From NCBI GenBank assembly GCA_918797485.1, contig CAKKNE010000001.1:434001-498000 (forward strand): DNA of 64,000 nt, read 5' to 3'. The translations under genes and the position numbers were made by a program. This DNA is from Pelagomonas calceolata. Taxonomy: Eukaryota; Sar; Pelagophyceae; Pelagomonadales; Pelagomonadaceae. The notes beneath the pieces were generated by a model, which was not told where the DNA came from, did no database searches, and worked only from the letters and a program-made list of their open reading frames with translations. Shown here in pieces: positions 1 through 64,000 of the stretch. Numbering within the stretch: the first letter of the stretch is position 1; the number at the start of each line of letters is the position of its first letter.

Positions 1-897
1 CTGCTCGGCCTCCCGCAAATCGCGCTCCGTGAACGTCGGCGTGACCGTCGCCGGCGTTACGGTACTAAACCGCGTCATCCAGTCCGCTCGCGCCGCGCGC
101 TGCTGCCGCGCTTGGGCCTTCTCGCGCCGCCGCGCCTCGCGCTGGCTCCGCAAATGTTCGACGGCCCCGAACTTCCAGAACTCGCGCAGAAACTCAGAGC
201 CATCGATGGTCCCGTTCCCGTCGTAGTCCATCCAGCGCATGGTAGCTCCCAGCTCCTCGGCCGTCAGCTTGACGTTGAAGCACTGCGTCAAAAACGTGTT
301 TAGTCTGGATGCCGTCATCACCTCGCTATTCAACGCTCGAGAATAGCCACCATCCGCACTATCCCCGTTGAACATGACGGCCGCCCGCCCCAACTTCCCC
401 ATGGCCGTCACGAAGGGCTCGTAGTGCACCAAGGTATGACGCTGCTGCAGCGACTTTTTTGTGGTGCCCGCGACGCCCGTGTAGTGCGTCATTAATCTAG
501 CTGAAGCCTTGAGCTGCTTCTTCTGTTCGGCCGTCAGCTCGATCTTCGGGACGGTCTTCTCCTCTTCGTCTGATAGAGGTCCTTCGTCTTCTTCAAAGAC
601 CGTGGACCGCATGCACGAGAGGCCGCGCGAGATCGACCGGCTTTCCAATTTCAAATCCATCTTCTCCAGCTCGGTCTTGAGCCAGTTCTCATCAGACCAC
701 TGGTCGCCGGGCTGGACGATGGGCCGGTTGTCCATCTTGGGCGGCACCGGGCGCGGGAGCGAGCCGGCGAGGCGCCGCGTGTTGACGGTGACCTCGTCGC
801 CTCCATCGTTGTCCGGGTAGCAGATGCGCAGGAGGTCCTCGGCCTTGTAGTTGTTGCGCTGCGGCGCCCTGTCCTTCTTCTCGCGCTTGCGGCCCAT
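1..897 (-). CDS. EF-hand protein, 3' end cut by window edge
   Basis: The reading frame opens at an ATG at 897 and stays open on the minus strand for 299 codons to the window edge, so the C-terminus is missing. Residues about 224-235 form a canonical EF-hand loop (DYDGNGTIDGSE, with D1, D3, N5, I8 and E12), preceded by a second, degenerate helix-loop-helix. The N-terminal 150 residues are charged (EEDEGPLSDEEEK) and lack a signal peptide. This suggests a cytosolic calcium-responsive protein. The tail is rich in Arg/Ala and probably coiled. The family beyond EF-hand is not recognised. Its 5' side faces the 3' end of the next minus-strand gene. Confidence 0.75.
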   Translation of the reverse strand, partial: MGRKREKKDRAPQRNNYKAEDLLRICYPDNDGGDEVTVNTRRLAGSLPRPVPPKMDNRPIVQPGDQWSDENWLKTELEKMDLKLESRSISRGLSCMRSTVFEEDEGPLSDEEEKTVPKIELTAEQKKQLKASARLMTHYTGVAGTTKKSLQQRHTLVHYEPFVTAMGKLGRAAVMFNGDSADGGYSRALNSEVMTASRLNTFLTQCFNVKLTAEELGATMRWMDYDGNGTIDGSEFLREFWKFGAVEHLRSQREARRREKAQARQQRAARADWMTRFSTVTPATVTPTFTERDLREAEQ

Positions 898-1230
898 GGT
901 TTACTGCCGTTCCTTGCTCTGTGGCTCAACCGGACGTGCGCAGCCCTTTTCTTCTCCGGGGCTGCCTCGGGCACCGCTTCTGTCACCGTGCGAGGCTGCC
1001 TTCGTTTCCGTCGACTCGGCACCGCCACGCCTCGGCGTTTTTGCCGTGACGCTCTCTCACAGCGCCAGGCCGTTTTGTGGCTCGCTATCCTCGCCAGCAA
1101 GTGGACCCATCAAGAGCGCCGACGCTACTCCTCGTCCCCTCGGCGGGAGCCATACAGGCGTAGGGCTGCTCCTACTAGTCACACCCGGCTCCAGATGGCC
1201 GTGACCGCTGCGCCAAGAAGACAGGTAAAC
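898..1230. other. intergenic spacer between two minus-strand genes
   Basis: These 333 bases lie upstream of the EF-hand gene and downstream of the alpha/beta hydrolase. Several overlapping frames are open on both strands because the DNA is GC-rich, but none has a recognisable domain. I see no repeat or RNA gene here; it should hold the EF-hand promoter. Confidence 0.5.
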
Positions 1231-2211
1231 CTAAATAGACTTTAACCACGCCAGGTAATCCGCGTTCGCCTCGTCGGGGACGTCGTCGTGCGGCACGTGG
1301 CCCGCGTCGACGAGCGTCAGACTGACGCGCCCCTCGGCGGCGAGGCCCTGGAAGTAGCGCCCGCCCGTCCCGTCGAGGGGCGTGATCTGGTCGTTCCGCC
1401 CCCAGAGGCAGTGGATCGGGCACGTCACGGCGCCCATGACCTCGTCGGGCCGCGGGCCCGGGTCGCCCGACAGTATCTCCACGAACACGTCCAGCGCCGC
1501 GGGATCCTCGGCCGGCTCCAGCGTCGAATCGACAATGACCGCGTCGGCGCGCTCGCTGTTCGTATAGACCTGCTTGAGGACCGCCTCCACATTTTCTCTC
1601 GCGCGCACGCTGTCGAAGAGCGACCGCGCGAGCGGCTTGATGCCGAGCAGGAAGTCCAGCACCGCGAAGAAGACGGCCCCGACGGCCCGCGACGGCTCCG
1701 ACACCGCGGGGTCCGTCACCGCGAACTTCGAATTCATCCCGCCGGCGCAGTTATTCAGGATCAGGCCCTTGACCAACTCCGGTCGTTTGGCGGCGACGTC
1801 GAGGGAGACCAGCGACCCGATCGAGTTGCCGACCAGGATCGCCGGCTTCCCGCCCGCGTTCGCCTCGAGGAAGGCCGCGGCCTGTTGGCGCCAGCGGCCG
1901 ATGGAGTAGGGCCCCGGCGCCTTCTCCGAGAGTCCGAGACCGAGTAGATCCAGCCGGTGACACCTATATCCGGCCTGCGCCAGCGCCGGCGCGTTGTCTC
2001 GGTACGTTTCTAGTGACGAACCGAATCCGTGGAGGAACAGCACTGGTGTGCCGTCGGCCGGACCCTCGCTCGCGTAGCGTATCTTGTTGTCCTGCCACTG
2101 CCACTGTGATTCCGGAGCGACGGCGTGCAGTCGCGTTGGTGGTGCAACTGGTCTCGCTGCTGGCGGCTGCAAGGCAGCGACGCAGCTGGCAAACCAGAGG
2201 CTGCTGTGCAT
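1231..2211 (-). CDS. alpha/beta hydrolase, probably plastid-targeted (pheophytinase-like)
   Basis: This 326-residue protein is a complete alpha/beta hydrolase. It has the oxyanion HGFG motif at 61-64, the nucleophile elbow GNSIG with Ser130, a candidate acid Asp274 (GRNDQ) and catalytic His305 (GHVPHDD). The fold and the GNSIG elbow resemble the plant pheophytinase / chlorophyll dephytylase branch and cyanobacterial haloalkane-dehalogenase-like hydrolases; the substrate is inferred only. The N-terminus is a short hydrophobic signal (WFASCVAAL) followed by LQPP. This resembles the bipartite plastid leader of red-lineage algae, in which an aromatic or Leu follows the signal cleavage site. No intron is needed. 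It shares a 315-base divergent promoter with the EF-G2 gene. Confidence 0.85.
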   Translation of the reverse strand: MHSSLWFASCVAALQPPAARPVAPPTRLHAVAPESQWQWQDNKIRYASEGPADGTPVLFLHGFGSSLETYRDNAPALAQAGYRCHRLDLLGLGLSEKAPGPYSIGRWRQQAAAFLEANAGGKPAILVGNSIGSLVSLDVAAKRPELVKGLILNNCAGGMNSKFAVTDPAVSEPSRAVGAVFFAVLDFLLGIKPLARSLFDSVRARENVEAVLKQVYTNSERADAVIVDSTLEPAEDPAALDVFVEILSGDPGPRPDEVMGAVTCPIHCLWGRNDQITPLDGTGGRYFQGLAAEGRVSLTLVDAGHVPHDDVPDEANADYLAWLKSI

Positions 2212-2526
2212 GATCGATGCCTTGCGCCGCTTGCTGGCACGTGTGAAACCTCAGATATCTCGCAGCAGTGCACAACGCTCGTTTTCCTTGCTCGGTCGCA
2301 AATCTTAATGCAGCACTATGGCTTTTTAGCCTTGCCAAGCGAGCTGTCCAAGCCACGCTCTCCGAGCTGGTTTGGCTGTGGACAGCGCGGGCGTAAGTCG
2401 AGCTGGTCAAATTTCGACGCAGGGTCACACGGCTGCAAACGACACCATTTGGACGAATTTGAGCAGTCGTGCGCCGACGCAGCTTAGAGGGCTCGCCGCT
2501 GAAAAACACAAGCGGCTGCAACCACG
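2212..2526. promoter_or_regulatory. divergent promoter region, hydrolase / EF-G2
   Basis: These 315 bases separate two start codons that face away from each other and should carry both promoters. I see no copy of the GCTAGTGTCTTAC palindrome, no TATA box I would defend and no other repeat. Confidence 0.5.
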
Positions 2527-4548
2527 ATGCATGCGGTAGCCGTGCGAGCGCTGCGCCACCACTTGAGGCCAGCAGCACGCCACTTCACGCAACCCTGCGC
2601 CAACACGAGAGTGATAGCCGTCGTCGCGCACGTCGACGCTGGCAAGACGACGCTGACCGAAGAGATGCTCAACAAGGCCGGCGTACTGAGAAATAGCGGC
2701 CGCGTCGACGCCGGCAGCGCGACGACGGACTTCCTTGAGCAGGAGCGCGAGCGCGGCATCACGATCCAGTCGGCCGCGGCGCACTTCGACTGGAACAACA
2801 CAAACATCGTGCTGGTGGACACGCCGGGCCACGTCGACTTTGGCTTCGAGGTGGACCGGACGTTAAGAGCTGTCGACGGCGTCGTGCTGGTCGTGGACGC
2901 CGTCGCGGGTGCGCAGGCGCGGACCGAGGCCGTGGCGCGCGCGGCGCGCGAGACCTTTGATCTGCCTATGATTGCCGTCGTCAACAAGATGGACCGCATG
3001 GGCGCGGACTTCGAGGCGGCGACGAAGTCGCTTTCCGTAAGGTGCGACCTGACCCCCATCAAAGTCCAGGCCCCTTTAGTGGAGAAGGATGTGTTTGAGG
3101 GGCCGCGCGATTTGATAGAGGAGTCTGACAAAGTGTTGGCGGAGGCCGTGGCCGATGTAGACGACGCCTTCGCGGAGTTGTATATCGAGGACGCCTTTAC
3201 CTCCGAGGATTTGACAGATGCCGTCGCGCGCCTCACGAAATCCAGGGACATCACACCCGTGCTCTGCGCCGCGGCCCTCAAGGGCCTTGGGGTCGAAAAG
3301 GTCCTGGACGCGGTCGCGGCGTTCCTCCCGTCGCCGCGCGATATATTAAAAGAGGAGGCCGACTTCGCGGCGCTGATCTTCAAGGTGTCGCACGATGCGA
3401 GAAGAGGTCCTTTATGCTTCGCGCGCTGCTACGGCGGCGCTCTATCACCGAAGACAATGGTGAATGTGGCGTCACCATCATCACCGCTCGGGGGCCGCCT
3501 CGCCGTTGAGCGGCCCCAGCAGTTCCTGACGCCCTTCGCCGACGACTTTGAACTATCCGAGGCCTTTGAAGCCGGCGAGGTGCGCGTCGTGACGGGCCTC
3601 AAGGACGCGCGGACGGGCGATACGTTGGTGACGAAGGACGGCGCGCGCGCGAAGCGCCATACTAAAGGTGAGGCGCACGCCGCATTACCAGGAACGACGG
3701 CGCCGCCGCCGCCGGTCTTCGCCGCGGCCGTCGAGCCCGTCGCGACGGCGGACCTCGCGGCCCTCGAGGAGGCGTTGGCGCTGATGTGCCGCGACGACCC
3801 CTCGCTCACAGTCACGGACGAGGACGGCGGGTTAGTGTTGAGGGGCGCCGGCGAATTACATTTAGAGGTGGCCTGCGACCGCCTGCGGAGCGACTTTGGG
3901 GTCAAAGCCTCGCTGTCGCGGCCGCGCGTCGCGCTGCGCGAGAGCGTCGAAATGGCTTTCGAGCAATCAACGGATGTGATCTACGACGCAACGCTCGGCG
4001 GCCAACGCCTCTTCTGCGGCCTGCGTCTTAGAGTAACGCCGCTGGCCGACGAGGAGGCCTACGAAGCGGCCGTGCCGATCACGACCACCAATGTCGACGC
4101 CACGCCGCTCCTGCGCGAGGCTTTGGAGGAGGGCCTCGCGGCGGCGGCGACGCGCGGCGTCCTGCGGGGGCAAGCCCTCGCCGGCGTCGCGGTCGAAGCG
4201 CTTTCCCTGCAAAGTGACGGGCCCGCGACGACGCCGGGCGCCGTCCGCGCGTGCGCGGCGCTCGCGCTCGCCGACGCGCTGAAGCGGGCGCAGCCGGTCT
4301 TGCTCGAGCCGATCGTGAGGCTGGAGATCGAGGCGCCGGACCGCTCCGTCGGCGACGTGCTGTCGGACCTGGCGACCGCGCGGCGCGCCAAGGTCCTCGA
4401 CGTGACCTCACGCGCGACCCGCTCCGTCATCATCGCAAACGCGCCGCTAGAGACGCTCCTCGGCTACTCGACGGCGCTGCGGTCGCTGACCCAGGGCGAG
4501 GCGACCTTCGCCCAGGCGTTCGCGCATTTGGCGCCGCGGATTGGTTAG
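2527..4548 (+). CDS. GFM2: mitochondrial elongation factor G2 (ribosome-recycling EF-G)
   Basis: This 673-residue translational GTPase has all G motifs: AHVDAGKTT (34-42), RGITI (76-80), DTPGH (98-102) and NKMD (153-156), followed by EF-G domains II to V. The stretch TDFLEQERERGITIQSA matches mitochondrial EF-G2, where EF-G1 has a different spacing around the switch I region. EF-G2 works with ribosome recycling factor to split post-termination mitoribosomes and does not translocate. The N-terminus (MHAVAVRALRHHLRPAARHF) is Arg/His-rich without acids, a typical mitochondrial presequence. It is somewhat shorter than animal GFM2. Its stop lies 33 bases from the stop of the convergent fusion gene. 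Confidence 0.9.
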   Translation: MHAVAVRALRHHLRPAARHFTQPCANTRVIAVVAHVDAGKTTLTEEMLNKAGVLRNSGRVDAGSATTDFLEQERERGITIQSAAAHFDWNNTNIVLVDTPGHVDFGFEVDRTLRAVDGVVLVVDAVAGAQARTEAVARAARETFDLPMIAVVNKMDRMGADFEAATKSLSVRCDLTPIKVQAPLVEKDVFEGPRDLIEESDKVLAEAVADVDDAFAELYIEDAFTSEDLTDAVARLTKSRDITPVLCAAALKGLGVEKVLDAVAAFLPSPRDILKEEADFAALIFKVSHDARRGPLCFARCYGGALSPKTMVNVASPSSPLGGRLAVERPQQFLTPFADDFELSEAFEAGEVRVVTGLKDARTGDTLVTKDGARAKRHTKGEAHAALPGTTAPPPPVFAAAVEPVATADLAALEEALALMCRDDPSLTVTDEDGGLVLRGAGELHLEVACDRLRSDFGVKASLSRPRVALRESVEMAFEQSTDVIYDATLGGQRLFCGLRLRVTPLADEEAYEAAVPITTTNVDATPLLREALEEGLAAAATRGVLRGQALAGVAVEALSLQSDGPATTPGAVRACAALALADALKRAQPVLLEPIVRLEIEAPDRSVGDVLSDLATARRAKVLDVTSRATRSVIIANAPLETLLGYSTALRSLTQGEATFAQAFAHLAPRIG

Positions 4549-4581
4549 GCTGTTGTTGTGGTTTTGAAGTAAGTAAAGTCA

Positions 4582-6495
4582 TTAATTAATCACAACCTCG
4601 TCCGGGTGCGCCATGCGCAGCGCTGCGGCCGCCGCCGCGAGGAACAGCTTCCGGTCGCAGTCGCCGCGGGGCGCCGTATCGGCGAGCACGGCCGCTTTGT
4701 CGAGGAGGACTCGGAGCGCCCGCTCGCTACCCGCGATGCGCGTCGCGTCCACCCCGAGCGCGCCGGCGACGAGCCCGGCGGGCAGGCACTGCTTCGCCCG
4801 CGCGGCGTCTTGCGTCCCCTTTCTAAAGCGGAGCGGCCCCGTCGCCACGAGCTCGACGCTGACGTCCGGCCCGGGCCGGGATCTCGTCCCCGGCGCGACG
4901 AGCGCCGCGAAGCGGTCGAGCAGCATGTCCACCGCGGCGCCCGACGCGTAGTCGACGCGGTCAAACAACTCCAGCGCCGCGGCCCGGCGCCGCGCGACCT
5001 CCTCGTCGCCGATCGCCGCGAGCCGTCGGGGCAGCGACGCGACGTCGCGCTGGCCGTGGCGCACGATGGCTTTATTCCAGTCGAGCGCGTCGCGGAACGG
5101 CAACGGAAACTGGTCCGAGATGACGACCGGGATGCAGCCGGCCGCGAGCGCCTCGTAGAAGCGGCGCGACGAGGCCGTATAACCCGAAGGAACCAAGCAG
5201 AACGTCGCGTTGCGCGTCCTGGACGCCGTGTCCAGGAAGTGCCGGCGCGTGGCGTCGCTCGACGCGCCTTTCACGGTTTCCCCGCGCACCTTAGAAACGC
5301 CCTCGTAGCGGTTCTCGACGAGGGTGACGTCGGCGCCCTCGACATTCCTGAACGCCGCGGCGACGGCGTGGCGCGCGCGCGCGCCCTTCTGGCCCGCGGC
5401 GCGCAGGAAGACGCGCGACCGCGGCGCGGCCGCGAGCCCCGCCGCGTCCAGCGCGGCGGCGACGAGGCGCGGCGGCTCGACGAAGTAGGGCGCCACGACC
5501 GTCCGCGGCCCGGGCACGAGGACCTCCTTGCGGTGGTCGCCGTTCGGGCCCTCGAGGTGCGGCACGATCAGCCGGTGGTCCATCAAACGCCGGCCCCAGG
5601 CGTCGACCACGCGCGCCGTCGAGATGTGCAGTAGCACGTGGTGCTCCATGAGCGGCTCCCAGTACCTCCCGGCGACGACCTTATCGAAAAGCGCCCAGGC
5701 GCGCTTCAGCAGCTCCTGGGCCCCCTGGACGAGCGAAAGGACCCGCCAGGCCGCGGGCACGACGAAGAGCCGCGGCGTGCTCACGAGCGGCAATTTTTGG
5801 GACGGGTCGAAGGGCGCGCGGCACGGGTGGTGCAACACGCTATCCACCACAAAAACCTCGGGCAGGAACTCGCGCAGCTCCCAGCCGAGGGGCCACTCCT
5901 CGTCGGCGCGGTCGATCGCCGTGCGGTGAAGCTCCTCGAAGCCCGGGTAGACCAGTAGAGCCGCCTTGCACGCCACGACGGTCGACCGCACGCGGGCCAT
6001 CGCGAGTAATGATGAGACGGACTCGTGGTTCTGCGGGGCGATTTTTGGAGGCTTTTGCATAGCTAGGTTCCGCGGCAGCGTGTCCGTCGCGGCGGGGCAC
6101 CCTTCGCTAATACCGAGGAACGCGCACAACGCGCCGTACGACGCCCCGGCCTCGAGGTCGAGCTCCAGCAAGGTCGTCGCCGCGGCGCGGACGCCCTTTT
6201 CGTAGGCCTCGCGGCGCGCCTGCGCCTTCTCGAGCGCCGCCTCGGGCCGGCTCTGCTGGATGCTGGTCCGCCACCGTCCCGCGTCGCGCGTCGTCAGCAG
6301 AACTTTAGAAGAGGGGTGCGCCGCGAGGTGCGCCTCGTAGCGCGCGAGGTGCGGGTGGTCGACGGTGACATCGAGGCCGAGGGCTTCCAGCGCGAGCTTG
6401 ACGTGGTGCGTGCCGGTGTGGGCCGAGCCGCAGAGCAGGACTGCGTTCTGGGCGCGTGCTACGCATGCTGCGGCTATCAGGTGGAGGGGCCTCAT
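4582..6495 (-). CDS. fusion: Sulfotransfer_4-like domain + exostosin (GT47) glycosyltransferase
   Basis: This 637-residue protein joins two enzymes. Residues 1-15 look like a signal peptide or membrane anchor. Residues about 17-135 resemble the Sulfotransfer_4 P-loop family, with a phosphate-binding stretch LLCGSAHTGTHH, an RD-x2-RW motif (LLTTRDAGRWRTS) and the family-typical LCAFLG near 121-128. Residues about 200-637 contain the exostosin/GT47 signature near 428-458 (CLVPSGYTASSRRFYEAL, then AAGCIPVVISD). Together these suggest a Golgi enzyme that builds and perhaps sulfates a surface glycan. The canonical sulfotransferase P-loop is altered (SAHTGTHH rather than RTGT), so the first domain may be inactive. 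A recurrent palindrome lies 77 bases upstream of its start. Confidence 0.8.
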   Translation of the reverse strand: MRPLHLIAAACVARAQNAVLLCGSAHTGTHHVKLALEALGLDVTVDHPHLARYEAHLAAHPSSKVLLTTRDAGRWRTSIQQSRPEAALEKAQARREAYEKGVRAAATTLLELDLEAGASYGALCAFLGISEGCPAATDTLPRNLAMQKPPKIAPQNHESVSSLLAMARVRSTVVACKAALLVYPGFEELHRTAIDRADEEWPLGWELREFLPEVFVVDSVLHHPCRAPFDPSQKLPLVSTPRLFVVPAAWRVLSLVQGAQELLKRAWALFDKVVAGRYWEPLMEHHVLLHISTARVVDAWGRRLMDHRLIVPHLEGPNGDHRKEVLVPGPRTVVAPYFVEPPRLVAAALDAAGLAAAPRSRVFLRAAGQKGARARHAVAAAFRNVEGADVTLVENRYEGVSKVRGETVKGASSDATRRHFLDTASRTRNATFCLVPSGYTASSRRFYEALAAGCIPVVISDQFPLPFRDALDWNKAIVRHGQRDVASLPRRLAAIGDEEVARRRAAALELFDRVDYASGAAVDMLLDRFAALVAPGTRSRPGPDVSVELVATGPLRFRKGTQDAARAKQCLPAGLVAGALGVDATRIAGSERALRVLLDKAAVLADTAPRGDCDRKLFLAAAAAALRMAHPDEVVIN

Positions 6496-6571
6496 TTATG
6501 CATCAGTGACGGCTGCCCCGGGCATCGATGTCGCTCGTACGGCGCGTGGGCAGCTTTTTTTTGTCTCTCTT

Positions 6572-6595
6572 GCTAGTGTCTTACAGGACGCTAGC
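6572..6595 (+). promoter_or_regulatory. recurrent intergenic palindrome, copy 1
   Basis: The site begins GCTAGTGTCTTAC and ends GGACGCTAGC, forming an imperfect inverted repeat with GCTAG/CTAGC arms. It sits in the divergent promoter between the sulfotransferase-GT47 gene (77 bases) and the cap methyltransferase gene (about 175 bases). A diverged partner (TCTAG ... CTTACAGAGCTAGC) lies at 6700-6729. Confidence 0.7.
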
Positions 6596-6769
6596 TCGCC
6601 TGTTTTTGCGGTAGCCGATTTTGCCAGTGATTTGCGTCAGAGATAAGTTACAGTTGCATCTCTTGTTAGCTTCTGGCTATCGCTCGCGCATAGTAAAAGT
6701 TCTAGACCACTGCTGCCTTACAGAGCTAGCAATCAGCGGTGCCCTGCTGTGCTGCAATTTAGCCTGCAA

Positions 6770-7975
6770 ATGGATGCCAAAACCACTCAACTCGTGCAAG
6801 ACTTGGGCCCGGAAGTCCTGGCAACGCTGGGCGGCGCGCCCTCGAGCAAACTGGAGCAAATGAAGGCCAAGCTCCAGAAGCGCCCGCCGCGCAAGAGCCG
6901 GCTCGCCGTCTTCGCGGCGCTCGACGATGCGACAACACCACAAATCCGCCGCGAACTGGAGGGCGGCCGCGTCGTCGCGGTGCGCTGCCGTAGAGCTGCC
7001 GCGGAGGCGCGCTGGCCGGCGATCGCCGCGCTGTGCGCGCAACGCGTCGAGGACGACGACGTGCCGAACGACCACGTGTCGAAGGGCTCCTTCGTAGCCT
7101 TGAACGGCGACGCGTGCTACTGCGTGGGCGGCTTCCGGCGGCAGAAGGACACGCGAAACTGCGCCGCGGCGCTCGTCCAGGAGGCGCGGCGGCGCAGCGA
7201 CCGGTCGGAGCGAGACTTTTACGTCGCCAGGGCCACGGCGACGTTCGGCGACGTTGAACGGAGACAGCGCATCGACCACCTGTTTGGGAACGTGCCCGAG
7301 CGGCACCTGCTGCAGATCGACGAGGAGGGCGCCTACGGCGCCTCCAATGAAATCTGCGCCGCAAAATTCGCCAAGGCGGCGGAGATCGACGGCGTCGCGT
7401 GTGTTGTGGATGCGACGGCGTGCGTCGGCGGCAACAGCATCGCCTTCGCGCGGCGGTTCCCGCGCGTTGTGAGTATTGAGCTGAATATGGAGAGGTCGCG
7501 CATGCTCGCGCACAACATAACGCACGTGCGGCGCTTCGAGCGGCTGGGCCGCGTCGACGTCGTGCAGGGCGACTGCTTGGAGAAGCTGCCGACGCTCGAC
7601 GTCGACTGGTCGTCTACCTTAGTCTTCGCGGACCCGCCCTGGGGCGGCCGCCACTACGAGGACTGCCAGGACGTCGACTCGGAACAGGGCGTCCATTTGA
7701 AAGGTACCGGGACGCTCGACGGCTTCGTCGAGACCGTCGCGGGCCTCGGGTGCCGTCATTTATTGCTCAAGGTGCCGCACACCTTCGACGCGGCGCGGTT
7801 CGCGGGGAACGCGGCCGTCGCGCGCTGCGACGCGCGCGCCGTCGCCGACAAGGTGCAGCTCGTCGCGCTCGAGCTCTGTGTGCCGGCGAAGCGGCCCGCG
7901 CCGTCGGAGGCGTCTTCTTCTTCGAAGCGCAAGAAGCGTCGGAAGAAAAAGAAGCGCTCGTCGAAGGAGTCGTGA
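6770..7975 (+). CDS. TGS1: trimethylguanosine synthase-like RNA cap N2-methyltransferase
   Basis: The start is the ATG at 6770; the frame is open further up only with non-ATG codons. The 401-residue protein has a Rossmann SAM-binding motif (VVDATACVGGNSIAFA, from about residue 211) and the TGS1 hallmark catalytic motif DPPWGG at about 288-293, with the acidic SIELN loop between. TGS1 converts the 7-methylguanosine cap of snRNAs and snoRNAs to 2,2,7-trimethylguanosine in the nucleus. The C-terminus is a dense basic stretch (SSKRKKRRKKKKRSSK) that should act as nuclear or nucleolar localisation signal. The first 200 residues are not recognised. It ends 18 bases from the convergent uL1 gene. Confidence 0.85.
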   Translation: MDAKTTQLVQDLGPEVLATLGGAPSSKLEQMKAKLQKRPPRKSRLAVFAALDDATTPQIRRELEGGRVVAVRCRRAAAEARWPAIAALCAQRVEDDDVPNDHVSKGSFVALNGDACYCVGGFRRQKDTRNCAAALVQEARRRSDRSERDFYVARATATFGDVERRQRIDHLFGNVPERHLLQIDEEGAYGASNEICAAKFAKAAEIDGVACVVDATACVGGNSIAFARRFPRVVSIELNMERSRMLAHNITHVRRFERLGRVDVVQGDCLEKLPTLDVDWSSTLVFADPPWGGRHYEDCQDVDSEQGVHLKGTGTLDGFVETVAGLGCRHLLLKVPHTFDAARFAGNAAVARCDARAVADKVQLVALELCVPAKRPAPSEASSSSKRKKRRKKKKRSSKES

Positions 7976-7993
7976 ACTGTTGTAATTTTGATG

Positions 7994-8878
7994 TTAACTG
8001 TCAGATTCCCTAAAGAACCGCGGCGACGCGGGGTCCAACGAGTCGACGTCGACGGGCACGCCGGGTCCCATCGTCGACGAGAGCGAGGCGGCGAGGAAGT
8101 ACTTCCCCTTGGGCGCCTTTTCCGGCTTCGCGGCCACGAGGGCGAGCATCACGCTCCTCAAATTCGCGAGCAGCTTGTCCTCACCAAAACTCAATCTACC
8201 AAAGGGCGCGTGGAGGACGCCCCGCTTCGGCTCCGTCCGCAGCTTCACGCGGCCCTTCTTGAGCTCCGCGACAAGCGCCCCCAAGCCGTCCGCGTCGTCG
8301 GCGAGCGTGCCCTCGTTCTTTGCCGCCGGTAACAAACCCTTGGGCCCGAGCACGCGCGCGGCCTTGCGCTTCAGCAGGGGCGCCATGTCCGCCGTCGCGA
8401 CGCACGCGTCAAACTCCACGTACCCGTCCGCGACGCGGTCCACCAGGTCCTCGCCGCCGACGACGTCCGCGCCGGCCGCCTTTGCATTTTCCCGCGCCGC
8501 GGGGTCGTCGGAGACGGCCGCCACGACGACGCTGCGGCCCACGCCGTGCGGCAGGCTCACGACGCCGCGCACCGCCTGCAGCGGCTTGCGCGGGTCGACG
8601 TTGAGCATGACGTCGAGGTCCACGGACTCGTCGAACTTCCGTCGCTTTTTAGTGCCGTTTTCCAGGACTTGGCGTAATGCGTCGTGGATGGGCTGCGGCG
8701 CAGCCGTGGCGAGGGTGCGGCCGAGCGCTGGTCGCGTCGCGCTGCGCAGCCCTTGCTGAGTGGTGCTGGCTGCGCAGCACAGCTGCTGTGGTCGCGTCGC
8801 GCGGCGCAGCACGTGGATGGGCCGCCCAGCGGTGCACAGCTGGCGCAGTGGTCGCGTCGCGCGGCGAAGGAGGAGCAT
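7994..8878 (-). CDS. organellar ribosomal protein uL1 with amplified presequence
   Basis: This 294-residue protein starts at the ATG at 8878. Residues about 80-294 are ribosomal protein L1 (for example VSLPHGVGRSVVV, LGPKGLLPAAKNEGTL, then the conserved FGRLSF region), which forms the stalk at the ribosomal E site. The similarity and basic leader point to the mitochondrion. The first 60 residues are unusual: they are three 20-residue repeats beginning LRRATRP, LRRATRP and LRSATRP, made by a 60-bp tandem repeat. The leader has no acidic residue, as expected for mitochondrial import. Confidence 0.88.
   Translation of the reverse strand: MLLLRRATRPLRQLCTAGRPIHVLRRATRPQQLCCAASTTQQGLRSATRPALGRTLATAAPQPIHDALRQVLENGTKKRRKFDESVDLDVMLNVDPRKPLQAVRGVVSLPHGVGRSVVVAAVSDDPAARENAKAAGADVVGGEDLVDRVADGYVEFDACVATADMAPLLKRKAARVLGPKGLLPAAKNEGTLADDADGLGALVAELKKGRVKLRTEPKRGVLHAPFGRLSFGEDKLLANLRSVMLALVAAKPEKAPKGKYFLAASLSSTMGPGVPVDVDSLDPASPRFFRESDS
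8731..8870 (-). repeat. 60-bp period tandem repeat in the uL1 presequence
   Basis: The 10-mer GTCGCGTCGC recurs at 8731, 8791 and 8851, an exact 60-base period, followed each time by GCKGCGMAG. Between the cores the copies have diverged. The unit equals 20 codons, so the reading frame is kept. Confidence 0.8.
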
Positions 8879-9197
8879 TGTTGCAGTTCTGTGGGTCGCT
8901 GGTGCGCGAGATTGCCTCCAGCACACGGCTTGCGCGTTTTCACCTGACGCGCTAGTATGTCACTACACTAGATAATCGCGGCTGGAAATCGCAGGCCGAG
9001 GACATTCAGCCGCCTGCCACACCAGCAGCCAGCCACCACTTGCCGTGCTTCCATTTGGGCCCTCATTTCGCTCGAGAACCCGCCGCAATCATCTGTTTGG
9101 CGCGGCTCGCTCCTCTGAGATCCAGCTGCCGCCGCCGCCGCATAAGCAGTAGCCGTGCCGCCGCGAGCTGCCAACGCCGCCGCCGCGCCAAAGCACC
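8879..9197. promoter_or_regulatory. divergent promoter region, uL1 / prefoldin 5
   Basis: This 319-base region lies between opposite start codons. At 8951-8971 there is a diverged relative of the recurrent palindrome (GCTAGTATGTCACTACACTAG split as GCTAGTATGTC and ACTACACTAG). I see nothing else that I can name. Confidence 0.45.
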
Positions 9198-9674
9198 ATG
9201 GCCCAGCAGCAGGTCGACATCAGCGCCATGTCGCTCGAACAATTGAACACATACAAGGGCCAGTTCGAGAACGAGATCAAACAATTACATGCCAGACATT
9301 CGGGATTGAAGCAGGCCGAGGGCCGTTTTCGGCAATCGAAGGACGCGCTCGCGGCCATTTCGAAGGACGACGAGGGGCGGCGCATGCTCGTGCCCCTCAC
9401 CCAATCGTTATACGTGCCCGGGGAACTGGGCGACCCGGACCAGCTGCTCGTCGAGCTCGGCACGGGGTATTACATCGAGAAAACGCAACAAGGCGCCACA
9501 GAATTATTAGATAGGAAGATCGGGACCGTCTCGAAGAACGCCGAGGACATCAACACCGTCGTGGCCTCGAAGCAGCAGAACTACGACGCCATCGTCCAGA
9601 TGATGCAGGTGAAGATGGCGCAGATCCAGGAGCGGCGTAGTGAATTGCAGCGCCAGCAGGACCGGAGCGGATAG
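9198..9674 (+). CDS. PFDN5: prefoldin subunit 5 (alpha-class)
   Basis: This 158-residue protein has the prefoldin alpha architecture: an N-terminal coiled coil starting SLEQLNTYKGQFENEIKQL, a central double beta-hairpin region (VPLTQSLYVPGEL, VELGTGYYIEKT) and a second long coiled coil. The VPLTxSLYVPG stretch is close to invariant in subunit 5. Prefoldin is a cytosolic hexamer that hands nascent actin and tubulin to the CCT chaperonin. The length is typical and no intron is required. Confidence 0.93.
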   Translation: MAQQQVDISAMSLEQLNTYKGQFENEIKQLHARHSGLKQAEGRFRQSKDALAAISKDDEGRRMLVPLTQSLYVPGELGDPDQLLVELGTGYYIEKTQQGATELLDRKIGTVSKNAEDINTVVASKQQNYDAIVQMMQVKMAQIQERRSELQRQQDRSG

Positions 9675-9786
9675 ATTTTTAACAACACTTACAAAAATAG
9701 GCCTCGTCGCGAGATCAACACCGTCGTTCGAGCCCAACGGCCGCCAGATGTCCTGCTTGGATCGCGTCGATGGCGTATAGGGGGGA
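9675..9786. other. short convergent spacer with introner-like core
   Basis: This 112-base spacer separates two stop codons. It contains AT-rich sequence after the prefoldin stop, probably the 3' end signal, and GATCGCGTCGATGGCG at about 9758-9773. The latter matches the inner core of the introner family described below, but clear inverted ends are absent, so it may be a decayed copy or chance. Confidence 0.3.
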
Positions 9787-11037
9787 TCAGTAATCCGCAA
9801 AATCCGCGCGCGCGCGGAACCAATTGACGTCGGGCGAGGACCCCGTCCAGCGCGCCGTCGGTATGGATGGCGACGAGTCGGGAGGCGGCGGCGGCGGCGC
9901 GCTCGTCACGAGGCGGCGCTCGAGCTCGGCGCGGCCGCCCCAGGTCAACGCCACGGCGACGCGGCCCTGGGCTGCGACGCCCGTCACGATTCCTTCCCCG
10001 AAGGGCGTCTCGACGGCGTTACTGCGCGCGCTCTTCGGCGACGCGGGCGACGCTAGCAGCGGCACGCGGTTCGCCACGCGCAGCACGTCTATCAATACAA
10101 GCTTCGGCCGCACGGCGCGCACGGCGGGCTTGAACCCGGCCACGAGGTCGTCCAGCGTCTTCAGGCGCAGCAGCGGCTTCTCCGCCTGGCGCAGAATCGC
10201 TACCGCCACCCTAATAGGCGCGTCCTCGAGTCCCGCGAACAGCAGATCCAGGACGGCCAGCGACAGCGTCCGCGGCACGCTCACGACGAAGAGCGCCGAG
10301 AGCCACTCGACGGCGTAGAGCTGGGGGTCGAAGCCGCAGCTCGACAGGTGCGCGTGCAGCGCGGGCGCGTGCCTTCTTAAACTCAAGTCTAGCGCAGCCA
10401 GCGCCGCGGGCAGGCGCCTCCCATAAAGCTTCTCGCAGCCCAGGTCGCGCAGCGCGTAGCAGTACAGGCCGAACGCCAGGGCCTCGTCGGCGCCGCCGCC
10501 GCGCTCGCACTCGGATAGTATAGAAGCCGCCACGAAGTTCATGCCCTGGGCGTACGGTAGCTGCTCATTCCCAATGTTCAGCAGCCGCGCGAGGCGCTCC
10601 GCGCGCCGCCTATCATACAGCTCCTTGTCGTCGCCGTCGTCGTCCTCTTCCACCGTCGGCGCCATGCCTATCAACCTTAACGCCCAGCCCGGCATTGCTG
10701 GAGACGCCTGCGCCCGCGCCGCGGCCGCGCAGGGCGCGTCGACGCCGCCGAAGGTCCGCGGCACGTCCTTGGCGATGCGGGGCAGCTCGGCGAAGCGGTC
10801 GTCGTCGTCGCCGTCGTCCGCGGCGTAGCGCGCGGCGGCGGCGTCGTAGGCCGGCTGCGCCGCCGCGTGCCGCGCCGCGTAGGTTGATAATTTTGCAGCG
10901 TCGGCGCCGTGCTCCCATCTAGCTCCGTCCGCGAGAGTTGATAGCTTCTGTCGGTCGTGGGCGCTGCCCAGCGTCTTGTAGTCGGCCTCCTCTTTGACGC
11001 GCTGCCAGAGGGGCTGGCGCGGATTGGTACGCGTCAT
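9787..11037 (-). CDS. TBC-domain Rab GTPase-activating protein
   Basis: Started at the ATG at 11037, the protein has 416 residues. The two catalytic fingers of TBC Rab-GAPs are present: the Arg finger in IAKDVPRTF (IxxDxxR, about residues 88-94) and the Gln finger in YAQG (about 162-165). The domain continues through the LYxxRWLS-like region (LYAVEWLSALF). Such proteins speed GTP hydrolysis by Rab GTPases and so switch off vesicle traffic steps. The C-terminal 100 residues are of low complexity. A long insertion rich in Asp separates early TBC helices. Confidence 0.88.
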   Translation of the reverse strand: MTRTNPRQPLWQRVKEEADYKTLGSAHDRQKLSTLADGARWEHGADAAKLSTYAARHAAAQPAYDAAAARYAADDGDDDDRFAELPRIAKDVPRTFGGVDAPCAAAARAQASPAMPGWALRLIGMAPTVEEDDDGDDKELYDRRRAERLARLLNIGNEQLPYAQGMNFVAASILSECERGGGADEALAFGLYCYALRDLGCEKLYGRRLPAALAALDLSLRRHAPALHAHLSSCGFDPQLYAVEWLSALFVVSVPRTLSLAVLDLLFAGLEDAPIRVAVAILRQAEKPLLRLKTLDDLVAGFKPAVRAVRPKLVLIDVLRVANRVPLLASPASPKSARSNAVETPFGEGIVTGVAAQGRVAVALTWGGRAELERRLVTSAPPPPPPDSSPSIPTARWTGSSPDVNWFRARADFADY

Positions 11038-11310
11038 ATCGTGCGGCTGCTCGCAATGGCGCCCTGTGCTGTGGGTCTGGGAGTCCTTGAATGCGCGCAC
11101 AACTGGGCAGAGCGTCACAAGCACTATGTCTGTGATACTTTCACACTACTACGGCAAACCAAGGGCAAGAGTACGGCCGCTTTTTGCCTGAGTCCCGGTG
11201 GAGACCTAGCGTGCCGATACACACTAGGGCGTGAGGCGGCTCGAGCAGCCGAAATCGCTGCCTACGCGCATAAGTGCAGCCCTGCACTCCTCCCGCAGCG
11301 AGTTCTCGAA

Positions 11311-11436
11311 CAATGGTACGCCTCTTGCCATTGGTCGCGCTCTCCGCGCTCGCCGCGGCTCAAGAGGACTTTGCAATGGTACGCCTCTTGCCATTGGTCG
11401 CGCTCTCCGCGCTCGCCGCGGCTCAAGAGGACTTTG
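11311..11436 (+). repeat. exact 63-bp tandem duplication of a signal peptide
   Basis: Two identical 63-base units lie at 11311-11373 and 11374-11436. Each encodes the same 20-residue signal peptide (MVRLLPLVALSALAAAQEDF), so two in-frame ATG codons, at 11313 and 11376, both begin a complete leader. The perfect identity points to a recent event, or to an assembly artefact that read data could exclude. Confidence 0.95.
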
Positions 11437-12311
11437 GCAACATGTTTGGGCAGCAAAAATACTGCGCCCCGTACAAGTGCCCGAAGGAGAAGGAGGCCGT
11501 GCAGAACCGCCTGTCCTTCAAGGCGAAGAAGGGCGGCTGCGACGCGCTGAACAGCGGCGCGGGCATGCAGATGCGCGGACCCGCGTCCATCAAATAGCAA
11601 CAAAGGGCCGTCGAGCTTCTTCGGCGGGCGGCGCCATGTTCACGCCAGCACGCCGTAACTTCGGCCCGAGAGAGACCCGTCGCTTTCAGTCGCGGCCGTA
11701 TCAAAGCGAGAACGGCGTCGCGGAAAGGCGCGGCGGCACACCGCAGGTTCAGCGCCAAACAGTCCGAGCCGACGCCCATCGACGCGTGCTGCGACCGGCG
11801 CCAGGCCTGCGACTCGATCTGCGGCACCTCCACAAAATTCTGCGACGCCGAGCTCAAGGCCTGCGCCGACAAGGCCTGCGACGACGCGCCCGACAAGGAG
11901 GAGTGCGACCGCAAGAAGTCGATGATGCAGCTCATGCAGTCCATGGACCAGGGCGCCTGCAAGCGCCACACGGACGGCCAGGTCGCCGCGTGCAAGTGCG
12001 TCAAGCCCGACGAGGCGCCGGCGCGGCGGCTCAAGACGCTGACCGAACTTTACGAGAAAAATAAAGGGGACGCGTCGAAGGCCGAGGGCCTCGCCGCGAA
12101 GGCGGACACGTCGAAGAAATTCGGCGCTTTACTGCACAAGCTCGTTGCGAAATACCCCGCGATGATCCGGAAGGTCGCTGACCCGCAGCAGGAGTACTGG
12201 GAGAAGATCATGAAGGAGGGCATCGACAAGAAGGCCTCTGATGAGGTCGTCGACGGCGCGGAGGAGGACGAGGACGTGGAGGACCTGGACGCGGTCGCGG
12301 ACGAGCTTTAG
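11313..12311 (+). CDS. secreted group XII phospholipase A2-like protein, catalytic His-Asp missing
   Basis: I place exons at 11313-11584 and 11747-12311 (278 residues); the 162-base intron is needed because exon 1 meets a stop at 11595 and frames match exactly. The protein opens with a signal peptide that is duplicated in tandem. Exon 2 carries the Cys pattern of group XII secreted PLA2 (ACC, CDSICG, FCDAELKACADKAC, then VAACKC). In active members the second helix reads CCxxHDxC; here the matching stretch is CCDRRQAC, so the catalytic His and its calcium-binding Asp partner are replaced. It is therefore probably non-catalytic, like animal PLA2G12B. The tail is acidic. The intron shows no introner ends. 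Confidence 0.7.
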
Positions 12312-12350
12312 ATGATGTTTAATTTTAACGGTTGTTTTAAATTTTAGTTC

Positions 12351-13499
12351 CTACAATGCGAGTGCTTCTAGGCTAGCCTGCGCATCGATTTCGGCGAGCG
12401 CCTTTTGGGACGCCTCTCCGTCATCCTTGCATTGCACCGTCAACGGGTGCTGGGTTCCGAGGACTTTGACTGCTGTTCGATAGAGGTCGTCCATCGACGA
12501 CACAGCTTTGCGCCAGTCATCTAGGGATATGTCAGGGTCCCTACACCGGGCCCGTAAATAAGTGCTGCGTAGTCCCAGTGTATTAACGTCGAGGGGTCCG
12601 AATACGCTCTCTGAAATCGGAAGGTATTCGGCAGCGAGAGATTGAGCTTCGGTGGTCCTTCCTTTGCTTTGCAGAGAAGCAGCCAAGTTTAAACCGCAGA
12701 TTATCGTATTTGTATGTCTATTACCTCTAAGGGCTTTCATGCCGCTGTGGACTTGGACTGATAGTTCAATGGCATCTTCAATACGTCCGAGATCTTCCAA
12801 GCAGTTCGCCATATTCCCCTGAGCGGCCAGAATCGCTTCGCGGTTAACACGACTTCTTTGCATCAAGGCAAACTGGGACTCGAGGAGTCCAAGCCGTTCC
12901 CTGTTCTGACTGGCCGCGCGAAGTCCGTTTCCGAGCGTTGTCATAGAGTGCATCCGTAACACGTTGGCCTCCGGCCGACCCACGTAAGTCTTCCAGCATG
13001 CCCACCCGAGCGCGCAGTACACGACGCCGTGGTACTCTTGCTTGCACAGGCCACAATTGTTCCACCGCACCCATCTCTCATCAAACACCTTGCCGCGCAA
13101 GTTGTTCTCCTCGGCCTCCGCCACCAGAATCCTCGCCTCTTCCGCCAAGCACGACACATGCGCAAACCCCGACGTTCCGCGGCAGGAGCACATACGCACG
13201 AGGCCCTCCTTCGTCTTCCAATGGAGGGCCTGCGTGCAGATGTAGCACGTCTGGCCCTTGGTGTCTTCGGCGCACTTCTCGACCGCGACCGATACGGTTT
13301 TCGTGTAATTCTGATTCGCAGTGTACTGCTCGGCGCCGCCTGCCTTTTTTATTTTCTTACAGAGCTGGTCGTGCCCGCCTTCTTTCCAGTGCTGCACCTG
13401 GCAGGCTGCCCCACAGTAGCGTGTGCTGCAGCGGCCGCATTTCTTACCCAAGCTTAAGCCAAGCTCGGTGGCGCAGACGGCGCACTGTGTGAGGATCAT
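12351..13499 (-). CDS. MYND zinc finger + RING-CH + TPR protein
   Basis: This 382-residue protein has a MYND finger at about 6-47 (CAVC, CGRC, YCGAAC, HWKEGGHDQLC). A RING-CH type finger follows, with ligands near C85, C88, C104, C106, H114, C117, C149 and C152, the C4HC3 pattern of MARCH-type E3 ligases. Residues 200-370 are kinesin-light-chain-like TPR repeats. The combination suggests a ubiquitin ligase or adaptor; the substrate is unknown. The TPR part resembles the truncated fragment at 16650-17108, so this is one of a multi-copy family. It ends 39 bases from the convergent PLA2-like gene. Confidence 0.78.
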   Translation of the reverse strand: MILTQCAVCATELGLSLGKKCGRCSTRYCGAACQVQHWKEGGHDQLCKKIKKAGGAEQYTANQNYTKTVSVAVEKCAEDTKGQTCYICTQALHWKTKEGLVRMCSCRGTSGFAHVSCLAEEARILVAEAEENNLRGKVFDERWVRWNNCGLCKQEYHGVVYCALGWACWKTYVGRPEANVLRMHSMTTLGNGLRAASQNRERLGLLESQFALMQRSRVNREAILAAQGNMANCLEDLGRIEDAIELSVQVHSGMKALRGNRHTNTIICGLNLAASLQSKGRTTEAQSLAAEYLPISESVFGPLDVNTLGLRSTYLRARCRDPDISLDDWRKAVSSMDDLYRTAVKVLGTQHPLTVQCKDDGEASQKALAEIDAQASLEALAL

Positions 13500-14109
13500 T
13501 TGTAGCTCCTTTGGGGCAGCAGCCCCAACGACGCGTCTGGGGGAGCCGGCTCTCTCTCGAGGCTCCAGCTGGAGGTGCCGGGTTTTCTTCCACGCCGTGT
13601 ATTAGTCGCTATGGGCCGCTCGGAGCCTTGTGATCCCCGACTCAGGACTATTGCGATCGACGAAACGAAACCCGAGGGCTTGAGCGATTTTGCCGAGACT
13701 CGACCTCGCAGTGAGCCACGCGTAGCAATTGTGCAACGCAGGAGCATCCCGGTTGCCTCAAAAACCGTACAAAGCCGCGTCCAACCCTGCCAGCACACCT
13801 TCGCCAGCGGACGCCGCGCATAACCGCACTCGGGTCGACGCGTGGCACCCACTGCGAGGATCAATAATCGGGCCGCACGGCACGGCCGTAGCCGCGCACA
13901 CTTGATTCGTGCATTGCGCTGCTGTGCGTCGCCGAGGCGCCTCAAAACCGCCTGCACGCTGTCGCTGCATGCATTGATGCGCGCGCTCGGCTCTGACCCG
14001 GCGGCGGCCAGCCGTAACATACACCCACTTCACGCCGCCGCCGCGCGTAGCAATAACACACAAACCCCACAGGCACACGCGTACCCACAAAAGCAGCAGT
14101 AAAAAAAAG
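13500..14109. promoter_or_regulatory. divergent promoter region, MYND-TPR / BiP
   Basis: This is the longest intergenic stretch, 610 bases. A poly-A run (about nine A) directly precedes the BiP ATG. Overlapping open frames on both strands lack any domain and I read them as noise. No tRNA-like structure or recurrent palindrome was found. I could not recognise a heat-shock or ER-stress element with confidence. Confidence 0.5.
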
Positions 14110-16248
14110 ATGATGCGCACCGCGCTCGCCGCGGCGGCGCTCGCGACCGCGGCCGTCGCCCAGGAGGACCTCGGGACGGTCATCGGGATTGATTTGGGCA
14201 CGACGTACTCGTGCGTCGGCGTCTTCCAGAACGGTAGGGTCGAGATCATCGCGAACGACCAGGGTAACCGCATCACGCCCTCGTACGTCGCGTGGGACGA
14301 CGCCGGCGAGCGCCTGATCGGCGACGCCGCCAAGAACCAGGCGACGATCAACCCCGAGAACACGGTCTTCGACGTCAAGCGATTGATCGGCCGCAAGTTC
14401 AACGAGAAGTCCGTGCAAGCGGACAAGAAGCTCTTCCCCTTCGCGCTCGTGCCCAAGGACGACAAGCCCTACGTGCAAGTTGTATTAGAGGGCGGCGAGA
14501 AAAAAGTCTTCGCGCCGGAGGAGATCTCCGCCATGGTCTTGACCAAGATGCGGTCCACGGCCGAGGCCTTCCTCGGTTCCGAGGTGAAGCACGCCGTCGT
14601 CACGGTGCCGGCGTACTTCAACGACGCGCAGCGCCAAGCCACGAAGGACGCGGGCACGATCAGCGGCATGACGGTGCAGCGCATCATCAACGAGCCTACC
14701 GCCGCCGCCATCGCCTACGGCATGGACAAGAAGGAGGGCGAGAAGAACATCCTCGTCTTTGACCTCGGAGGTGGCACGTTCGACGTGACGCTCCTGACGA
14801 TCGACAACGGCGTCTTCGAGGTGCTCGCGACGAACGGCGACACCCATTTAGGTGGGGAGGACTTCGACCAGCGCATCATGCAGTACTTCATCAAGATGAT
14901 CAAGAAGAAGGACGGCAACGACATCACCAGCGACAAGCGCGCGGTCCAGAAGCTGCGGAGGGAGGTCGAGCGCGTCAAGCGCGCCCTCTCGAACCAGCAC
15001 CAGGCGCGCCTCGAGATCGAGTCGCTCTACGACGGCAACGACTTCTCCGAGACGCTGACGCGCGCGCGCTTCGAGGAGCTCAATTTGGACCTCTTCAAGA
15101 AGACCCTGGGCCCGGTCGGCAAGGTCATGGAGGACGGCGACCTCGCGAAGACGGAGATCGACGAACTTGTCTTGGTCGGCGGGTCCACCCGTATCCCGAA
15201 AGTCCAGTCGCTGCTCAAGGACTACTTCGGCGGCAAGGAGCCGAGCCGCGGCATCAACCCTGATGAGGCCGTCGCGTACGGTGCCGCCGTGCAGGGCGGC
15301 ATCCTTTCCGGAGACGACTCGGCCGAGGTCCAGGATTTACTTCTCTTGGACGTGACGCCGCTGTCCCAGGGTATCGAGACCGTCGGCGGCGTCATGACGA
15401 AGCTCATCAGCCGTAACACGGTCATCCCCACGAAGAAGTCGCAGACCTTCTCGACGTACCAGGACAACCAGCCGGCTGTGTTGATTCAGGTCTTCGAGGG
15501 CGAGCGCTCGATGACGAAGGACAACCACTTGTAGAAATGCGGCGTCCGCGACCCCTTCAAGCCATCGACGCGACCACTCGACTCACCGGTTGATTTTCAC
15601 ACAGGCTCGGCAAGTTCGAGCTCACCGGCATCCCGCCGGCGCCGCGGGGCGTGCCCCAGATCGAGGTGACCTTCGAGATCGACGCGAACGGTATTCTGCA
15701 AGTCAGCGCCGAGGACAAGGGCACGGGCAAGGCCGAGAAGATCACGATCACGGCCGAGAAGGGCCGCCTGTCCGAGGAGGACATCGAGCGCATGGTCCGC
15801 GAGGCCGAGGAGTACGCCGACGAGGACAAGAAGGTCAAGGAGCGCATCGACGCGCGCAACGGCCTCGAGTCGTACCTGTACAATGCGGCGTCCGTGATTT
15901 GGTGGCGCCACCTCGACGCCATCGACGCGACGCCAGCTCGACGGCGTGAGCGCCCGACTCACTGGTTGATTTCGCAGGTACAACATGAAGAACACGCTCG
16001 ACGACGACGAGAAGGGCGTGGCCGACAAGCTGTCTGCTGATGACAAGGAGGAGATCGAAAATACGATTAACGAGGCGCTAGACTGGCTCGACGAAAACCC
16101 GGAGGCCGACAAGGATGAGTACACCTCCAAGCAGAAGGAGGTCGAGGCGATCGCCAATCCCATCATGCGGAACGTGTACCAGGGCGCGGGCGGCCCCGGC
16201 GGCGGCGAGGAGGAGGAGGACTACGACTTCGGAGATGATGAATTATAG
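14110..16248 (+). CDS. BiP: ER Hsp70 chaperone BiP, two introner-derived introns
   Basis: Exons are 14110-15530, 15605-15877 and 15978-16248, giving 654 residues. A signal peptide ([18 protein letters not shown]) is followed by the Hsp70 ATPase domain ([29 protein letters not shown]), the linker with [11 protein letters not shown], and the substrate domain. The C-terminus is DDEL, an ER-retrieval signal. BiP folds secretory proteins in the ER lumen and drives translocation. The apparent stop after MTKDNHL is the start of an intron: splicing gives [12 protein letters not shown], which is invariant in Hsp70. The second junction restores SYLYN-MKN. Both introns belong to the introner family. Confidence 0.95.
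15531..15604 (+). mobile_element. introner-derived intron 1 of BiP
   Basis: This 74-base intron starts GTAGAAATGCGGCGTCCG and ends CCGGTTGATTTTCACACAG, the introner right end. It keeps the inner core GCCATCGACGCGACC, but the second arm of the core hairpin is lost. The left end is shared with intron 2 (AATGCGGCGTCCG). Confidence 0.85.
15878..15977 (+). mobile_element. introner-derived intron 2 of BiP
   Basis: This 100-base intron starts GTACAATG and is followed in the exon by GTACAACA, a 6-of-8 match that I read as the aged target duplication. The 5' splice site GT is the first two bases of the upstream target copy, so splicing restores CTG TAC AAC. The inner hairpin is GCCATCGACGCGACGCCAGC then TCGACGGC, and the right end is CACTGGTTGATTTCGCAG. 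Confidence 0.88.
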
Positions 16249-16420
16249 TTCCTGTGCCCCATTCCCTCACGTAAAAAGATTTCTAGTACTCCTCTGTTGA
16301 CCTGCCCGCCGCCAAGTTGCGTCCGTCCAACTCGTCCAGCTAGTTGCATAACACCAGAGTTACACGGTAAGGACGCGCGGGGTAGTGGAAAAGGGAGTAG
16401 GTCGTTCGTCGTCTGAAGAT

Positions 16421-16654
16421 CTAGAGGCCCTCCGGCGGGGTCAGCACGGCATCAATCACATGTACAACGCCGTTGCTTGCGAGGATGTCGGGGATAGCCA
16501 CGCCGGCCCCGTTGATCGCGATCGGGTCGAGCGTCACCTCGACCGTTTCGCCTTGGACCGTAGGAAGGACGCCTTCCGTGAGGTCGGTCGAGAGCGCCGT
16601 GCCGGGCACGACGTGGTAAGTCAAAATTTTCACAAGCTGATCCTTGTTCGCAGG
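16421..16654 (-). pseudogene. truncated fasciclin (FAS1) domain fragment
   Basis: On the minus strand, residues from EPANKDQLVKILTYHVVPG through VVHVIDAVLTPPEGL and a stop form the C-terminal half of a FAS1 domain, including the conserved H-box (YHVVPG) and the closing VIDAVL. FAS1 domains mediate adhesion and are usually secreted. The N-terminal half is absent: upstream sequence changes at about 16655 into an unrelated TPR gene on the opposite strand. It could also be a last exon, but the opposing gene leaves little room. Confidence 0.6.
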
Positions 16655-17108
16655 CTCTATACTCGTCGTGCAGAACAACCTTGCGGGCTCCTACAGATCA
16701 CTTGGGAGACTTGACGACTGCCTACGCACGCAGCGAGACGTATACTCTGGGCGTTTGAAGCTTAACGGCGAGGAACATGAAATGACCCTCCGAGCGGCCA
16801 ACAACTACGCGATGCTTCTTAGTACTCTACGGCGCTTCGAAGAAGCGAAGAGAGTACTACGCAAAGTGGCGTCCGTAGCGCGACGTGTTCTCGGTGCTGA
16901 ACACGCGCTCTCGTTGTCTCTGCGCGAGGATCTCTCTCGCGCGACACTGGACGGAGACTCCTCCGGCAATGAAAAGCGCCAGGCGCTTCAGATGCTCGAG
17001 GACACTGTCGTAGTCATGCGGCGCGTTTTGGGTCCGGCTCACCCCGACGTGTTGCGTGCTCAGAGAAAGCTGGAGGGCTATCGCAAGGAAATTCCTCCTG
17101 CCGCGTAA
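16650..17108 (+). pseudogene. 5'-truncated TPR (kinesin-light-chain-like) family fragment
   Basis: The frame reads from VVQNNLAGSYRSLGRLDDCL through several TPR helices and ends at 17108. It resembles the C-terminal half of the MYND/RING-CH/TPR protein at 12351-13499, including the pattern VARRVLGAEHxLSL followed by VMRRVLGPAHPDVL. The zinc-finger half is missing. The break falls at about 16655, where the FAS1 fragment begins on the other strand, so this looks like a rearrangement junction rather than a working gene. Confidence 0.55.
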
Positions 17109-17142
17109 GGACTTGCGTAGGACTTGCGTAAGGACTTGCGTT
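17107..17142 (+). repeat. short tandem repeat after the TPR fragment
   Basis: The unit AGGACTTGCGTA occurs three times with small changes, directly after the stop of the TPR fragment. A short AAAG repeat follows at about 17182-17197. Both look like simple 3' untranslated sequence. Confidence 0.7.
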
Positions 17143-17198
17143 CCTAAAAAACATTAAGACATCAAAACCACAATAGTTACACAAAGAAAGAAAGAAAG

Positions 17199-20100
17199 CT
17201 AGTGCTGGACGCGCGACCGCCCGCGCCCACGCCCTCGCCCACCACGCCCGCGAGACCGCGGCACGCGCGCGCCGCCGCCGTTGCTCGTCGGCTGGTACGC
17301 CGCCGCGTCGCCCCGGAGCACCTTAAAGCCCGCCGGCTTCTGGTAGGCCTGGGCGTCGCCGTGCGTCGCCGACTCGTCGTGGTCCTGGCCCGTGGAAACA
17401 ACGACCGGCGGCCGCTCCTTCTTCTTCGGCTTGGGCCGCGACTTCGGCTGGAAGGCGGCGCCTTTGTTCGTGCTCCGCTTCTGGGCGTCCCCGAGAGCCT
17501 CGGCGCCGAGGACCGCGCGCGACGCGTCGACGAACGCCCGCTCCCTCTGGTCGACTTGCGCGTCCGGCGTCACGATCTTCCGTAGCAACAAGGCCTCGAG
17601 CTCGCTTCGTAAAATCGACGCCAGCGTCGCGACCTTGGGCGGCGCGCGGAAGTGGACCTTCTCGTCCACAGAAATGATGCCCCGCTCGTGGTGCACCGTG
17701 AGCCGCCCCCCAAACAGGATCAAAGCCAGCGGCGCCACCGTCGTCGCGTCCCGCACATAAACCTTGGCCGTCCGCACGATCTCCCTGTATACAACATAGC
17801 GGTGATCTAGTGCAGTAGCATCAAAGCATAAACAACAGGGATGCAAGTACGCCGCGTCCTCGGGCCCGTCGTCGAACCTAGGCCTCCTCCCGCTCTCCTG
17901 GCGCTCCTTGATGCACCGCTCGACGTCCGGGTCGCACCGCGTGAACGCGCACTCGCCCGCGGTCTTGCTCTTGGACGAGGGCGTGAAGGACGGCTCCGCC
18001 TGCGAGGAAGCAGTGATGAGGGGTGAATCGCGGGCGGCGCCCGACCCCACGCCGTGACACTCGTAAGGAAAGGACGCGGCCGCGGACCGAGACCTCGGGC
18101 GCCTTCTCCCCCAACAAGCGCACGTCGCGCGGCGCCACCAACACGTTCGGGTAGAGCCCCGCGCACAGTAACGCTTTGAGTAACGCCGCGGACCGCGCCG
18201 ACGCGTCCGCCGCGTCCGAAGCGGACTTACTCCCAGATTGGGAATCAGGCAATAAGTCCGCAGTACCATTCAACGCCTCCCGCAATGCTTTATTACCTTT
18301 CCCGATGAACCCGATGGACTGCAGGTGCCGCGCGAACTGGTCGCGCGACTGGTCGATCGCCTTGAGCGTCTGGCCGCCGCAGAAGTTCGCCCGCGCCCAG
18401 CGGAACTCGTTCCGCGACTTCTTCTGCTGGCGCCATTCATCAAAAGCCGCGACGCCCGTCAGGTGGTCGGAGTACGCAACAGCTAGATGCCGCCTCGCCT
18501 CGTCCGCCTGGTCGCGCATATCAAATGGAGCGACGAAGATGCTTCGCGGCGAGGTCATGACCGCGGCTAGTGTTAGGGCCGCTCCTGTCGCGCCGAGCAT
18601 CGCACCCACCAACAAGAGCTTGCCGACGCGCGGCTCGACCGGTAAAGCTGCCAGATGAAATCCTAGAGCGGTCAGCGCCGCGACCTTAGGAGAGCCGTCA
18701 CTGTCCATGGGCTCCAGCGCGTCGATCTGCGCCAGCAATTCCAGAGCCCGGTCGACGGCCTGCGCCGTCGGCGGACTTACGGCACCTCGCAGGAACTTTT
18801 TGGGATCCCCTAAATCGAGCACCAGGATCTGGAGCACGAGATCTTCCAGCGACGTCCGCAGGATCTCGGGCTGAGGATACGCGTCGAACTCGCCGTCGTG
18901 GGCCAATCTCGTCACCAAATGAAAGGCGACGCCCGGTCGCACGCGGCCGGCGCGGCCCCGCCGCTGCCGCGCCGCCGCCCGCGACACGAACACTTCCTCC
19001 AACGTCGCTAACCCCCGGTCCGCGTCGTACCTATTTTCTTTCACGCGCGCCGCGTCGACGACGTAGACGACGTCGTCGATCGTGATACTCGTTTCAGCAA
19101 TGTTCGTCGAGACGACGATCTTACGAGTACCTTTAGGCGCCCGCCGAAAGATGGCCTGCTGGTCGCTCGTCGACAGCTGGGAGTGCAGGGCGTGGATCGT
19201 CGCCCGGCCCTCGAGCACTTCCGACGAGCGCAGCTTCTCGACGGTCGCCGTGATCTCGGCTAAACCAGTCACGAAAATGAGGATGGCCCCATCCTTATCA
19301 TCTTTAACCGATTCGAAGCAATGCTTCGTCCACGGATCACTACCCCGCACAAAGATGGCTTCGACGACGCGCACGATCAATGCGTAATTCACGCAGGCCG
19401 GATCCAACGCAGATAAAGAAGAGTGGACGTCGTCGGGGTAGTCCTTGAGCTTCGCGGCCCAGTCGCGCTTCGTCAACCCGACGAGGGCGCTCTTCGGCTG
19501 CGAACCACGACTCGCCTGCTTCGAGCGAAAACTCCCGACGGCGCACTCGTCCCTCGCGTCCACGCGCAGCCCCGTCAACGCTAACGCATCTTCGAGGTAG
19601 AAGGCCTGGACGGGGTGGGCCCGGCCCGGAATTTCGGCCAGGTACGGGTCGAACTGGCGGAAATAGTCGGCAAACACTTGCGCATTTAAAGTAGCGCTCA
19701 TGAGGATGAGTTTGAGCTTCGGTCTTTTGGTAAGTAACCGTCGCAGCACAATAAGTAGGAAATCGGTAGCGACGTCGCGTTCATGAACCTCGTCCACAAA
19801 AACGTGCGATAACGTCTTGAGTTCCCCGTCGCACTGTAGCCGTCGCAGTAACACGCCCGTCGTACACAACAGTATCCTCGTATCCGTACTTCGTTTGGCC
19901 TCGCCCCTTATACTATACCCGACGGTCTTCCCTATTTTTTCTGCTCGTTCTTCGGCGACGCGCTGCGCGACGCCCACGGCACTGATTCTTCGAGGTTGCG
20001 TCACGACCAAGGAACACCGCGCGCCTTCTCCTCGATCGATGCAGTCATCTAGCACCAATTGGGGCACTTGCGTGGTCTTGCCCGCACCGGTGTCGGCGCT

Positions 20101-22203
20101 CACGACCACGACTCTTCGCTCCCTTATAGCCTTGACGACACTTGAACCGCGCTGGTAGGCCGGTAGCTGCTTCCTTTGAGCCAATAACCGCTTATACGTC
20201 TCGTCCTTGCTTCTCTTGGTATCTAACTCCTTCTTCAGCTTCTTGGATTCTTCCAGAGCTTGCTTCGTGACCGCGGGATCCTCCGGCTCCTCCTCGACCA
20301 CTTCCGGTGGAGGGTCGTTGTTCGCCTCCAAATAAGGATGTTGTTGTACTTGTTCATCGATCTGCGCCATGATATCCAGGAGCATCGGCGACGGCGCGAA
20401 GTTCTCGGGCATGTTGTTCACCGACAAACCGCGCTTCTCGCCGATGCGGCGCACGCCGTGGAGGCGCTCGGCCTCCTGGATCGCTTGCTGCCAGGCCCGT
20501 TCCGTATCATTGGCCTGGAAGAGCCGCTTGCATTCCTTCGATACTGAAGCCTGCTTCAGCAGCGCTCTACAAGCATCCTCGGGCGCTTGTAGCTTCGCCG
20601 CTAGACATGATGCTCGTTCATCGAACTCCGCGCCGAGCTGGCTCGGCATAACAATATCCTCGTCCGTCTCGTCTTCATCTTCAACGACGCCTTCCGCGCG
20701 CAACGCCTCGCTCCTTGCTCTCTCAGCATCGCGCCTCGCCTGCACCAAGTCCTCATTGGAATTAGAACTCTTGAGGAACGCGACGCGCGACGCCTTGTCG
20801 GCCCTCGCTTGTGCCGCCGCGTCGGCCTCTTTTTGTACTTTGTCGGCCTCGCGTCTTTCGGCCTCGGCCTTACAAATGGATGCGGCCTTCTCCTCCTCCT
20901 CATCCACGACCGGTGCCACGCCTTCTCCTAAAAAACGGGCGTGCGATTCATGGACCGCGTCGCGGAGCCACTCGCACGCTTCATATAAAGCGGGCCCTTC
21001 GATGCTGGAGACGTGCTTGCATAATTGTAGATGCACGTCCCGCAAGACGCCGGGCGGCAGCAATGCGTTCCGAAACAACAACCGGGGCGGCCCGCGCACG
21101 GGGTAGGCGTCCTGACCACTCACAAAACACTCGAGCGACGACTTCACGCTGCCGGCCGGCTTCCGCAGCTCCAGGAACTCGCGCGAGTCGAGGCTGATCT
21201 TCACACAATCATCAACGAGTGAAATAGCATCGTCGCCGAAGATGGCCTTGAGGGCCTCGACTTCGTCGCTCCGCTCCTGCGCGGCGAGCTCGGCCTCGAC
21301 GGCGTCCGACGCTCTTAGTGAAGAGCAGCTCTTCTGAGTCAACAGATTCAAGGCCCGCCGCTCGTCGCCCTTGGCCTCCGATAACGCTTGCTTGGCGTCC
21401 TTGCTGTCGAACCCCAATGCTTCCAAGCCACACGCCGCCGTCGCGAGCTGCCAGTCGATCGACCCCGCGAGCTCGACGCCACCTGAACTTCCGGTGACGA
21501 CGGTGACCCTTGCAGCTTTATTATTTCTTCTGAGGGACTTCGTGAGCTCGGCTTCATCACACGTGACGCACAACCAATCTAATGCAGCTGACAATGTGTT
21601 GGTTTTAGAATGTTGGAGTGCTTGCCGCGCTCTCGAATCTTTGAAGCACAGTCTTTTAGTTAAATGGGTCCAGATGGCCGCCTGCTCTTTCCCGGGCGGC
21701 GGGGCGTCGTCATCGATCGGTGGCGGTGGTGCTGGGGGTTTGGGCGGCATGGCGTCGCCCGTCGGTAATGGTTTCGGTTTTGGTGGTGGCGCGGGCACCT
21801 TGGACGCCTGTTGAGAGCCGCTGCCGTCGTCGACCACACCATAGCTCAGCAACAACTCCTCGACCAACTTCGCGTGGTCCTTCGACATGTCGACCGCTTC
21901 CAGCGCGTTGACGTCCACGCCCTTGAGCAGGCGCCGCTGCCGCTCGAGCGCCGCCGACGTGGCCGACTGCGGCTTAGGGTCAGTCTTCTTCTTGGCAGCT
22001 CGTACGGTGAGTCCACCAATAACGCGCGCCTCGGGCTTGGCCTCGTCGCGGCGCCCCTTGCCGCCGCCGCGGCCGCGGCCCTTGCCGCCCTTGCCCTCTT
22101 TTTTCTTGGATGGCGGCTTCCAGGTGCTGAACCGCGACCGCGTCGACTTGTTGATGACCTCGGCGTTCTGCTGCTGGCGGCGGGCGTTGTTCATTCGACC
22201 CAT
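17199..22203 (-). CDS. DHX57/DHX29-like DEAH RNA helicase with UBA and RWD domains
   Basis: Exons are 18061-22203 and 17199-17999 (1,647 residues), with a 61-base intron that removes a frame break. Order: a Gly/Arg-rich basic N-terminus, two UBA-like regions, an RWD domain around residues 330-450 (DEVEALKAIFGDD, YPVRGPP), then the helicase core with GAGKTTQVPQL, DEVHERD and the QRRGRAGR motif, the winged-helix/ratchet region, and an OB fold (VVYREIVRTAKVYVRDAT, LILFGG). The final 30 residues are RGRGGRGRG. DHX57/DHX29 enzymes act on structured mRNA and ribosomes in the cytoplasm. The ATG at 22203 was chosen because the frame above it opens only at non-ATG codons. Confidence 0.9.
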
Positions 22204-22729
22204 GTTTGCGAGATCTTGTCGCTGCAGCAGTGTGCAGTGCTTGCGAGCAGTGTTTGCGAGCTCTTCGCTGCTGCTATTGGTGGGCGCGCTGCGACCGGTG
22301 GTCGACGCTCGCGCGCGCTTGTTGCGGCTTTTCAGTGTGCAGTGTGCAGCTAGCACTGCAGACCAGCGCGCGGCGAAGCGGTCGAACGCGCTGTAGAGTG
22401 GGCGCAGCGCTCTATTGAATAGGTCAACGCACTAATGTGCTTCGCGTGCGCTACACAGCAGTCGCGATCGTCATCGATCAAAAAGCTTGTGCGGCTAGTG
22501 TCTTACATGCCGCTAGCTGCGAGCCGGCGCGCTCGCCTCAAATCGCTGCAAGCATCGCTCTGCGTGCGTGGTGAAACACATACAAAGCACGCCACAGTTG
22601 CTGCGAACACGCACGCGCGTCGCTGTAGCCAGCTTGTACGGCTGTAGCCAAAGCGAGAGCAGCCAGCTTCGGAGAGCGCGCAGCGATTGCGGCCGAAGAA
22701 GCGCAGCGAGCGGAGAGACACAAACTACG
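22204..22729. promoter_or_regulatory. divergent promoter region, helicase / HEAT-like gene
   Basis: This 526-base stretch between opposite starts contains one strong copy of the recurrent palindrome at 22494-22517. The rest is open in several frames without any domain. Confidence 0.5.
22494..22517 (+). promoter_or_regulatory. recurrent intergenic palindrome, copy 2
   Basis: It reads GCTAGTGTCTTAC then ATGC and CGCTAGC. It is about 290 bases from the helicase start and 213 from the HEAT-like protein start. Confidence 0.75.
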
Positions 22730-25700
22730 ATGCTTGCACATGTAGTAGACGCAGCCCTAAAACACGACCGCGACGCGGCGCGCGCGGCTACCCGCGGCGC
22801 GGCGCCGTACGCCCAGAAAAGCAAGAGCAAGGTCGCCGCGCTCGACGCGTTACTGATCCGGGCCGAGGCCGATGATGATGAAGACGCCGCGGCGCTGAGA
22901 CGCGTCTTCCAGCTCATAACCGACGCGTCGGCGAAGGCCGCGAAGAGGGGCGACGACCAATTGACCCAAAACTGCGGCTTCTTGACGCGGTGGCTGCTGC
23001 GCCGCGGCGAGGGCGGCCTGAGCTCCGTGAAGGCCTCGCGGGCCTTCGCGGCGGCCGTGGGAAATAGTGATGACGAAAGGTGGCGCGTCCTCGGCGTCTG
23101 CGAGACAATTGGAAGAGCCTGCCACGTCAAAGCGGGTCATGGTATTGAGGACGCGGGCGGCGTCGTAGCCGCGGTCGCCCTCGCACATATCGGGGAGGCG
23201 TTATCATCGATTATATCAGACGCGGAGAAGCCCACGCGTTTAAGTACTGCAGCCGCCAGGGCCTTCCACGAGTTAGTACATGCCTTATCTCGCGGCGCCG
23301 AGTGGACCTCTACCACTCTAAGGGAGGCGGATAGTGATGACGACACGGATGGAGAAACAGACGAGTCGTGCGCGCCCGATTTGTACCAGAGATGCCGCAC
23401 GCAATTATTGGGGCTACTGCCAGCAATCGCGCGGTCGATCCACGGTCAAGTCGGCTGGCACGCGGGGACGTCGAGCCACCGCGCGTCCTATGTCAATGCA
23501 TTACGTGATTTGCTGACAGAGCTCGGCGCCGACGCGGCGGGGAAGGTCGATGGCACCGGCGCGGCCTCGGCGCAAGCTAGACAGAAGTCGCCCATCCAGA
23601 GCGCGCTGGCGTCGAGTTCTGAGTTAAATATTACAATACAAGAAAATGATAGAGACGGGCGGGATACAGCGGAGGTGACGCAAGCCGCGGCCCGAGCGCA
23701 AAACGCCGCTTCATTGAGACTGGCCTGGGTGCTGCGCGCGGCGCCGCCTTCATTGCTCTTTGTGGACAAGGATTCTATAGCGACCACGGTCGCGAGCGTC
23801 GCGCAGGAACTACAAGCCGTATCACACAATCAAGTAGAATCGGACGACGATAGCGATGATGACGGCTTCGACCCCGAGAAGGAGAAGTTGAAAAGAAGGG
23901 AGGCGCGCTGTTCGCGAGCGGACCTGAAGCGGGCGGCCTGCCGCCGCGCGTGTTTGGTATTGGGCCAGGTCAAGGCGAAGCGGCTGGATTCATTACTCGA
24001 AGCGAGACCCGAGGTTCATGGGGCTCTGCAGTCGAGCTGCGCCTTTTTACTGAGAGGCGACCCGGACAAAGGGGAAGAAGACGCGTTCGCCGACGGCTGC
24101 GACGCCGCGACGGCGTTTCTAGCGTCGTCGCTGCTCAAGAGGTCCCTGGAAGGAGCTTTACTGAAGGGTTCTTCCGCAAGCGACCTCGCGGCGCCCCTTT
24201 TAAATATTTTGGATAGTGGCGAAAAACCGGATGAGCCGGCGTCGGCCGCGGTGGGGGCTCTCCTCGCGCCGCTCGCTCTACAGGAGAAGTCACCGGTCCT
24301 CGACGCCTTGTTAGCACGGTGCGGTGGCAACGGCGGCGGCCTCACGGCGTTAGAACGTGTGCTCGACGCGGCCCAAAAAAATGGAAGGCGGGACATCGGG
24401 GGCGACGCCGCGGACGCCTTATGTAGAGAGGTCTCCACCTCAACCGACGCGCACCGGCGCGACCGGGCGTCACGATTATTCGCGAAGATCGACGCGGACG
24501 TGGCCCTGCCTCGATTACGCGCCGCGCTGAAGCGCGCTCAAACAGAAACCTCGAAAACGGCCCTCGAAACCTGCGTCGGCATCAATATAACGGGAAGCGA
24601 CGACGCCGACGGCGCGCTCGCCTTCCTCGGCCAGTGCCTGAAGGGCGACGCGTCTCCAACAGAAGGCGAGATTGAGTTAGAAGCGTGGGCCGACCGCGTG
24701 TTGAAGAGCGCGCCGCTCTGGGTCGGGCGCATCGCGTCGAAAGGTGGCACGCGGTGGACCAATACGGCTGCGGGCTGTGCAGCTAGAGCATGCGTGCCCA
24801 AGGACGCCGCGGCGTTGCGGCTCTGGGGGTGTGTATGTGATGAGATCAGTGATAGGGAGACGGCGCGCGCGGCTATGAACGCGATCGTATCTGTTGAAAG
24901 TGACGACCTCTTCGCGCGCCTCGCTCCCTTATTAGCGATGAAGCGCGCGCCGGCGAAGTTCTGGTTCCTTAGTGGCGCCGACGGCGCCTTCGCGCTCCTC
25001 AAAGCGGCGCTGATGATGAATGAGCACAAAGCCGTGAAAACTATCGCCGCCGAGGTGCTCGGGCGCCTGCCTCCGTCGTACACCGCCCGGGCGGCCCAGG
25101 ATATATTCAAGTACGTGGAAACGCCGTCGGCCGAAACCGCCGACGCCGCGCGCGCGGCCCTCTACGCCGTCTGCCACGCCGCGACGGTCCACGGTGCTTC
25201 CGCGACGCTCGCAGCTAAACCGCCGGTCCTCGAGCCGCTTCTCACATTACTGCACTACGTGCCGAACGATTCGGATGGAAAACGGGCCGCCGAGGCGCAG
25301 CGCGGCGCCGCCCACGCGCTGGCTATGCTCCTGGGCGCCGAGAGCGCTCATTGTGCGACGCAAGCGCCGCCCAAGGCACGGCCATTGGTCGTGGAGGTTT
25401 CAGATGTTGAGGACGCGGCCCCGGCGCCGCTCGCGCGTTTGGTGGCGGCGTGCGGCGACCCGTACGGCACGGATTGTGTGGAGGCCGCCGTCGGCGCGTT
25501 TTCTTTGTCGAGTGGGTTAGCAGAGGACGTTATAAAAGCACTCCAACGGCGCGACGGCTGCGGGGTATTAAGGGTCGCGTGCGCGAACGCCGTCGCGACG
25601 GCCGCGCGGCAGCTCACGGACGATAAAGCGTTGGTGGCGCTGGGAGACGCGCTGGCGGGCGCGTGTATCCATGGAGGCGCGCCGCGCGAGCCGCCTGCGG

Positions 25701-26131
25701 GCTCGACGCCGGCGCAGGCCGCCGTCGCCATCGTGACGCGCGCGGCCTGGCTCCAGGCTTTGTTTGTCATCGTCTTCCGCACGAAGCGCGTTCCATCAAG
25801 CGTGGCGGCCGCAGACGTGTTTGGCGTCGCGTTGGAGGCGGCGCGATTTTCTGGAGACGCGACCGTGCGGCGGGGCGGCCTCGTGCTGCTCTCGTCGCTC
25901 GTGGGCGTGGACAGCGAGCTCTGGACGAGGCTGCCGCCGGCGTCGGCGGCGCAGGCGCGAAACGCTTTAAGGGCGGTCGCCGCCGCGGATCCCGAGAAGG
26001 AGCTGCGGGAGCTTGCGGCCCAGCTGTCCTCGGCCGTCGACGAGGCGATCGGCGAGGCGCCGCCCGTGACTGCTCCGGCTATGCCGGTCAGTGCGTCGCC
26101 GATGATCGGCGCGCTGAATATTGGGTTGTGA
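22730..26131 (+). CDS. large HEAT/ARM-like helical-repeat protein, function unknown
   Basis: This 1,133-residue protein is almost wholly alpha-helical with Ala/Leu-rich repeats typical of HEAT or armadillo solenoids. Acidic loops occur near residues 200-215 (DSDDDTDGETDE) and 365-375. The last 130 residues (from AVAIVTRAAWLQALFVIVF to the end) contain a helical-repeat block that weakly recalls the C-terminus of RTP1/TANGO6, proteins linked to RNA polymerase assembly and nuclear import; I hold that loosely. There is no signal peptide or membrane segment. No intron is needed. It ends 17 bases from the convergent small gene. Confidence 0.7.
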   Translation: MLAHVVDAALKHDRDAARAATRGAAPYAQKSKSKVAALDALLIRAEADDDEDAAALRRVFQLITDASAKAAKRGDDQLTQNCGFLTRWLLRRGEGGLSSVKASRAFAAAVGNSDDERWRVLGVCETIGRACHVKAGHGIEDAGGVVAAVALAHIGEALSSIISDAEKPTRLSTAAARAFHELVHALSRGAEWTSTTLREADSDDDTDGETDESCAPDLYQRCRTQLLGLLPAIARSIHGQVGWHAGTSSHRASYVNALRDLLTELGADAAGKVDGTGAASAQARQKSPIQSALASSSELNITIQENDRDGRDTAEVTQAAARAQNAASLRLAWVLRAAPPSLLFVDKDSIATTVASVAQELQAVSHNQVESDDDSDDDGFDPEKEKLKRREARCSRADLKRAACRRACLVLGQVKAKRLDSLLEARPEVHGALQSSCAFLLRGDPDKGEEDAFADGCDAATAFLASSLLKRSLEGALLKGSSASDLAAPLLNILDSGEKPDEPASAAVGALLAPLALQEKSPVLDALLARCGGNGGGLTALERVLDAAQKNGRRDIGGDAADALCREVSTSTDAHRRDRASRLFAKIDADVALPRLRAALKRAQTETSKTALETCVGINITGSDDADGALAFLGQCLKGDASPTEGEIELEAWADRVLKSAPLWVGRIASKGGTRWTNTAAGCAARACVPKDAAALRLWGCVCDEISDRETARAAMNAIVSVESDDLFARLAPLLAMKRAPAKFWFLSGADGAFALLKAALMMNEHKAVKTIAAEVLGRLPPSYTARAAQDIFKYVETPSAETADAARAALYAVCHAATVHGASATLAAKPPVLEPLLTLLHYVPNDSDGKRAAEAQRGAAHALAMLLGAESAHCATQAPPKARPLVVEVSDVEDAAPAPLARLVAACGDPYGTDCVEAAVGAFSLSSGLAEDVIKALQRRDGCGVLRVACANAVATAARQLTDDKALVALGDALAGACIHGGAPREPPAGSTPAQAAVAIVTRAAWLQALFVIVFRTKRVPSSVAAADVFGVALEAARFSGDATVRRGGLVLLSSLVGVDSELWTRLPPASAAQARNALRAVAAADPEKELRELAAQLSSAVDEAIGEAPPVTAPAMPVSASPMIGALNIGL

Positions 26132-26148
26132 ACTAACACTGTGTTGTC

Positions 26149-26718
26149 TTAAAGGCTATCTTCGCTTTCGAGGAGGCGCGAATAGTCGGCGCGCACATAC
26201 GAAGGGAGCGCGTTCTGCCGGAAGCCCATCTGGCCGAGCTCGTGCGTCGGCACGCCGTCGGCGCGCAGCGAGACGACCCGAGACTGCAGCGTCGTCGGGA
26301 GCGTTGTTCGGAGCTTTACGATGAATATGTCGGTCGCGTGATTGGTCGAGCTGAAGACTATTTTCGCGTACCTCGATGGCCTTTTCGCGAGCTGCGTCAC
26401 CAGCCCCCTATAAAAGGGAAAGAGGTCGGGCCCTGCCGAGCGGCAGTCGACGAGGAGCGACGTTGGCGCCTCGGTCGGCTTTGCGATGCTCCGACCGACT
26501 ATTTCCGCGGCGGCTAACGCCCCGGCTGGATCTCGCGAGCCCGAGAGCCGCCGCGAGTCGACATAGAGGCAGCGGCTCCCGTCGATCAGCCGCCGGCCGC
26601 CCACCTCGCGATCCGGGGAACCGGCGGGCGTCGCGTCGCTGTTGCAGTCCGTGTCGTCGTCCGAGTCCGAATCGTTGTTGATCGGCTTGAATGGCGTGCG
26701 GGCGAGGCAGGAGAGCAT
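26149..26718 (-). CDS. small protein with possible CRAL-TRIO-like C-terminal half
   Basis: Started at the ATG at 26718 the protein has 189 residues. The N-terminus is acidic (NNDSDSDDDTDCNSD). The second half alternates strands and helices (LLVDCRSAGPDLFPFYRGLV, KIVFSSTNHATDIFIVKL) in a way that recalls the lipid-binding CRAL-TRIO (Sec14) domain, ending in a Ser/Glu-rich tail. It is shorter than a full domain, so this could be a partial gene or a different fold. No membrane segment is seen. Confidence 0.5.
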   Translation of the reverse strand: MLSCLARTPFKPINNDSDSDDDTDCNSDATPAGSPDREVGGRRLIDGSRCLYVDSRRLSGSRDPAGALAAAEIVGRSIAKPTEAPTSLLVDCRSAGPDLFPFYRGLVTQLAKRPSRYAKIVFSSTNHATDIFIVKLRTTLPTTLQSRVVSLRADGVPTHELGQMGFRQNALPSYVRADYSRLLESEDSL

Positions 26719-26980
26719 TGTCGGTGGCACAGTCGATTGAGCGTCGGTTCCCCGCCACGGATGAGAGTAGTTAAGAGGGCGCCCACGGACGGTCCGAACG
26801 TCAAATGAGCGTTAAGCCTTGAGCTTGTAAGTTGTAAATTGGCCACGACCGGTTCGCGAGGGGGGCGGTCGGGTCCCCAGCGTCAAGTGATGGTCCCCTT
26901 GATGTAAATGGGCGTGCCGGAAAAGCCTAGCGGGACCCACGCCCGGCAAAATAGCGGCAAGCTCCGACAAGCCCGCGTGG

Positions 26981-27003
26981 GCTAGCGGCAGTAAGACACT
27001 AGC
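26981..27003 (-). promoter_or_regulatory. recurrent intergenic palindrome, copy 3
   Basis: On the minus strand it reads GCTAGTGTCTTAC then TGC and CGCTAGC. It lies about 263 bases from the upstream gene start (26718) and 174 bases before the ATG at 27177. Confidence 0.75.
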
Positions 27004-27058
27004 CAGCTCGTCTTGGCTGTCCAACGGCGCTGTGGCACTCACGGAGCGTGCCCGCCGC

Positions 27059-27118
27059 CTAAGGTCCGACGCAGTCGCAGCGGAGAGGCTAAGGTCCGCA
27101 TCAGTCGCAGCGTAAAGG
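27059..27118 (+). repeat. 30-bp tandem repeat, two units
   Basis: The units at 27059-27088 and 27089-27118 both start CTAAGGTCCG and share CAGTCGCAGCG, with a few differences. They lie 60-120 bases before the ATG of the Cys-rich secreted protein and so fall in its promoter or 5' leader. Confidence 0.8.
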
Positions 27119-27176
27119 CTGCCCCGAAGCCGCCAGCGAGAAGGCAGGTCCGCCTCGGGTCCCCACCCGCTGGACG

Positions 27177-28401
27177 ATGGGGCAGCACTGGCTCCTCGTC
27201 TGCGCAGCCGCCCTGGCTACAGATGTCGCGCCAGAGATCGAGGAGCTGGCGCGGCGGCGCCTGAGGAAGATGGGCGTCGTCTTCCTCGAGGACGACGACG
27301 CGGTGAACATCCAGTCTGCCCTGTGTGCAATTCAACCAGTGAGTCGGGTTATCGCCGCCCTGTCACAGAGACAACATCGCGTCGATGGCGTGGGGCGCCC
27401 GACATTTGATTTCCGCACAGGTGCATCGAAGAGATACATAAGTACAGCCTCTGCCTCCAGACCTCGGCCTGCCCGGTGCCGCTCGCTAAGGCGCCGGATC
27501 GCGCGACGACGCCGCGCTGCGAGGGCGCGCCGACGGACGCAGCTATCACACAACTCGTCGAGGAGCGGGTCCGCGCGACCGGCGACGATGAGGCAACGGC
27601 GCGGGCGTACCTCACGTCCTACGACCTCTGCGCGAAATGGGGCGACGAGGAGACGAAACAGCCCGACCGCAGTCGCCGGACGCGCGAGAACTGCCCGGCT
27701 GGCTGTGATTATGTTACGAATTGCCAGCGCGGTTCGGTGTGGGAATTACTGCTCGATGGCGTGGAGGTCCCGCCAACGCCATCGTGACGGCGCCTGCTCA
27801 CTGGTCGACACACAGGTACGCCCCCGAAATCTGGGACCCGGTCTACAACTGGACGAACAAGGACGGAGTGTTGCGACTAGTCAACCGCACGACCGAACCA
27901 AACCTCCTCGACGACGACAACACGGAAGCCATGTGCGACCGCGTCTATTCAACGACGAAGCCCTGGAGCTGCGCCTGGGGCGACGCCTCGGACGGCCTTG
28001 GGGCTGCGCCCATGCGCTGGACGGATAATAACGGGGCGCCAGGAGCTGCCGGGGACGACGACTCGCCGATGGGCGTGTCCTTCAACCTCAAGCACAAGAT
28101 CAACGCGTGCGGATGCCAGTTCTGGGACGCGCTCTCGTGCCAGATCGCGCACCGGTGCAACGGCACCCTGGCGGAGGGCCAGAAGGTCTGGCTGGCGGAC
28201 GGCTCGAATTGGCCCTGGCGCGACGTCGAACCCGGAACGCAGCTCCTGGGCGGCGCGCGGGCCAGGCGGTGGCCGGCAGAGGCGGACATGCGGCCGACGC
28301 CGTGCCTGGACATGTGCGCGTCGTCGTCGGCCGCGGCGACGGCGGCGTCGGCGCTCGCTCTCGTGGCCGCCGCCGCGGGGGTGGTGGTAATGACTTGGTA
28401 G
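27177..28401 (+). CDS. secreted Cys-rich protein of unknown function, two introner introns
   Basis: Exons 27177-27313, 27421-27738 and 27816-28401 give 346 residues; both introns have introner ends and joining restores one frame. Residues 1-15 are a signal peptide (MGQHWLLVCAAALAT). The mature part is rich in Cys and Trp (YSLCLQTSACP, CPAGCDYVTNCQ, CGCQFWDALSCQIAHRC), which suggests disulfide bonding in the secretory pathway. The last 25 residues are hydrophobic (ALALVAAAAGVVVM) and could be a membrane or GPI-anchor signal. I do not recognise the family. Confidence 0.7.
27314..27420 (-). mobile_element. introner-derived intron, reverse orientation
   Basis: In gene orientation the intron runs from GTCTGCC through the inverted end CTGTGTGCAATTCAACC to the other end TTTGATTTCCGCACAG. 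The CACTGG-type right end is at the 5' side, so this copy is inverted relative to those in BiP, yet it still ends in a usable CACAG. The core CGCGTCGATGGCGTGG is present. With the donor at 27314 the junction codon is CA-G and the protein continues CIEEIHKYS. A GT at 27323 would also keep frame and add three residues. Confidence 0.82.
27739..27815 (+). mobile_element. introner-derived intron, short and decayed
   Basis: The element begins GTGTGGGAATTAC at 27737, a mutated inverted end, and closes CTCACTGGTCGACACACAG at 27815. The inner core GCTCGATGGCGTGG remains, along with CAACGCCATCG. The phase demands the second GT of GTGTG (27739) as donor, giving a 77-base intron and the junction SV-YAPEIW. 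Confidence 0.78.
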
Positions 28402-28707
28402 TGATCAGGCTAATTACGTCGCGGGGTCCCCCGTACCCCTCCCGCTTGCTAGTGTCTTACAGGGCGCTAGACTCAGTGCATAAGCGTTTCGCTGCTGCGA
28501 GTGGACGACCGCAATCGACGTGGCGAAGTTATAGCGAACCACAGCAGTCGCCCTTGACACGGGATTAATCAACACTGGGTCTTGGTGACACAGTTTCTTC
28601 AGACATTTCAGAGAGAGCTGCTCTGTAACTTAGACTAACCCTTGCGTCGGCGAAGCTGTGTACGCGGAGAAACGGCAAAGGGGACAGACATTTCAGACAA
28701 GAGGACG
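28402..28707. promoter_or_regulatory. intergenic region upstream of the 28708 gene
   Basis: These 306 bases separate two genes on the same strand. A copy of the recurrent palindrome is at 28448-28471. No other structure is seen. Confidence 0.5.
28448..28471 (+). promoter_or_regulatory. recurrent intergenic palindrome, copy 4
   Basis: It reads GCTAGTGTCTTAC then AGGGCGCTAGA. It is 237 bases upstream of the ATG at 28708. This copy serves a single gene, because the preceding gene ends rather than starts here. Confidence 0.75.
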
Positions 28708-30120
28708 ATGGCAGGGCGCGAGCCTCTCTCCCGCGACGACCCTCGGTACCAGGAAGCACTCGAGAAAGTCGGTGAGACTATTGCCGCAAAGTTTTTCGAT
28801 CCCAGGCGCACCGACGGTGGGTTCGCCCTGCGGTCGATCGTGTGCCTGACCGGCCTCACGGCGGCTCCCGCGCTCCAGCCTCTCAACGGGCGCATGGCGG
28901 CGGTCGTCGAGGAGCTGGACGCCACCGGAAGAATGACGGTGACGTTTTCAGGGGTTATGGGCGCACGGGAGCCGGGGGACATCCGCCGGCTCTTGCGCGT
29001 CCGGCCGAAGAACTGCCGACGCATTCCCACCGAGATGGCCCACTGCACGCTGAAGCTCCGGATGCGCGATGGTGGTAGACCCCGGGCCGTGCGCGACTTC
29101 GCGAGCGAGGCCGCCGAATTCAAGAGTGACACCGAGGGCATGGCATGGCTCGGCTTATTTAAATCTAAAGGAAACAAGATGCCGGAGGACCTGGACGCCG
29201 TCGGCTCCTTGGAACGCGCGGGCATCCAAGTCAGACTGAGTGCGTTTCTGTCGCGCGGCGAGGCGTCGCGGCTGGCGCGGACGACGTGGGCGCGCGCCGT
29301 GCGGCGCGACACCGAGCAGCGCGAAGGGCAGATCGGCCTCATGCAGAAGCTGAGCGAGATGCCTGGAGAGCAGCAAAACTTTAAGGTGTTTCAGACCTAT
29401 CTGGATTCGGTGCTCGCGCGCGGCTGCCCGACCATCGCGATGATGCAAACGTGCACATTCCTTTCCGTCTACACGGAGGAAGTGAGGGCTGGACGGATCT
29501 CGAGAAGGGAGGTCGTGGACGGCGCGCTGAAGTCTGTCTGCACGCTCGCCCGGGAGTGGGCCGCGTTCGGCGTCGTCGCCTACTTTTTCTTCGGGTTCCT
29601 GCAAGTCGTGTTCGACGCAGCCGCGAGGCCTCGCATCTACATCGGCAACGAGACGGAGTCCGGCGCCTGGCAGGCGCTCGTCGCTATATTGCTGGCCCAG
29701 GGTGGCGCCGGCGGCGACCCCATGGGTTGTATCATGGCGCTCGGCGCCGCGCGGGGCTTGATCGTGTCCATGCAGGATCCGTACGATTTCGGCGCGGCGG
29801 GCGGGCTCGCAGCGGCGCATGCCATTCTCACGTGCCACGGCGCGCCGCCCGAGCTTATCAACGAGGCGCGTCACCTCGCTGCGTCGATCTACAGCACGGG
29901 CTTCCAGCCGATCCTGCCGTTCCGCGGCGTGCGAACGTTCTCGAACGTCGACGACGGCGCGATGGCGCGCAAATTGGATTTCTTCCGGCGCTTCGAGGCG
30001 GGCGAACTTACGGTTGCCTACACCGACGAGTGGTCGCGGCTCGTGAACACGCCTTCTTCGGAGAGCGAGCCCGCGACCGACGAGGACGAGGAGTCGACCG
30101 ATGAGGACGGGGAGTCCTAA
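28708..30120 (+). CDS. hypothetical protein, 470 residues, acidic tail
   Basis: The ATG at 28708 is the first ATG in the frame. Residues about 30-95 contain the pattern GL-(x)n-LNGRM-(x)n-GRMTVTF-(x)n-LLRVRPKN, a small beta-rich module common in algal MYND and ankyrin proteins. The middle is helical, with one hydrophobic run near 285-304 (FGVVAYFFFGFLQVVF) that may be buried or cross a membrane. The C-terminus is very acidic and Ser-rich (SEPATDEDEESTDEDGES). I do not recognise the whole family. It ends 16 bases from the convergent repeat protein. Confidence 0.65.
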   Translation: MAGREPLSRDDPRYQEALEKVGETIAAKFFDPRRTDGGFALRSIVCLTGLTAAPALQPLNGRMAAVVEELDATGRMTVTFSGVMGAREPGDIRRLLRVRPKNCRRIPTEMAHCTLKLRMRDGGRPRAVRDFASEAAEFKSDTEGMAWLGLFKSKGNKMPEDLDAVGSLERAGIQVRLSAFLSRGEASRLARTTWARAVRRDTEQREGQIGLMQKLSEMPGEQQNFKVFQTYLDSVLARGCPTIAMMQTCTFLSVYTEEVRAGRISRREVVDGALKSVCTLAREWAAFGVVAYFFFGFLQVVFDAAARPRIYIGNETESGAWQALVAILLAQGGAGGDPMGCIMALGAARGLIVSMQDPYDFGAAGGLAAAHAILTCHGAPPELINEARHLAASIYSTGFQPILPFRGVRTFSNVDDGAMARKLDFFRRFEAGELTVAYTDEWSRLVNTPSSESEPATDEDEESTDEDGES

Positions 30121-30136
30121 GCAGACTAAAGCATGA

Positions 30137-33100
30137 CTAGCCATTAAGCTGATACACGTGCACGCGCTGCGCGTTCTTCCCGCCGTAGGCGAGCACGTGG
30201 GCCTCCTCGAACTCGTCGTCGTCCGTCCCGAAGACGCCGTCGGCGCCGTTGTCGGCGCAACGGACGGCCGGGATGACGTGGAACTCGACGTGGCCGGGCG
30301 CGTTGTCGACGAGGTCCAGCACGTCCTGGCCGCCCCCGAAGCAGACGACGCGCGAGACGCCCGCGTAGTGGATCAATTTCAGACAGTTGAGCGCCGCCTT
30401 GGACGCGTGCCGCGGCTCCGCTGGTTTTCCCGTTACAGTCTCGCCGACGCGCGGCGACTTGTCGTCGAAGAGCGCCACCACCGCGTCGCACGCGTCGACG
30501 CAGGCCCAGCTCGACGCCAACAGCTTCTTCTGGGCCTCGGACGCGCCGGCGCGCCAGGCCGCGAGCTTGCAGCCCCGCGCCGCCAGGGCCGGCAGCACGG
30601 ACGTGTACGAGTCGTGCCTTAATTCCGCGCCGTCCCAGAAGACGACTTGCGCCCCCAGGTAGTCCGGCGACGAGATGACCTCGAGGGCGATGGCCGCGGC
30701 CTTGACGTTCGTCTGCAGGCTGAAGTCGACGCCGTCGCCGAAGCCCACGCATAAAACGCTCGGCACCTCCCGTAGCACCGCGGCGTCCGACGACGTCCAG
30801 GCCCGAATATTGAGTTTGCCCACCCCGCCACCAACCTGGTGGAGCTGGCCCTTTTCTTCGTAGACCGCGCCGCCGCGCATCGGGGTATGAGTGGACATCT
30901 CATCTAACTCGGCGGCCGTCCGGGGCTTGTACGGCGCCAACGACCCGTCCTCCGGCGGCAGCGGCAGCGGGTCCAGCGACCGCTCCCAGCTCCGGAAGCC
31001 CTGGGCGCCCCTTTGATACTTGCCCCCCGCAAAATCCGCGTCGTTGCCGAACTTGTCCCGGATCGGCACGGGCGAGTAGGGGTCCGAGATCTGCGAGACG
31101 CGCGACATGTCGTCGTCCTGCAGCGGCGACGACGACTGCGTCGGCTCGCGCCGGTGGTGGCCGTACTCGTTCGCGGGCTGCTGCATCCCGAAGCCTTGCG
31201 GCTGGTGCATCGCTCCGCCGAAGCCCTGCGCGCCCCTTTCAAACTTCGAACCCTCGTAGTCGGGGTCGTTGCCGTAGGCGTCCTGGCCCGTCCAGTTCTC
31301 CGCGTGGGCCGACTGGCTGCGGTCGAGCTGGAAGCGCCGGCCCGGCGGCGGCGGCGCGTCGGCGTTCCCGCCGAAGCCTCCGCCGCCGCCGAACGGACCG
31401 CCGCTCCCGCCGAAGCCGCCGCTGTTCACGGCGTTGGCGTGGCCGAAGTAGCCGCCCTCGGGCCGCTCGTTGACCTCGGCGCCATACGCGTCCGGGTCGT
31501 GCTGGTACTCGCCGCTCCCCCCAAACCCGCCGCTGCCACCGAAGGGGCCGCCGCTTCCGCCAAAGCCGCCACCGCTTCCACCACTCCCACCGAAAGGACC
31601 GCCCCCTTCGCCGAAGCCGCCGTCGAACTTGGACTCGCCCACGCCGTCGTCCATGGGCATGCCAAAGCCCCGCGCGCCGCGCTCGTACTTGCCGCCCTCG
31701 TACTCGGGGTCGTTGCCGTAGGCGTCCTGGCCCTGCCAGTTCTCGGCGTGCATCGACTGGCTGCGGTCGAGCTGGAAGCGGCCGCCCCCTGAGCCGCCCG
31801 AGCCGCCGAATTGGCCGGAGCCGCCCGAGCCGCCCATGGCGCCGCCGTAGCCGCCGTCGAAGGGCGGCGAGGGCCCCACGTCGAAGTCGACGGCGCGCTT
31901 GCCCGTGCCCGGCGTCGTCGAGAAGCCGCCCTGGGCCTGGCGCCCGCTGAAGTGCGAGAAGGCGCCCGCGATGGAGTCGATGCCTTTTTCGGACATGGAC
32001 TGGAAGCCCCTTTGATATTTCCCGCCTTCGAAGTCCGGGTCGTTGCCATAAGCGTCCTCGCCGTGCCAGGCCTCGCCGTAGCCCCCGCCGTGGGCGTCGT
32101 CGAGCTCCGAGCGTTGCTGCGGACTTCTAGAGGAATAGGGGTCGGCGGCCTGGTAGGGCTCCATGGGCGACCGCGGGCCTAAATCGGTCTTTTCATGACC
32201 AGAGAGCCCGAGCTGCTCCGAGCCGCCGGCCCAGTCCGGCAGGCTCTGCTCCGGCCGCGCGCGGGGCGCGACGGACGGCACGAGGCGGTCCACCCCATAA
32301 GCCTCGTCCGTCCTACTGGGTGTGAACTGCTCGCGGCTCTCGCCGGCCATGACCGCCTCCCGCGCGTACGTCGACGCCCGCCGCGACGCCTCCTTGGCCT
32401 CGCCGACGTAGCGCTCGACGTCATCCCTATTATCGCCGATCATGGCCTCCCGGAAGATTGGTGATGAGGGCCGCTTCCGTTCATAATCCGCGGCCTGCCT
32501 CGCCACGTCCCCCGCGCGCTCCGACGCATGTCTAGCTTCGTCGACGTGCTCCAAAACCCCGTAAGCCGAGTCGGACGCGCGCGGCCGGTAGCCCAAATCG
32601 TCGGGCACGGGCCGCGACGCGCCGTTCGGAATCGGTAATTCCGGAGGCGGCATCGGTCTAGGCCCAAACCTACGGTAGGGGCCGCCCTCCAACCCTTCCG
32701 GGTCCGGCTCCATGGGCCCCGACCGTTGGTGGCCGAGGTCCGCCTCGTAGTCGTACACACGTTTTGGAGGACTCAGCCCCGTATCGGAAGCCATACTACC
32801 TTCCTGCCACTCCTCCTGCCAGTGGTCACCGTCATGGGGGGGAAACATGGCCTTGCGCGTCCGCATCTGCGCCGACCCCAAAGACTGCGAGTCGTCGCCC
32901 GATCCTAGTGAACGCATGTCCGTCTCGTAGTTCTCCGGTTTACTTCCAGGAACGGAAGGCGGCCGCGGCTTGTAGTTCTGGTAGGCCCGGAAGCCCCGTT
33001 GGTACTTCGAACCGTGCGCGTCCTGGTCCCGCCAGTTCCAGTTCGTCGCCCCGTCAATATCTGCATCGTAGGCCGGCGCGGGGGGTAACGCGTAGTCGTC

Positions 33101-35956
33101 CGTGTCCGGTACTGGTAAACAATACTCCTCCGGATCATCGGGTAAACCGGGCGCCTCGCCCTCGAGCATCTCGTGCGTCCTCCCATCAATGTGGACGGGC
33201 TTGGGGCCCGGGTCCGTCCGCGGCGAGTCGCGCGCCGCCTCGGCCAAAGCTCGCCGGTTCGCCTCCTCGCGCTGGCGCTGGCGCGCCTGCCGGCGCTGCT
33301 CCTTCTTCGCCTTGGCCTCGGCCAGTTGGCGCTCGAAATCATCATCATCCTCCGGTCTAGGCGTCCAGTCGTCTTTCAGGGCCTCCTCGAGCTCCTTCTG
33401 GCGCTCCTCGCGCCGCTTCTGCAGCGCGGCCTCCTTGTCCTTCTTGCGAGCCGCGCGCCGCTCGGCCGCCTTCGCCTTCGCCTGCCGCAGCTCCTCCTCG
33501 GCGGCCTCCTCCGCGGCTTTGGTACGTGGCGAGATGCCGTCGTCGTCCTCGTCCTCGGACACCTGCTGGAGCTCGCGCTCGCGCGCTAACCTTCGTTGCT
33601 CGAGCTCGAACTGCTTCCTCTTCGCCTTCTCGGCGGAGCGCTTCTGCTTCGCCTCCTTGGCCCGTCTCAGCGTCTCGAGCTCCGCCTGCTCCGCTTGGTC
33701 GTCGCGGGGCGTCTCGTCGGAGGAGGCCTCGGCTTCCTTCAGCGCCTTGAGCCGTTCTTCCTTCTCGCGCTGCCTCTGGCGGCTCTTTTGTTCTTTACGG
33801 CGGGCCTTGGCCTCCTTGGCGCGCGCGATGGCGTCGGCCGAGGCCTGGGAGTCGTCGTCGGACTCTTCCTCGGGAGACTCCGCCTCGGCCTCCGCGAGGG
33901 CCTGCCTCGCCGCCTCGCGCTCGGCGTCCTTCTTCGCTCTTGCTTCGGCCTTGGCGGCTTCTCTTTCCGCTTTCTTCTTGGCCGCGGCCTCGCGCGCGGC
34001 TTCGAGTTCCGCGTCGGCGCCGTCGTCGTCCGGTTCGTCGTCCGAGGGCTCGGCCTCCATCGCCTTGAGGGCGGCCTCGCGCTCGGCCTGCTTCTTGGCC
34101 CGGGCCTCGGCCTTGGCCGCTTCGCGCTCGGCCTTCTTCTTCGCGGCGGCCTCCTGCGCGGCGGCGAGCACGGCGTCGGCGCCGTCGTCGTCGGACTCCT
34201 CGGACGGCTCGTCGGCGGCGGCGGCCTTGAGGGCGGCTTCGCGTTCCGCCTTTTTCTGGGCTTTGAGTGCCTCCTTCTCGGCCTTGCGCTTGGCCGCAGC
34301 CTCCTGGGCCGCGGCGAGCTCGGCCGCGCCGTCATCGTCGTCCTCGTCCGCAGACGCCTCGTCAGCTAATGCTTTTGCTGCGGCCTCACGCTCGGCCTTT
34401 TTCTGGGCTTTGAGTGCCTCCTTCTCAGCTTTCCGCTTCGCGGCGGCCTCTTGCGCAGCGGCTAACTCGGCGGCGCCATCGTCGTCGTCCTCATCCGAAG
34501 CTTCGTCGGCGAGAGCTTTCGCGGCAGCCTCGCGCTCCGCTTTCTTTTGAGCCTTGAGGGCTTCTTTCTCAGCTTTCCGCTTCGCGGCGGCCTCTTGCGC
34601 AGCGGCTAACTCGGCGGCGCCGTCGTCGTCGTCCTCATCCTCAGCAGAGGCCTCGTCGGCTAATGCTTTGGCCGCGGCCTCGCGCTCGGCCTTTTTCTGG
34701 GCTTTCAACGCTTCCTTCTCCGCCTTGCGCTTCGCGGCGGCTTCCTGGGCGGCAGCTAACTCGGCGGCGCCGTCATCTTCATCTTCGTCCGCAGAAGCTT
34801 CGTCAGCGAGAGCTTTCGCCGCGGCCTCGCGTTCCGCCTTCTTCTGGGCCTTCTCGGCTTTCCGCTGGGCCGCGGCCTCCTGGGCCGCGGCGAGCTCCGC
34901 GGCGCCGTCGTCGTCGTCCTCGTCCTCGTCGACCGGCGGGGCCGCTGCCTTGGAGACTGAGATGGAGGCGGCCGGCGCCGGCGCGGCCGCGGCGTCGGCC
35001 AGGGCCGTGCCGCCGTCGAAGGGCGCCGGCGCCGGCGCCGGCGCCGTGAGGTCGACGACGTTGATCGGGGGCCGCGGCGACGCTCTTGGAGAAGAGCGCT
35101 CCGGCAGCTCGTCGACGTCCTGCAGGCTCGGGCGCGACGACCGCTGCGACCGCGACGGCTCCACGGGCTGCGGCGCGCTGAGGAAGGCTTCTTCGGTGAG
35201 GCGCATGTCTTCCGTCTCGGCCGTCTCCTCTTCATCAGGACGGTCGAACTCGCGCGAGTGGCGCAGCTTGCGGCGCACGTGCGGCTCGGCCGGGCCCTCG
35301 TCCGGGAGTTCCAAGGCGTTGAGCGCGTGCTCGGGAGAGGTGGGCGGCGCCTCGGACGACGCCCGCAGCAACATCACCTCCTCGAAGGGCGTCGTCTCGA
35401 TGAGCTCCTCGGCGGCGACGGTAAAGGTCCGCGCGTCGACCTCTTGGCCCCCGAAGGCGCTCGCACATAACTCCTTGAAGTGCCGTTCGCCGTCCTCGCG
35501 GCACCGCTTGCCGCCCGTCTCGACGCGCGCGAGGGCTCTCGACGCGCCGTCTAACCGCAAGGCCACATGATCTGAATCTAAGTGCGTGGCCCCCGCGGCG
35601 AGCACGGCGAATAGCGCCGTCGCCCGCGCGCGGACGGCGCCCTCGTCGCCGGGCGTCGCGTCGCCCTTTGCGACGCACGCCAAGGCGCCTAGTACTAAAT
35701 TGCCGCCGACCCGGTCCACGGTCCGTCCGTCGGGACCCTTGAACCAGCCGCCGAACCACCTCTTGATGGCCGCTTCGACGGCGCGGGCCTCGTCGCCCTC
35801 CGCTTTTGGTTGTAATAGCTGCTGGGCCTGGCGCGCGCTCAGGAGCACGGCGCCGCCCAGCCGCTTGCGGTGGACAACCACGGCGCGGCGCACGTCCGCG
35901 AGCGTCACGGCTTCCAGGCCCTCGGGCGGCTGCAGGCTCGAGGTGGTCTGGCCCAT
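30137..35956 (-). CDS. giant N-myristoylation-type repeat protein, 1,939 residues
   Basis: The N-terminus MGQTTSSL fits the N-myristoylation consensus (Gly2, Ser6), so membrane attachment is likely. Residues about 340-885 are some ten units of 40-46 residues that alternate an acidic patch (DEDDDDG) with a charged helix (AAELAAAQEAAAKRKAEKEAL), predicting a long coiled coil or single alpha-helix. Residues about 970-1650 are Gly-rich and carry about five copies of a motif such as DAYGNDPDYEGGKYQRG. The last 240 residues form a separate folded domain (LKLIHYAGVSRVVCFGGGQ) with Rossmann-like alternation that I cannot name. No intron is needed. A scaffold at the plasma membrane is my inference. 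Confidence 0.75.
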   Translation of the reverse strand: MGQTTSSLQPPEGLEAVTLADVRRAVVVHRKRLGGAVLLSARQAQQLLQPKAEGDEARAVEAAIKRWFGGWFKGPDGRTVDRVGGNLVLGALACVAKGDATPGDEGAVRARATALFAVLAAGATHLDSDHVALRLDGASRALARVETGGKRCREDGERHFKELCASAFGGQEVDARTFTVAAEELIETTPFEEVMLLRASSEAPPTSPEHALNALELPDEGPAEPHVRRKLRHSREFDRPDEEETAETEDMRLTEEAFLSAPQPVEPSRSQRSSRPSLQDVDELPERSSPRASPRPPINVVDLTAPAPAPAPFDGGTALADAAAAPAPAASISVSKAAAPPVDEDEDDDDGAAELAAAQEAAAQRKAEKAQKKAEREAAAKALADEASADEDEDDGAAELAAAQEAAAKRKAEKEALKAQKKAEREAAAKALADEASAEDEDDDDGAAELAAAQEAAAKRKAEKEALKAQKKAEREAAAKALADEASDEDDDDGAAELAAAQEAAAKRKAEKEALKAQKKAEREAAAKALADEASADEDDDDGAAELAAAQEAAAKRKAEKEALKAQKKAEREAALKAAAADEPSEESDDDGADAVLAAAQEAAAKKKAEREAAKAEARAKKQAEREAALKAMEAEPSDDEPDDDGADAELEAAREAAAKKKAEREAAKAEARAKKDAEREAARQALAEAEAESPEEESDDDSQASADAIARAKEAKARRKEQKSRQRQREKEERLKALKEAEASSDETPRDDQAEQAELETLRRAKEAKQKRSAEKAKRKQFELEQRRLARERELQQVSEDEDDDGISPRTKAAEEAAEEELRQAKAKAAERRAARKKDKEAALQKRREERQKELEEALKDDWTPRPEDDDDFERQLAEAKAKKEQRRQARQRQREEANRRALAEAARDSPRTDPGPKPVHIDGRTHEMLEGEAPGLPDDPEEYCLPVPDTDDYALPPAPAYDADIDGATNWNWRDQDAHGSKYQRGFRAYQNYKPRPPSVPGSKPENYETDMRSLGSGDDSQSLGSAQMRTRKAMFPPHDGDHWQEEWQEGSMASDTGLSPPKRVYDYEADLGHQRSGPMEPDPEGLEGGPYRRFGPRPMPPPELPIPNGASRPVPDDLGYRPRASDSAYGVLEHVDEARHASERAGDVARQAADYERKRPSSPIFREAMIGDNRDDVERYVGEAKEASRRASTYAREAVMAGESREQFTPSRTDEAYGVDRLVPSVAPRARPEQSLPDWAGGSEQLGLSGHEKTDLGPRSPMEPYQAADPYSSRSPQQRSELDDAHGGGYGEAWHGEDAYGNDPDFEGGKYQRGFQSMSEKGIDSIAGAFSHFSGRQAQGGFSTTPGTGKRAVDFDVGPSPPFDGGYGGAMGGSGGSGQFGGSGGSGGGRFQLDRSQSMHAENWQGQDAYGNDPEYEGGKYERGARGFGMPMDDGVGESKFDGGFGEGGGPFGGSGGSGGGFGGSGGPFGGSGGFGGSGEYQHDPDAYGAEVNERPEGGYFGHANAVNSGGFGGSGGPFGGGGGFGGNADAPPPPGRRFQLDRSQSAHAENWTGQDAYGNDPDYEGSKFERGAQGFGGAMHQPQGFGMQQPANEYGHHRREPTQSSSPLQDDDMSRVSQISDPYSPVPIRDKFGNDADFAGGKYQRGAQGFRSWERSLDPLPLPPEDGSLAPYKPRTAAELDEMSTHTPMRGGAVYEEKGQLHQVGGGVGKLNIRAWTSSDAAVLREVPSVLCVGFGDGVDFSLQTNVKAAAIALEVISSPDYLGAQVVFWDGAELRHDSYTSVLPALAARGCKLAAWRAGASEAQKKLLASSWACVDACDAVVALFDDKSPRVGETVTGKPAEPRHASKAALNCLKLIHYAGVSRVVCFGGGQDVLDLVDNAPGHVEFHVIPAVRCADNGADGVFGTDDDEFEEAHVLAYGGKNAQRVHVYQLNG
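33690..34930 (-). repeat. coding tandem repeat, about 120-138 bp units
   Basis: Near-identical units code the acidic/coiled-coil module of the giant repeat protein. The four units between about 34230 and 34780 are the most alike at the DNA level (for example GGCGGCCTCTTGCGCAGCGG recurs), which points to recent unequal exchange. Units toward both sides are more diverged. Confidence 0.8.
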
Positions 35957-36455
35957 GGTGCCGTCTCGGGGCAGCCTCCGACGACTGCGAGCCTCTCAGG
36001 CGGACCTGTGGCCGAGCTGTGAGGGCTGGTGGCCGCGCGTCGTCCGCTCAGCGCCGGCGGATAGCTTGCCTGCGCTAATTTGGGCTGGGGGGTTGTGTGA
36101 TGGGGGTGGGGGTCGCTCGTTCCTACGCCTGCCTGGGCGCATCGGTCCTTAACGTGTCGCGGATGAGGTCGACGGATGCTCGAAATCGACAAAACCCGAC
36201 ACGCTTGTGCAAAAGTTGGCTTCACAAGCTTATACGCAGGCGTATACGGCTATCGCAGCTTATGCGAGACGCTGGTAGTTGTATTTTAGACAGTTGAGCG
36301 CTGGGCGAAGCCGCGAGCGCTGTGCGAGATTGCCTCGCGGAGTTGTGCAGCATAACCTGAAGAGAGTGGACTGCCAGAGTGGACTGCCAGGCGCACTAGC
36401 CAGACGCACTGCTGCCTGCTCGGTTCCAACAAGCACGAAGACAGATTGAACATCG
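35957..36455. promoter_or_regulatory. divergent promoter region, repeat protein / SDE3-like helicase
   Basis: These 499 bases contain a 13-base tandem duplication (AGAGTGGACTGCC at 36363 and 36376). No recurrent palindrome and no gene were seen. Confidence 0.5.
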
Positions 36456-39400
36456 ATGCCTGAAGGCCGCGCGCCGACGTGGGCCACCTTCAGCGAGCGC
36501 GGGGACCGGCGCCTGCCGCCGCCAGCCCGCCTCCCCAGCGGCGCCTCGTTCGGCGAGCGCGGGGACCCGCGTCCACTGCCGCCGAACCGCCTCGGCAGCA
36601 CCGCCTCGACCTTCAGCGAGCGCGACCTGACGGACGTCGACACGCCGCCGCCGCCACCGCCGCAGTTCCTCGCGAGCGTCGAGGCCGCCGCGAAGACGGC
36701 GCCGGGCCGGACGCAGCTGCGCGCGCCGAGCCTGGACACGGCGCTCTCGGTGACGGACGTCGACCTCGGCGCCGTGCTGCTGGGCGACGAGTCGAGCGAC
36801 GACGACGACGACGATTATGAGGCGCCGGCGCCCTACAACCAATTGCAGAAGCGGAAGCCCCCGGCGCCGGCGCCGCGCTTTTCGCGGGCCGTGTGCCAGT
36901 TCGTGCCGCTCGAGTCGGAGAACGCCGCCGAGCGCCACGTCGTCAAGCTCCAGCTGATCCCCGACCTGTCGCCGCGCGTGACGGCGTACCTGGAGCGCGG
37001 CGACGACGCCGAGGTCGCGCCGACGCCGGCCTCGGGCCTGCGGCTCGTCGTCGAGGCGACGGGCGACGCCGACGAGCGCGACGCGGGCCCCGTGAGCGGC
37101 TGGGTCGTGGCCCACCTGGCGCGGCGGCGGGACGTGAGCGACGGCGCGTTGAGCTGGAGCACGGGCGCCGAGGGCGGCTGCGTCGGCGTGTCCTGGAAGT
37201 GCGTCTTCGTGACGCGAAGCAACGCCGACGAGCTGCTGCTCGCGACGCCGAAGCTCTCGAGCGAGGCGCCGAAGTGGCACCCCGAGCACGTGCGCGCCGT
37301 CTTCGACGAGCACATGTTCGCCGTGTCGTCGCTGTTTAGCGACGTGCCCTTTGTGCGGCCGCTCGGTCTAGAGGATAGCCGCGACGCCGTCGGCGGCGGC
37401 GCGGGCGACCACTTCCAGCTCGCAACGCAGCCGGCGCACCTCGGTCCCACGGGGCTGACTGAGGGCCTGCGCCTGATCGTGCTCGACCCGGCCTGTGCAC
37501 TGCTCCCGGGGGGCTCCCAGCGGCTCGGCATGGAGCGGCTCAGCAGGCTCCGTCCGGGCGACGTGCTCGACGCGACCTGCGACTCCCAGGGCAACGCGTT
37601 CGTGGCACCGACCCCCATAAACGGGGCACGGCGCGGATCGTTGAAAAAAAAGAAGAAGCAATCGTTCAAGGGCACGGACGCGCTCACGTTCCCATTCGAC
37701 CGGCGGGACGTCGGCTGGGCCTGGACCACCGCGACGCCCCTGCGGCCGCTTGTCGCGAGCGCGGAGCGCGCCAAACCGCTCAGCAGTATTCCCGCGCACC
37801 TCCACGAGCATTCGGACGCCGCGCTGTTGGCGGCCTGCCGCGCGGCGGCCAAGGGCGAAGCCTTCGACTTCGACCTGATCCAGCGGCGCGCGGCGGCGCT
37901 CGACGACGGGCGACGGCTCGGCGCGCAGCCGCACGCGGCGCTCCGGGACCGCATGGCGCACCTGCGCGCGCTCTTGTGGTTGGAAGAGGCAAGCACGACG
38001 CTGGACCTCGAGGCGGCTGACGTATTTGAAGTGAAACTCCGGAACATCCAGGCGCTCCCGGCGCTGACGACGAACCCCTACTACGCCCCGGCGACACCGT
38101 GGAAGTGGTTTGGGTTCGCGCCGGGAACCGTCATCTCGGAGGCGGCGCGCTGCACGCTCACTGTTCCCGGCGCGTCGGAGTCGGCGTCCGGCGCGCGGCC
38201 GCCGATCCAGCAGGGCGACGCCATACGCCTCCGCCCGACGGAGCAGAGCCGGCAGCTTTTCGCCGAGCTCGCGGGCGGCGTGTACGAGCTGCGCGCCGTC
38301 GTCGCGGACGTGCGCGCCGACGTACTGACGCTCGCGCTGCCGCGGTGCCCGCTGATTCAAAAGCTCCTGGAGCGGGAGGCTCAGGGCGCCGCCGAGATGG
38401 CCTGGCACGCGCGGTTCCGGCCGCAGCAGGCTGGCGCCAAATTCCTGCACGACGCGCTGTCGCAGATCGCCGCGGACCCCGCTCCCTTCGAGCGGATCCT
38501 CCTCGGCGGCGCGGGCACCGACGCCGGCTCTGCCGACAACGGCGACGCGGTCGACGACGTCCCGGAGGGGGCGCTCGACCTCAACGAGCAGCAGCGCGCC
38601 GCCGTCGCCGCGATCACCGCGCCGTCGCCGCGACTCCCGCCGGTCGTCGTGTTCGGTCCGCCGGGCACCGGCAAAACGGCGGTCGTCGCGGAGGCGATTC
38701 GGCGCCTGGCGGCGCGGCGCGGCGCGCGTATCCTGTGCTGCGCGCCGTCGGATGAAGCCGCCGACGTGCTGACGCGGCGGGTGGCGGCGGCAATGGAGTC
38801 GCTGGAGCCGCACAAACCGCCGTCGCTTCTCCGTCTCAACTGGTGGCAGCGCAAGCAGGATTCTGTGGCCCCGGCGCTGCTGCGGTACTGCTCGACGCGG
38901 GACGGCCAGTTCGATGTGTTCTCGCGCAACAACATCAAGAACAAGACGGTCGTGATCACGACGTGCGCTTGCGCCGGCGTACTGCTGCGCATGGGTCTGC
39001 GAGGGCATTTTAGCCATATTGTTGTCGATGAGGCGGCGCAGGCGCTGGAGCCGGAGGCGCTGGTGCCCGTAGCGCTGGCCGGACCGGCGACGCGGGTGAC
39101 TCTTGCCGGCGATCCGAACCAGCTCGGACCGGCCGTTAGATCAACAGACGCGCTCAAACGCGGCCTTGGCACGTCTCTGCTGAAGCGACTCCTACTCACC
39201 GCGGCGGAGCTCTCCGGCGACGCGCCGCCCGGCCTGAAGCGATTCGGATTGGGAAGCGCGGCCCGCGTCGCGCCGATCGTCTGCAAGTTGAACACAAATT
39301 ACCGAGCTCACGGAAGTCTGCTCGCGCTGCCGTCGCGGCTGTTCTACGGAGACGCATTGGTCCCTGCCAGTGAGACCGCGCACGCCCAATTGTTACCATG

Positions 39401-40079
39401 GGAGGGCACGTCGCTGCTGTGCTGGGGCGTAAATGGCACCCACGCGCACGCCGTCGACTCGCCGTCCTATCTCAACCACGACGAGGCGAACTGTGTGGCG
39501 TCGCTGCTCGAGTCCTTGCTCCGGAGCGACAAGGTCCAGTGCGAGCCACGCGACGTCGGCGTGCTGTGCGCGTTTCGGGCGCAGACGATCTTGATTAGGC
39601 AAATGCTTCGTGCGAAGAATCTCGGAAACGTGATGGTCGGGCAAATCTACGACTTCCAGGGGTGCGAGCACAAGGTCGTCATCGTGACGCTGACGTTGAG
39701 CCGGCAACCAATCGCGAACCGCGACGAGGACGACGACAGTGCGCCTCCGATCGGTTTACTAGGTGCGAGGCGCTTCAACGTGGCCGTGACGCGAGCGAAG
39801 GCCCTTTGCGTGATCGTGGGCCATCCGAAACTCCTCGCGGGCGAGCCGTACTGGCGCGACTGTCTGCAAGATTGCGTCGACCGCGACGCCTACCGCGGTG
39901 CGAAGCTCGATGAGGACGGCGACGACGCTCAGGACGACGACGTCGCCGCCGACCTGACGGACATGATCGCGTCGAAGAATCTCTTGGGTGGCGGCGACCT
40001 GGATCGGCTCTATCCGCGCGGCGATCGCGCGTTGCGAGCGCTCCACGCTTGCGAGACGGCGTGGCGGATTGCGCTCTGA
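36456..40079 (+). CDS. SDE3/MOV10-like SF1 RNA helicase
   Basis: This 1,207-residue protein has the superfamily 1 Upf1-like helicase motifs: Walker A GPPGTGKT at about 734-741, DEAAQALEPEAL at about 858, GDPNQLGP, LNTNYRAHGSLL, the QGCEHKVVIVTL region and VAVTRAK near the end. The order and the PLVPVALAG-type spacing match the MOV10/SDE3 branch, which acts in RNA silencing and decay. The first 80 residues contain three imperfect repeats (TFSERGDRRLPPPARLP-like). Upstream of the helicase core lies a long beta-rich region. It ends 46 bases from the convergent NO VEIN-like gene. Confidence 0.88.
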   Translation: MPEGRAPTWATFSERGDRRLPPPARLPSGASFGERGDPRPLPPNRLGSTASTFSERDLTDVDTPPPPPPQFLASVEAAAKTAPGRTQLRAPSLDTALSVTDVDLGAVLLGDESSDDDDDDYEAPAPYNQLQKRKPPAPAPRFSRAVCQFVPLESENAAERHVVKLQLIPDLSPRVTAYLERGDDAEVAPTPASGLRLVVEATGDADERDAGPVSGWVVAHLARRRDVSDGALSWSTGAEGGCVGVSWKCVFVTRSNADELLLATPKLSSEAPKWHPEHVRAVFDEHMFAVSSLFSDVPFVRPLGLEDSRDAVGGGAGDHFQLATQPAHLGPTGLTEGLRLIVLDPACALLPGGSQRLGMERLSRLRPGDVLDATCDSQGNAFVAPTPINGARRGSLKKKKKQSFKGTDALTFPFDRRDVGWAWTTATPLRPLVASAERAKPLSSIPAHLHEHSDAALLAACRAAAKGEAFDFDLIQRRAAALDDGRRLGAQPHAALRDRMAHLRALLWLEEASTTLDLEAADVFEVKLRNIQALPALTTNPYYAPATPWKWFGFAPGTVISEAARCTLTVPGASESASGARPPIQQGDAIRLRPTEQSRQLFAELAGGVYELRAVVADVRADVLTLALPRCPLIQKLLEREAQGAAEMAWHARFRPQQAGAKFLHDALSQIAADPAPFERILLGGAGTDAGSADNGDAVDDVPEGALDLNEQQRAAVAAITAPSPRLPPVVVFGPPGTGKTAVVAEAIRRLAARRGARILCCAPSDEAADVLTRRVAAAMESLEPHKPPSLLRLNWWQRKQDSVAPALLRYCSTRDGQFDVFSRNNIKNKTVVITTCACAGVLLRMGLRGHFSHIVVDEAAQALEPEALVPVALAGPATRVTLAGDPNQLGPAVRSTDALKRGLGTSLLKRLLLTAAELSGDAPPGLKRFGLGSAARVAPIVCKLNTNYRAHGSLLALPSRLFYGDALVPASETAHAQLLPWEGTSLLCWGVNGTHAHAVDSPSYLNHDEANCVASLLESLLRSDKVQCEPRDVGVLCAFRAQTILIRQMLRAKNLGNVMVGQIYDFQGCEHKVVIVTLTLSRQPIANRDEDDDSAPPIGLLGARRFNVAVTRAKALCVIVGHPKLLAGEPYWRDCLQDCVDRDAYRGAKLDEDGDDAQDDDVAADLTDMIASKNLLGGGDLDRLYPRGDRALRALHACETAWRIAL

Positions 40080-40125
40080 TGTGTATGTGTGCTTTCTGTA
40101 AGTTTAAACATACTTAGTAAACAGA

Positions 40126-43100
40126 CTACATCTTGAGCAGCAGCGAGATGGCCTTGGTCTCGATGGCCGCCGCGACGCGTCCGTAGAGAGCGACGCGGCG
40201 CGCCTCGAAGGAGCCGCCGGCCGGTGCCGCGAAGACGCGCAGAATAAAGTACGATCCGGGATGCACCCGCGCGAAGTCCAAATGATTCAGGGAGACCTCC
40301 ATGGGCTTGTGCTCGTCGTCGACCATGGTAGTCTTGACCTCGACCCAGGCGTCGTCGCCGCTCGACCCCTTGAGCAAGATGTCCCACGGCTCCCCTCGCT
40401 CTTCGCCCATGTTCCGCCATATAACCAACCACGAACCGGGCCCCACGGAGTCCGCGAGCTCTCCGCGCTCGGCAGCGCGCCGTAGGTACGCGGCCGCCAA
40501 CGCTTCGCCCGCCCGGCCAAGCTGCTGCTGCGCAGCCGTCGGGTCGCCGCGCGGCAGGTATCGAGAGAATTCGGTCGCGTCCTCCGGCGAGACTGGTCTC
40601 TCGCTCGCGAGGAATGACGCCAACTCGGAGCTCCGCCGCGGCACAAATGGACCCGACCCGGTGGCGCCGTCGGCACTCGAGACCGCGCCGGCGCCGCCTC
40701 CACCGCCGGTACCGCCGCCGCCACCACCTAGGTGTAAAGCGGCGAGCGCGGCCTCGATTCGGGCCGCGTCGGCCGCAGGGATACCACAGGCCTCGATATC
40801 CTCGCTGTTCAGAAGAGCGAGGTCGTCCAGGCTCTCGATGTCTTCGGCCCGCAGCCGCTCGGCGTGGTGCGCGAGATCCGCCGAGGCCAGGAAGGCCACG
40901 AGATCGAGCGGGCGCCCGCCGCTACCGCCACCGTTGCCACCGCCGCCGCCGCCGCCGCCAGAACCAAACCCAACCGGTCCCATAGCTTGGTCCCCAGCGC
41001 CCGCGCGCCATCGCGTAAGCGTCGGCTGCCGGGCCGCTGGAGCGCAAGACCTTAGGTGCCCCACCGTCGTGGTCTCGAGCGGCCGACAGCACCGGCCAGA
41101 CAAACTCCGAAAGTGCCGCGTCTCCGGGGCCCGCCGGGCGAGCGAGAAGTTCCTGCAAGGCAGCCAGCTCGGCCGCGGCGTCGCGCGCCAGGAACGCCGC
41201 ATGGAGTTCACCAACGAGTCGCGCGGCGTCAACGTCCTGCTCCGGAGCTTCAGCGACGGGCGGCGCGGGCGGCATGGGCGGCGCGGGCGAAATATCCTCC
41301 TCAGCGACGGCCGCCGCGTCGTTCTCGACGCCGTCAAACCAGTCGCCATCCGACGCGGCGGGAGCCTCCGGCGGGACCGGCGGCGGACTGCTGGGCGCGA
41401 CGCGCGGGTCGCATCGTGACGCGGAAGCCGCTTCTTTGGTCGCGTCGCGTCGCTCCACCGGCTCCGGCTCCGCCGATGGTTGGGCCGGTGGCCAGCGCTG
41501 GGCGGCCTGTGCCGCCGTCGGAGGCCAGCAGGCGCCCGGCGTCGTGTCCTCCCTCTTCTTCCGCGGCGCCTTAGCAGGCGCGGGTGCCGCCTCCTCCTCG
41601 GATTCTTCGGATTCGTCGTCGTCGTCGTCGTCGTCCTGAATAGCCGGGGGTCCTATCGGCGCGTCGTGCGCCATGGCCGCCTCGATGCCTGCCGCTTGCC
41701 ACGGCGTCTCGTCCGAAGGCAAAGGCGCGATGCCCCGGCGCTCGAAGAGGCGTTCGCCCGAAGACTTAGCCAGAACAAGGAAGTCGGTGAGCTCCGTCGC
41801 CCGATCGCCCGGGCCGCAGAGGAGTTCGGACACCGCCGAGAGTATCGCATCATAATCGTCATCCTCGAGCGTCGTCTTGGCGACGTACAGGGTCGACCCA
41901 TCGTTGATAAACGCCGCCTTCGGAACTCGAACGACTCGACCGGCCACTGAATGGACGACCTCGAGCTCGTCGCAGACGCACGCGCGGAGCCCGGCCACCG
42001 TCCTCGCCCACACAGCGCCGTTTACCTCGTAGGCCGCTGGCAGCTCCGACCGCAGCCAGCGTTGCGCGTGCGGCAACAGCGACGCGAGTTCGTCGTGCAA
42101 TTGGTGGCGCGCGAACCGCACGCCCTCAGGATACGTCTTCGTATCGACGAGCTGCGAGAGCGGCCGCACGCCCAGTTGCGCGAGGAGGGGCCGGGCCGAG
42201 GCGCTAAGCGCATCAAATTCGGCGAGCAGCCGTTCCCCGGCCGTCTGCCGTTTGGCTGCGACCGGCGGGATGACCACGCCCTCGCGCCGCGCCGCGTCGA
42301 GGCGCTCCGCCAGCCAGGACTCCTGCTGGTCCCTTGGAATGCCGAGCATGGTCAAATCTACGGGATCCGGTTTCGCGACATCCGGCTCCACGATGGCGAT
42401 GGCAGAGGCGACGTCCGCCTTCTTGTCCGCGAAGAGCGCCTCGCGCAGCGCCGGGGCGTCATCTATCGCAAGGAGCACGTCGTCGCCGGACGCCTCGAAG
42501 GTGCCGGCGAGCGTCGGCCAGACCCGCTTGCCTTTTAGGAGATGTGGGACGAAGTCGGCGGTCGGGTAGGCCGACAGGCAGCCCGTCAGGATTTCGAAGG
42601 ACACGACCATCAACACCTTGAGGACGTCGTCCCGCTTCGAGGTGTAGGGCGCGTCTGACGCCGCGAGCGCCGCCGCGATCGTGAAATGGGATTCCAGCGG
42701 CGCCGCTTGGGCGAGCAGGGCCTTCGGTAGACCTGAAGATATGCCGTTGTCGACGCAGTTGCGGCATCCTGCTGTGCCGCGGGCACCGAGGCGCCCAGCA
42801 AAGCAGGCGGAGCAGAACATGCGGCACCAGAAGCGCTGCAGGGTGGCGTAGTGCCGCTGGAGCACGCGCGGCGCCTCGACGCCGCGGTGGACGCAGGAGT
42901 CCAGAACCCGGCTATGGTCGGCCCAGACACAGGCGTCGAGCGCGTAGAAGCGGCCCGGCACGCGCTTCAGCTTGCCGTCTTCGTCGCGGAACGAACCGTC
43001 GTAGCGGTCGCGGGGCACGGTGGCGGCCTCGTAGCGGTAGTCGGGCACCCAGACGCACGGCCGGTCCTTCGCGGCGAAGAACGCTCGGACAGCATCGCCG

Positions 43101-46100
43101 TGCGCGCCGACAAGCTCGCTCGCCAGCAAGCGATAGAGCGACTCCATGTGCGCCACAGACGTCTCGAAGGCTCCGCCTTCCGCGGCCCAGGTTTCCAGCA
43201 GCGCGAGCGCGTCGTTGGCGCCGAACGTCTTACGCAGGCCCAGCCGCTGATACGCGGTCGCGTTGTCGCGCAGCACCTTTCGCAGGTTCGGCGTAGGCAT
43301 GGGAGCGAAGCCGCCGCCGTACCTCTCCGCGTCGTTATTGAGGGGGGAATAAAGGTCTCGAGGTCGGAAGAGGCGGACGGCGCCCGACGTCCCCCCGCCG
43401 GGCAGCCAAGCAGTCTCCGAGAGAAGCATGGCCAGCGAACTCAGTACAGTAGCAGTCGTTCCGACGTGTACCTGACTGGGCACCAAAGCGCCGCCTTTTG
43501 GCACTGCGGCGCCGACGCGCGCGATCGTCGCCGTGGACGCCGCGGCCATGGCGCACGTCGTCGCCACTTCACACAGCGCGGCAATAACCCACTGTTTTGG
43601 CCGCTCGTCGCGCGACAGCTCCTCCAGTAGGCTTTTCAGCGTCTCGCTGTGCAAATCCCTCGCCTCGAGCGCGGCCTCGGAACTGAGGCCCGCCTTCGCG
43701 GCGGCGGCGGCCCAGGTCTCGGGCCAGGCGTCGCGCGGGACCACGCGAGGCCGAGGCTTCGGGCCTTCCACGCAGCCGACGTCCCGGAGGAGCTCGACCC
43801 AGGCTTGGGGGCGTCCAGAAGTCGGTCCCGCGAGCTCGCCGATGGCGGCGTAGCTCCACCCGAGGCGTCGTGCCAGCGTACCAAGCTCCGCTAAAGCATC
43901 GCTAGACGCGCCGTGCTCTCGCGCGAGGAATACGTCGGCGTCGCGCGGAAACGCGACGCCACGGCTCTCGAATCCCTTCTTGCCGTCGGCGGCCCGCACG
44001 CAGACGGGTACGGCGGCATCGTGTAGGCGCTTGATGATTTCCTCCCTTTTGCCGCGCTCTACCTTGGCCTGGAGACCTCGTCGGCCCTCGCCCTTGGCGA
44101 GCAGCGCTCTTATTAACCGCCAGTAGGCTATGACAGTGCTCCGATCACAACCGCCCTCCACGAGCGCCGGAATCACGTGCTGAGTGACGACAGTATCCGG
44201 GGAGGCATCGACGACGCCCGCGTCGCGTAACACGCTCAGCACCATCGGCCGCGCGGGCGCCGCGGCGAGCAACGACGCGTCGACGATGCGCAATTTCTCC
44301 TTAACAGTATCGAAGCAGTCGAGCGTCGCCGCCTTCTGGTCGCTCTGCTGGAACACGTAGATCGGCGCGTCGTCGACGCACCCGAGGCCTCCACCCGCGA
44401 GCGGAATCACCGATAGGCCCTGTAGCTCGGCCTTCGAGGCGCGCGAGAGGCCGCCGCGCTTGCCCGCCGCGCGATACAGGAGCACGGCCCACTGGCGGAA
44501 GAGAGCCGGCGTGAGACGGCCGGCAGCTGCCAGAGCCTTGCCGAGCTTCAGCGCGTGCGCCGCATCGAGCTCCTCGACGCCGAGCGCGGCCAGCGTCTGC
44601 GGCCGCAACCGGAGCTGGAAGCCCGCGTCGAGGGGCCACAGGTCAAGGCGCGCGAACTCGGCCGCGAGTTGTGACGACGGGTCGATGCGCAGGCGCTCCG
44701 GCACGGCGAGCGCCTTCGACGGCAACACCCAGGACCCATCCGCCGCGAGGACGCAGGGGACGCCTCGGACCCGCCGTGCGATGTCCGCAGCGAGCGGCCG
44801 GAAGAAGCCGACGACCTCATGCTCGACGGGCAGCGCGTCGAGCACCCGCGCGACGCCGAAGCCGTCGAGCGCTTGTCCCGCGCCAGCTTGCACCGCGCGC
44901 AAGGCGTCGACGTAGAGCGATGCAGCCTCGGACCGGAGCCACTGGTTCCAGGCCGAGTCCTCGCGTACAGTCTCTCGGCTCGAGGCCAGGATCCAGTCAG
45001 CGTGCAGCACGAAGGCGAGGTTTGCCGGTGCTATCGGCAGAAAGGCAAAGACCGGGAGCGGCTCGTCGTCGGCGCGGCGCGCGGCGCCCGCGTCGAAGGC
45101 CGCGGCGAGCACCGTCTTCGCCGCGTCGCCGCGCCGCGCCCAGGACACCGTCTCGACCTCGCGCTTGACCACCAGCCACGTCGTCGTGGTCTCGCCGCCG
45201 CCGACTGCGTCCGTCAGGGTCACGACGGATGCCGTCCCCGAAGCCACGTCCTGGCGCCGCATCGACCGCGTTGTCGCGGCATCCTCTTCATCACCCGACC
45301 GTTCGACCACATCGATGCGCCGGACGCGGTTCAAGAAGAGGAGCAGCAACGGGTCGATCTCGCCGATCTTTTCTGCTAGCTCCGCCCGTTTAGCCTCGCC
45401 CCGGAACTCTTCCGTGAGCGGCAGCAGAATCGTCGTCCCCTGTGCTGGCACTTTTTTTAGCCCGGCCGCGGCGAGCCACGTTCGACACGCCGGTGAGGCG
45501 TCGACGCACGGCCGCGGCACGACCATGTGCTGGTCGAGCGAGAATGCGTAGCCGCGCGAGTGGATCTCGGGCCGGTCCGACACGCGGAAGACGCTCTTGA
45601 AGCCGATGCCCTTCTGACCGATGTATCCGCTGCCGCCCACGCCCTTGCTGCTCGCGCCGACGTGGCAGAGCGCTCTCACATGCCGTTCTCTGAAACCGGT
45701 TTCGTTGTTCCGCACGACGATGGAGTCCGGCGAGGCGTCAAAGACGATCGTCGGCGTCGCGTTCGAGGGATAGTCGTTGTCGTCCGCGTTTTGCAGGAGT
45801 TCGAGTAAGAAATGCGAGTCCTTGCTATAAATGTCGCGCGCGATCACCTTCAGCGCGTTGTCGAGCGCCTGCAGCTGGAGGCTCTGCGACACGTCGATGC
45901 TCGCATCGACGGTGTCGAGGCCAAAGCCCTTACGGATGTCCGCCAGGACGGCGGCCGGGGCTTCGTCACCTTCGTCGGCGACTGGGGCGGCGGCCGCGAC
46001 GTCGTCGGCGGGGAGCGACGGTGCATCGGCGTCGTTCGCGGCGCGCGCGTCGTTCTCGACGTCCTCTGTTTCTGTAGCGACCGCCTCGGCAGTCGTTGCG

Positions 46101-48691
46101 CCGGCGTCGGTGTCCACCGTCGGTGCCTTGGCAATTGGAGCGACAGCTACTGGCGGCGCCTTCGCTCGCTTGGGCGGTGAATCGACTATTTTCCAGTAGT
46201 CCTCAAGAAGCAAAGGGTAGGTCCGCGAGCCGTCGATGTCCTCCGCGCGCACGGCGAGATCGTGCAGCGCGCCGACCGCATCTCCCGCCGCCGCGAGAAG
46301 ATCCGCCTCCGTCCGCTTCGTGCTGCCGCGTTGAGCCTCGAGGGCTGGCACGAGGGCGTCGGCGACGGATGGCCGGAGCGGACCCGGCGTTCGTAGCAAA
46401 GACTGGCACACAAATGCCGGGACGTCGGCCCCCTCGGCGCCGAGGCGCAACAGGGCCTCGCCGAAGCACGCGCGCAGGAGCTCCGGAGCCGCGTCGCCGC
46501 GCGCCATGAGCGTCACCGCGTGCGCCGTCGCGGTGGACGCGTCGCCGGCCACCGCCGCCGCGCCGAGCTCCTCGAATGACGCGTCGGACCGCAGCTTGTG
46601 CACAGAGCCGTCCGTGACGACCACCGAGACGCCGCACGTCGCGCAGAAATCAGCGAGATCACCGTGGCGGCGCTCGTGCCCCGCCGCGCGCCAGCGGAGC
46701 CGCGCTGAGAGATCTTCGAGGTCCGGGGCCGAGGCCACGGCGCGGGCGAGGCGGTCGCCGGCCGACGCCGTCGCTGAGGCGCGCGGCGTGCCAGGCGCGA
46801 CATAGTCGACGACGTGCTCGCGGACCTCGGGCCGCGCGTTGGAAGCGCACCGCGCGGCGAACGCGGCGACGTCGACCCCGCAGCCGAGAGCCGCCAAGTC
46901 GGCCACGCCGGCCCGCGCCGCGAGCGCCGCCCGCGCGCCGTCGCCGGCCAGCACGTCGGGGCCGAGCGTAGCGGCGGCCGTCGCTACGCGCTCCGCAAAC
47001 CGTGGAGGCGCGGGTCCGCCGCCGCCGCCTCCGACAAGGGCCCGGACGCCCTCGTCCTCGTCGGCCGCCGCCGCCAGCCAGGCGGCGAAGGAGCCGCCAG
47101 CGAACGCGTCGGCGCCCGCGCGCGCTGTTAAAGCTGCTTCGAGCGCGGCGAGGGCCTGGAGCGGAGAGTCTGGCGCCGCGGCGAGGACTTCCTCGCACGC
47201 GTCGGCGAGCGCCGCGAGCGCGGCGGCGCCGTCGCCTGCCTCCTTGTCTTCCTCGTCGCCCGCGTCGGCTTTGCCGGCGAAGCGCTTGCACACCGTCCGC
47301 GCGAGAAGATCCGCCGCGTCGGGCGCGCGGGCCGCGAAGGCCAGGAAGCTGCCGCGGCGGAGGGCGTCGATCGACGGCACCTGGAGCCGCTCGACGAGCG
47401 CCGCCTCCGCGGCGGCCAGCGCCGCCACGACGGACGGGTGGTCGTCGTCGCCGCTGTCGAGGGCGAGGCTCAGCTCGCGCGACAAGTCCTCGTCCGAGAG
47501 ACCGCGCGCCTCCTCGATAGTCCGGCGCGAGGCCTCGACGTCGACGCCGCTGCCCACGAGCGTGAGCGCGTAGCACGCGGCGAGCTCCGCGACCGCGGCG
47601 GCGTGTTTCGCGTATTTCCGCGGGCGGCGACGGACCGCCTCGACGACGTCTCCGGCGAGGTTCGCCGCCACAACGTCGAAGCGGTCCGTCGCCGCCCAGC
47701 CCGCGGCGTCGGCGGCGAGATCCCGCGCCGCCGTCGAGAGCACCGCGGCCGTGCGGACCGCGCCCTTGCCCGCGGCCTCCTGGGTTTTGAGCTCGGCCTT
47801 ATATTCGGCTTTGCTCTCGTTTACGAGCTCCCGCATGGCCTTCTCGCGCGCGGCCTTCGCGTCGCGCCCGGCCTTGCCCGAGAACTTAATCATGCTGCCA
47901 ATCGCGTACTTGTTCACCGCGACGCAGAGCGAGCGGGGCGAGGACGCGCCGCGCTTCGCGGCGAGCCAGTTCAGGAACGCCACAAGTTCGACGTTCTTGA
48001 AATTTTTCGTTTCGGTCCTATATCTGTGGAGGCCCTTCAGGACGTCGCCGAGGCTGAGCTGGGGAATCGTGCGCAGCGCCGGGTCCGGGAGAAACTTGGA
48101 CCCGACGAGCGGTTGCTGCAGGAGCGGTCCGAGCCGCAGCTCGTCGAAGCTCTCCCGCAGGCCGTGGACCGACACGAGCTCGGCCTCGAGATCGAACAAC
48201 GTCGCGACGAAGCGCGACTCGACGAAGGCAGAGATCTGCAGCTCGACGAGGCCCTCGAGGTGTCGCAACGCCCGCAGCTCGTCGACGTCCTGGATGCGCA
48301 GCCCGAGTTCGTCCAGGTACCGCACGCCGAGCGCGAGGCACGTCTGGTCCAGCAGCTCGAGTAGGCGCACGGCCTCGCCCTTCTCGCACAAGCGCTTCCG
48401 CAGCGTCTTGGCGTGTTTTGACACGACCTTCGGGTCCGCACGGGCCACGGCGCTCTTCGACGGCGTGGCGCCCCGCGGCGCGCCGCAGCGGTGGCACTCT
48501 CGGCGCGAGGCAAAGTTGCCGGACGTCTCGCAGCGGCGACACGTCCAGTCGCCGCCCGTGGCGCCGCCCTTGCCACCCTTGCCGCGCCCGCGGCCTCTTC
48601 CGCCGCGACCACCATTCACAGCGTCGCCGCCCTTGCCGCCAGCGACGACTCTGAAGCCGCCAGCGCCGCGGCCTCCCCGAGGTGAGGGCAT
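40126..48691 (-). CDS. NO VEIN/sacsin-like GHKL ATPase with RanBP2 zinc finger, SAM and NOV_C domains
   Basis: Exons 41065-48691 and 40126-40985 give 2,828 residues; the 79-base intron is inferred from frame and the exact donor is uncertain. A Gly/Arg-rich start leads to a RanBP2 zinc finger (WTCRRCETSGNFASRRECHRC). Near residue 964 is the GHKL ATP-binding N-box (LLELLQNADDND) and then GYIGQKGIGFKSVF, as in sacsin and plant NO VEIN. A SAM domain lies near 2569-2625 and the NOV_C (DUF3883, nuclease-like) domain occupies the last 140 residues (IWRNMGEERGEPWDILLK, WVEVKTT). Plant NO VEIN is nuclear and acts in cell-fate patterning; here the role is unknown. Confidence 0.88.
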
Positions 48692-49029
48692 GATGCTACC
48701 TGTGATCAGCTGTGATTGCCCGCGGACGCGGCTCACACAGTGGGGCCAAATGACCTATATCCTGGAGAGCTTGCAACGTGAGCGCCGCTGCGTAAATTTG
48801 AGCAGCCACACTGTTGCGAGAGCGCGAGCAGCGATGTCACAACCTGCCAATTCGTGCAGCCAAAGCGGGCACGAGGTGTGAAGGCACAGCCGCTTTTATG
48901 AAAAACCTAATCAACTAGCGACCTGTAAGATACTAGAAAGTTTAACACACAGTGCTTAGTCGCCACCTCTCAGCACTCCCGCTCCCGCGACGCCACCTCT
49001 CAGCACTCCCGCTCCCGCGACGCCACCTC
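48692..49029. other. spacer with palindrome copy and 30-bp repeats
   Basis: These 338 bases lie between the NO VEIN-like start and the DNA polymerase stop. They hold a minus-strand palindrome (48914-48937) and most of a three-unit 30-base repeat. No gene is seen. Confidence 0.55.
48914..48937 (-). promoter_or_regulatory. recurrent intergenic palindrome, copy 5 (variant)
   Basis: On the minus strand it reads CTAGTATCTTAC then AGGTCGCTAGT. The core TGTCTTAC is changed to TATCTTAC. It lies 223 bases upstream of the NO VEIN-like start at 48691. Confidence 0.65.
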
Positions 49030-49050
49030 TCAGCACTCCCGCTCCCGCGG
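48961..49050 (-). repeat. three 30-bp tandem repeats spanning the polymerase stop codon
   Basis: Three units at 48961-48990, 48991-49020 and 49021-49050 are identical except for the last base of the third. Each contains the minus-strand coding for RERE-C and a TGA stop, so two extra copies of the C-terminal codons plus stop lie in the 3' untranslated region. The protein is unaffected. Confidence 0.95.
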
Positions 49051-51000
49051 CTCCAAGTACTCGAGGTGGAAGAACTCGAACACGTCCTTCTCCGTGCGCA
49101 GCGACGCGTTGTCCTCGACGTAGACGTCCGTGCGCTCGTCGTGCCGCGACCCCTCCGCGATGTAGATGCCGTGCTTGCCCCAGGCCCAGTGCTCGCCGGG
49201 ACCCAGCTCGCGCCCTTCCACCCGCCGCACCTTCTCGCCCGTCGGCGAGAGCTCCCAGCCCGCGCGACCCACAATCGGTTTTTGATCGGGCACGTGCTTC
49301 CAATTGCCCTCGTGAGCCTTCTTGGCGTACTCGGCCAGCGACCGCTGGAAGCCCGTGCTCCCGGACCAGCCGATGACGGCATGGGCATAAATATCCGTCG
49401 GGGCGAGGATGATGTCCAGCCGGCGGACCTGCGGCAGCAGACGTGATCAAGGGACGACGCCGCGTCGACGGCGAAGGGAGGCGACGCAATGATTCGGACG
49501 CGGGCGCGGTACGGCTCCGTGCACCTTCGGCGAGAGGCAGAAAGCGTGCTTCGTATTCAACTTGGGTAACCGGCCGCCCGCGTTCCCAAAGATCTCGCCT
49601 CCGCTGGAGCGGTGCGGATGGAGAAAGCCCGGCGGTCCAAACTGGTCAACCGCCTTGAAGAATCGCGCCATGAGTTCGTTGCCCAGCCCCGTCGGAGACT
49701 CGAACGCGTAGGCGCGCGCGTCGATGAGCGGCCCATCTAATGGCGCGTGGATGATCACGTCGACGTCGTGGCCACCGACTTTTCCGCGGCGCCAGCTGCC
49801 CACGACGGTCATGTGAAGCCCGATGAAGCGCGCGGCGCTTTCGAGGATGCCGTGAATCTGCTTCGTCTCCTGCACGTCCATGGGGATGTGCGAGTTCGGG
49901 TATGCGTCGGAGCCGCATGGAGCCAATTCCAACTTCCGCCTCAACACATCAGAGATGGGCAGCTCGCGGCGCCGGTCGACCAGGTCGCGGGCGCCTGTGT
50001 GGAAATCAAAATTTTACGGCACGTTCGTGCTGAATCGTCGCGTCGACCTCCACGCCATCGACGCGATGCCTGCTCGATGGCATGCACCCGACGCACTGGT
50101 TGATTTCCACACAGGCGGGCGCCCCGGACGCCGTGCTTCCGCGCGAGGGCCTCCATCTGTTTTTTGGTGATGCCCATGTGCCTGCGGCGAGCAATCCGTC
50201 ACCCCATCCGAACGAAGACGACTGGACGCGGCTTCGCACATCTCCGTGATCTCTTTTACGGCCACACGAACCGGATCTTTCTCCCAGAACGTGAACGCGT
50301 CGACGCGTTGCAAGGCGGGCAGGCCGCCGGTCACGAGCTGCTCGAGGTAGGCGAGCCAGCCGCCGTTCGCGCTCGACGACCGCCCGGACATGAAGTGCTG
50401 CTTCGCGAGGAGCATGCGCTGGTCCTCCCAGTTCTCCGGCGTGATTTTGGTGGGCCACGACCGAATTAACGCGATGACCTTGTACGTGAGGCCGACGGCC
50501 GTGTGCTGGCTCGCGTCGCCCTCTATACACCCGTTCTGCCACCACTCGAGCTGCTGCTTGAGCCAGCCCGTGAGTTGTTTATTTTGATCATCTGCTTTTG
50601 TAATCTTGCGCTGGCAACCGAACTTGGGCAGGACGTCGGACCGCCGCGCCGGCGCGGCCTCCTCCGGTCGTTCCTCGACGGCGCCCCAGGCGTGGGCCGC
50701 GGCGTTCTGGCGCTCGTTGCGCGCGATCGAGTCCGTGAGCCAGCGGTCGCCGACGAGCTGCGCGGCGCCGGCCTTGGCCCGCACGGTCGCGGGGTCGACG
50801 TTCTCCGCGGCGATCACGACGAAGTCGTTGCCTTCCTTGAGCGAGGCGGCTTGCGACGGCTTGAGGAACGCGGCGCCGGCGCCGATCTTCGCCTCCCAGA
50901 GCTTGCGCTGGAACGGGTTGGCGCCGATGACCGTGATTTTCGCACCGGCGAAGCAGGCTAACGGCGGCGCGGCGGTCTTGGCCTTCTTCTTGGGCGCCAT
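49030..51000 (-). CDS. family X DNA polymerase (pol mu/TdT-like) with BRCT domain
   Basis: Exons 50228-51000, 50123-50181, 49525-49994 and 49030-49428 give 566 residues. Residues about 15-100 form a BRCT domain (FAGAKITVIG, DRWLTDSI). Helix-hairpin-helix follows (MGITKKQMEALARKHGV). The palm holds the metal-binding pair in GSWRRGKVGGHDVDVIIH and the third Asp in VRRLDIILAP. The thumb shows IGWSGSTGFQRSL and ends FFHLEYLEPRE. The GHDVD motif is that of pol mu and TdT, which fill gaps in non-homologous end joining. Introns: 46 bases (inferred), an introner (128 bases with a GC donor or 116 with GT), and 96 bases. Neither the 46- nor the 96-base intron has introner ends. Confidence 0.88.
49995..50114 (+). 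mobile_element. intact introner element in the DNA polymerase X gene
   Basis: This 120-base element has perfect 15-base inverted ends (CTGTGTGGAAATCAA and its complement) and a perfect 8-base target duplication, GCGCCCGC on the gene strand, at 49987-49994 and 50115-50122. The inner hairpin has perfect 8-base arms, GCCATCGA and TCGATGGC, with a 12-base loop. It is inverted relative to the gene. Exact codon restoration (GVRGARDLV) would use GC at 50122 as the 5' splice site; a GT at 50110 also keeps frame but adds four residues. Confidence 0.95.
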
Positions 51001-51573
51001 GTCTTGACGCGTCGGCGGCGTGTGCGCTTCTGCGGTTGTACGCTGCGAGAACCTGACGCGTCGGCGGCGTCAGCGCTGTGCGCTTTGAGCCGTGGCGCTG
51101 TACAAATATGTGTACCGCGAGCTGTGCGATTTGACCTGGCGCTGCGCAAACTGACAGCGAGATCTGGGCTAAGCTGGGCGCGCGCAGCTCACGGAGGGCA
51201 GTGGACAGCTTAATAATTTGAAATCGAGCAGCGCCGAGCCTCAAGCGAGCGCTTTAGGTCGCTAAGACCTTTCTCGCAGACCAGCCGCGGCGGCAGCTAG
51301 CGGACTGTAAGACACTAGCAAGCAAGCAGAAGCATACAAAATACCACTCCCAAAGCTCAAGGCAACGGAGAGACCTCGCACGCAACACTGAGCCACCAAA
51401 AACCCGGGCTGCCATTGCCGATGCGGTTAGATCAGCGCCTCGCGCGAGCCTGCCCAAGACGGGCACGATGGGTAGCCAAGCGCCGGCAGCCCGGAAATGG
51501 GTTCGACGAATAACGAATAGCACCTTAACGTTTCAATAGCCTATGGCAGCCCCATAGCACAGACAAGGCCAGC
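51001..51573. promoter_or_regulatory. divergent promoter region, polymerase X / Pro-Thr-rich protein
   Basis: This 573-base stretch contains a 17-base direct repeat (TGACGCGTCGGCGGCGT at 51005 and 51054) and a minus-strand copy of the recurrent palindrome at 51296-51319. I checked it for tRNA-like folding and saw none. Confidence 0.5.
51296..51319 (-). promoter_or_regulatory. recurrent intergenic palindrome, copy 6
   Basis: On the minus strand it reads GCTAGTGTCTTAC then AGTC and CGCTAGC. It lies 296 bases from the polymerase start and 255 bases before the ATG at 51574. Confidence 0.78.
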
Positions 51574-54500
51574 ATGAGGCTGCTGCTCCTCGCGGTCGCG
51601 GCGGCGGCCCAGGCACCGTCGGCCGCGCCGACCTACGAAACGCTGCCACCAACACGCTCACCGTCGGCCGTCCCGACCTACCGGACGCCGGCGCCCTTCG
51701 CGGCGCCGCCGGACGACTACGATCGCAGCAAGTTCGACCACGACCCCGGCTCCTGCGCCAACTACGGGATGGATGAAGTGTACACGGGCGACGCACTTGG
51801 TCTAGGAGGAGGGCTGCTCGCGGGCGAGGATTGCTGTTTTGTTTACGAGTACAACGACTGCACGCACAATCCCACCGGCCTACCGACGACCGTGCCCAGT
51901 GCGGTACCGACGGCGCTGCCGTCCGCGCTGCCGTCCGTGAGCAGCAACCCGTCGAGCGTGCCCACTGCCTCACCCTCGGGCGTCCCAACATCAAAACCCT
52001 CCGGGCATCCGACGCGGCCGCCGTCGAGCGTCCCGGTGTCGGACCCTACGGCAGCTCCCACATCCATACCCACGTCGCCGCCGTCCGAGATCCCGTCGAA
52101 CCCGCCGACGCCGTTCCCCTCGGAGTTCCCGACGACGGTCCCGTCGTCGGCGCCGACGTCGCCGCCGACCCTGCCCCCGACGCCCGCGCCGTCGGCGCCG
52201 CCGTCCATCATCCCGCCGCCGACGGCCAAACCGTCGCGGGCGCCGACCTGGGGCGGGAGCCGCCCCCCGACGACGGCCGCGCCGAGCCGCCTCCCGAGTT
52301 CGTTGCCCTCTTCGGCGCCGACGTCGCTGCCAACCTCGCTGCCGACGGTCCTCCCGTCCGCCGCGGTCTCGCGGCCGCCTTCATCAATCCCGTCGGCCCT
52401 GCCAACACCGACGCCGACGTCCGCGCCGACCGCGTTCCCGACTCGACCACCTAGTTCGGCGCCGTCGCCACCACCAACATCTCAACCGACAGCAGTGCCC
52501 ACGACGCCGCCGTCGCCGCGGCCGAGCGTGCTGCCGACGTCCGAACCGACGGCCGTCCCCACGACGCCTCCCTCGCCGACGCCGACGACGCCGCCTTCCT
52601 CGACGCCGACGTCGGACCCGTCCGCGATACCGACGAGCCCGGCGCCGTCCGTGACGTTCACACCCACCGCCGTGCCCTCGGCCCAGCCGAGCCGTTCGCC
52701 GACGACGACGCGCTACCCCACGGCCGCGCCCACGTCGCTACCGTCGCCCGCGCCGACGACGCAAGTGCCCACGTCGCTCCCGAGCACGGTCCCGAGCCCG
52801 GCGCCGACCCTGCTGCCGAGTCTATTACCGACGGTCGCGCCGACCACCGGCGACTGCCTCGCCAGCATTACCGACGCCTGCAACTGCACGTACGTCCTCG
52901 CGGAGTACGCGACAACCCTCGCGCCGACGGCCCGCGTCGTCCCGACCGTCGCGCCGACGCCGCGGCCGTCGACGCCGGCGCCGACGACGCCCGTGCCGAC
53001 GCCGCGGCCCTCGCTGACGCCCTACCCGTCGGCCGTGCCCACGGGCGACCCGAGCGGCGTCCCCACGTCGCCGCCATCATCAACGCCGACGGCCCCGCCG
53101 TCGAGCCAACCGACGCGCGTGCCGACCGTGCCGCCGACGTCGACGCCGACGAGCCAGCCGAGTTCCGCGTTCAGCGCCCTGCCGACGCCGGCGCCGTCGC
53201 GCGCGCCGACCGCCGTGCCCACGACGGAACCTACTCCTACACCGTCGGCATCGGCCGCGCCGTCCGCGCTGCCCTCCTCGCGACCAACAACAATCCCCTC
53301 GGCGCGCCCGACGGGCGTGCCGACGGCCGCGCCGACGTCGCGGCCGACGCAGCCGCCGACATCAGCACCGTCGCCGGCGCCGACGGCGCGGTGCCCCGCG
53401 CACGTCTGGCTCGAGGGCGACCCGACGACGACTGGCGCCGTGACAGCCGTCACGGGGTCGGGAAAAGAGGGCCCCGAGGCCGTCACCAGCGCGGACGGCG
53501 CAAGCCACAGATTGGACGGGCCCTGGGAGGGCGGCGTCGACCCGGCGAGCGGCGTCGACGCCTGCTGCCGCTTCGTGCAGACGCCCTGCCCCACGCCCGT
53601 GCCCACGGCCGTCCCGACGGCGCTGCCGTCGCCCGCGCCGAGCGTCCCGCCGACGGGCGTGCCGACGTCCCCACCAACGGGCACGTCGCCGCCTTCGATG
53701 GTGCCCGTCGCCGTGCCAACGGCCGTACCTACCTCACTACCCACGTCGCTCCCGACGTCGCTGCCCTCGACCCTGCCTACATCTTCACCGTCCCGCTACG
53801 CCGAAACGCCCGGACCGACGCCGGCGCCCTCGCCCCGACCGTCGCCGGCGCCCACGCCGGCCCCGACGCCCGTCCCGACGCCCGCACCGAGCGGCTGCCG
53901 CTGCGTCATGGACTTTGGGTTCACGCGGGGCGTCGGCGGCTTCGCGTACCGCGGCGACGGGCTGCTCTACGGCGCGCTGCCCGCGGTCAACCCCGCGGGT
54001 ACGAAGTGGACGCACGGCGACGACGCACTGCTGGACGGCTTCGCCTGGGCCGAGTACCTCGCGAGCCGGGCCTTCTACCGGAGCGCGGCCGTCAAGGCGC
54101 GCTCCACGAACGTCACGGACATGGACGGCAAGTGCATCTACCGAAAAGCGCCCGAGCCCTCGGCGGCGCCGACGCCCCGGCCCAGCGTGCCGCCCGGCGT
54201 GCCACAGCCGACGGCGGCGCCGACGGGCGCGCAGGCCGTCGTCGAGGTCTCGGCCGCGGTCGTGCTCACGGGCATCGACGCGGCCGACTTCAACTCCGAC
54301 CCGAACCAGCAGGAAGCCTTCGCGCAGTCGATCCTCGCGCATTTGCCGGAGTCGCTCGCCGGCGCCGAGGTCACGGACATCGTCGCCGCGGCGGCGCGGC
54401 GACGGCGGCTCCAGGCGAGCGTCGCGGTCTCCTACACGATTATCGTGAGGCAGGACGCGGCGGCCGTGACGGACGGCGGCGTTGCTATCCTGAGTGACAT

Positions 54501-55950
54501 CACGACCTCGCTCTCCGCCGCCGTGTCGAGCGGCGAGTTCCTGGACACGCTGATCGCGGAAGCGGCCGCCGCGGGCGCGTCCGCGGCCATCGCGTTCCAG
54601 ACGGTCGGCGTCGACGAAGCGGCGACGCTCGACCGCCTCGCCGACGCGACGGTCACGCTGGTCGTCACGACGGCGGCGCCCTCGGTCGCGACGCCACCCA
54701 AAAAGAAGAAGAGCGACGCCGTGCTCCTGGGCCTCTCGCTCATGACATTGATCGTCCTCGGCGCGGCGGTCGTCGGGCTCTGCCTCGTCGCCGCGGGCGC
54801 CTTCCTCTTCGTGCGCAAGGGCGGCCCGGCCAAGGTCGCGGCGCTCATGCTTCCCAGTGGCAAGGAGAAGAAGCACCGGAAGCGGCGGGGCCCCCTCGTC
54901 GACTTTTCGAAATTCTACTGGCCCTGCTGCCCCCCCAAAAAGCCCGAGGACCGCAAGGCCGGCCTCGTCGAGGTGCCGACGTTCGGCTCGCCGTACGCGA
55001 ACAGCGTCAGCACGCACGTCGGCTACGATTTAGTAGATGAATACCACCAGCGGGCGCACGCGAAGCGCAACGCCTGGACGCGCTACGAGAACGTGCTGCT
55101 GCGCGTCGTGAGGGTTCAGATCGTGGAAGGCGCGTACTACGAGCGGTGGAAGGACGCCGTGGCCGAGGCGGAGATCGACGACAACTGGCCGCGCGTCGTT
55201 ATCGCTCGAAGCGAGGTGCGCCAGGAGATCCTGGGCGAGCGGCGGACCATGACCCTGTTAGGCTACGGCGACGCGTACACGCGTGTCCTGCACGCCAGCG
55301 ATCCGCCTCCGGGCGTCAAGACTGACCTAGTACAAAGGTGCGTCGAGACCTGTTCGGTCGTGGCCGTGCTCCCTCCCAAAAAGTCAAAAGCGGCGAAACA
55401 AAAGCTGAAGCTCGCCGCGAAAGCAAGCATCGACCACTACACCGGGAAGATAATCGGCGAGAAGGTCCTGACGTCGAAGATGCGGGAGACGGCGACGGAG
55501 CCCGGCGAGGACGGCCCGACCTGGTACGAACGCCCCGCGCCCGGCGAGTTCGTGTGCTGGTCCGCCTCGTGCTGGGAGCCCGAGGATGGGAATGCGAACA
55601 TGCTGCACGTCACCGGCAAGGCCGATATCCAAGCCGTTGTCGTCGGCCCATGGGCGGGACCGAGCTTTCCGGGCAAGCGCGAGGGCCCCTACGCCGCCGA
55701 GGCAAAGAAGAGGGAGGCCGAAGACCATTACATCGAAGACGACGCCCCCGCGCCCGCGGATCCGAAAAAGGCGCTCGACGCCGTGCCCGCGAACAAAGAC
55801 GGCCAAAAACTCATCCGCAACGAACAACTCAAGAAGGTGCTCAACCAGCGGACGACGGCCTTCGAGGCGAACCAGATGGCTATCGAGAAGAAGCGCGCCG
55901 AGCGCGCGAGGACACCTGCTAAGGTGGCGCCGGCTGAGGAGGAGACTTAA
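51574..55950 (+). CDS. Pro/Ser/Thr-rich single-pass surface protein
   Basis: This 1,458-residue protein has a signal peptide (MRLLLLAVAAAAQ) and about 700 residues of repeats of the type PSxxPTxxP, broken by two Cys-containing islands (near 65-100 and 430-450) and further Cys modules near 600-680 and 770-860. Such stretches are usually O-glycosylated and extended, as in algal cell-wall proteins. A SEA-like folded segment follows (about 888-990). A single membrane span at about 1050-1079 (LLGLSLMTLIVLGAAVVGLCLVA split across it) is followed by a 380-residue cytosolic part with basic and coiled stretches. An outer-surface or wall anchor with intracellular contact is my inference. Confidence 0.8.
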   Translation: MRLLLLAVAAAAQAPSAAPTYETLPPTRSPSAVPTYRTPAPFAAPPDDYDRSKFDHDPGSCANYGMDEVYTGDALGLGGGLLAGEDCCFVYEYNDCTHNPTGLPTTVPSAVPTALPSALPSVSSNPSSVPTASPSGVPTSKPSGHPTRPPSSVPVSDPTAAPTSIPTSPPSEIPSNPPTPFPSEFPTTVPSSAPTSPPTLPPTPAPSAPPSIIPPPTAKPSRAPTWGGSRPPTTAAPSRLPSSLPSSAPTSLPTSLPTVLPSAAVSRPPSSIPSALPTPTPTSAPTAFPTRPPSSAPSPPPTSQPTAVPTTPPSPRPSVLPTSEPTAVPTTPPSPTPTTPPSSTPTSDPSAIPTSPAPSVTFTPTAVPSAQPSRSPTTTRYPTAAPTSLPSPAPTTQVPTSLPSTVPSPAPTLLPSLLPTVAPTTGDCLASITDACNCTYVLAEYATTLAPTARVVPTVAPTPRPSTPAPTTPVPTPRPSLTPYPSAVPTGDPSGVPTSPPSSTPTAPPSSQPTRVPTVPPTSTPTSQPSSAFSALPTPAPSRAPTAVPTTEPTPTPSASAAPSALPSSRPTTIPSARPTGVPTAAPTSRPTQPPTSAPSPAPTARCPAHVWLEGDPTTTGAVTAVTGSGKEGPEAVTSADGASHRLDGPWEGGVDPASGVDACCRFVQTPCPTPVPTAVPTALPSPAPSVPPTGVPTSPPTGTSPPSMVPVAVPTAVPTSLPTSLPTSLPSTLPTSSPSRYAETPGPTPAPSPRPSPAPTPAPTPVPTPAPSGCRCVMDFGFTRGVGGFAYRGDGLLYGALPAVNPAGTKWTHGDDALLDGFAWAEYLASRAFYRSAAVKARSTNVTDMDGKCIYRKAPEPSAAPTPRPSVPPGVPQPTAAPTGAQAVVEVSAAVVLTGIDAADFNSDPNQQEAFAQSILAHLPESLAGAEVTDIVAAAARRRRLQASVAVSYTIIVRQDAAAVTDGGVAILSDITTSLSAAVSSGEFLDTLIAEAAAAGASAAIAFQTVGVDEAATLDRLADATVTLVVTTAAPSVATPPKKKKSDAVLLGLSLMTLIVLGAAVVGLCLVAAGAFLFVRKGGPAKVAALMLPSGKEKKHRKRRGPLVDFSKFYWPCCPPKKPEDRKAGLVEVPTFGSPYANSVSTHVGYDLVDEYHQRAHAKRNAWTRYENVLLRVVRVQIVEGAYYERWKDAVAEAEIDDNWPRVVIARSEVRQEILGERRTMTLLGYGDAYTRVLHASDPPPGVKTDLVQRCVETCSVVAVLPPKKSKAAKQKLKLAAKASIDHYTGKIIGEKVLTSKMRETATEPGEDGPTWYERPAPGEFVCWSASCWEPEDGNANMLHVTGKADIQAVVVGPWAGPSFPGKREGPYAAEAKKREAEDHYIEDDAPAPADPKKALDAVPANKDGQKLIRNEQLKKVLNQRTTAFEANQMAIEKKRAERARTPAKVAPAEEET

Positions 55951-55977
55951 GTTATTATTGTGTAACCCGAACCCACC

Positions 55978-56481
55978 CTAGATAGACGAAGCCCGGTCGC
56001 GCGTCTCCGGGAGGAGAAGCGCGGGCGGGCTCGCCGGCGGCGCCGGCGCGTAGTCTTCACCCAGGAGTAACGGCGACTCGAGGTCGAGGAGCAGATCGTC
56101 TCGGTTCGCGCGTCCCGCCGTCGGTAACTGGATCCGCGGCCACTCCATGCGCCGGCAGCGTTTCCCCAGGACGACCACGACTAGCGCGGACAGACTCGCG
56201 CACATCCCCACGAGGACCTCGGCGGAGAGATGCCTCAAGGCAAACTCCTTGGCGCAGTGCGTGACCGAGGCATCTTCGCATCCACAGTCCACGTGACTCG
56301 CGTAACACCCCGCCATGCACGCGCCTTGTATGGCCGAGCACAACGTCGCCGAAGCATTCTTGTTCAGGCAGAGCATTTCGCCCAAATTACACGCGGATTG
56401 GCAGTTCGCGAGGGTCGTGGTCGGCCCCGCCGCGGCGGAGTGGCACAGAGCAAGCGCCAGGACCCACTTGAGAGTGGCCAT
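55978..56481 (-). CDS. small Cys-rich single-pass membrane protein
   Basis: Started at the ATG at 56481, the 167-residue protein has a signal peptide (LKWVLALALCHSAAAG), a lumenal part with about ten Cys (CQSACNLGEMLC, CMAGCYASHVDCGCED), a membrane span (VLVGMCASLSALVVVVLG) and a cytosolic tail with dileucine-like patches (LLLDLESPLLL). The Cys spacing suggests a small disulfide domain; the family is unknown. It lies 27 bases from the convergent Pro/Thr-rich surface protein. Confidence 0.7.
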   Translation of the reverse strand: MATLKWVLALALCHSAAAGPTTTLANCQSACNLGEMLCLNKNASATLCSAIQGACMAGCYASHVDCGCEDASVTHCAKEFALRHLSAEVLVGMCASLSALVVVVLGKRCRRMEWPRIQLPTAGRANRDDLLLDLESPLLLGEDYAPAPPASPPALLLPETRDRASSI

Positions 56482-56685
56482 GGATTTGGCGGTCAAATAA
56501 TTCGATAGCTCGAAAGGGCGCGGCGTATGTGGCCACAATAAGCCCCTATGCAAGTTCAGGCACCGGCACTTGCGGCGGTCGGCACGGGAGTCGCTTAAAA
56601 AAAAAATCTGACCCGAGTCACAGCGCCCTAGCCTCACGCAGCAAAATTGGCTAGTCTCAAAACTACTCTCTCACAACTAGACAAG

Positions 56686-59600
56686 TTAGCAAAGCCCCCC
56701 CCGCTCCATCTCGTACACCACCCACGGCGCCGTCTTCGCCCGGTCGATGTATCCGCGCCAGCCCTCCGCGAGGTAGAGGTACTTGTTCGACGTCACCGAC
56801 GCGTCGACGCTCTGGACGGAGTGGGGCCACATGAGCGGCACGTACAGGGCGTCGCCCGGCTGCAGTTCGACGGTGGCCGCGTCGCGGGCAGCGCGCGCCA
56901 TCTCCTGCGGCGACCCCGTCGGCCAGTGCTTGTGGTTAATATCCGGCTGCAAATCCCAGACAGTCGCCGGAGGATACACCGTCACGTTCTTGCGCCCGCG
57001 CAGCTGGAAGATCACGTTCTCGTAGCAGTCGACGTGCGTGGGATACGCGTAGGCCGAGCCCAGTCGCAGCGACGTCCACGCGAGGTCGAAGCCGCTCTCA
57101 CCAAGCGCGCCCTCGAGCACGGCGCGCGAGGCCCGGTCCGCCTCCTCCAACAGCCGCGGCAGGGGCCCGTCGCGCATCGCCGCCCCGTTCGGGTCCGCGA
57201 GCGTGCCGCTCGCCTCGGGCTGGAACCGGTGCCGGTCCGTCACCAACAGGTACAGCGCGGTCGTGTTCCCGTAGGGCAGCGTCGCCTCGTCGAGCAGCTC
57301 CGGCTTCGCGGACCAAGCCAAGAAGTCGCCATACGTCATGGGCGCGGAGTAGATCTGCTGGGCCGCGTTCCGGGCGCGGTCGTAGGCCATCGCCACGACC
57401 CTGGTCGCGTCGTCGTCGGGGCCCCGCGACAGGTCCTCCGCAAACGGCTTTACAACATTCCTCAAGACGGCCGGCTTCTTCGAGAGCAGGGCCTCGCCGA
57501 TGTCTTTCGCTTCCGCGATGGAAGCTCTGGGCCGCGACGTGCCGCGGCACAAGCGTCGGACCTGGACCGAAGCGCTGTCCGCGTCGTAGGGCGCGCGCCG
57601 CAGCGTCCGGTCGCACCAGGTCTCGAGTGCTTTTGACACTTGCGACGCGACCGGCGCCCGCGCGCCGAGGGCTATGCGCGCCAACGACGTGTCGTTGAGG
57701 TGGAAGTCACACGCATCCACCGGAACACCATCCACCAGCCCGCCGGGCGCGTGGGCGCAGGACGCCGTGGCCGCGCGGCAGGCGCCGTCGACGCCGACGT
57801 CCGGGTGCCGCGCCGCGACCGTCGCGCAGAAGGTGCGGTCGCAGGCCCGGCACGCCGTCGCGGCGGCGTCCAGCGTTTCGTACGACACGAACGGTTCGGC
57901 GTCCTTCGCCGATGATAGTCTTGTACCGCTCACCCAGCGGTCGAGCGCAAAGTCAGCAGCGATTGCGCCCCTGGCCAGGAACAGCTCGGCCAGGTCGTCG
58001 TCGCGGGGCGCGGGCGCCCGCATCTTCCCGTCGAAGCCCTCGACGCCGCGCGGCACGGGGATCAGGGGCCGGTAGCCGCCGCGGCGCCGGCTCCGCGCCT
58101 CGTACCTGCCAATGGTTTCCATCGACGGCGCGTCGAAGCGCAGCGCGTCGCCCCGCTCTTCTAGCAAGTTCCAGGCCTCCTGCGCGGCCATCCTCTCGGC
58201 GTCGTCGCCGAACAATGCGAGCGGCGCGTCCGGCGTCGGCGTGAGCGTGTTCGGCGGCTCCGCCGGACTCGCGAGATCGGTCCACGTCTCCCCATTCAAC
58301 CAGGGGTACTCGGCCTCGAGCTGCGAGGGCGGGCCGCCCACGCCGTTCAGGGCGAGCACGTCTCGGAGTACCGAGGTCTTGATCACTTCATCCACACCTC
58401 CGATCGTGCCCGTCGATGGCACGATCTCCACCTCCAGCAGCCAGGCCCGCGCGTCCGCATCTAATAAGAAATCTAAGCGCCAGTGGCAGAACAGGTGCCC
58501 CTCCGTCCGGGCCTTCGACCGCGACTCTAACAGCGGCTCCCGCGAGGCCAGGAAGACCATCGTCGCCGCCTCGCGGATTTGATCTTCGACGTCGCTCCAG
58601 GCCACGCCGGCCTGCTCGAAATGTTTCAACAGCCTATCCGTGGTCCAGACGCGCTCGGCCGCGTCGAAGGCATCGCCCGCTAATCTCTGATTCACGAGCC
58701 CGTTCGTCAGATGCGCCAAGAGGTCGCCGTCTTCCCCGTGGTCCGTCTCGGAATCCCCGTAGCCCGAGTAGGGGTACGTCGCGAGGAGCACGAGCATCTC
58801 ACGGTGGATCCAGACCTCGAGTGGAGCTAATGATGATACGGAAATATACACGCCAAACGAAAACTTGGCGTCGACGACGCCCGCCGCCGCGTCATTTAAC
58901 AGAAAGGGCCGGTCCACGTACCGCTGCAGGATGCAGTTCGCGCAGCCCTCGAGCTCCGACCAGCGCGTGATGAGCTTGATGCCGGCCCCGAGCTCCTGGC
59001 CCGGGTCCTTCCTCAACCACAAACCGCCGAGCCGGTCGCTTTTGGATAGTGCTCGCTCCCGCGCGATGTCGTCGGGCAGCCACGTTCTGGGTAGGAACTT
59101 GGTAGCTCGGTCGCCGACGGCGTCCCTCAACCGATCGAGGAGCCGGTACAAATTGTCCTTGGTGCCCAGGAGCTGCGGGTTCGGCAGCGCGTTCGCCACC
59201 GTGTGCTTGGCCAAGTTGGCGTAGAATAGGGCATGCTCGTCGAAGTGGCCCAGCAACCAGATCGCGTCCTCGGCGCCGCCCATCCTTTCTCCTGAAAGGC
59301 ACTCGACGTAGCCCAGCCGCAGGAAGAGCTGTCTCAACAACTCGTACTCCTCACTATCAAAATAATTCGTCCCGTGGTAGAACCGGAAGGCGCCGCGCGG
59401 CCCCTCCAGTCCCTTCTCGCGCATCGCCTCTTCCAACGCGCCGCGCGCGCTGACGTTGCAGAAGATGGACTCCGCCAATTCATCGGCGATGAGCGTCGCG
59501 CACCGCGGCCGCCCGTCCCGCAGCTCGCCCTGCGGCTCCCCGATGTGGAGCTCGTCGCAGGCTTGTTTTCCCACGTTCAGCGGGTCTTCGTGAAGGAGGT

Positions 59601-59703
59601 TGGCCGTGATCAATACTTCCCGGTCGTCGACGAAGATGCTGGTTTGCGCGTGGAACTGGGGCTGGGCACTTCGCAGCAGCAGTACCAAGATTGGGAGACG
59701 CAT
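56686..59703 (-). CDS. fusion: tubulin-tyrosine-ligase-like domain + cupin_8 (JmjC-like) oxygenase
   Basis: This 1,005-residue protein starts at the ATG at 59703 with a probable signal peptide (MRLPILVLLLRSAQPQFHA). Residues about 110-480 are TTL-like ATP-grasp (LGTKDNLYRLL, GLWLRKDPGQELG, CILQRYVDRPFLL, CHWRLDFLLDADARAWLLEVE). Residues about 740-1005 form a cupin_8/JmjC-like domain with the iron-binding pair in THVDCYEN (about 888) and a distal His in MWPHSVQS (about 958). TTL enzymes ligate amino acids to proteins and cupin_8 enzymes hydroxylate; their fusion suggests a two-step protein modification. A secretory start is odd for tubulin as substrate. Confidence 0.85.
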   Translation of the reverse strand: MRLPILVLLLRSAQPQFHAQTSIFVDDREVLITANLLHEDPLNVGKQACDELHIGEPQGELRDGRPRCATLIADELAESIFCNVSARGALEEAMREKGLEGPRGAFRFYHGTNYFDSEEYELLRQLFLRLGYVECLSGERMGGAEDAIWLLGHFDEHALFYANLAKHTVANALPNPQLLGTKDNLYRLLDRLRDAVGDRATKFLPRTWLPDDIARERALSKSDRLGGLWLRKDPGQELGAGIKLITRWSELEGCANCILQRYVDRPFLLNDAAAGVVDAKFSFGVYISVSSLAPLEVWIHREMLVLLATYPYSGYGDSETDHGEDGDLLAHLTNGLVNQRLAGDAFDAAERVWTTDRLLKHFEQAGVAWSDVEDQIREAATMVFLASREPLLESRSKARTEGHLFCHWRLDFLLDADARAWLLEVEIVPSTGTIGGVDEVIKTSVLRDVLALNGVGGPPSQLEAEYPWLNGETWTDLASPAEPPNTLTPTPDAPLALFGDDAERMAAQEAWNLLEERGDALRFDAPSMETIGRYEARSRRRGGYRPLIPVPRGVEGFDGKMRAPAPRDDDLAELFLARGAIAADFALDRWVSGTRLSSAKDAEPFVSYETLDAAATACRACDRTFCATVAARHPDVGVDGACRAATASCAHAPGGLVDGVPVDACDFHLNDTSLARIALGARAPVASQVSKALETWCDRTLRRAPYDADSASVQVRRLCRGTSRPRASIAEAKDIGEALLSKKPAVLRNVVKPFAEDLSRGPDDDATRVVAMAYDRARNAAQQIYSAPMTYGDFLAWSAKPELLDEATLPYGNTTALYLLVTDRHRFQPEASGTLADPNGAAMRDGPLPRLLEEADRASRAVLEGALGESGFDLAWTSLRLGSAYAYPTHVDCYENVIFQLRGRKNVTVYPPATVWDLQPDINHKHWPTGSPQEMARAARDAATVELQPGDALYVPLMWPHSVQSVDASVTSNKYLYLAEGWRGYIDRAKTAPWVVYEMERGGLC

Positions 59704-59791
59704 GGTTGTCCGAGCAGACAGTCTGATCAGGTCAGACAGGGCCGAGGACAGGAGAGCGCCGCCCACGACGCGGGCAGCCTCGTTGCTTGAT

Positions 59792-59815
59792 TCTAGTGTC
59801 TTACGTACCGCTAGC
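59792..59815 (+). promoter_or_regulatory. recurrent intergenic palindrome, copy 7
   Basis: It reads TCTAGTGTCTTAC then GTAC and CGCTAGC; the first base is changed. It lies about 90 bases upstream of the TTL/cupin gene start and 72 bases beyond the 3' end of the TylF-type gene. Confidence 0.72.
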
Positions 59816-59886
59816 GTTGCGTGCGTATGCGAGGAGGTTTTTGAGCCAGATTCGCGGCGACACCACCCGGGGGAAACAGGAATAGA

Positions 59887-61869
59887 CTATGCCTCCTTAA
59901 TCCAAGCCATCGCGTTGCCGTCGACGAGGTGGAGCGGTAGGTGCTCGATGCCGCGGTCGCGACGGAAGTCTACCACTGCGGCGCGCGCGGACGTGTACTG
60001 CCAGTTGTTGTGAACGACGATGCCGCCGACCTGTGCACAAATCAACCAGTGAGTCGGGCCCCCTGAATCGAGCGGAGAGAGACCGCACCGCGACGCCATC
60101 GAGCTGGCGTCGCGTCGATGGCGTGGACGCGCCGCGACAATTTGATTTTATGCACTGCCACAAACCGCGACTTTGTCGTAGAGGTTTGACAGCGCGTCGA
60201 TCGTCGACCGGTACATGTCACAGTCCATTCGCAGCAACGCGATCTGCTCCGTCGGCAGGATGGGCAGCGTCTCGTTGAAGAGCCCCGCCGCGATCACGAC
60301 CTTGTCATCGAAGACGCCGTATCTCTTAAACGTCGCCACGACGGCGTCGGACCCGCCGACATGAAAATTCTGGTAGGCCCACCCGTCAGTATCTACGCCA
60401 TCGTTTTTGTCGGCCGCCGGGAAGCCCACGAACGTGTCGGCCACCAAAATCTTGCGGCCGCCCGTCGGATCCAAGACATCCACGACGCCCTTGCTAAAAA
60501 TCGACGCGCCACCGCGCCAGGCCCCACATTCCACAATGTCGCCGGGTACCTGGTCGTTAACCAAACCCTCGATCATTGCCTGCAACCAGTCCAGCTTGTG
60601 GACACCCACCATGGTGTGGCCGTTCCAGCCAGTGGTACACGGGCCAGCAAGCCCGGGGTCATCGGGGTTCACGTTGTCGAGGTACAACCAACCCACCACA
60701 GCGTCGCGCAGCAATTTTATGAAGCGGCCCTGGGGCGAGTCCCAGGGAGTAGTCGGTCGTAATGGAGGCGCCGCGACGAACGTCGAGAAGTCGCCCTCCC
60801 CGACCGTCGCGTCCGTGTCCTTCCGCCGCAACCGCGCCGTCAGCCGGTGGGACCCCTTGGCCTGCTCGAAGCCCGTTAAAACAGCGTTGTACGTATCGGC
60901 GAAGCACGCCTCGCCGGCCGCCTCGGCAGGCGGATTCACGTCCGCATTACCCTCGCCCAGGGACGTCACCGCGATGCAAACCTCACCGTCTATCGGAGGC
61001 CTGAATGCGCCCGAGACCTTGACTCGTTGGGCGTCGAAGAAGAGTGCCCCATTATGTAATACGAAGTACACCGGGTAGAAACCGTCGAAGGACACGACTG
61101 GGGAGGAATCGTGAGCTCTGTGTAATCGCTGATCCAACGGCGTGGCCTTTCTTGTACGCTCCAAGGCTACCCGATGCTCGACTAAGGTCAGGTCCATCTC
61201 GCGCCACAGATCCAGAGCGGCAGCGACCTCTCGCGCGGTCTCAGTCAGGTTCGACGACCACGCGGGCACCTGCAGCGTGTGGTTCTCCGGCGGTACGCCG
61301 TCGTCGTCACCGAGCTCGAAGCACCTTTCCGCGTCGCAGACCGTCCGCTTTACTTGAATTGGTAATTCGATGTCCACGTGCAGCGGCGACTGCCCCACCC
61401 AGCTCACGGGATCGTATTTCTCAAGGTCGTCCCTCACGAGCGACACGCCGGGCGAAGCCAAAGCCGTCGCGTCGGCGGCCTGGCCGTCCTTCGCCGCCTG
61501 TGTGCAAATCAACCAGTGAGACGGGTGCTTCAGCACGGCCAGGTCGCGCGGTGAGAACCGGGGTCGCATCGAAAGCGCCGCAAACTTTGACTTGTGCACT
61601 GTACTTGCCCGCAAATGTTGGTTCACAATGATCGACATCGCGCCGCCGACGCAGTTGTCCTTGGCCTCGGGCGTCTCCGTCGGCGTGCAGGCCTGCCGCG
61701 CCGCATCCAGAAAGCTCTGGTCCTGGTGCAGCCTTAACCTCGTGGGCGTGTTGTCCACCGTCAATTCGAGGTCCAGTAGTACGGCGCCGGGCGGCGGCGT
61801 GACATCCTGGGCTGCTGCCCACAGGCACCACAGTGCTGCCGCCCATAGCGGTCGCATTGTGTCGCGCAT
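59887..61869 (-). CDS. secreted/Golgi TylF-type methyltransferase, two introner introns
   Basis: Exons 61600-61869 (or 61609-61869), 60166-61497 and 59887-60030 give 581 (or 578) residues. A signal peptide (PLWAAALWCLWAAAQ) leads into about 300 residues of unknown beta-rich sequence. The C-terminal 230 residues are a TylF/macrocin O-methyltransferase domain: GDIVECGAWRGGAS, VADTFVGFP, RMDCDMYRSTIDAL and, after the second intron, VGGIVVHNN. TylF enzymes methylate sugar hydroxyls with SAM. The secretory leader suggests the target is a surface glycan. The frame would end at VCGSA without splicing. It shares a promoter region with a PAPS sulfotransferase. Confidence 0.85.
60031..60165 (-). mobile_element. 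introner-derived intron 2 of the TylF gene
   Basis: This 135-base intron begins GTTTGTGG and is followed in the exon by GTCGGCGG, an aged target duplication. The donor GT is the start of the upstream target copy, and splicing gives YDKVA-VGGIVV, which fits the TylF family exactly. Ends are CAGTGCATAAAATCAAA and TGGTTGATTTGTGCACAG. The inner hairpin is GCCATCGA ... TCGATGGC. Confidence 0.9.
61498..61608 (-). mobile_element. introner-derived intron 1 of the TylF gene
   Basis: In gene orientation the left end is CAGTGCACAAGTCAAAG and the right end is CACTGGTTGATTTGCACACAG minus its first base pair. Two donors keep the frame: GTGCAC at 61599 (102 bases) and GCAAGT at 61608 (111 bases), the latter being the textbook GC-donor consensus. 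The intron contains no stop in the main frame. Confidence 0.82.
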
Positions 61870-62220
61870 GAGTGATCGCGTTGCAGCGCTTTTGCGCGCG
61901 GACCGTTCAATTCAGGCAGCCCTTTTGCTTGGCTGCGCCGCGGCCTCGGCTCGAGACTTCGTCGCTTCGTGAGAGATGCCGGTGATCTCAGCGCACGTCT
62001 ACAAGGAGTCGGCGGTCCTGTCTGAGCTGTGTTGAGGCGTCGGAGGCATGTGGTTTGCTGTCCTGCGCTTTTTTTTACCCGCACGATCGAGATCACGTCG
62101 ATCATTGCAAGAGCCTGCAAGAGCCTAAATCTTGCCGGTGCATGCATCGTCGTCGTCGTACCATTGTCCAGAATGGATGCAGGCTAGGGCTTGCATGAAT
62201 GCCACAAGCTAGGGGCAGCG
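61870..62220. promoter_or_regulatory. divergent promoter region, TylF gene / sulfotransferase
   Basis: This 351-base region separates opposite starts of two carbohydrate-modifying enzymes. There is a T run near 62070 and small GCTAGG repeats near 62183 and 62209, but no good copy of the recurrent palindrome. Confidence 0.5.
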
Positions 62221-63144
62221 ATGCGGCACCGGAAGAGCCTTGGGGCAGCTCTTTGGGCAGCAGCCGGGCTCTTGCTCCGCGTGCGGCTGGCGACGGCGCA
62301 GCGTATCCACCTGAAGGGCGAGCCTAAATCCGGGACGACGTGGTTCGAGGCGCTCTTCGTACAGCTAGGGATGCTCTGCGTCAAAGATTGTCAAATGTGG
62401 ACGACGCGAGGCACTACACGCGACCGCGCCCTCCACATGCACATACGACAAGGCAATCGCACGACGGTGGAGGTCACAACGGTGAAGAAACACACGATCC
62501 CGGACATGGTCGGGGGCTGCGTGGCGCACCCGAACACCCTAGTCCACGTTCGCGCGCCGTGCGCGCTCACGGAGGCGAGCGACGAGCGCGATGTTGAGAC
62601 CTGCGCGGCGCGCTGTCGGGGCGCATCTTCGAAAGTAAAATATTGCGGTACGACTCGTCGGAGGCCGTGTGCAAATCAACCCGTGCATGAAACGGACGCC
62701 GCCGCCCACATCCACCGCGACCCGCGCGCCGTCGCCGTGAGCGCCTGCTACCACCTCCACCAGGAGGCGGATCTAGACGGCTGCGTGCGCGAGCGCTACG
62801 TGACGACGGCCCTCTGGATGCGCTTTCGTCAGGCCTGGTTCTCTGACCGCGCGCTGCTAGACGTCGCCTACGAGGATCTCGTGCGGTGTCCCCACGAGTC
62901 CCTCCGCCGCATGGCCGCGGCGCTCGGGTTTCCGGCCGTAGCTGACGCGGCGCTGGCGCGCGCCCTGGATGCGGCGGCCGGCGCACGGACGCGCCACAGG
63001 CACCACGTTGGCACCTACCGCGACGACCCACGCCTCGGCAACGCGACGCTCGCCTGGATGGACGCGATTCATGCCCGCCTCAACTTCAGCGAGGCCTACG
63101 CGGCCGGCTCTTGTTCCACGGTGCGAGGGGATACTGACTTTTAG
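62221..63144 (+). CDS. PAPS-dependent sulfotransferase (secretory)
   Basis: This 307-residue protein starts at the ATG at 62221 with a membrane anchor or signal (LGAALWAAAGLLLRVRLATAQ). The 5'-phosphosulfate loop is PKSGTTWFE at about 40-48 and the 3'-phosphate motif is RDPRAVAVS, both diagnostic of sulfotransferases that use PAPS. A conserved LLDVAYEDLVRCP follows. It probably sulfates a glycan in the Golgi. Residues from SKVKYCGT to RPCANQPV between the two motifs are unusual and overlap an introner remnant in the DNA (62630-62685). It ends 36 bases from the convergent permease. Confidence 0.83.
   Translation: MRHRKSLGAALWAAAGLLLRVRLATAQRIHLKGEPKSGTTWFEALFVQLGMLCVKDCQMWTTRGTTRDRALHMHIRQGNRTTVEVTTVKKHTIPDMVGGCVAHPNTLVHVRAPCALTEASDERDVETCAARCRGASSKVKYCGTTRRRPCANQPVHETDAAAHIHRDPRAVAVSACYHLHQEADLDGCVRERYVTTALWMRFRQAWFSDRALLDVAYEDLVRCPHESLRRMAAALGFPAVADAALARALDAAAGARTRHRHHVGTYRDDPRLGNATLAWMDAIHARLNFSEAYAAGSCSTVRGDTDF
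62630..62685 (-). mobile_element. probable introner remnant inside coding sequence
   Basis: CGTGTGCAAATCAACCCGTG at 62666-62685 is the complement of the introner right end (CACKGGTTGATTTGCACAC), and GTAAAATATTGCGGTACG just before it resembles the inner left end. The terminal AG is changed to GG and no second end is present, so it cannot splice as an intron. The reading frame passes through. Confidence 0.5.
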
Positions 63145-63180
63145 ATATGTACTAGGGGGAGAGGGGGGCAGGCGCCCGGT

Positions 63181-64000
63181 CTAGATCTTGCCCATGCGCG
63201 AGAGCACCGACGCCGTCCCGCCGAGCACGGCGAGGACGTAGCCCATGACGTTGATCGAGCGGCACGCGAGCTTCTCGGCGCCGCCCAGCGCGAGCTTGCC
63301 CTTCTTGCAGGCCGAGAGCGCGATCTGCGACGGGATCACGTAGATGATGGCCGATCCGAGGATGGCGCCGCCGAAGGCGACGACGAAGCCGAGGTCCGTG
63401 ATCTTGATGCCGGCCAGCACCGTGAGGGCCACCATGGCGATCGTCGCCGGCGTGCGCTGCTTCTCCTGGTTCGCCGGGCTGACCTTGGCAATATCAAAAT
63501 AGCCGTCGCGCACGCCCTTGAAGAGCAACGGGTACGTGCACGCGACGGCGACGCCCACCAGCGCGCGCGCGGCGTTCGCGAGCTTGTCGGCGCCGGCGAA
63601 GGAGTTGAGGATGAGGCCTTGGCTCGCGGCGCCGAAGGTGCGGTGGCCCGCCGCCGCGATGGCGACGAAGAAGCCCACGGCCATGGCGAAGCCGCCGTAG
63701 ACGACGCGGTTGTAGCGCGGCAGCGTCGGGTTCTCGAGCTCGTCATAGTAGGCCGCGGCGTTGTAGTGCGCGAGGTACGACGTGGCGAGCATGGAGATAA
63801 AGAGGAGCGAGCCGCCCGGCGAGAAGGCGCCGCCGAACTTCGGTAAAGCCTTGCCCTCCTTGACAAGCGCCGCGGCGAGGCGCCCGCCCTTCTGGTACGT
63901 GCCATCTAACGCTCTTAACACGGTCACGCCCGCCGTGTACAACATACCGCCCAGGCCAATGATCGACGCCGGCGCCAACGACTTCAGGTCCCGGAGCATC
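63181..64000 (-). CDS. amino acid permease (AAAP/SLC38-like), 5' end cut by window edge
   Basis: The visible 273 codons form the C-terminal half of an Aa_trans (amino acid/auxin permease) family transporter. The family region AHYNAAAYYDELENPTLPRY followed by NRVVYGGFAMAVGFF matches the conserved loop and helix of SLC32/36/38 proteins, which move amino acids with protons or sodium across plasma or vacuolar membranes. At least six membrane spans are visible. An in-frame ATG at 63999 is by chance at the edge; the gene should continue to the right with its first helices. Confidence 0.82.
   Translation of the reverse strand, partial: MLRDLKSLAPASIIGLGGMLYTAGVTVLRALDGTYQKGGRLAAALVKEGKALPKFGGAFSPGGSLLFISMLATSYLAHYNAAAYYDELENPTLPRYNRVVYGGFAMAVGFFVAIAAAGHRTFGAASQGLILNSFAGADKLANAARALVGVAVACTYPLLFKGVRDGYFDIAKVSPANQEKQRTPATIAMVALTVLAGIKITDLGFVVAFGGAILGSAIIYVIPSQIALSACKKGKLALGGAEKLACRSINVMGYVLAVLGGTASVLSRMGKI

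Follow-up and report, generated by a model that had tools for sequence, protein, structure and literature searches.

A family of short, non-autonomous cut-and-paste DNA transposons (MITEs) very probably turns into spliceosomal introns upon insertion in the genome of the pelagophyte Pelagomonas calceolata, a reading to which we assign a probability of about 95%. According to this model, a transposase acting in trans would insert the element and duplicate 8 bp of the target. When this target conforms to GYNNNNNN as read along the coding strand of a gene, the GT or GC opening the upstream copy of the duplication would serve as 5' splice site and, because the termini are inverted repeats, CACACAG is present at both of them and would provide the 3' splice site in either landing orientation. 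The spliceosome would then take out one 8-bp copy together with the element, so that the mRNA would be restored exactly.

The assembly comprises 32,445,274 bases (32.4 Mb) in 8 contigs, and the window, i.e., the whole stretch of 64,000 nucleotides that was analysed, corresponds to positions 434001-498000 of contig 1. The published genome of P. calceolata RCC100, as outlined in PMC9481584, spans 32.4 Mb over six nuclear contigs, in addition to the plastid and the mitochondrion. Within the window, the end sequence CTGTGTGGAAATCAA was found 8 times when up to 3 mismatches were allowed, against 0.42 expected, and 8 was reached by none of the shuffles. Comparison of the genome-wide element collection with the window by BLAST gave matches at 15554-15604, 15908-15973, 27321-27420, 27749-27784, 49995-50114, 60031-60148 and 61498-61588. 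Hence, all seven loci that the initial annotation had proposed as introns of one family in four genes were recovered and are confirmed as members of it. A handful of other, far weaker BLAST matches were also seen in the window (19-52 bp, E 1e-6 to 1e-3). A weak match at 62665, without a partner end and inside an open frame, was left out of the family count.

Over the whole genome, the 15-base end CTGTGTGGAAATCAA was found 1,562 times in exact form and GGTTGATTTSCACACAG 1,256 times with at most one mismatch, the reversed control being 0 in both cases. Complete elements, defined by two perfect 15-bp ends and a length of 185-215 bp, numbered 179. The further copies for which a genome-wide search had been suggested are thus present, and the family amounts to about a thousand copies genome-wide, as an order of magnitude, with near-identical copies by the hundred spread over all six nuclear contigs. 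In the viral contigs searched, the 20-base end was absent and no element with paired ends was seen. A chimeric DNA query of 66 bases matched a single locus of the genome, its sensitivity being too low.

The predicted introns of the window, their host genes and the duplication around the fifth element are as follows.

14110..16248, plus strand: BiP/GRP78 (ER Hsp70) gene, host of introns 1 and 2; spliced protein of 654 aa with C-terminal DDEL
15531..15604, plus strand: predicted introner intron 1, 74 bp, GTAGAA...CACACAG; element without its left inverted end; duplication decayed (1 of 8)
15878..15977, plus strand: predicted introner intron 2, 100 bp, GTACAATG...TTTCGCAG; duplication GTACAATG/GTACAACA (6 of 8)
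27177..28401, plus strand: gene without known family, host of introns 3 and 4; 342 aa spliced
27314..27420, plus strand: predicted introner intron 3, 107 bp, GTCTGCCC...CCGCACAG; both ends recognisable (27321-27420)
27727..27815, plus strand: predicted introner intron 4, 89 bp, GC-AG, GCGCGGTT plus a worn element with a worn left end
49987..49994, no strand assigned: one copy of the target-site duplication, GCGGGCGC, part of the exon on the minus strand
49995..50114, no strand assigned: introner element 5, 120 bp, with perfect inverted ends on both sides
50115..50122, no strand assigned: target-site duplication copy GCGGGCGC, read on the minus strand as GCGCCCGC, which would give the GC donor
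49995..50122, minus strand: predicted introner intron 5, 128 bp, GC-AG; host gene coding for a family-X DNA polymerase
59887..61857, minus strand: TylF-type methyltransferase gene, host of introns 6 and 7; 574 aa spliced
60031..60165, minus strand: predicted introner intron 6, 135 bp, GTTTGTGG...GTGCACAG; duplication GTTTGTGG/GTCGGCGG (5 of 8)
61498..61608, minus strand: predicted introner intron 7, 111 bp, GC-AG, donor GCAAGT

In the BiP gene, both junctions sit in conserved sequence. Once intron 1 was removed, the junction protein aligned without gap to human BiP, while the unspliced reading stopped at once; the removal of intron 2 yielded LESYL/YNMKN (the slash marking the junction), which was gapless against human BiP as well. 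Removing both introns 3 and 4 left a single open frame of 342 residues, in the product of which no known domain was found. With the donor of intron 4 at 27727, precisely 8 bases ahead of the element, the downstream exon falls in frame, so that the start at 27739 given in the initial annotation was 12 bases too far right. The removal of intron 5 joined KHGVRGA/RDLVDRRRE, and the palm region downstream of it showed a weak match to the Pol beta palm and a match to Pol mu 2ihm (E=8e-4). The element at 49995 carries the sole 8-of-8 duplication of the window (GCGGGCGC), the duplications of the other six window copies being decayed. In the TylF-type protein, PF05711 was matched by residues 376-571 of the spliced product (E=2.8e-52); an in-frame stop resulted when intron 6 was retained, and its removal restored DKVA/VGGIVVHNNW within the TylF domain. 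The length of intron 7 is a multiple of 3 and its frame is open throughout, which makes it readable if retained. Because it is frame-neutral and open, it appears as the least certain of the seven by frame, its status as an intron being suggested by family membership and by the GCAAGT donor. As for the shared inverted ends attributed to these introns, they hold for the family, but introns 1 (15531) and 2 (15878) consist of the right half only, without left inverted end, and the left end at 27727 is worn.

The anatomy of the family was then established on sampled elements, which came mostly from contig 1, with a second sample of 40 loci drawn mainly from contigs 2-6. The copies are MITEs of 57-206 bp bounded by 15-bp terminal inverted repeats (CTGTGTGGAAATCAA...TTGATTTCCACACAG). 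The main subfamily is 203 bp long, with an identity to the consensus of 90-98% for most members. The subterminal regions are unequal (AACCAGTG... on one side, AAAATTTTACGG... on the other), and the orientation of an element can therefore be read; among coding-sequence copies of the 203-bp subfamily, insertions were found in either direction with respect to the host gene (16 vs 13). The target-site duplication has a fixed length of 8 bp: among the 110 sampled elements with duplications matching at 6 or more of the 8 positions, 61 were perfect and 29 matched at 7 of 8. At random positions, flanks were identical at 8 of 8 bases with a frequency of 0.0001 and at 7 or more with a frequency of 0.0015. 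Ends with unusual subterminal bases were also listed (87 in total); among 40 loci extracted around ends of this type, 5 were initially without partner, and a worn partner was present within about 140 bp in 3 of these 5.

Several internal features proposed in the initial annotation were revised by this sample. The inner palindrome GCCATCGA/TCGATGGC was retrieved as a motif in 101 of the 110 copies, and both of its arms were present in 60 (0.6 after shuffling). CTCAC, described as fitting a branch-point consensus about 20 bases before the AG, was found near -20 at only 23 of 220 sampled ends, and its role as a general branch point is not supported. TTGAT (A at -12), which lies within the inverted end itself, was found at 199 of 220 and is the better branch-point candidate. 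Similarly, the 3' splice module had been assigned to a fixed right end, but the predicted intron at 49995 uses the opposite one: in this minus-strand gene the spliced 3' end is AATTTTGATTTCCACACAG and the TGGTTGATTT end is on the 5' side. Either inverted end is thus predicted to be able to act as 3' splice end.

In this geometry, an intron corresponds to one copy of the target duplication plus the element, and we infer from it that the upstream duplication would contribute the donor, through its opening GY, and the element would contribute the acceptor, through its terminal AG. All 110 sampled loci were emptied in silico by deleting the element together with one copy of the 8-bp duplication. 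A codon-usage model trained on the open reading frames of the window was then applied to the joined flanks and picked their coding strand and reading frame. A clear reading frame passed through the empty-site junction in 88 of them, 25 of which belong to the second, independent sample, nearly all off contig 1. On the coding strand, picked by the codon model independently of GY, the duplication started with GT in 65 copies and with GC in 23, i.e., in 88/88, with GY...AG falling exactly at the empty-site boundaries. With the element retained, an open frame would persist in no more than 9 of the 88. The DNA-transposon-like nature of the introners, as initially proposed, is supported by inverted ends with perfect 8-bp duplications, by the copy number and by the restoration of frames.

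These data bear on whether the copies could be ordinary MITEs without a general splicing role, in which the GY of the duplication would reflect nothing but the target preference of the transposase and their tolerance in genes would be explained otherwise. Some symmetric bias does exist. Base 7 of the duplication is a purine in 68 of the 88 copies, base 2 is a pyrimidine in 88/88 (a value confounded by splicing), and the antisense end starts with GY in 31 of 88 (35%) against a background of 18% (p=0.0016 in the first 63); this bias resembles the T2/A7 of Hermes (PMC8721813). However, a target preference cannot follow the coding strand, on which GY is invariable. Since the transposase is blind to that strand, the GY asymmetry is a mark of a splicing filter. 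Genome-wide, the outward duplication had GY at 987 of 1,562 ends, and flanking 8 bases with neither G first nor C last were found at 31 of 1,562 ends, vs about 212 expected under independence (about 7-fold rarer). Moreover, retention of the elements would destroy most host frames, that of BiP included. We therefore regard the ordinary-MITE reading as very improbable. The asymmetry is evidence that the copies surviving in genes are those that can be spliced exactly.

Fungal introner-like elements have been proposed to spread via reverse splicing, and an RNA-based origin of this type would agree with the intron-like behaviour of the copies and with their dispersal over coding sequence. Reverse splicing, however, predicts insertions in the sense direction alone and no target duplications. 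It is contradicted by elements inserted in both orientations and by the perfect 8-bp duplications that flank perfect inverted ends, which leaves it hardly any credence. Weaker still is the reading as ancient introns shared by duplicated, related genes. The only support found for it is that three of the four host genes of the window contain two introns each, which could in principle stem from gene-internal duplication. It is contradicted by hosts that are unrelated, as the initial annotation had stated (BiP, family-X polymerase, TylF methyltransferase and an orphan), and by the hundreds of near-identical copies across six nuclear contigs.

MITE-derived introns would depend on a transposase supplied in trans, and an autonomous element sharing the same ends, for which a search had been suggested, was found neither among the four spaced end pairs of contig 1 (0.6-6.4 kb) nor among the unusual-end loci examined. 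The four pairs had been considered as long, possibly autonomous elements, and their ends resolved into separate short elements. Profile searches of the genome gave no match for Merlin/IS1595 transposases, nor for KDZ and P-element transposases, the latter two being weak negatives with no match in control genomes either. The hAT profile gave one match, at C4:4499880-4502042, a single-copy gene open over 721 codons. No introner ends were present in the 10 kb examined at this gene, and a search with its protein returned only itself and no PDB match.

The resemblance of the introners to the hAT superfamily is partial. The ends of hAT elements typically read CAG...CTG, whereas those of the introners read CTG...CAG (CTGTGTGG...CCACACAG) and do not begin with CAG; in addition, no hAT transposase with introner ends was found in the genome. 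On the other hand, the 8-bp duplications, in which base 2 is a pyrimidine and base 7 mostly a purine, recall hAT elements such as Hermes (PMC8721813). It is conceivable, albeit rather unlikely, that this single-copy hAT-like transposase mobilises the introners in trans. It would then be near-domesticated and would have lost its own ends, and its preference for targets with a pyrimidine in position 2 and a purine in position 7 would happen to place a splice donor on both strands. The gene at C4:4499880-4502042 is a candidate for the transposase of the family that lends itself to testing. If it does move the introners in trans, the genome would be an intron-generating system.

The initial annotation had guessed a lineage of the Aureococcus or Micromonas type; this was near, the source being P. 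calceolata and not Aureococcus itself. In the introners of Aureococcus anophagefferens, studied in 2016 by Huff, Zilberman and Roy, one splice site reportedly lies in the element and the other comes from the duplicated target. The P. calceolata introners belong to the same algal class and are likewise short elements with terminal inverted repeats and fixed-length duplications, in which one splice site would be carried and the other co-opted. By this comparison they appear to share the mechanism reported for Aureococcus and to be of a kind already known. Family 1 of Symbiodinium microadriaticum, another introner with inverted repeats and target-site duplications, differs by duplications of 4 bp instead of 8 bp (Gozashti et al., 2022, PMC9860276; for background on introners, see also PMC7789003). 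In P. calceolata, a peak of intron length near 210 bp, introner-like, is mentioned by Guerin et al. (2022, PMC9481584). This peak equals the 8 + 203 = 211 bp of our main subfamily, and the family is perhaps already described in the supplement of that paper.

The bulk gain of introns in genomes is an old question, to which transposons doubling as introns are the best current answer. P. calceolata offers a very clean case of it, with a compact near-chromosome-scale assembly, a young subfamily and exact 8-bp duplications. The strand-specific GY rule separates transposase preference from splicing selection without RNA data, and the copies of the window show cleanly how the landing site would supply half of the splice signal.

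Loci in the P. calceolata assembly, and one from another record, contained the following features.

Features of the individual loci
L033 4781-6943 (G000:C4:4499880-4502042), minus strand: hAT-like transposase gene present as a single copy, with an open frame of 721 codons
L103 (C2:2107337): perfect introner end
L107 (C2:3814426): perfect introner end
L135 (NZGT01000054.1) 1432-1539: introner copy whose 8-bp duplication, GTCGGCCG, is perfect

A repeated gene family has inverted copies on both sides of the transposase gene on contig C4, and no introner ends were found around this gene in the 10 kb read. For the two perfect ends on contig C2, no partner end was detected within about 600 bases; one of them adjoins the gene family that also flanks the transposase gene.

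The NZGT01000054.1 contig, recorded under the marine MAG ‘Spirochaeta sp. MED672’, encodes an acetyl-CoA carboxylase. Together with the introner and its perfect duplication, this enzyme gives the contig an algal look, and the sequence is probably pelagophyte contamination in the MAG.

In the window, a change of reading frame was seen in the minus-strand family-X polymerase gene upstream of MGITKKQ (upstream of 50177), and therefore a further, non-introner intron is probably present there. Elsewhere in the window, the 32001-36000 segment differs from the remainder by a strong AT skew of -0.33 and is located within a minus-strand open frame of 1,952 codons.

Finally, the two copies of the sampled duplications (L002-L133) were compared at base 2, where the intronic copy had changed from C to T in six cases versus from T to C in two. 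This hints at a later improvement of GC donors to GT.
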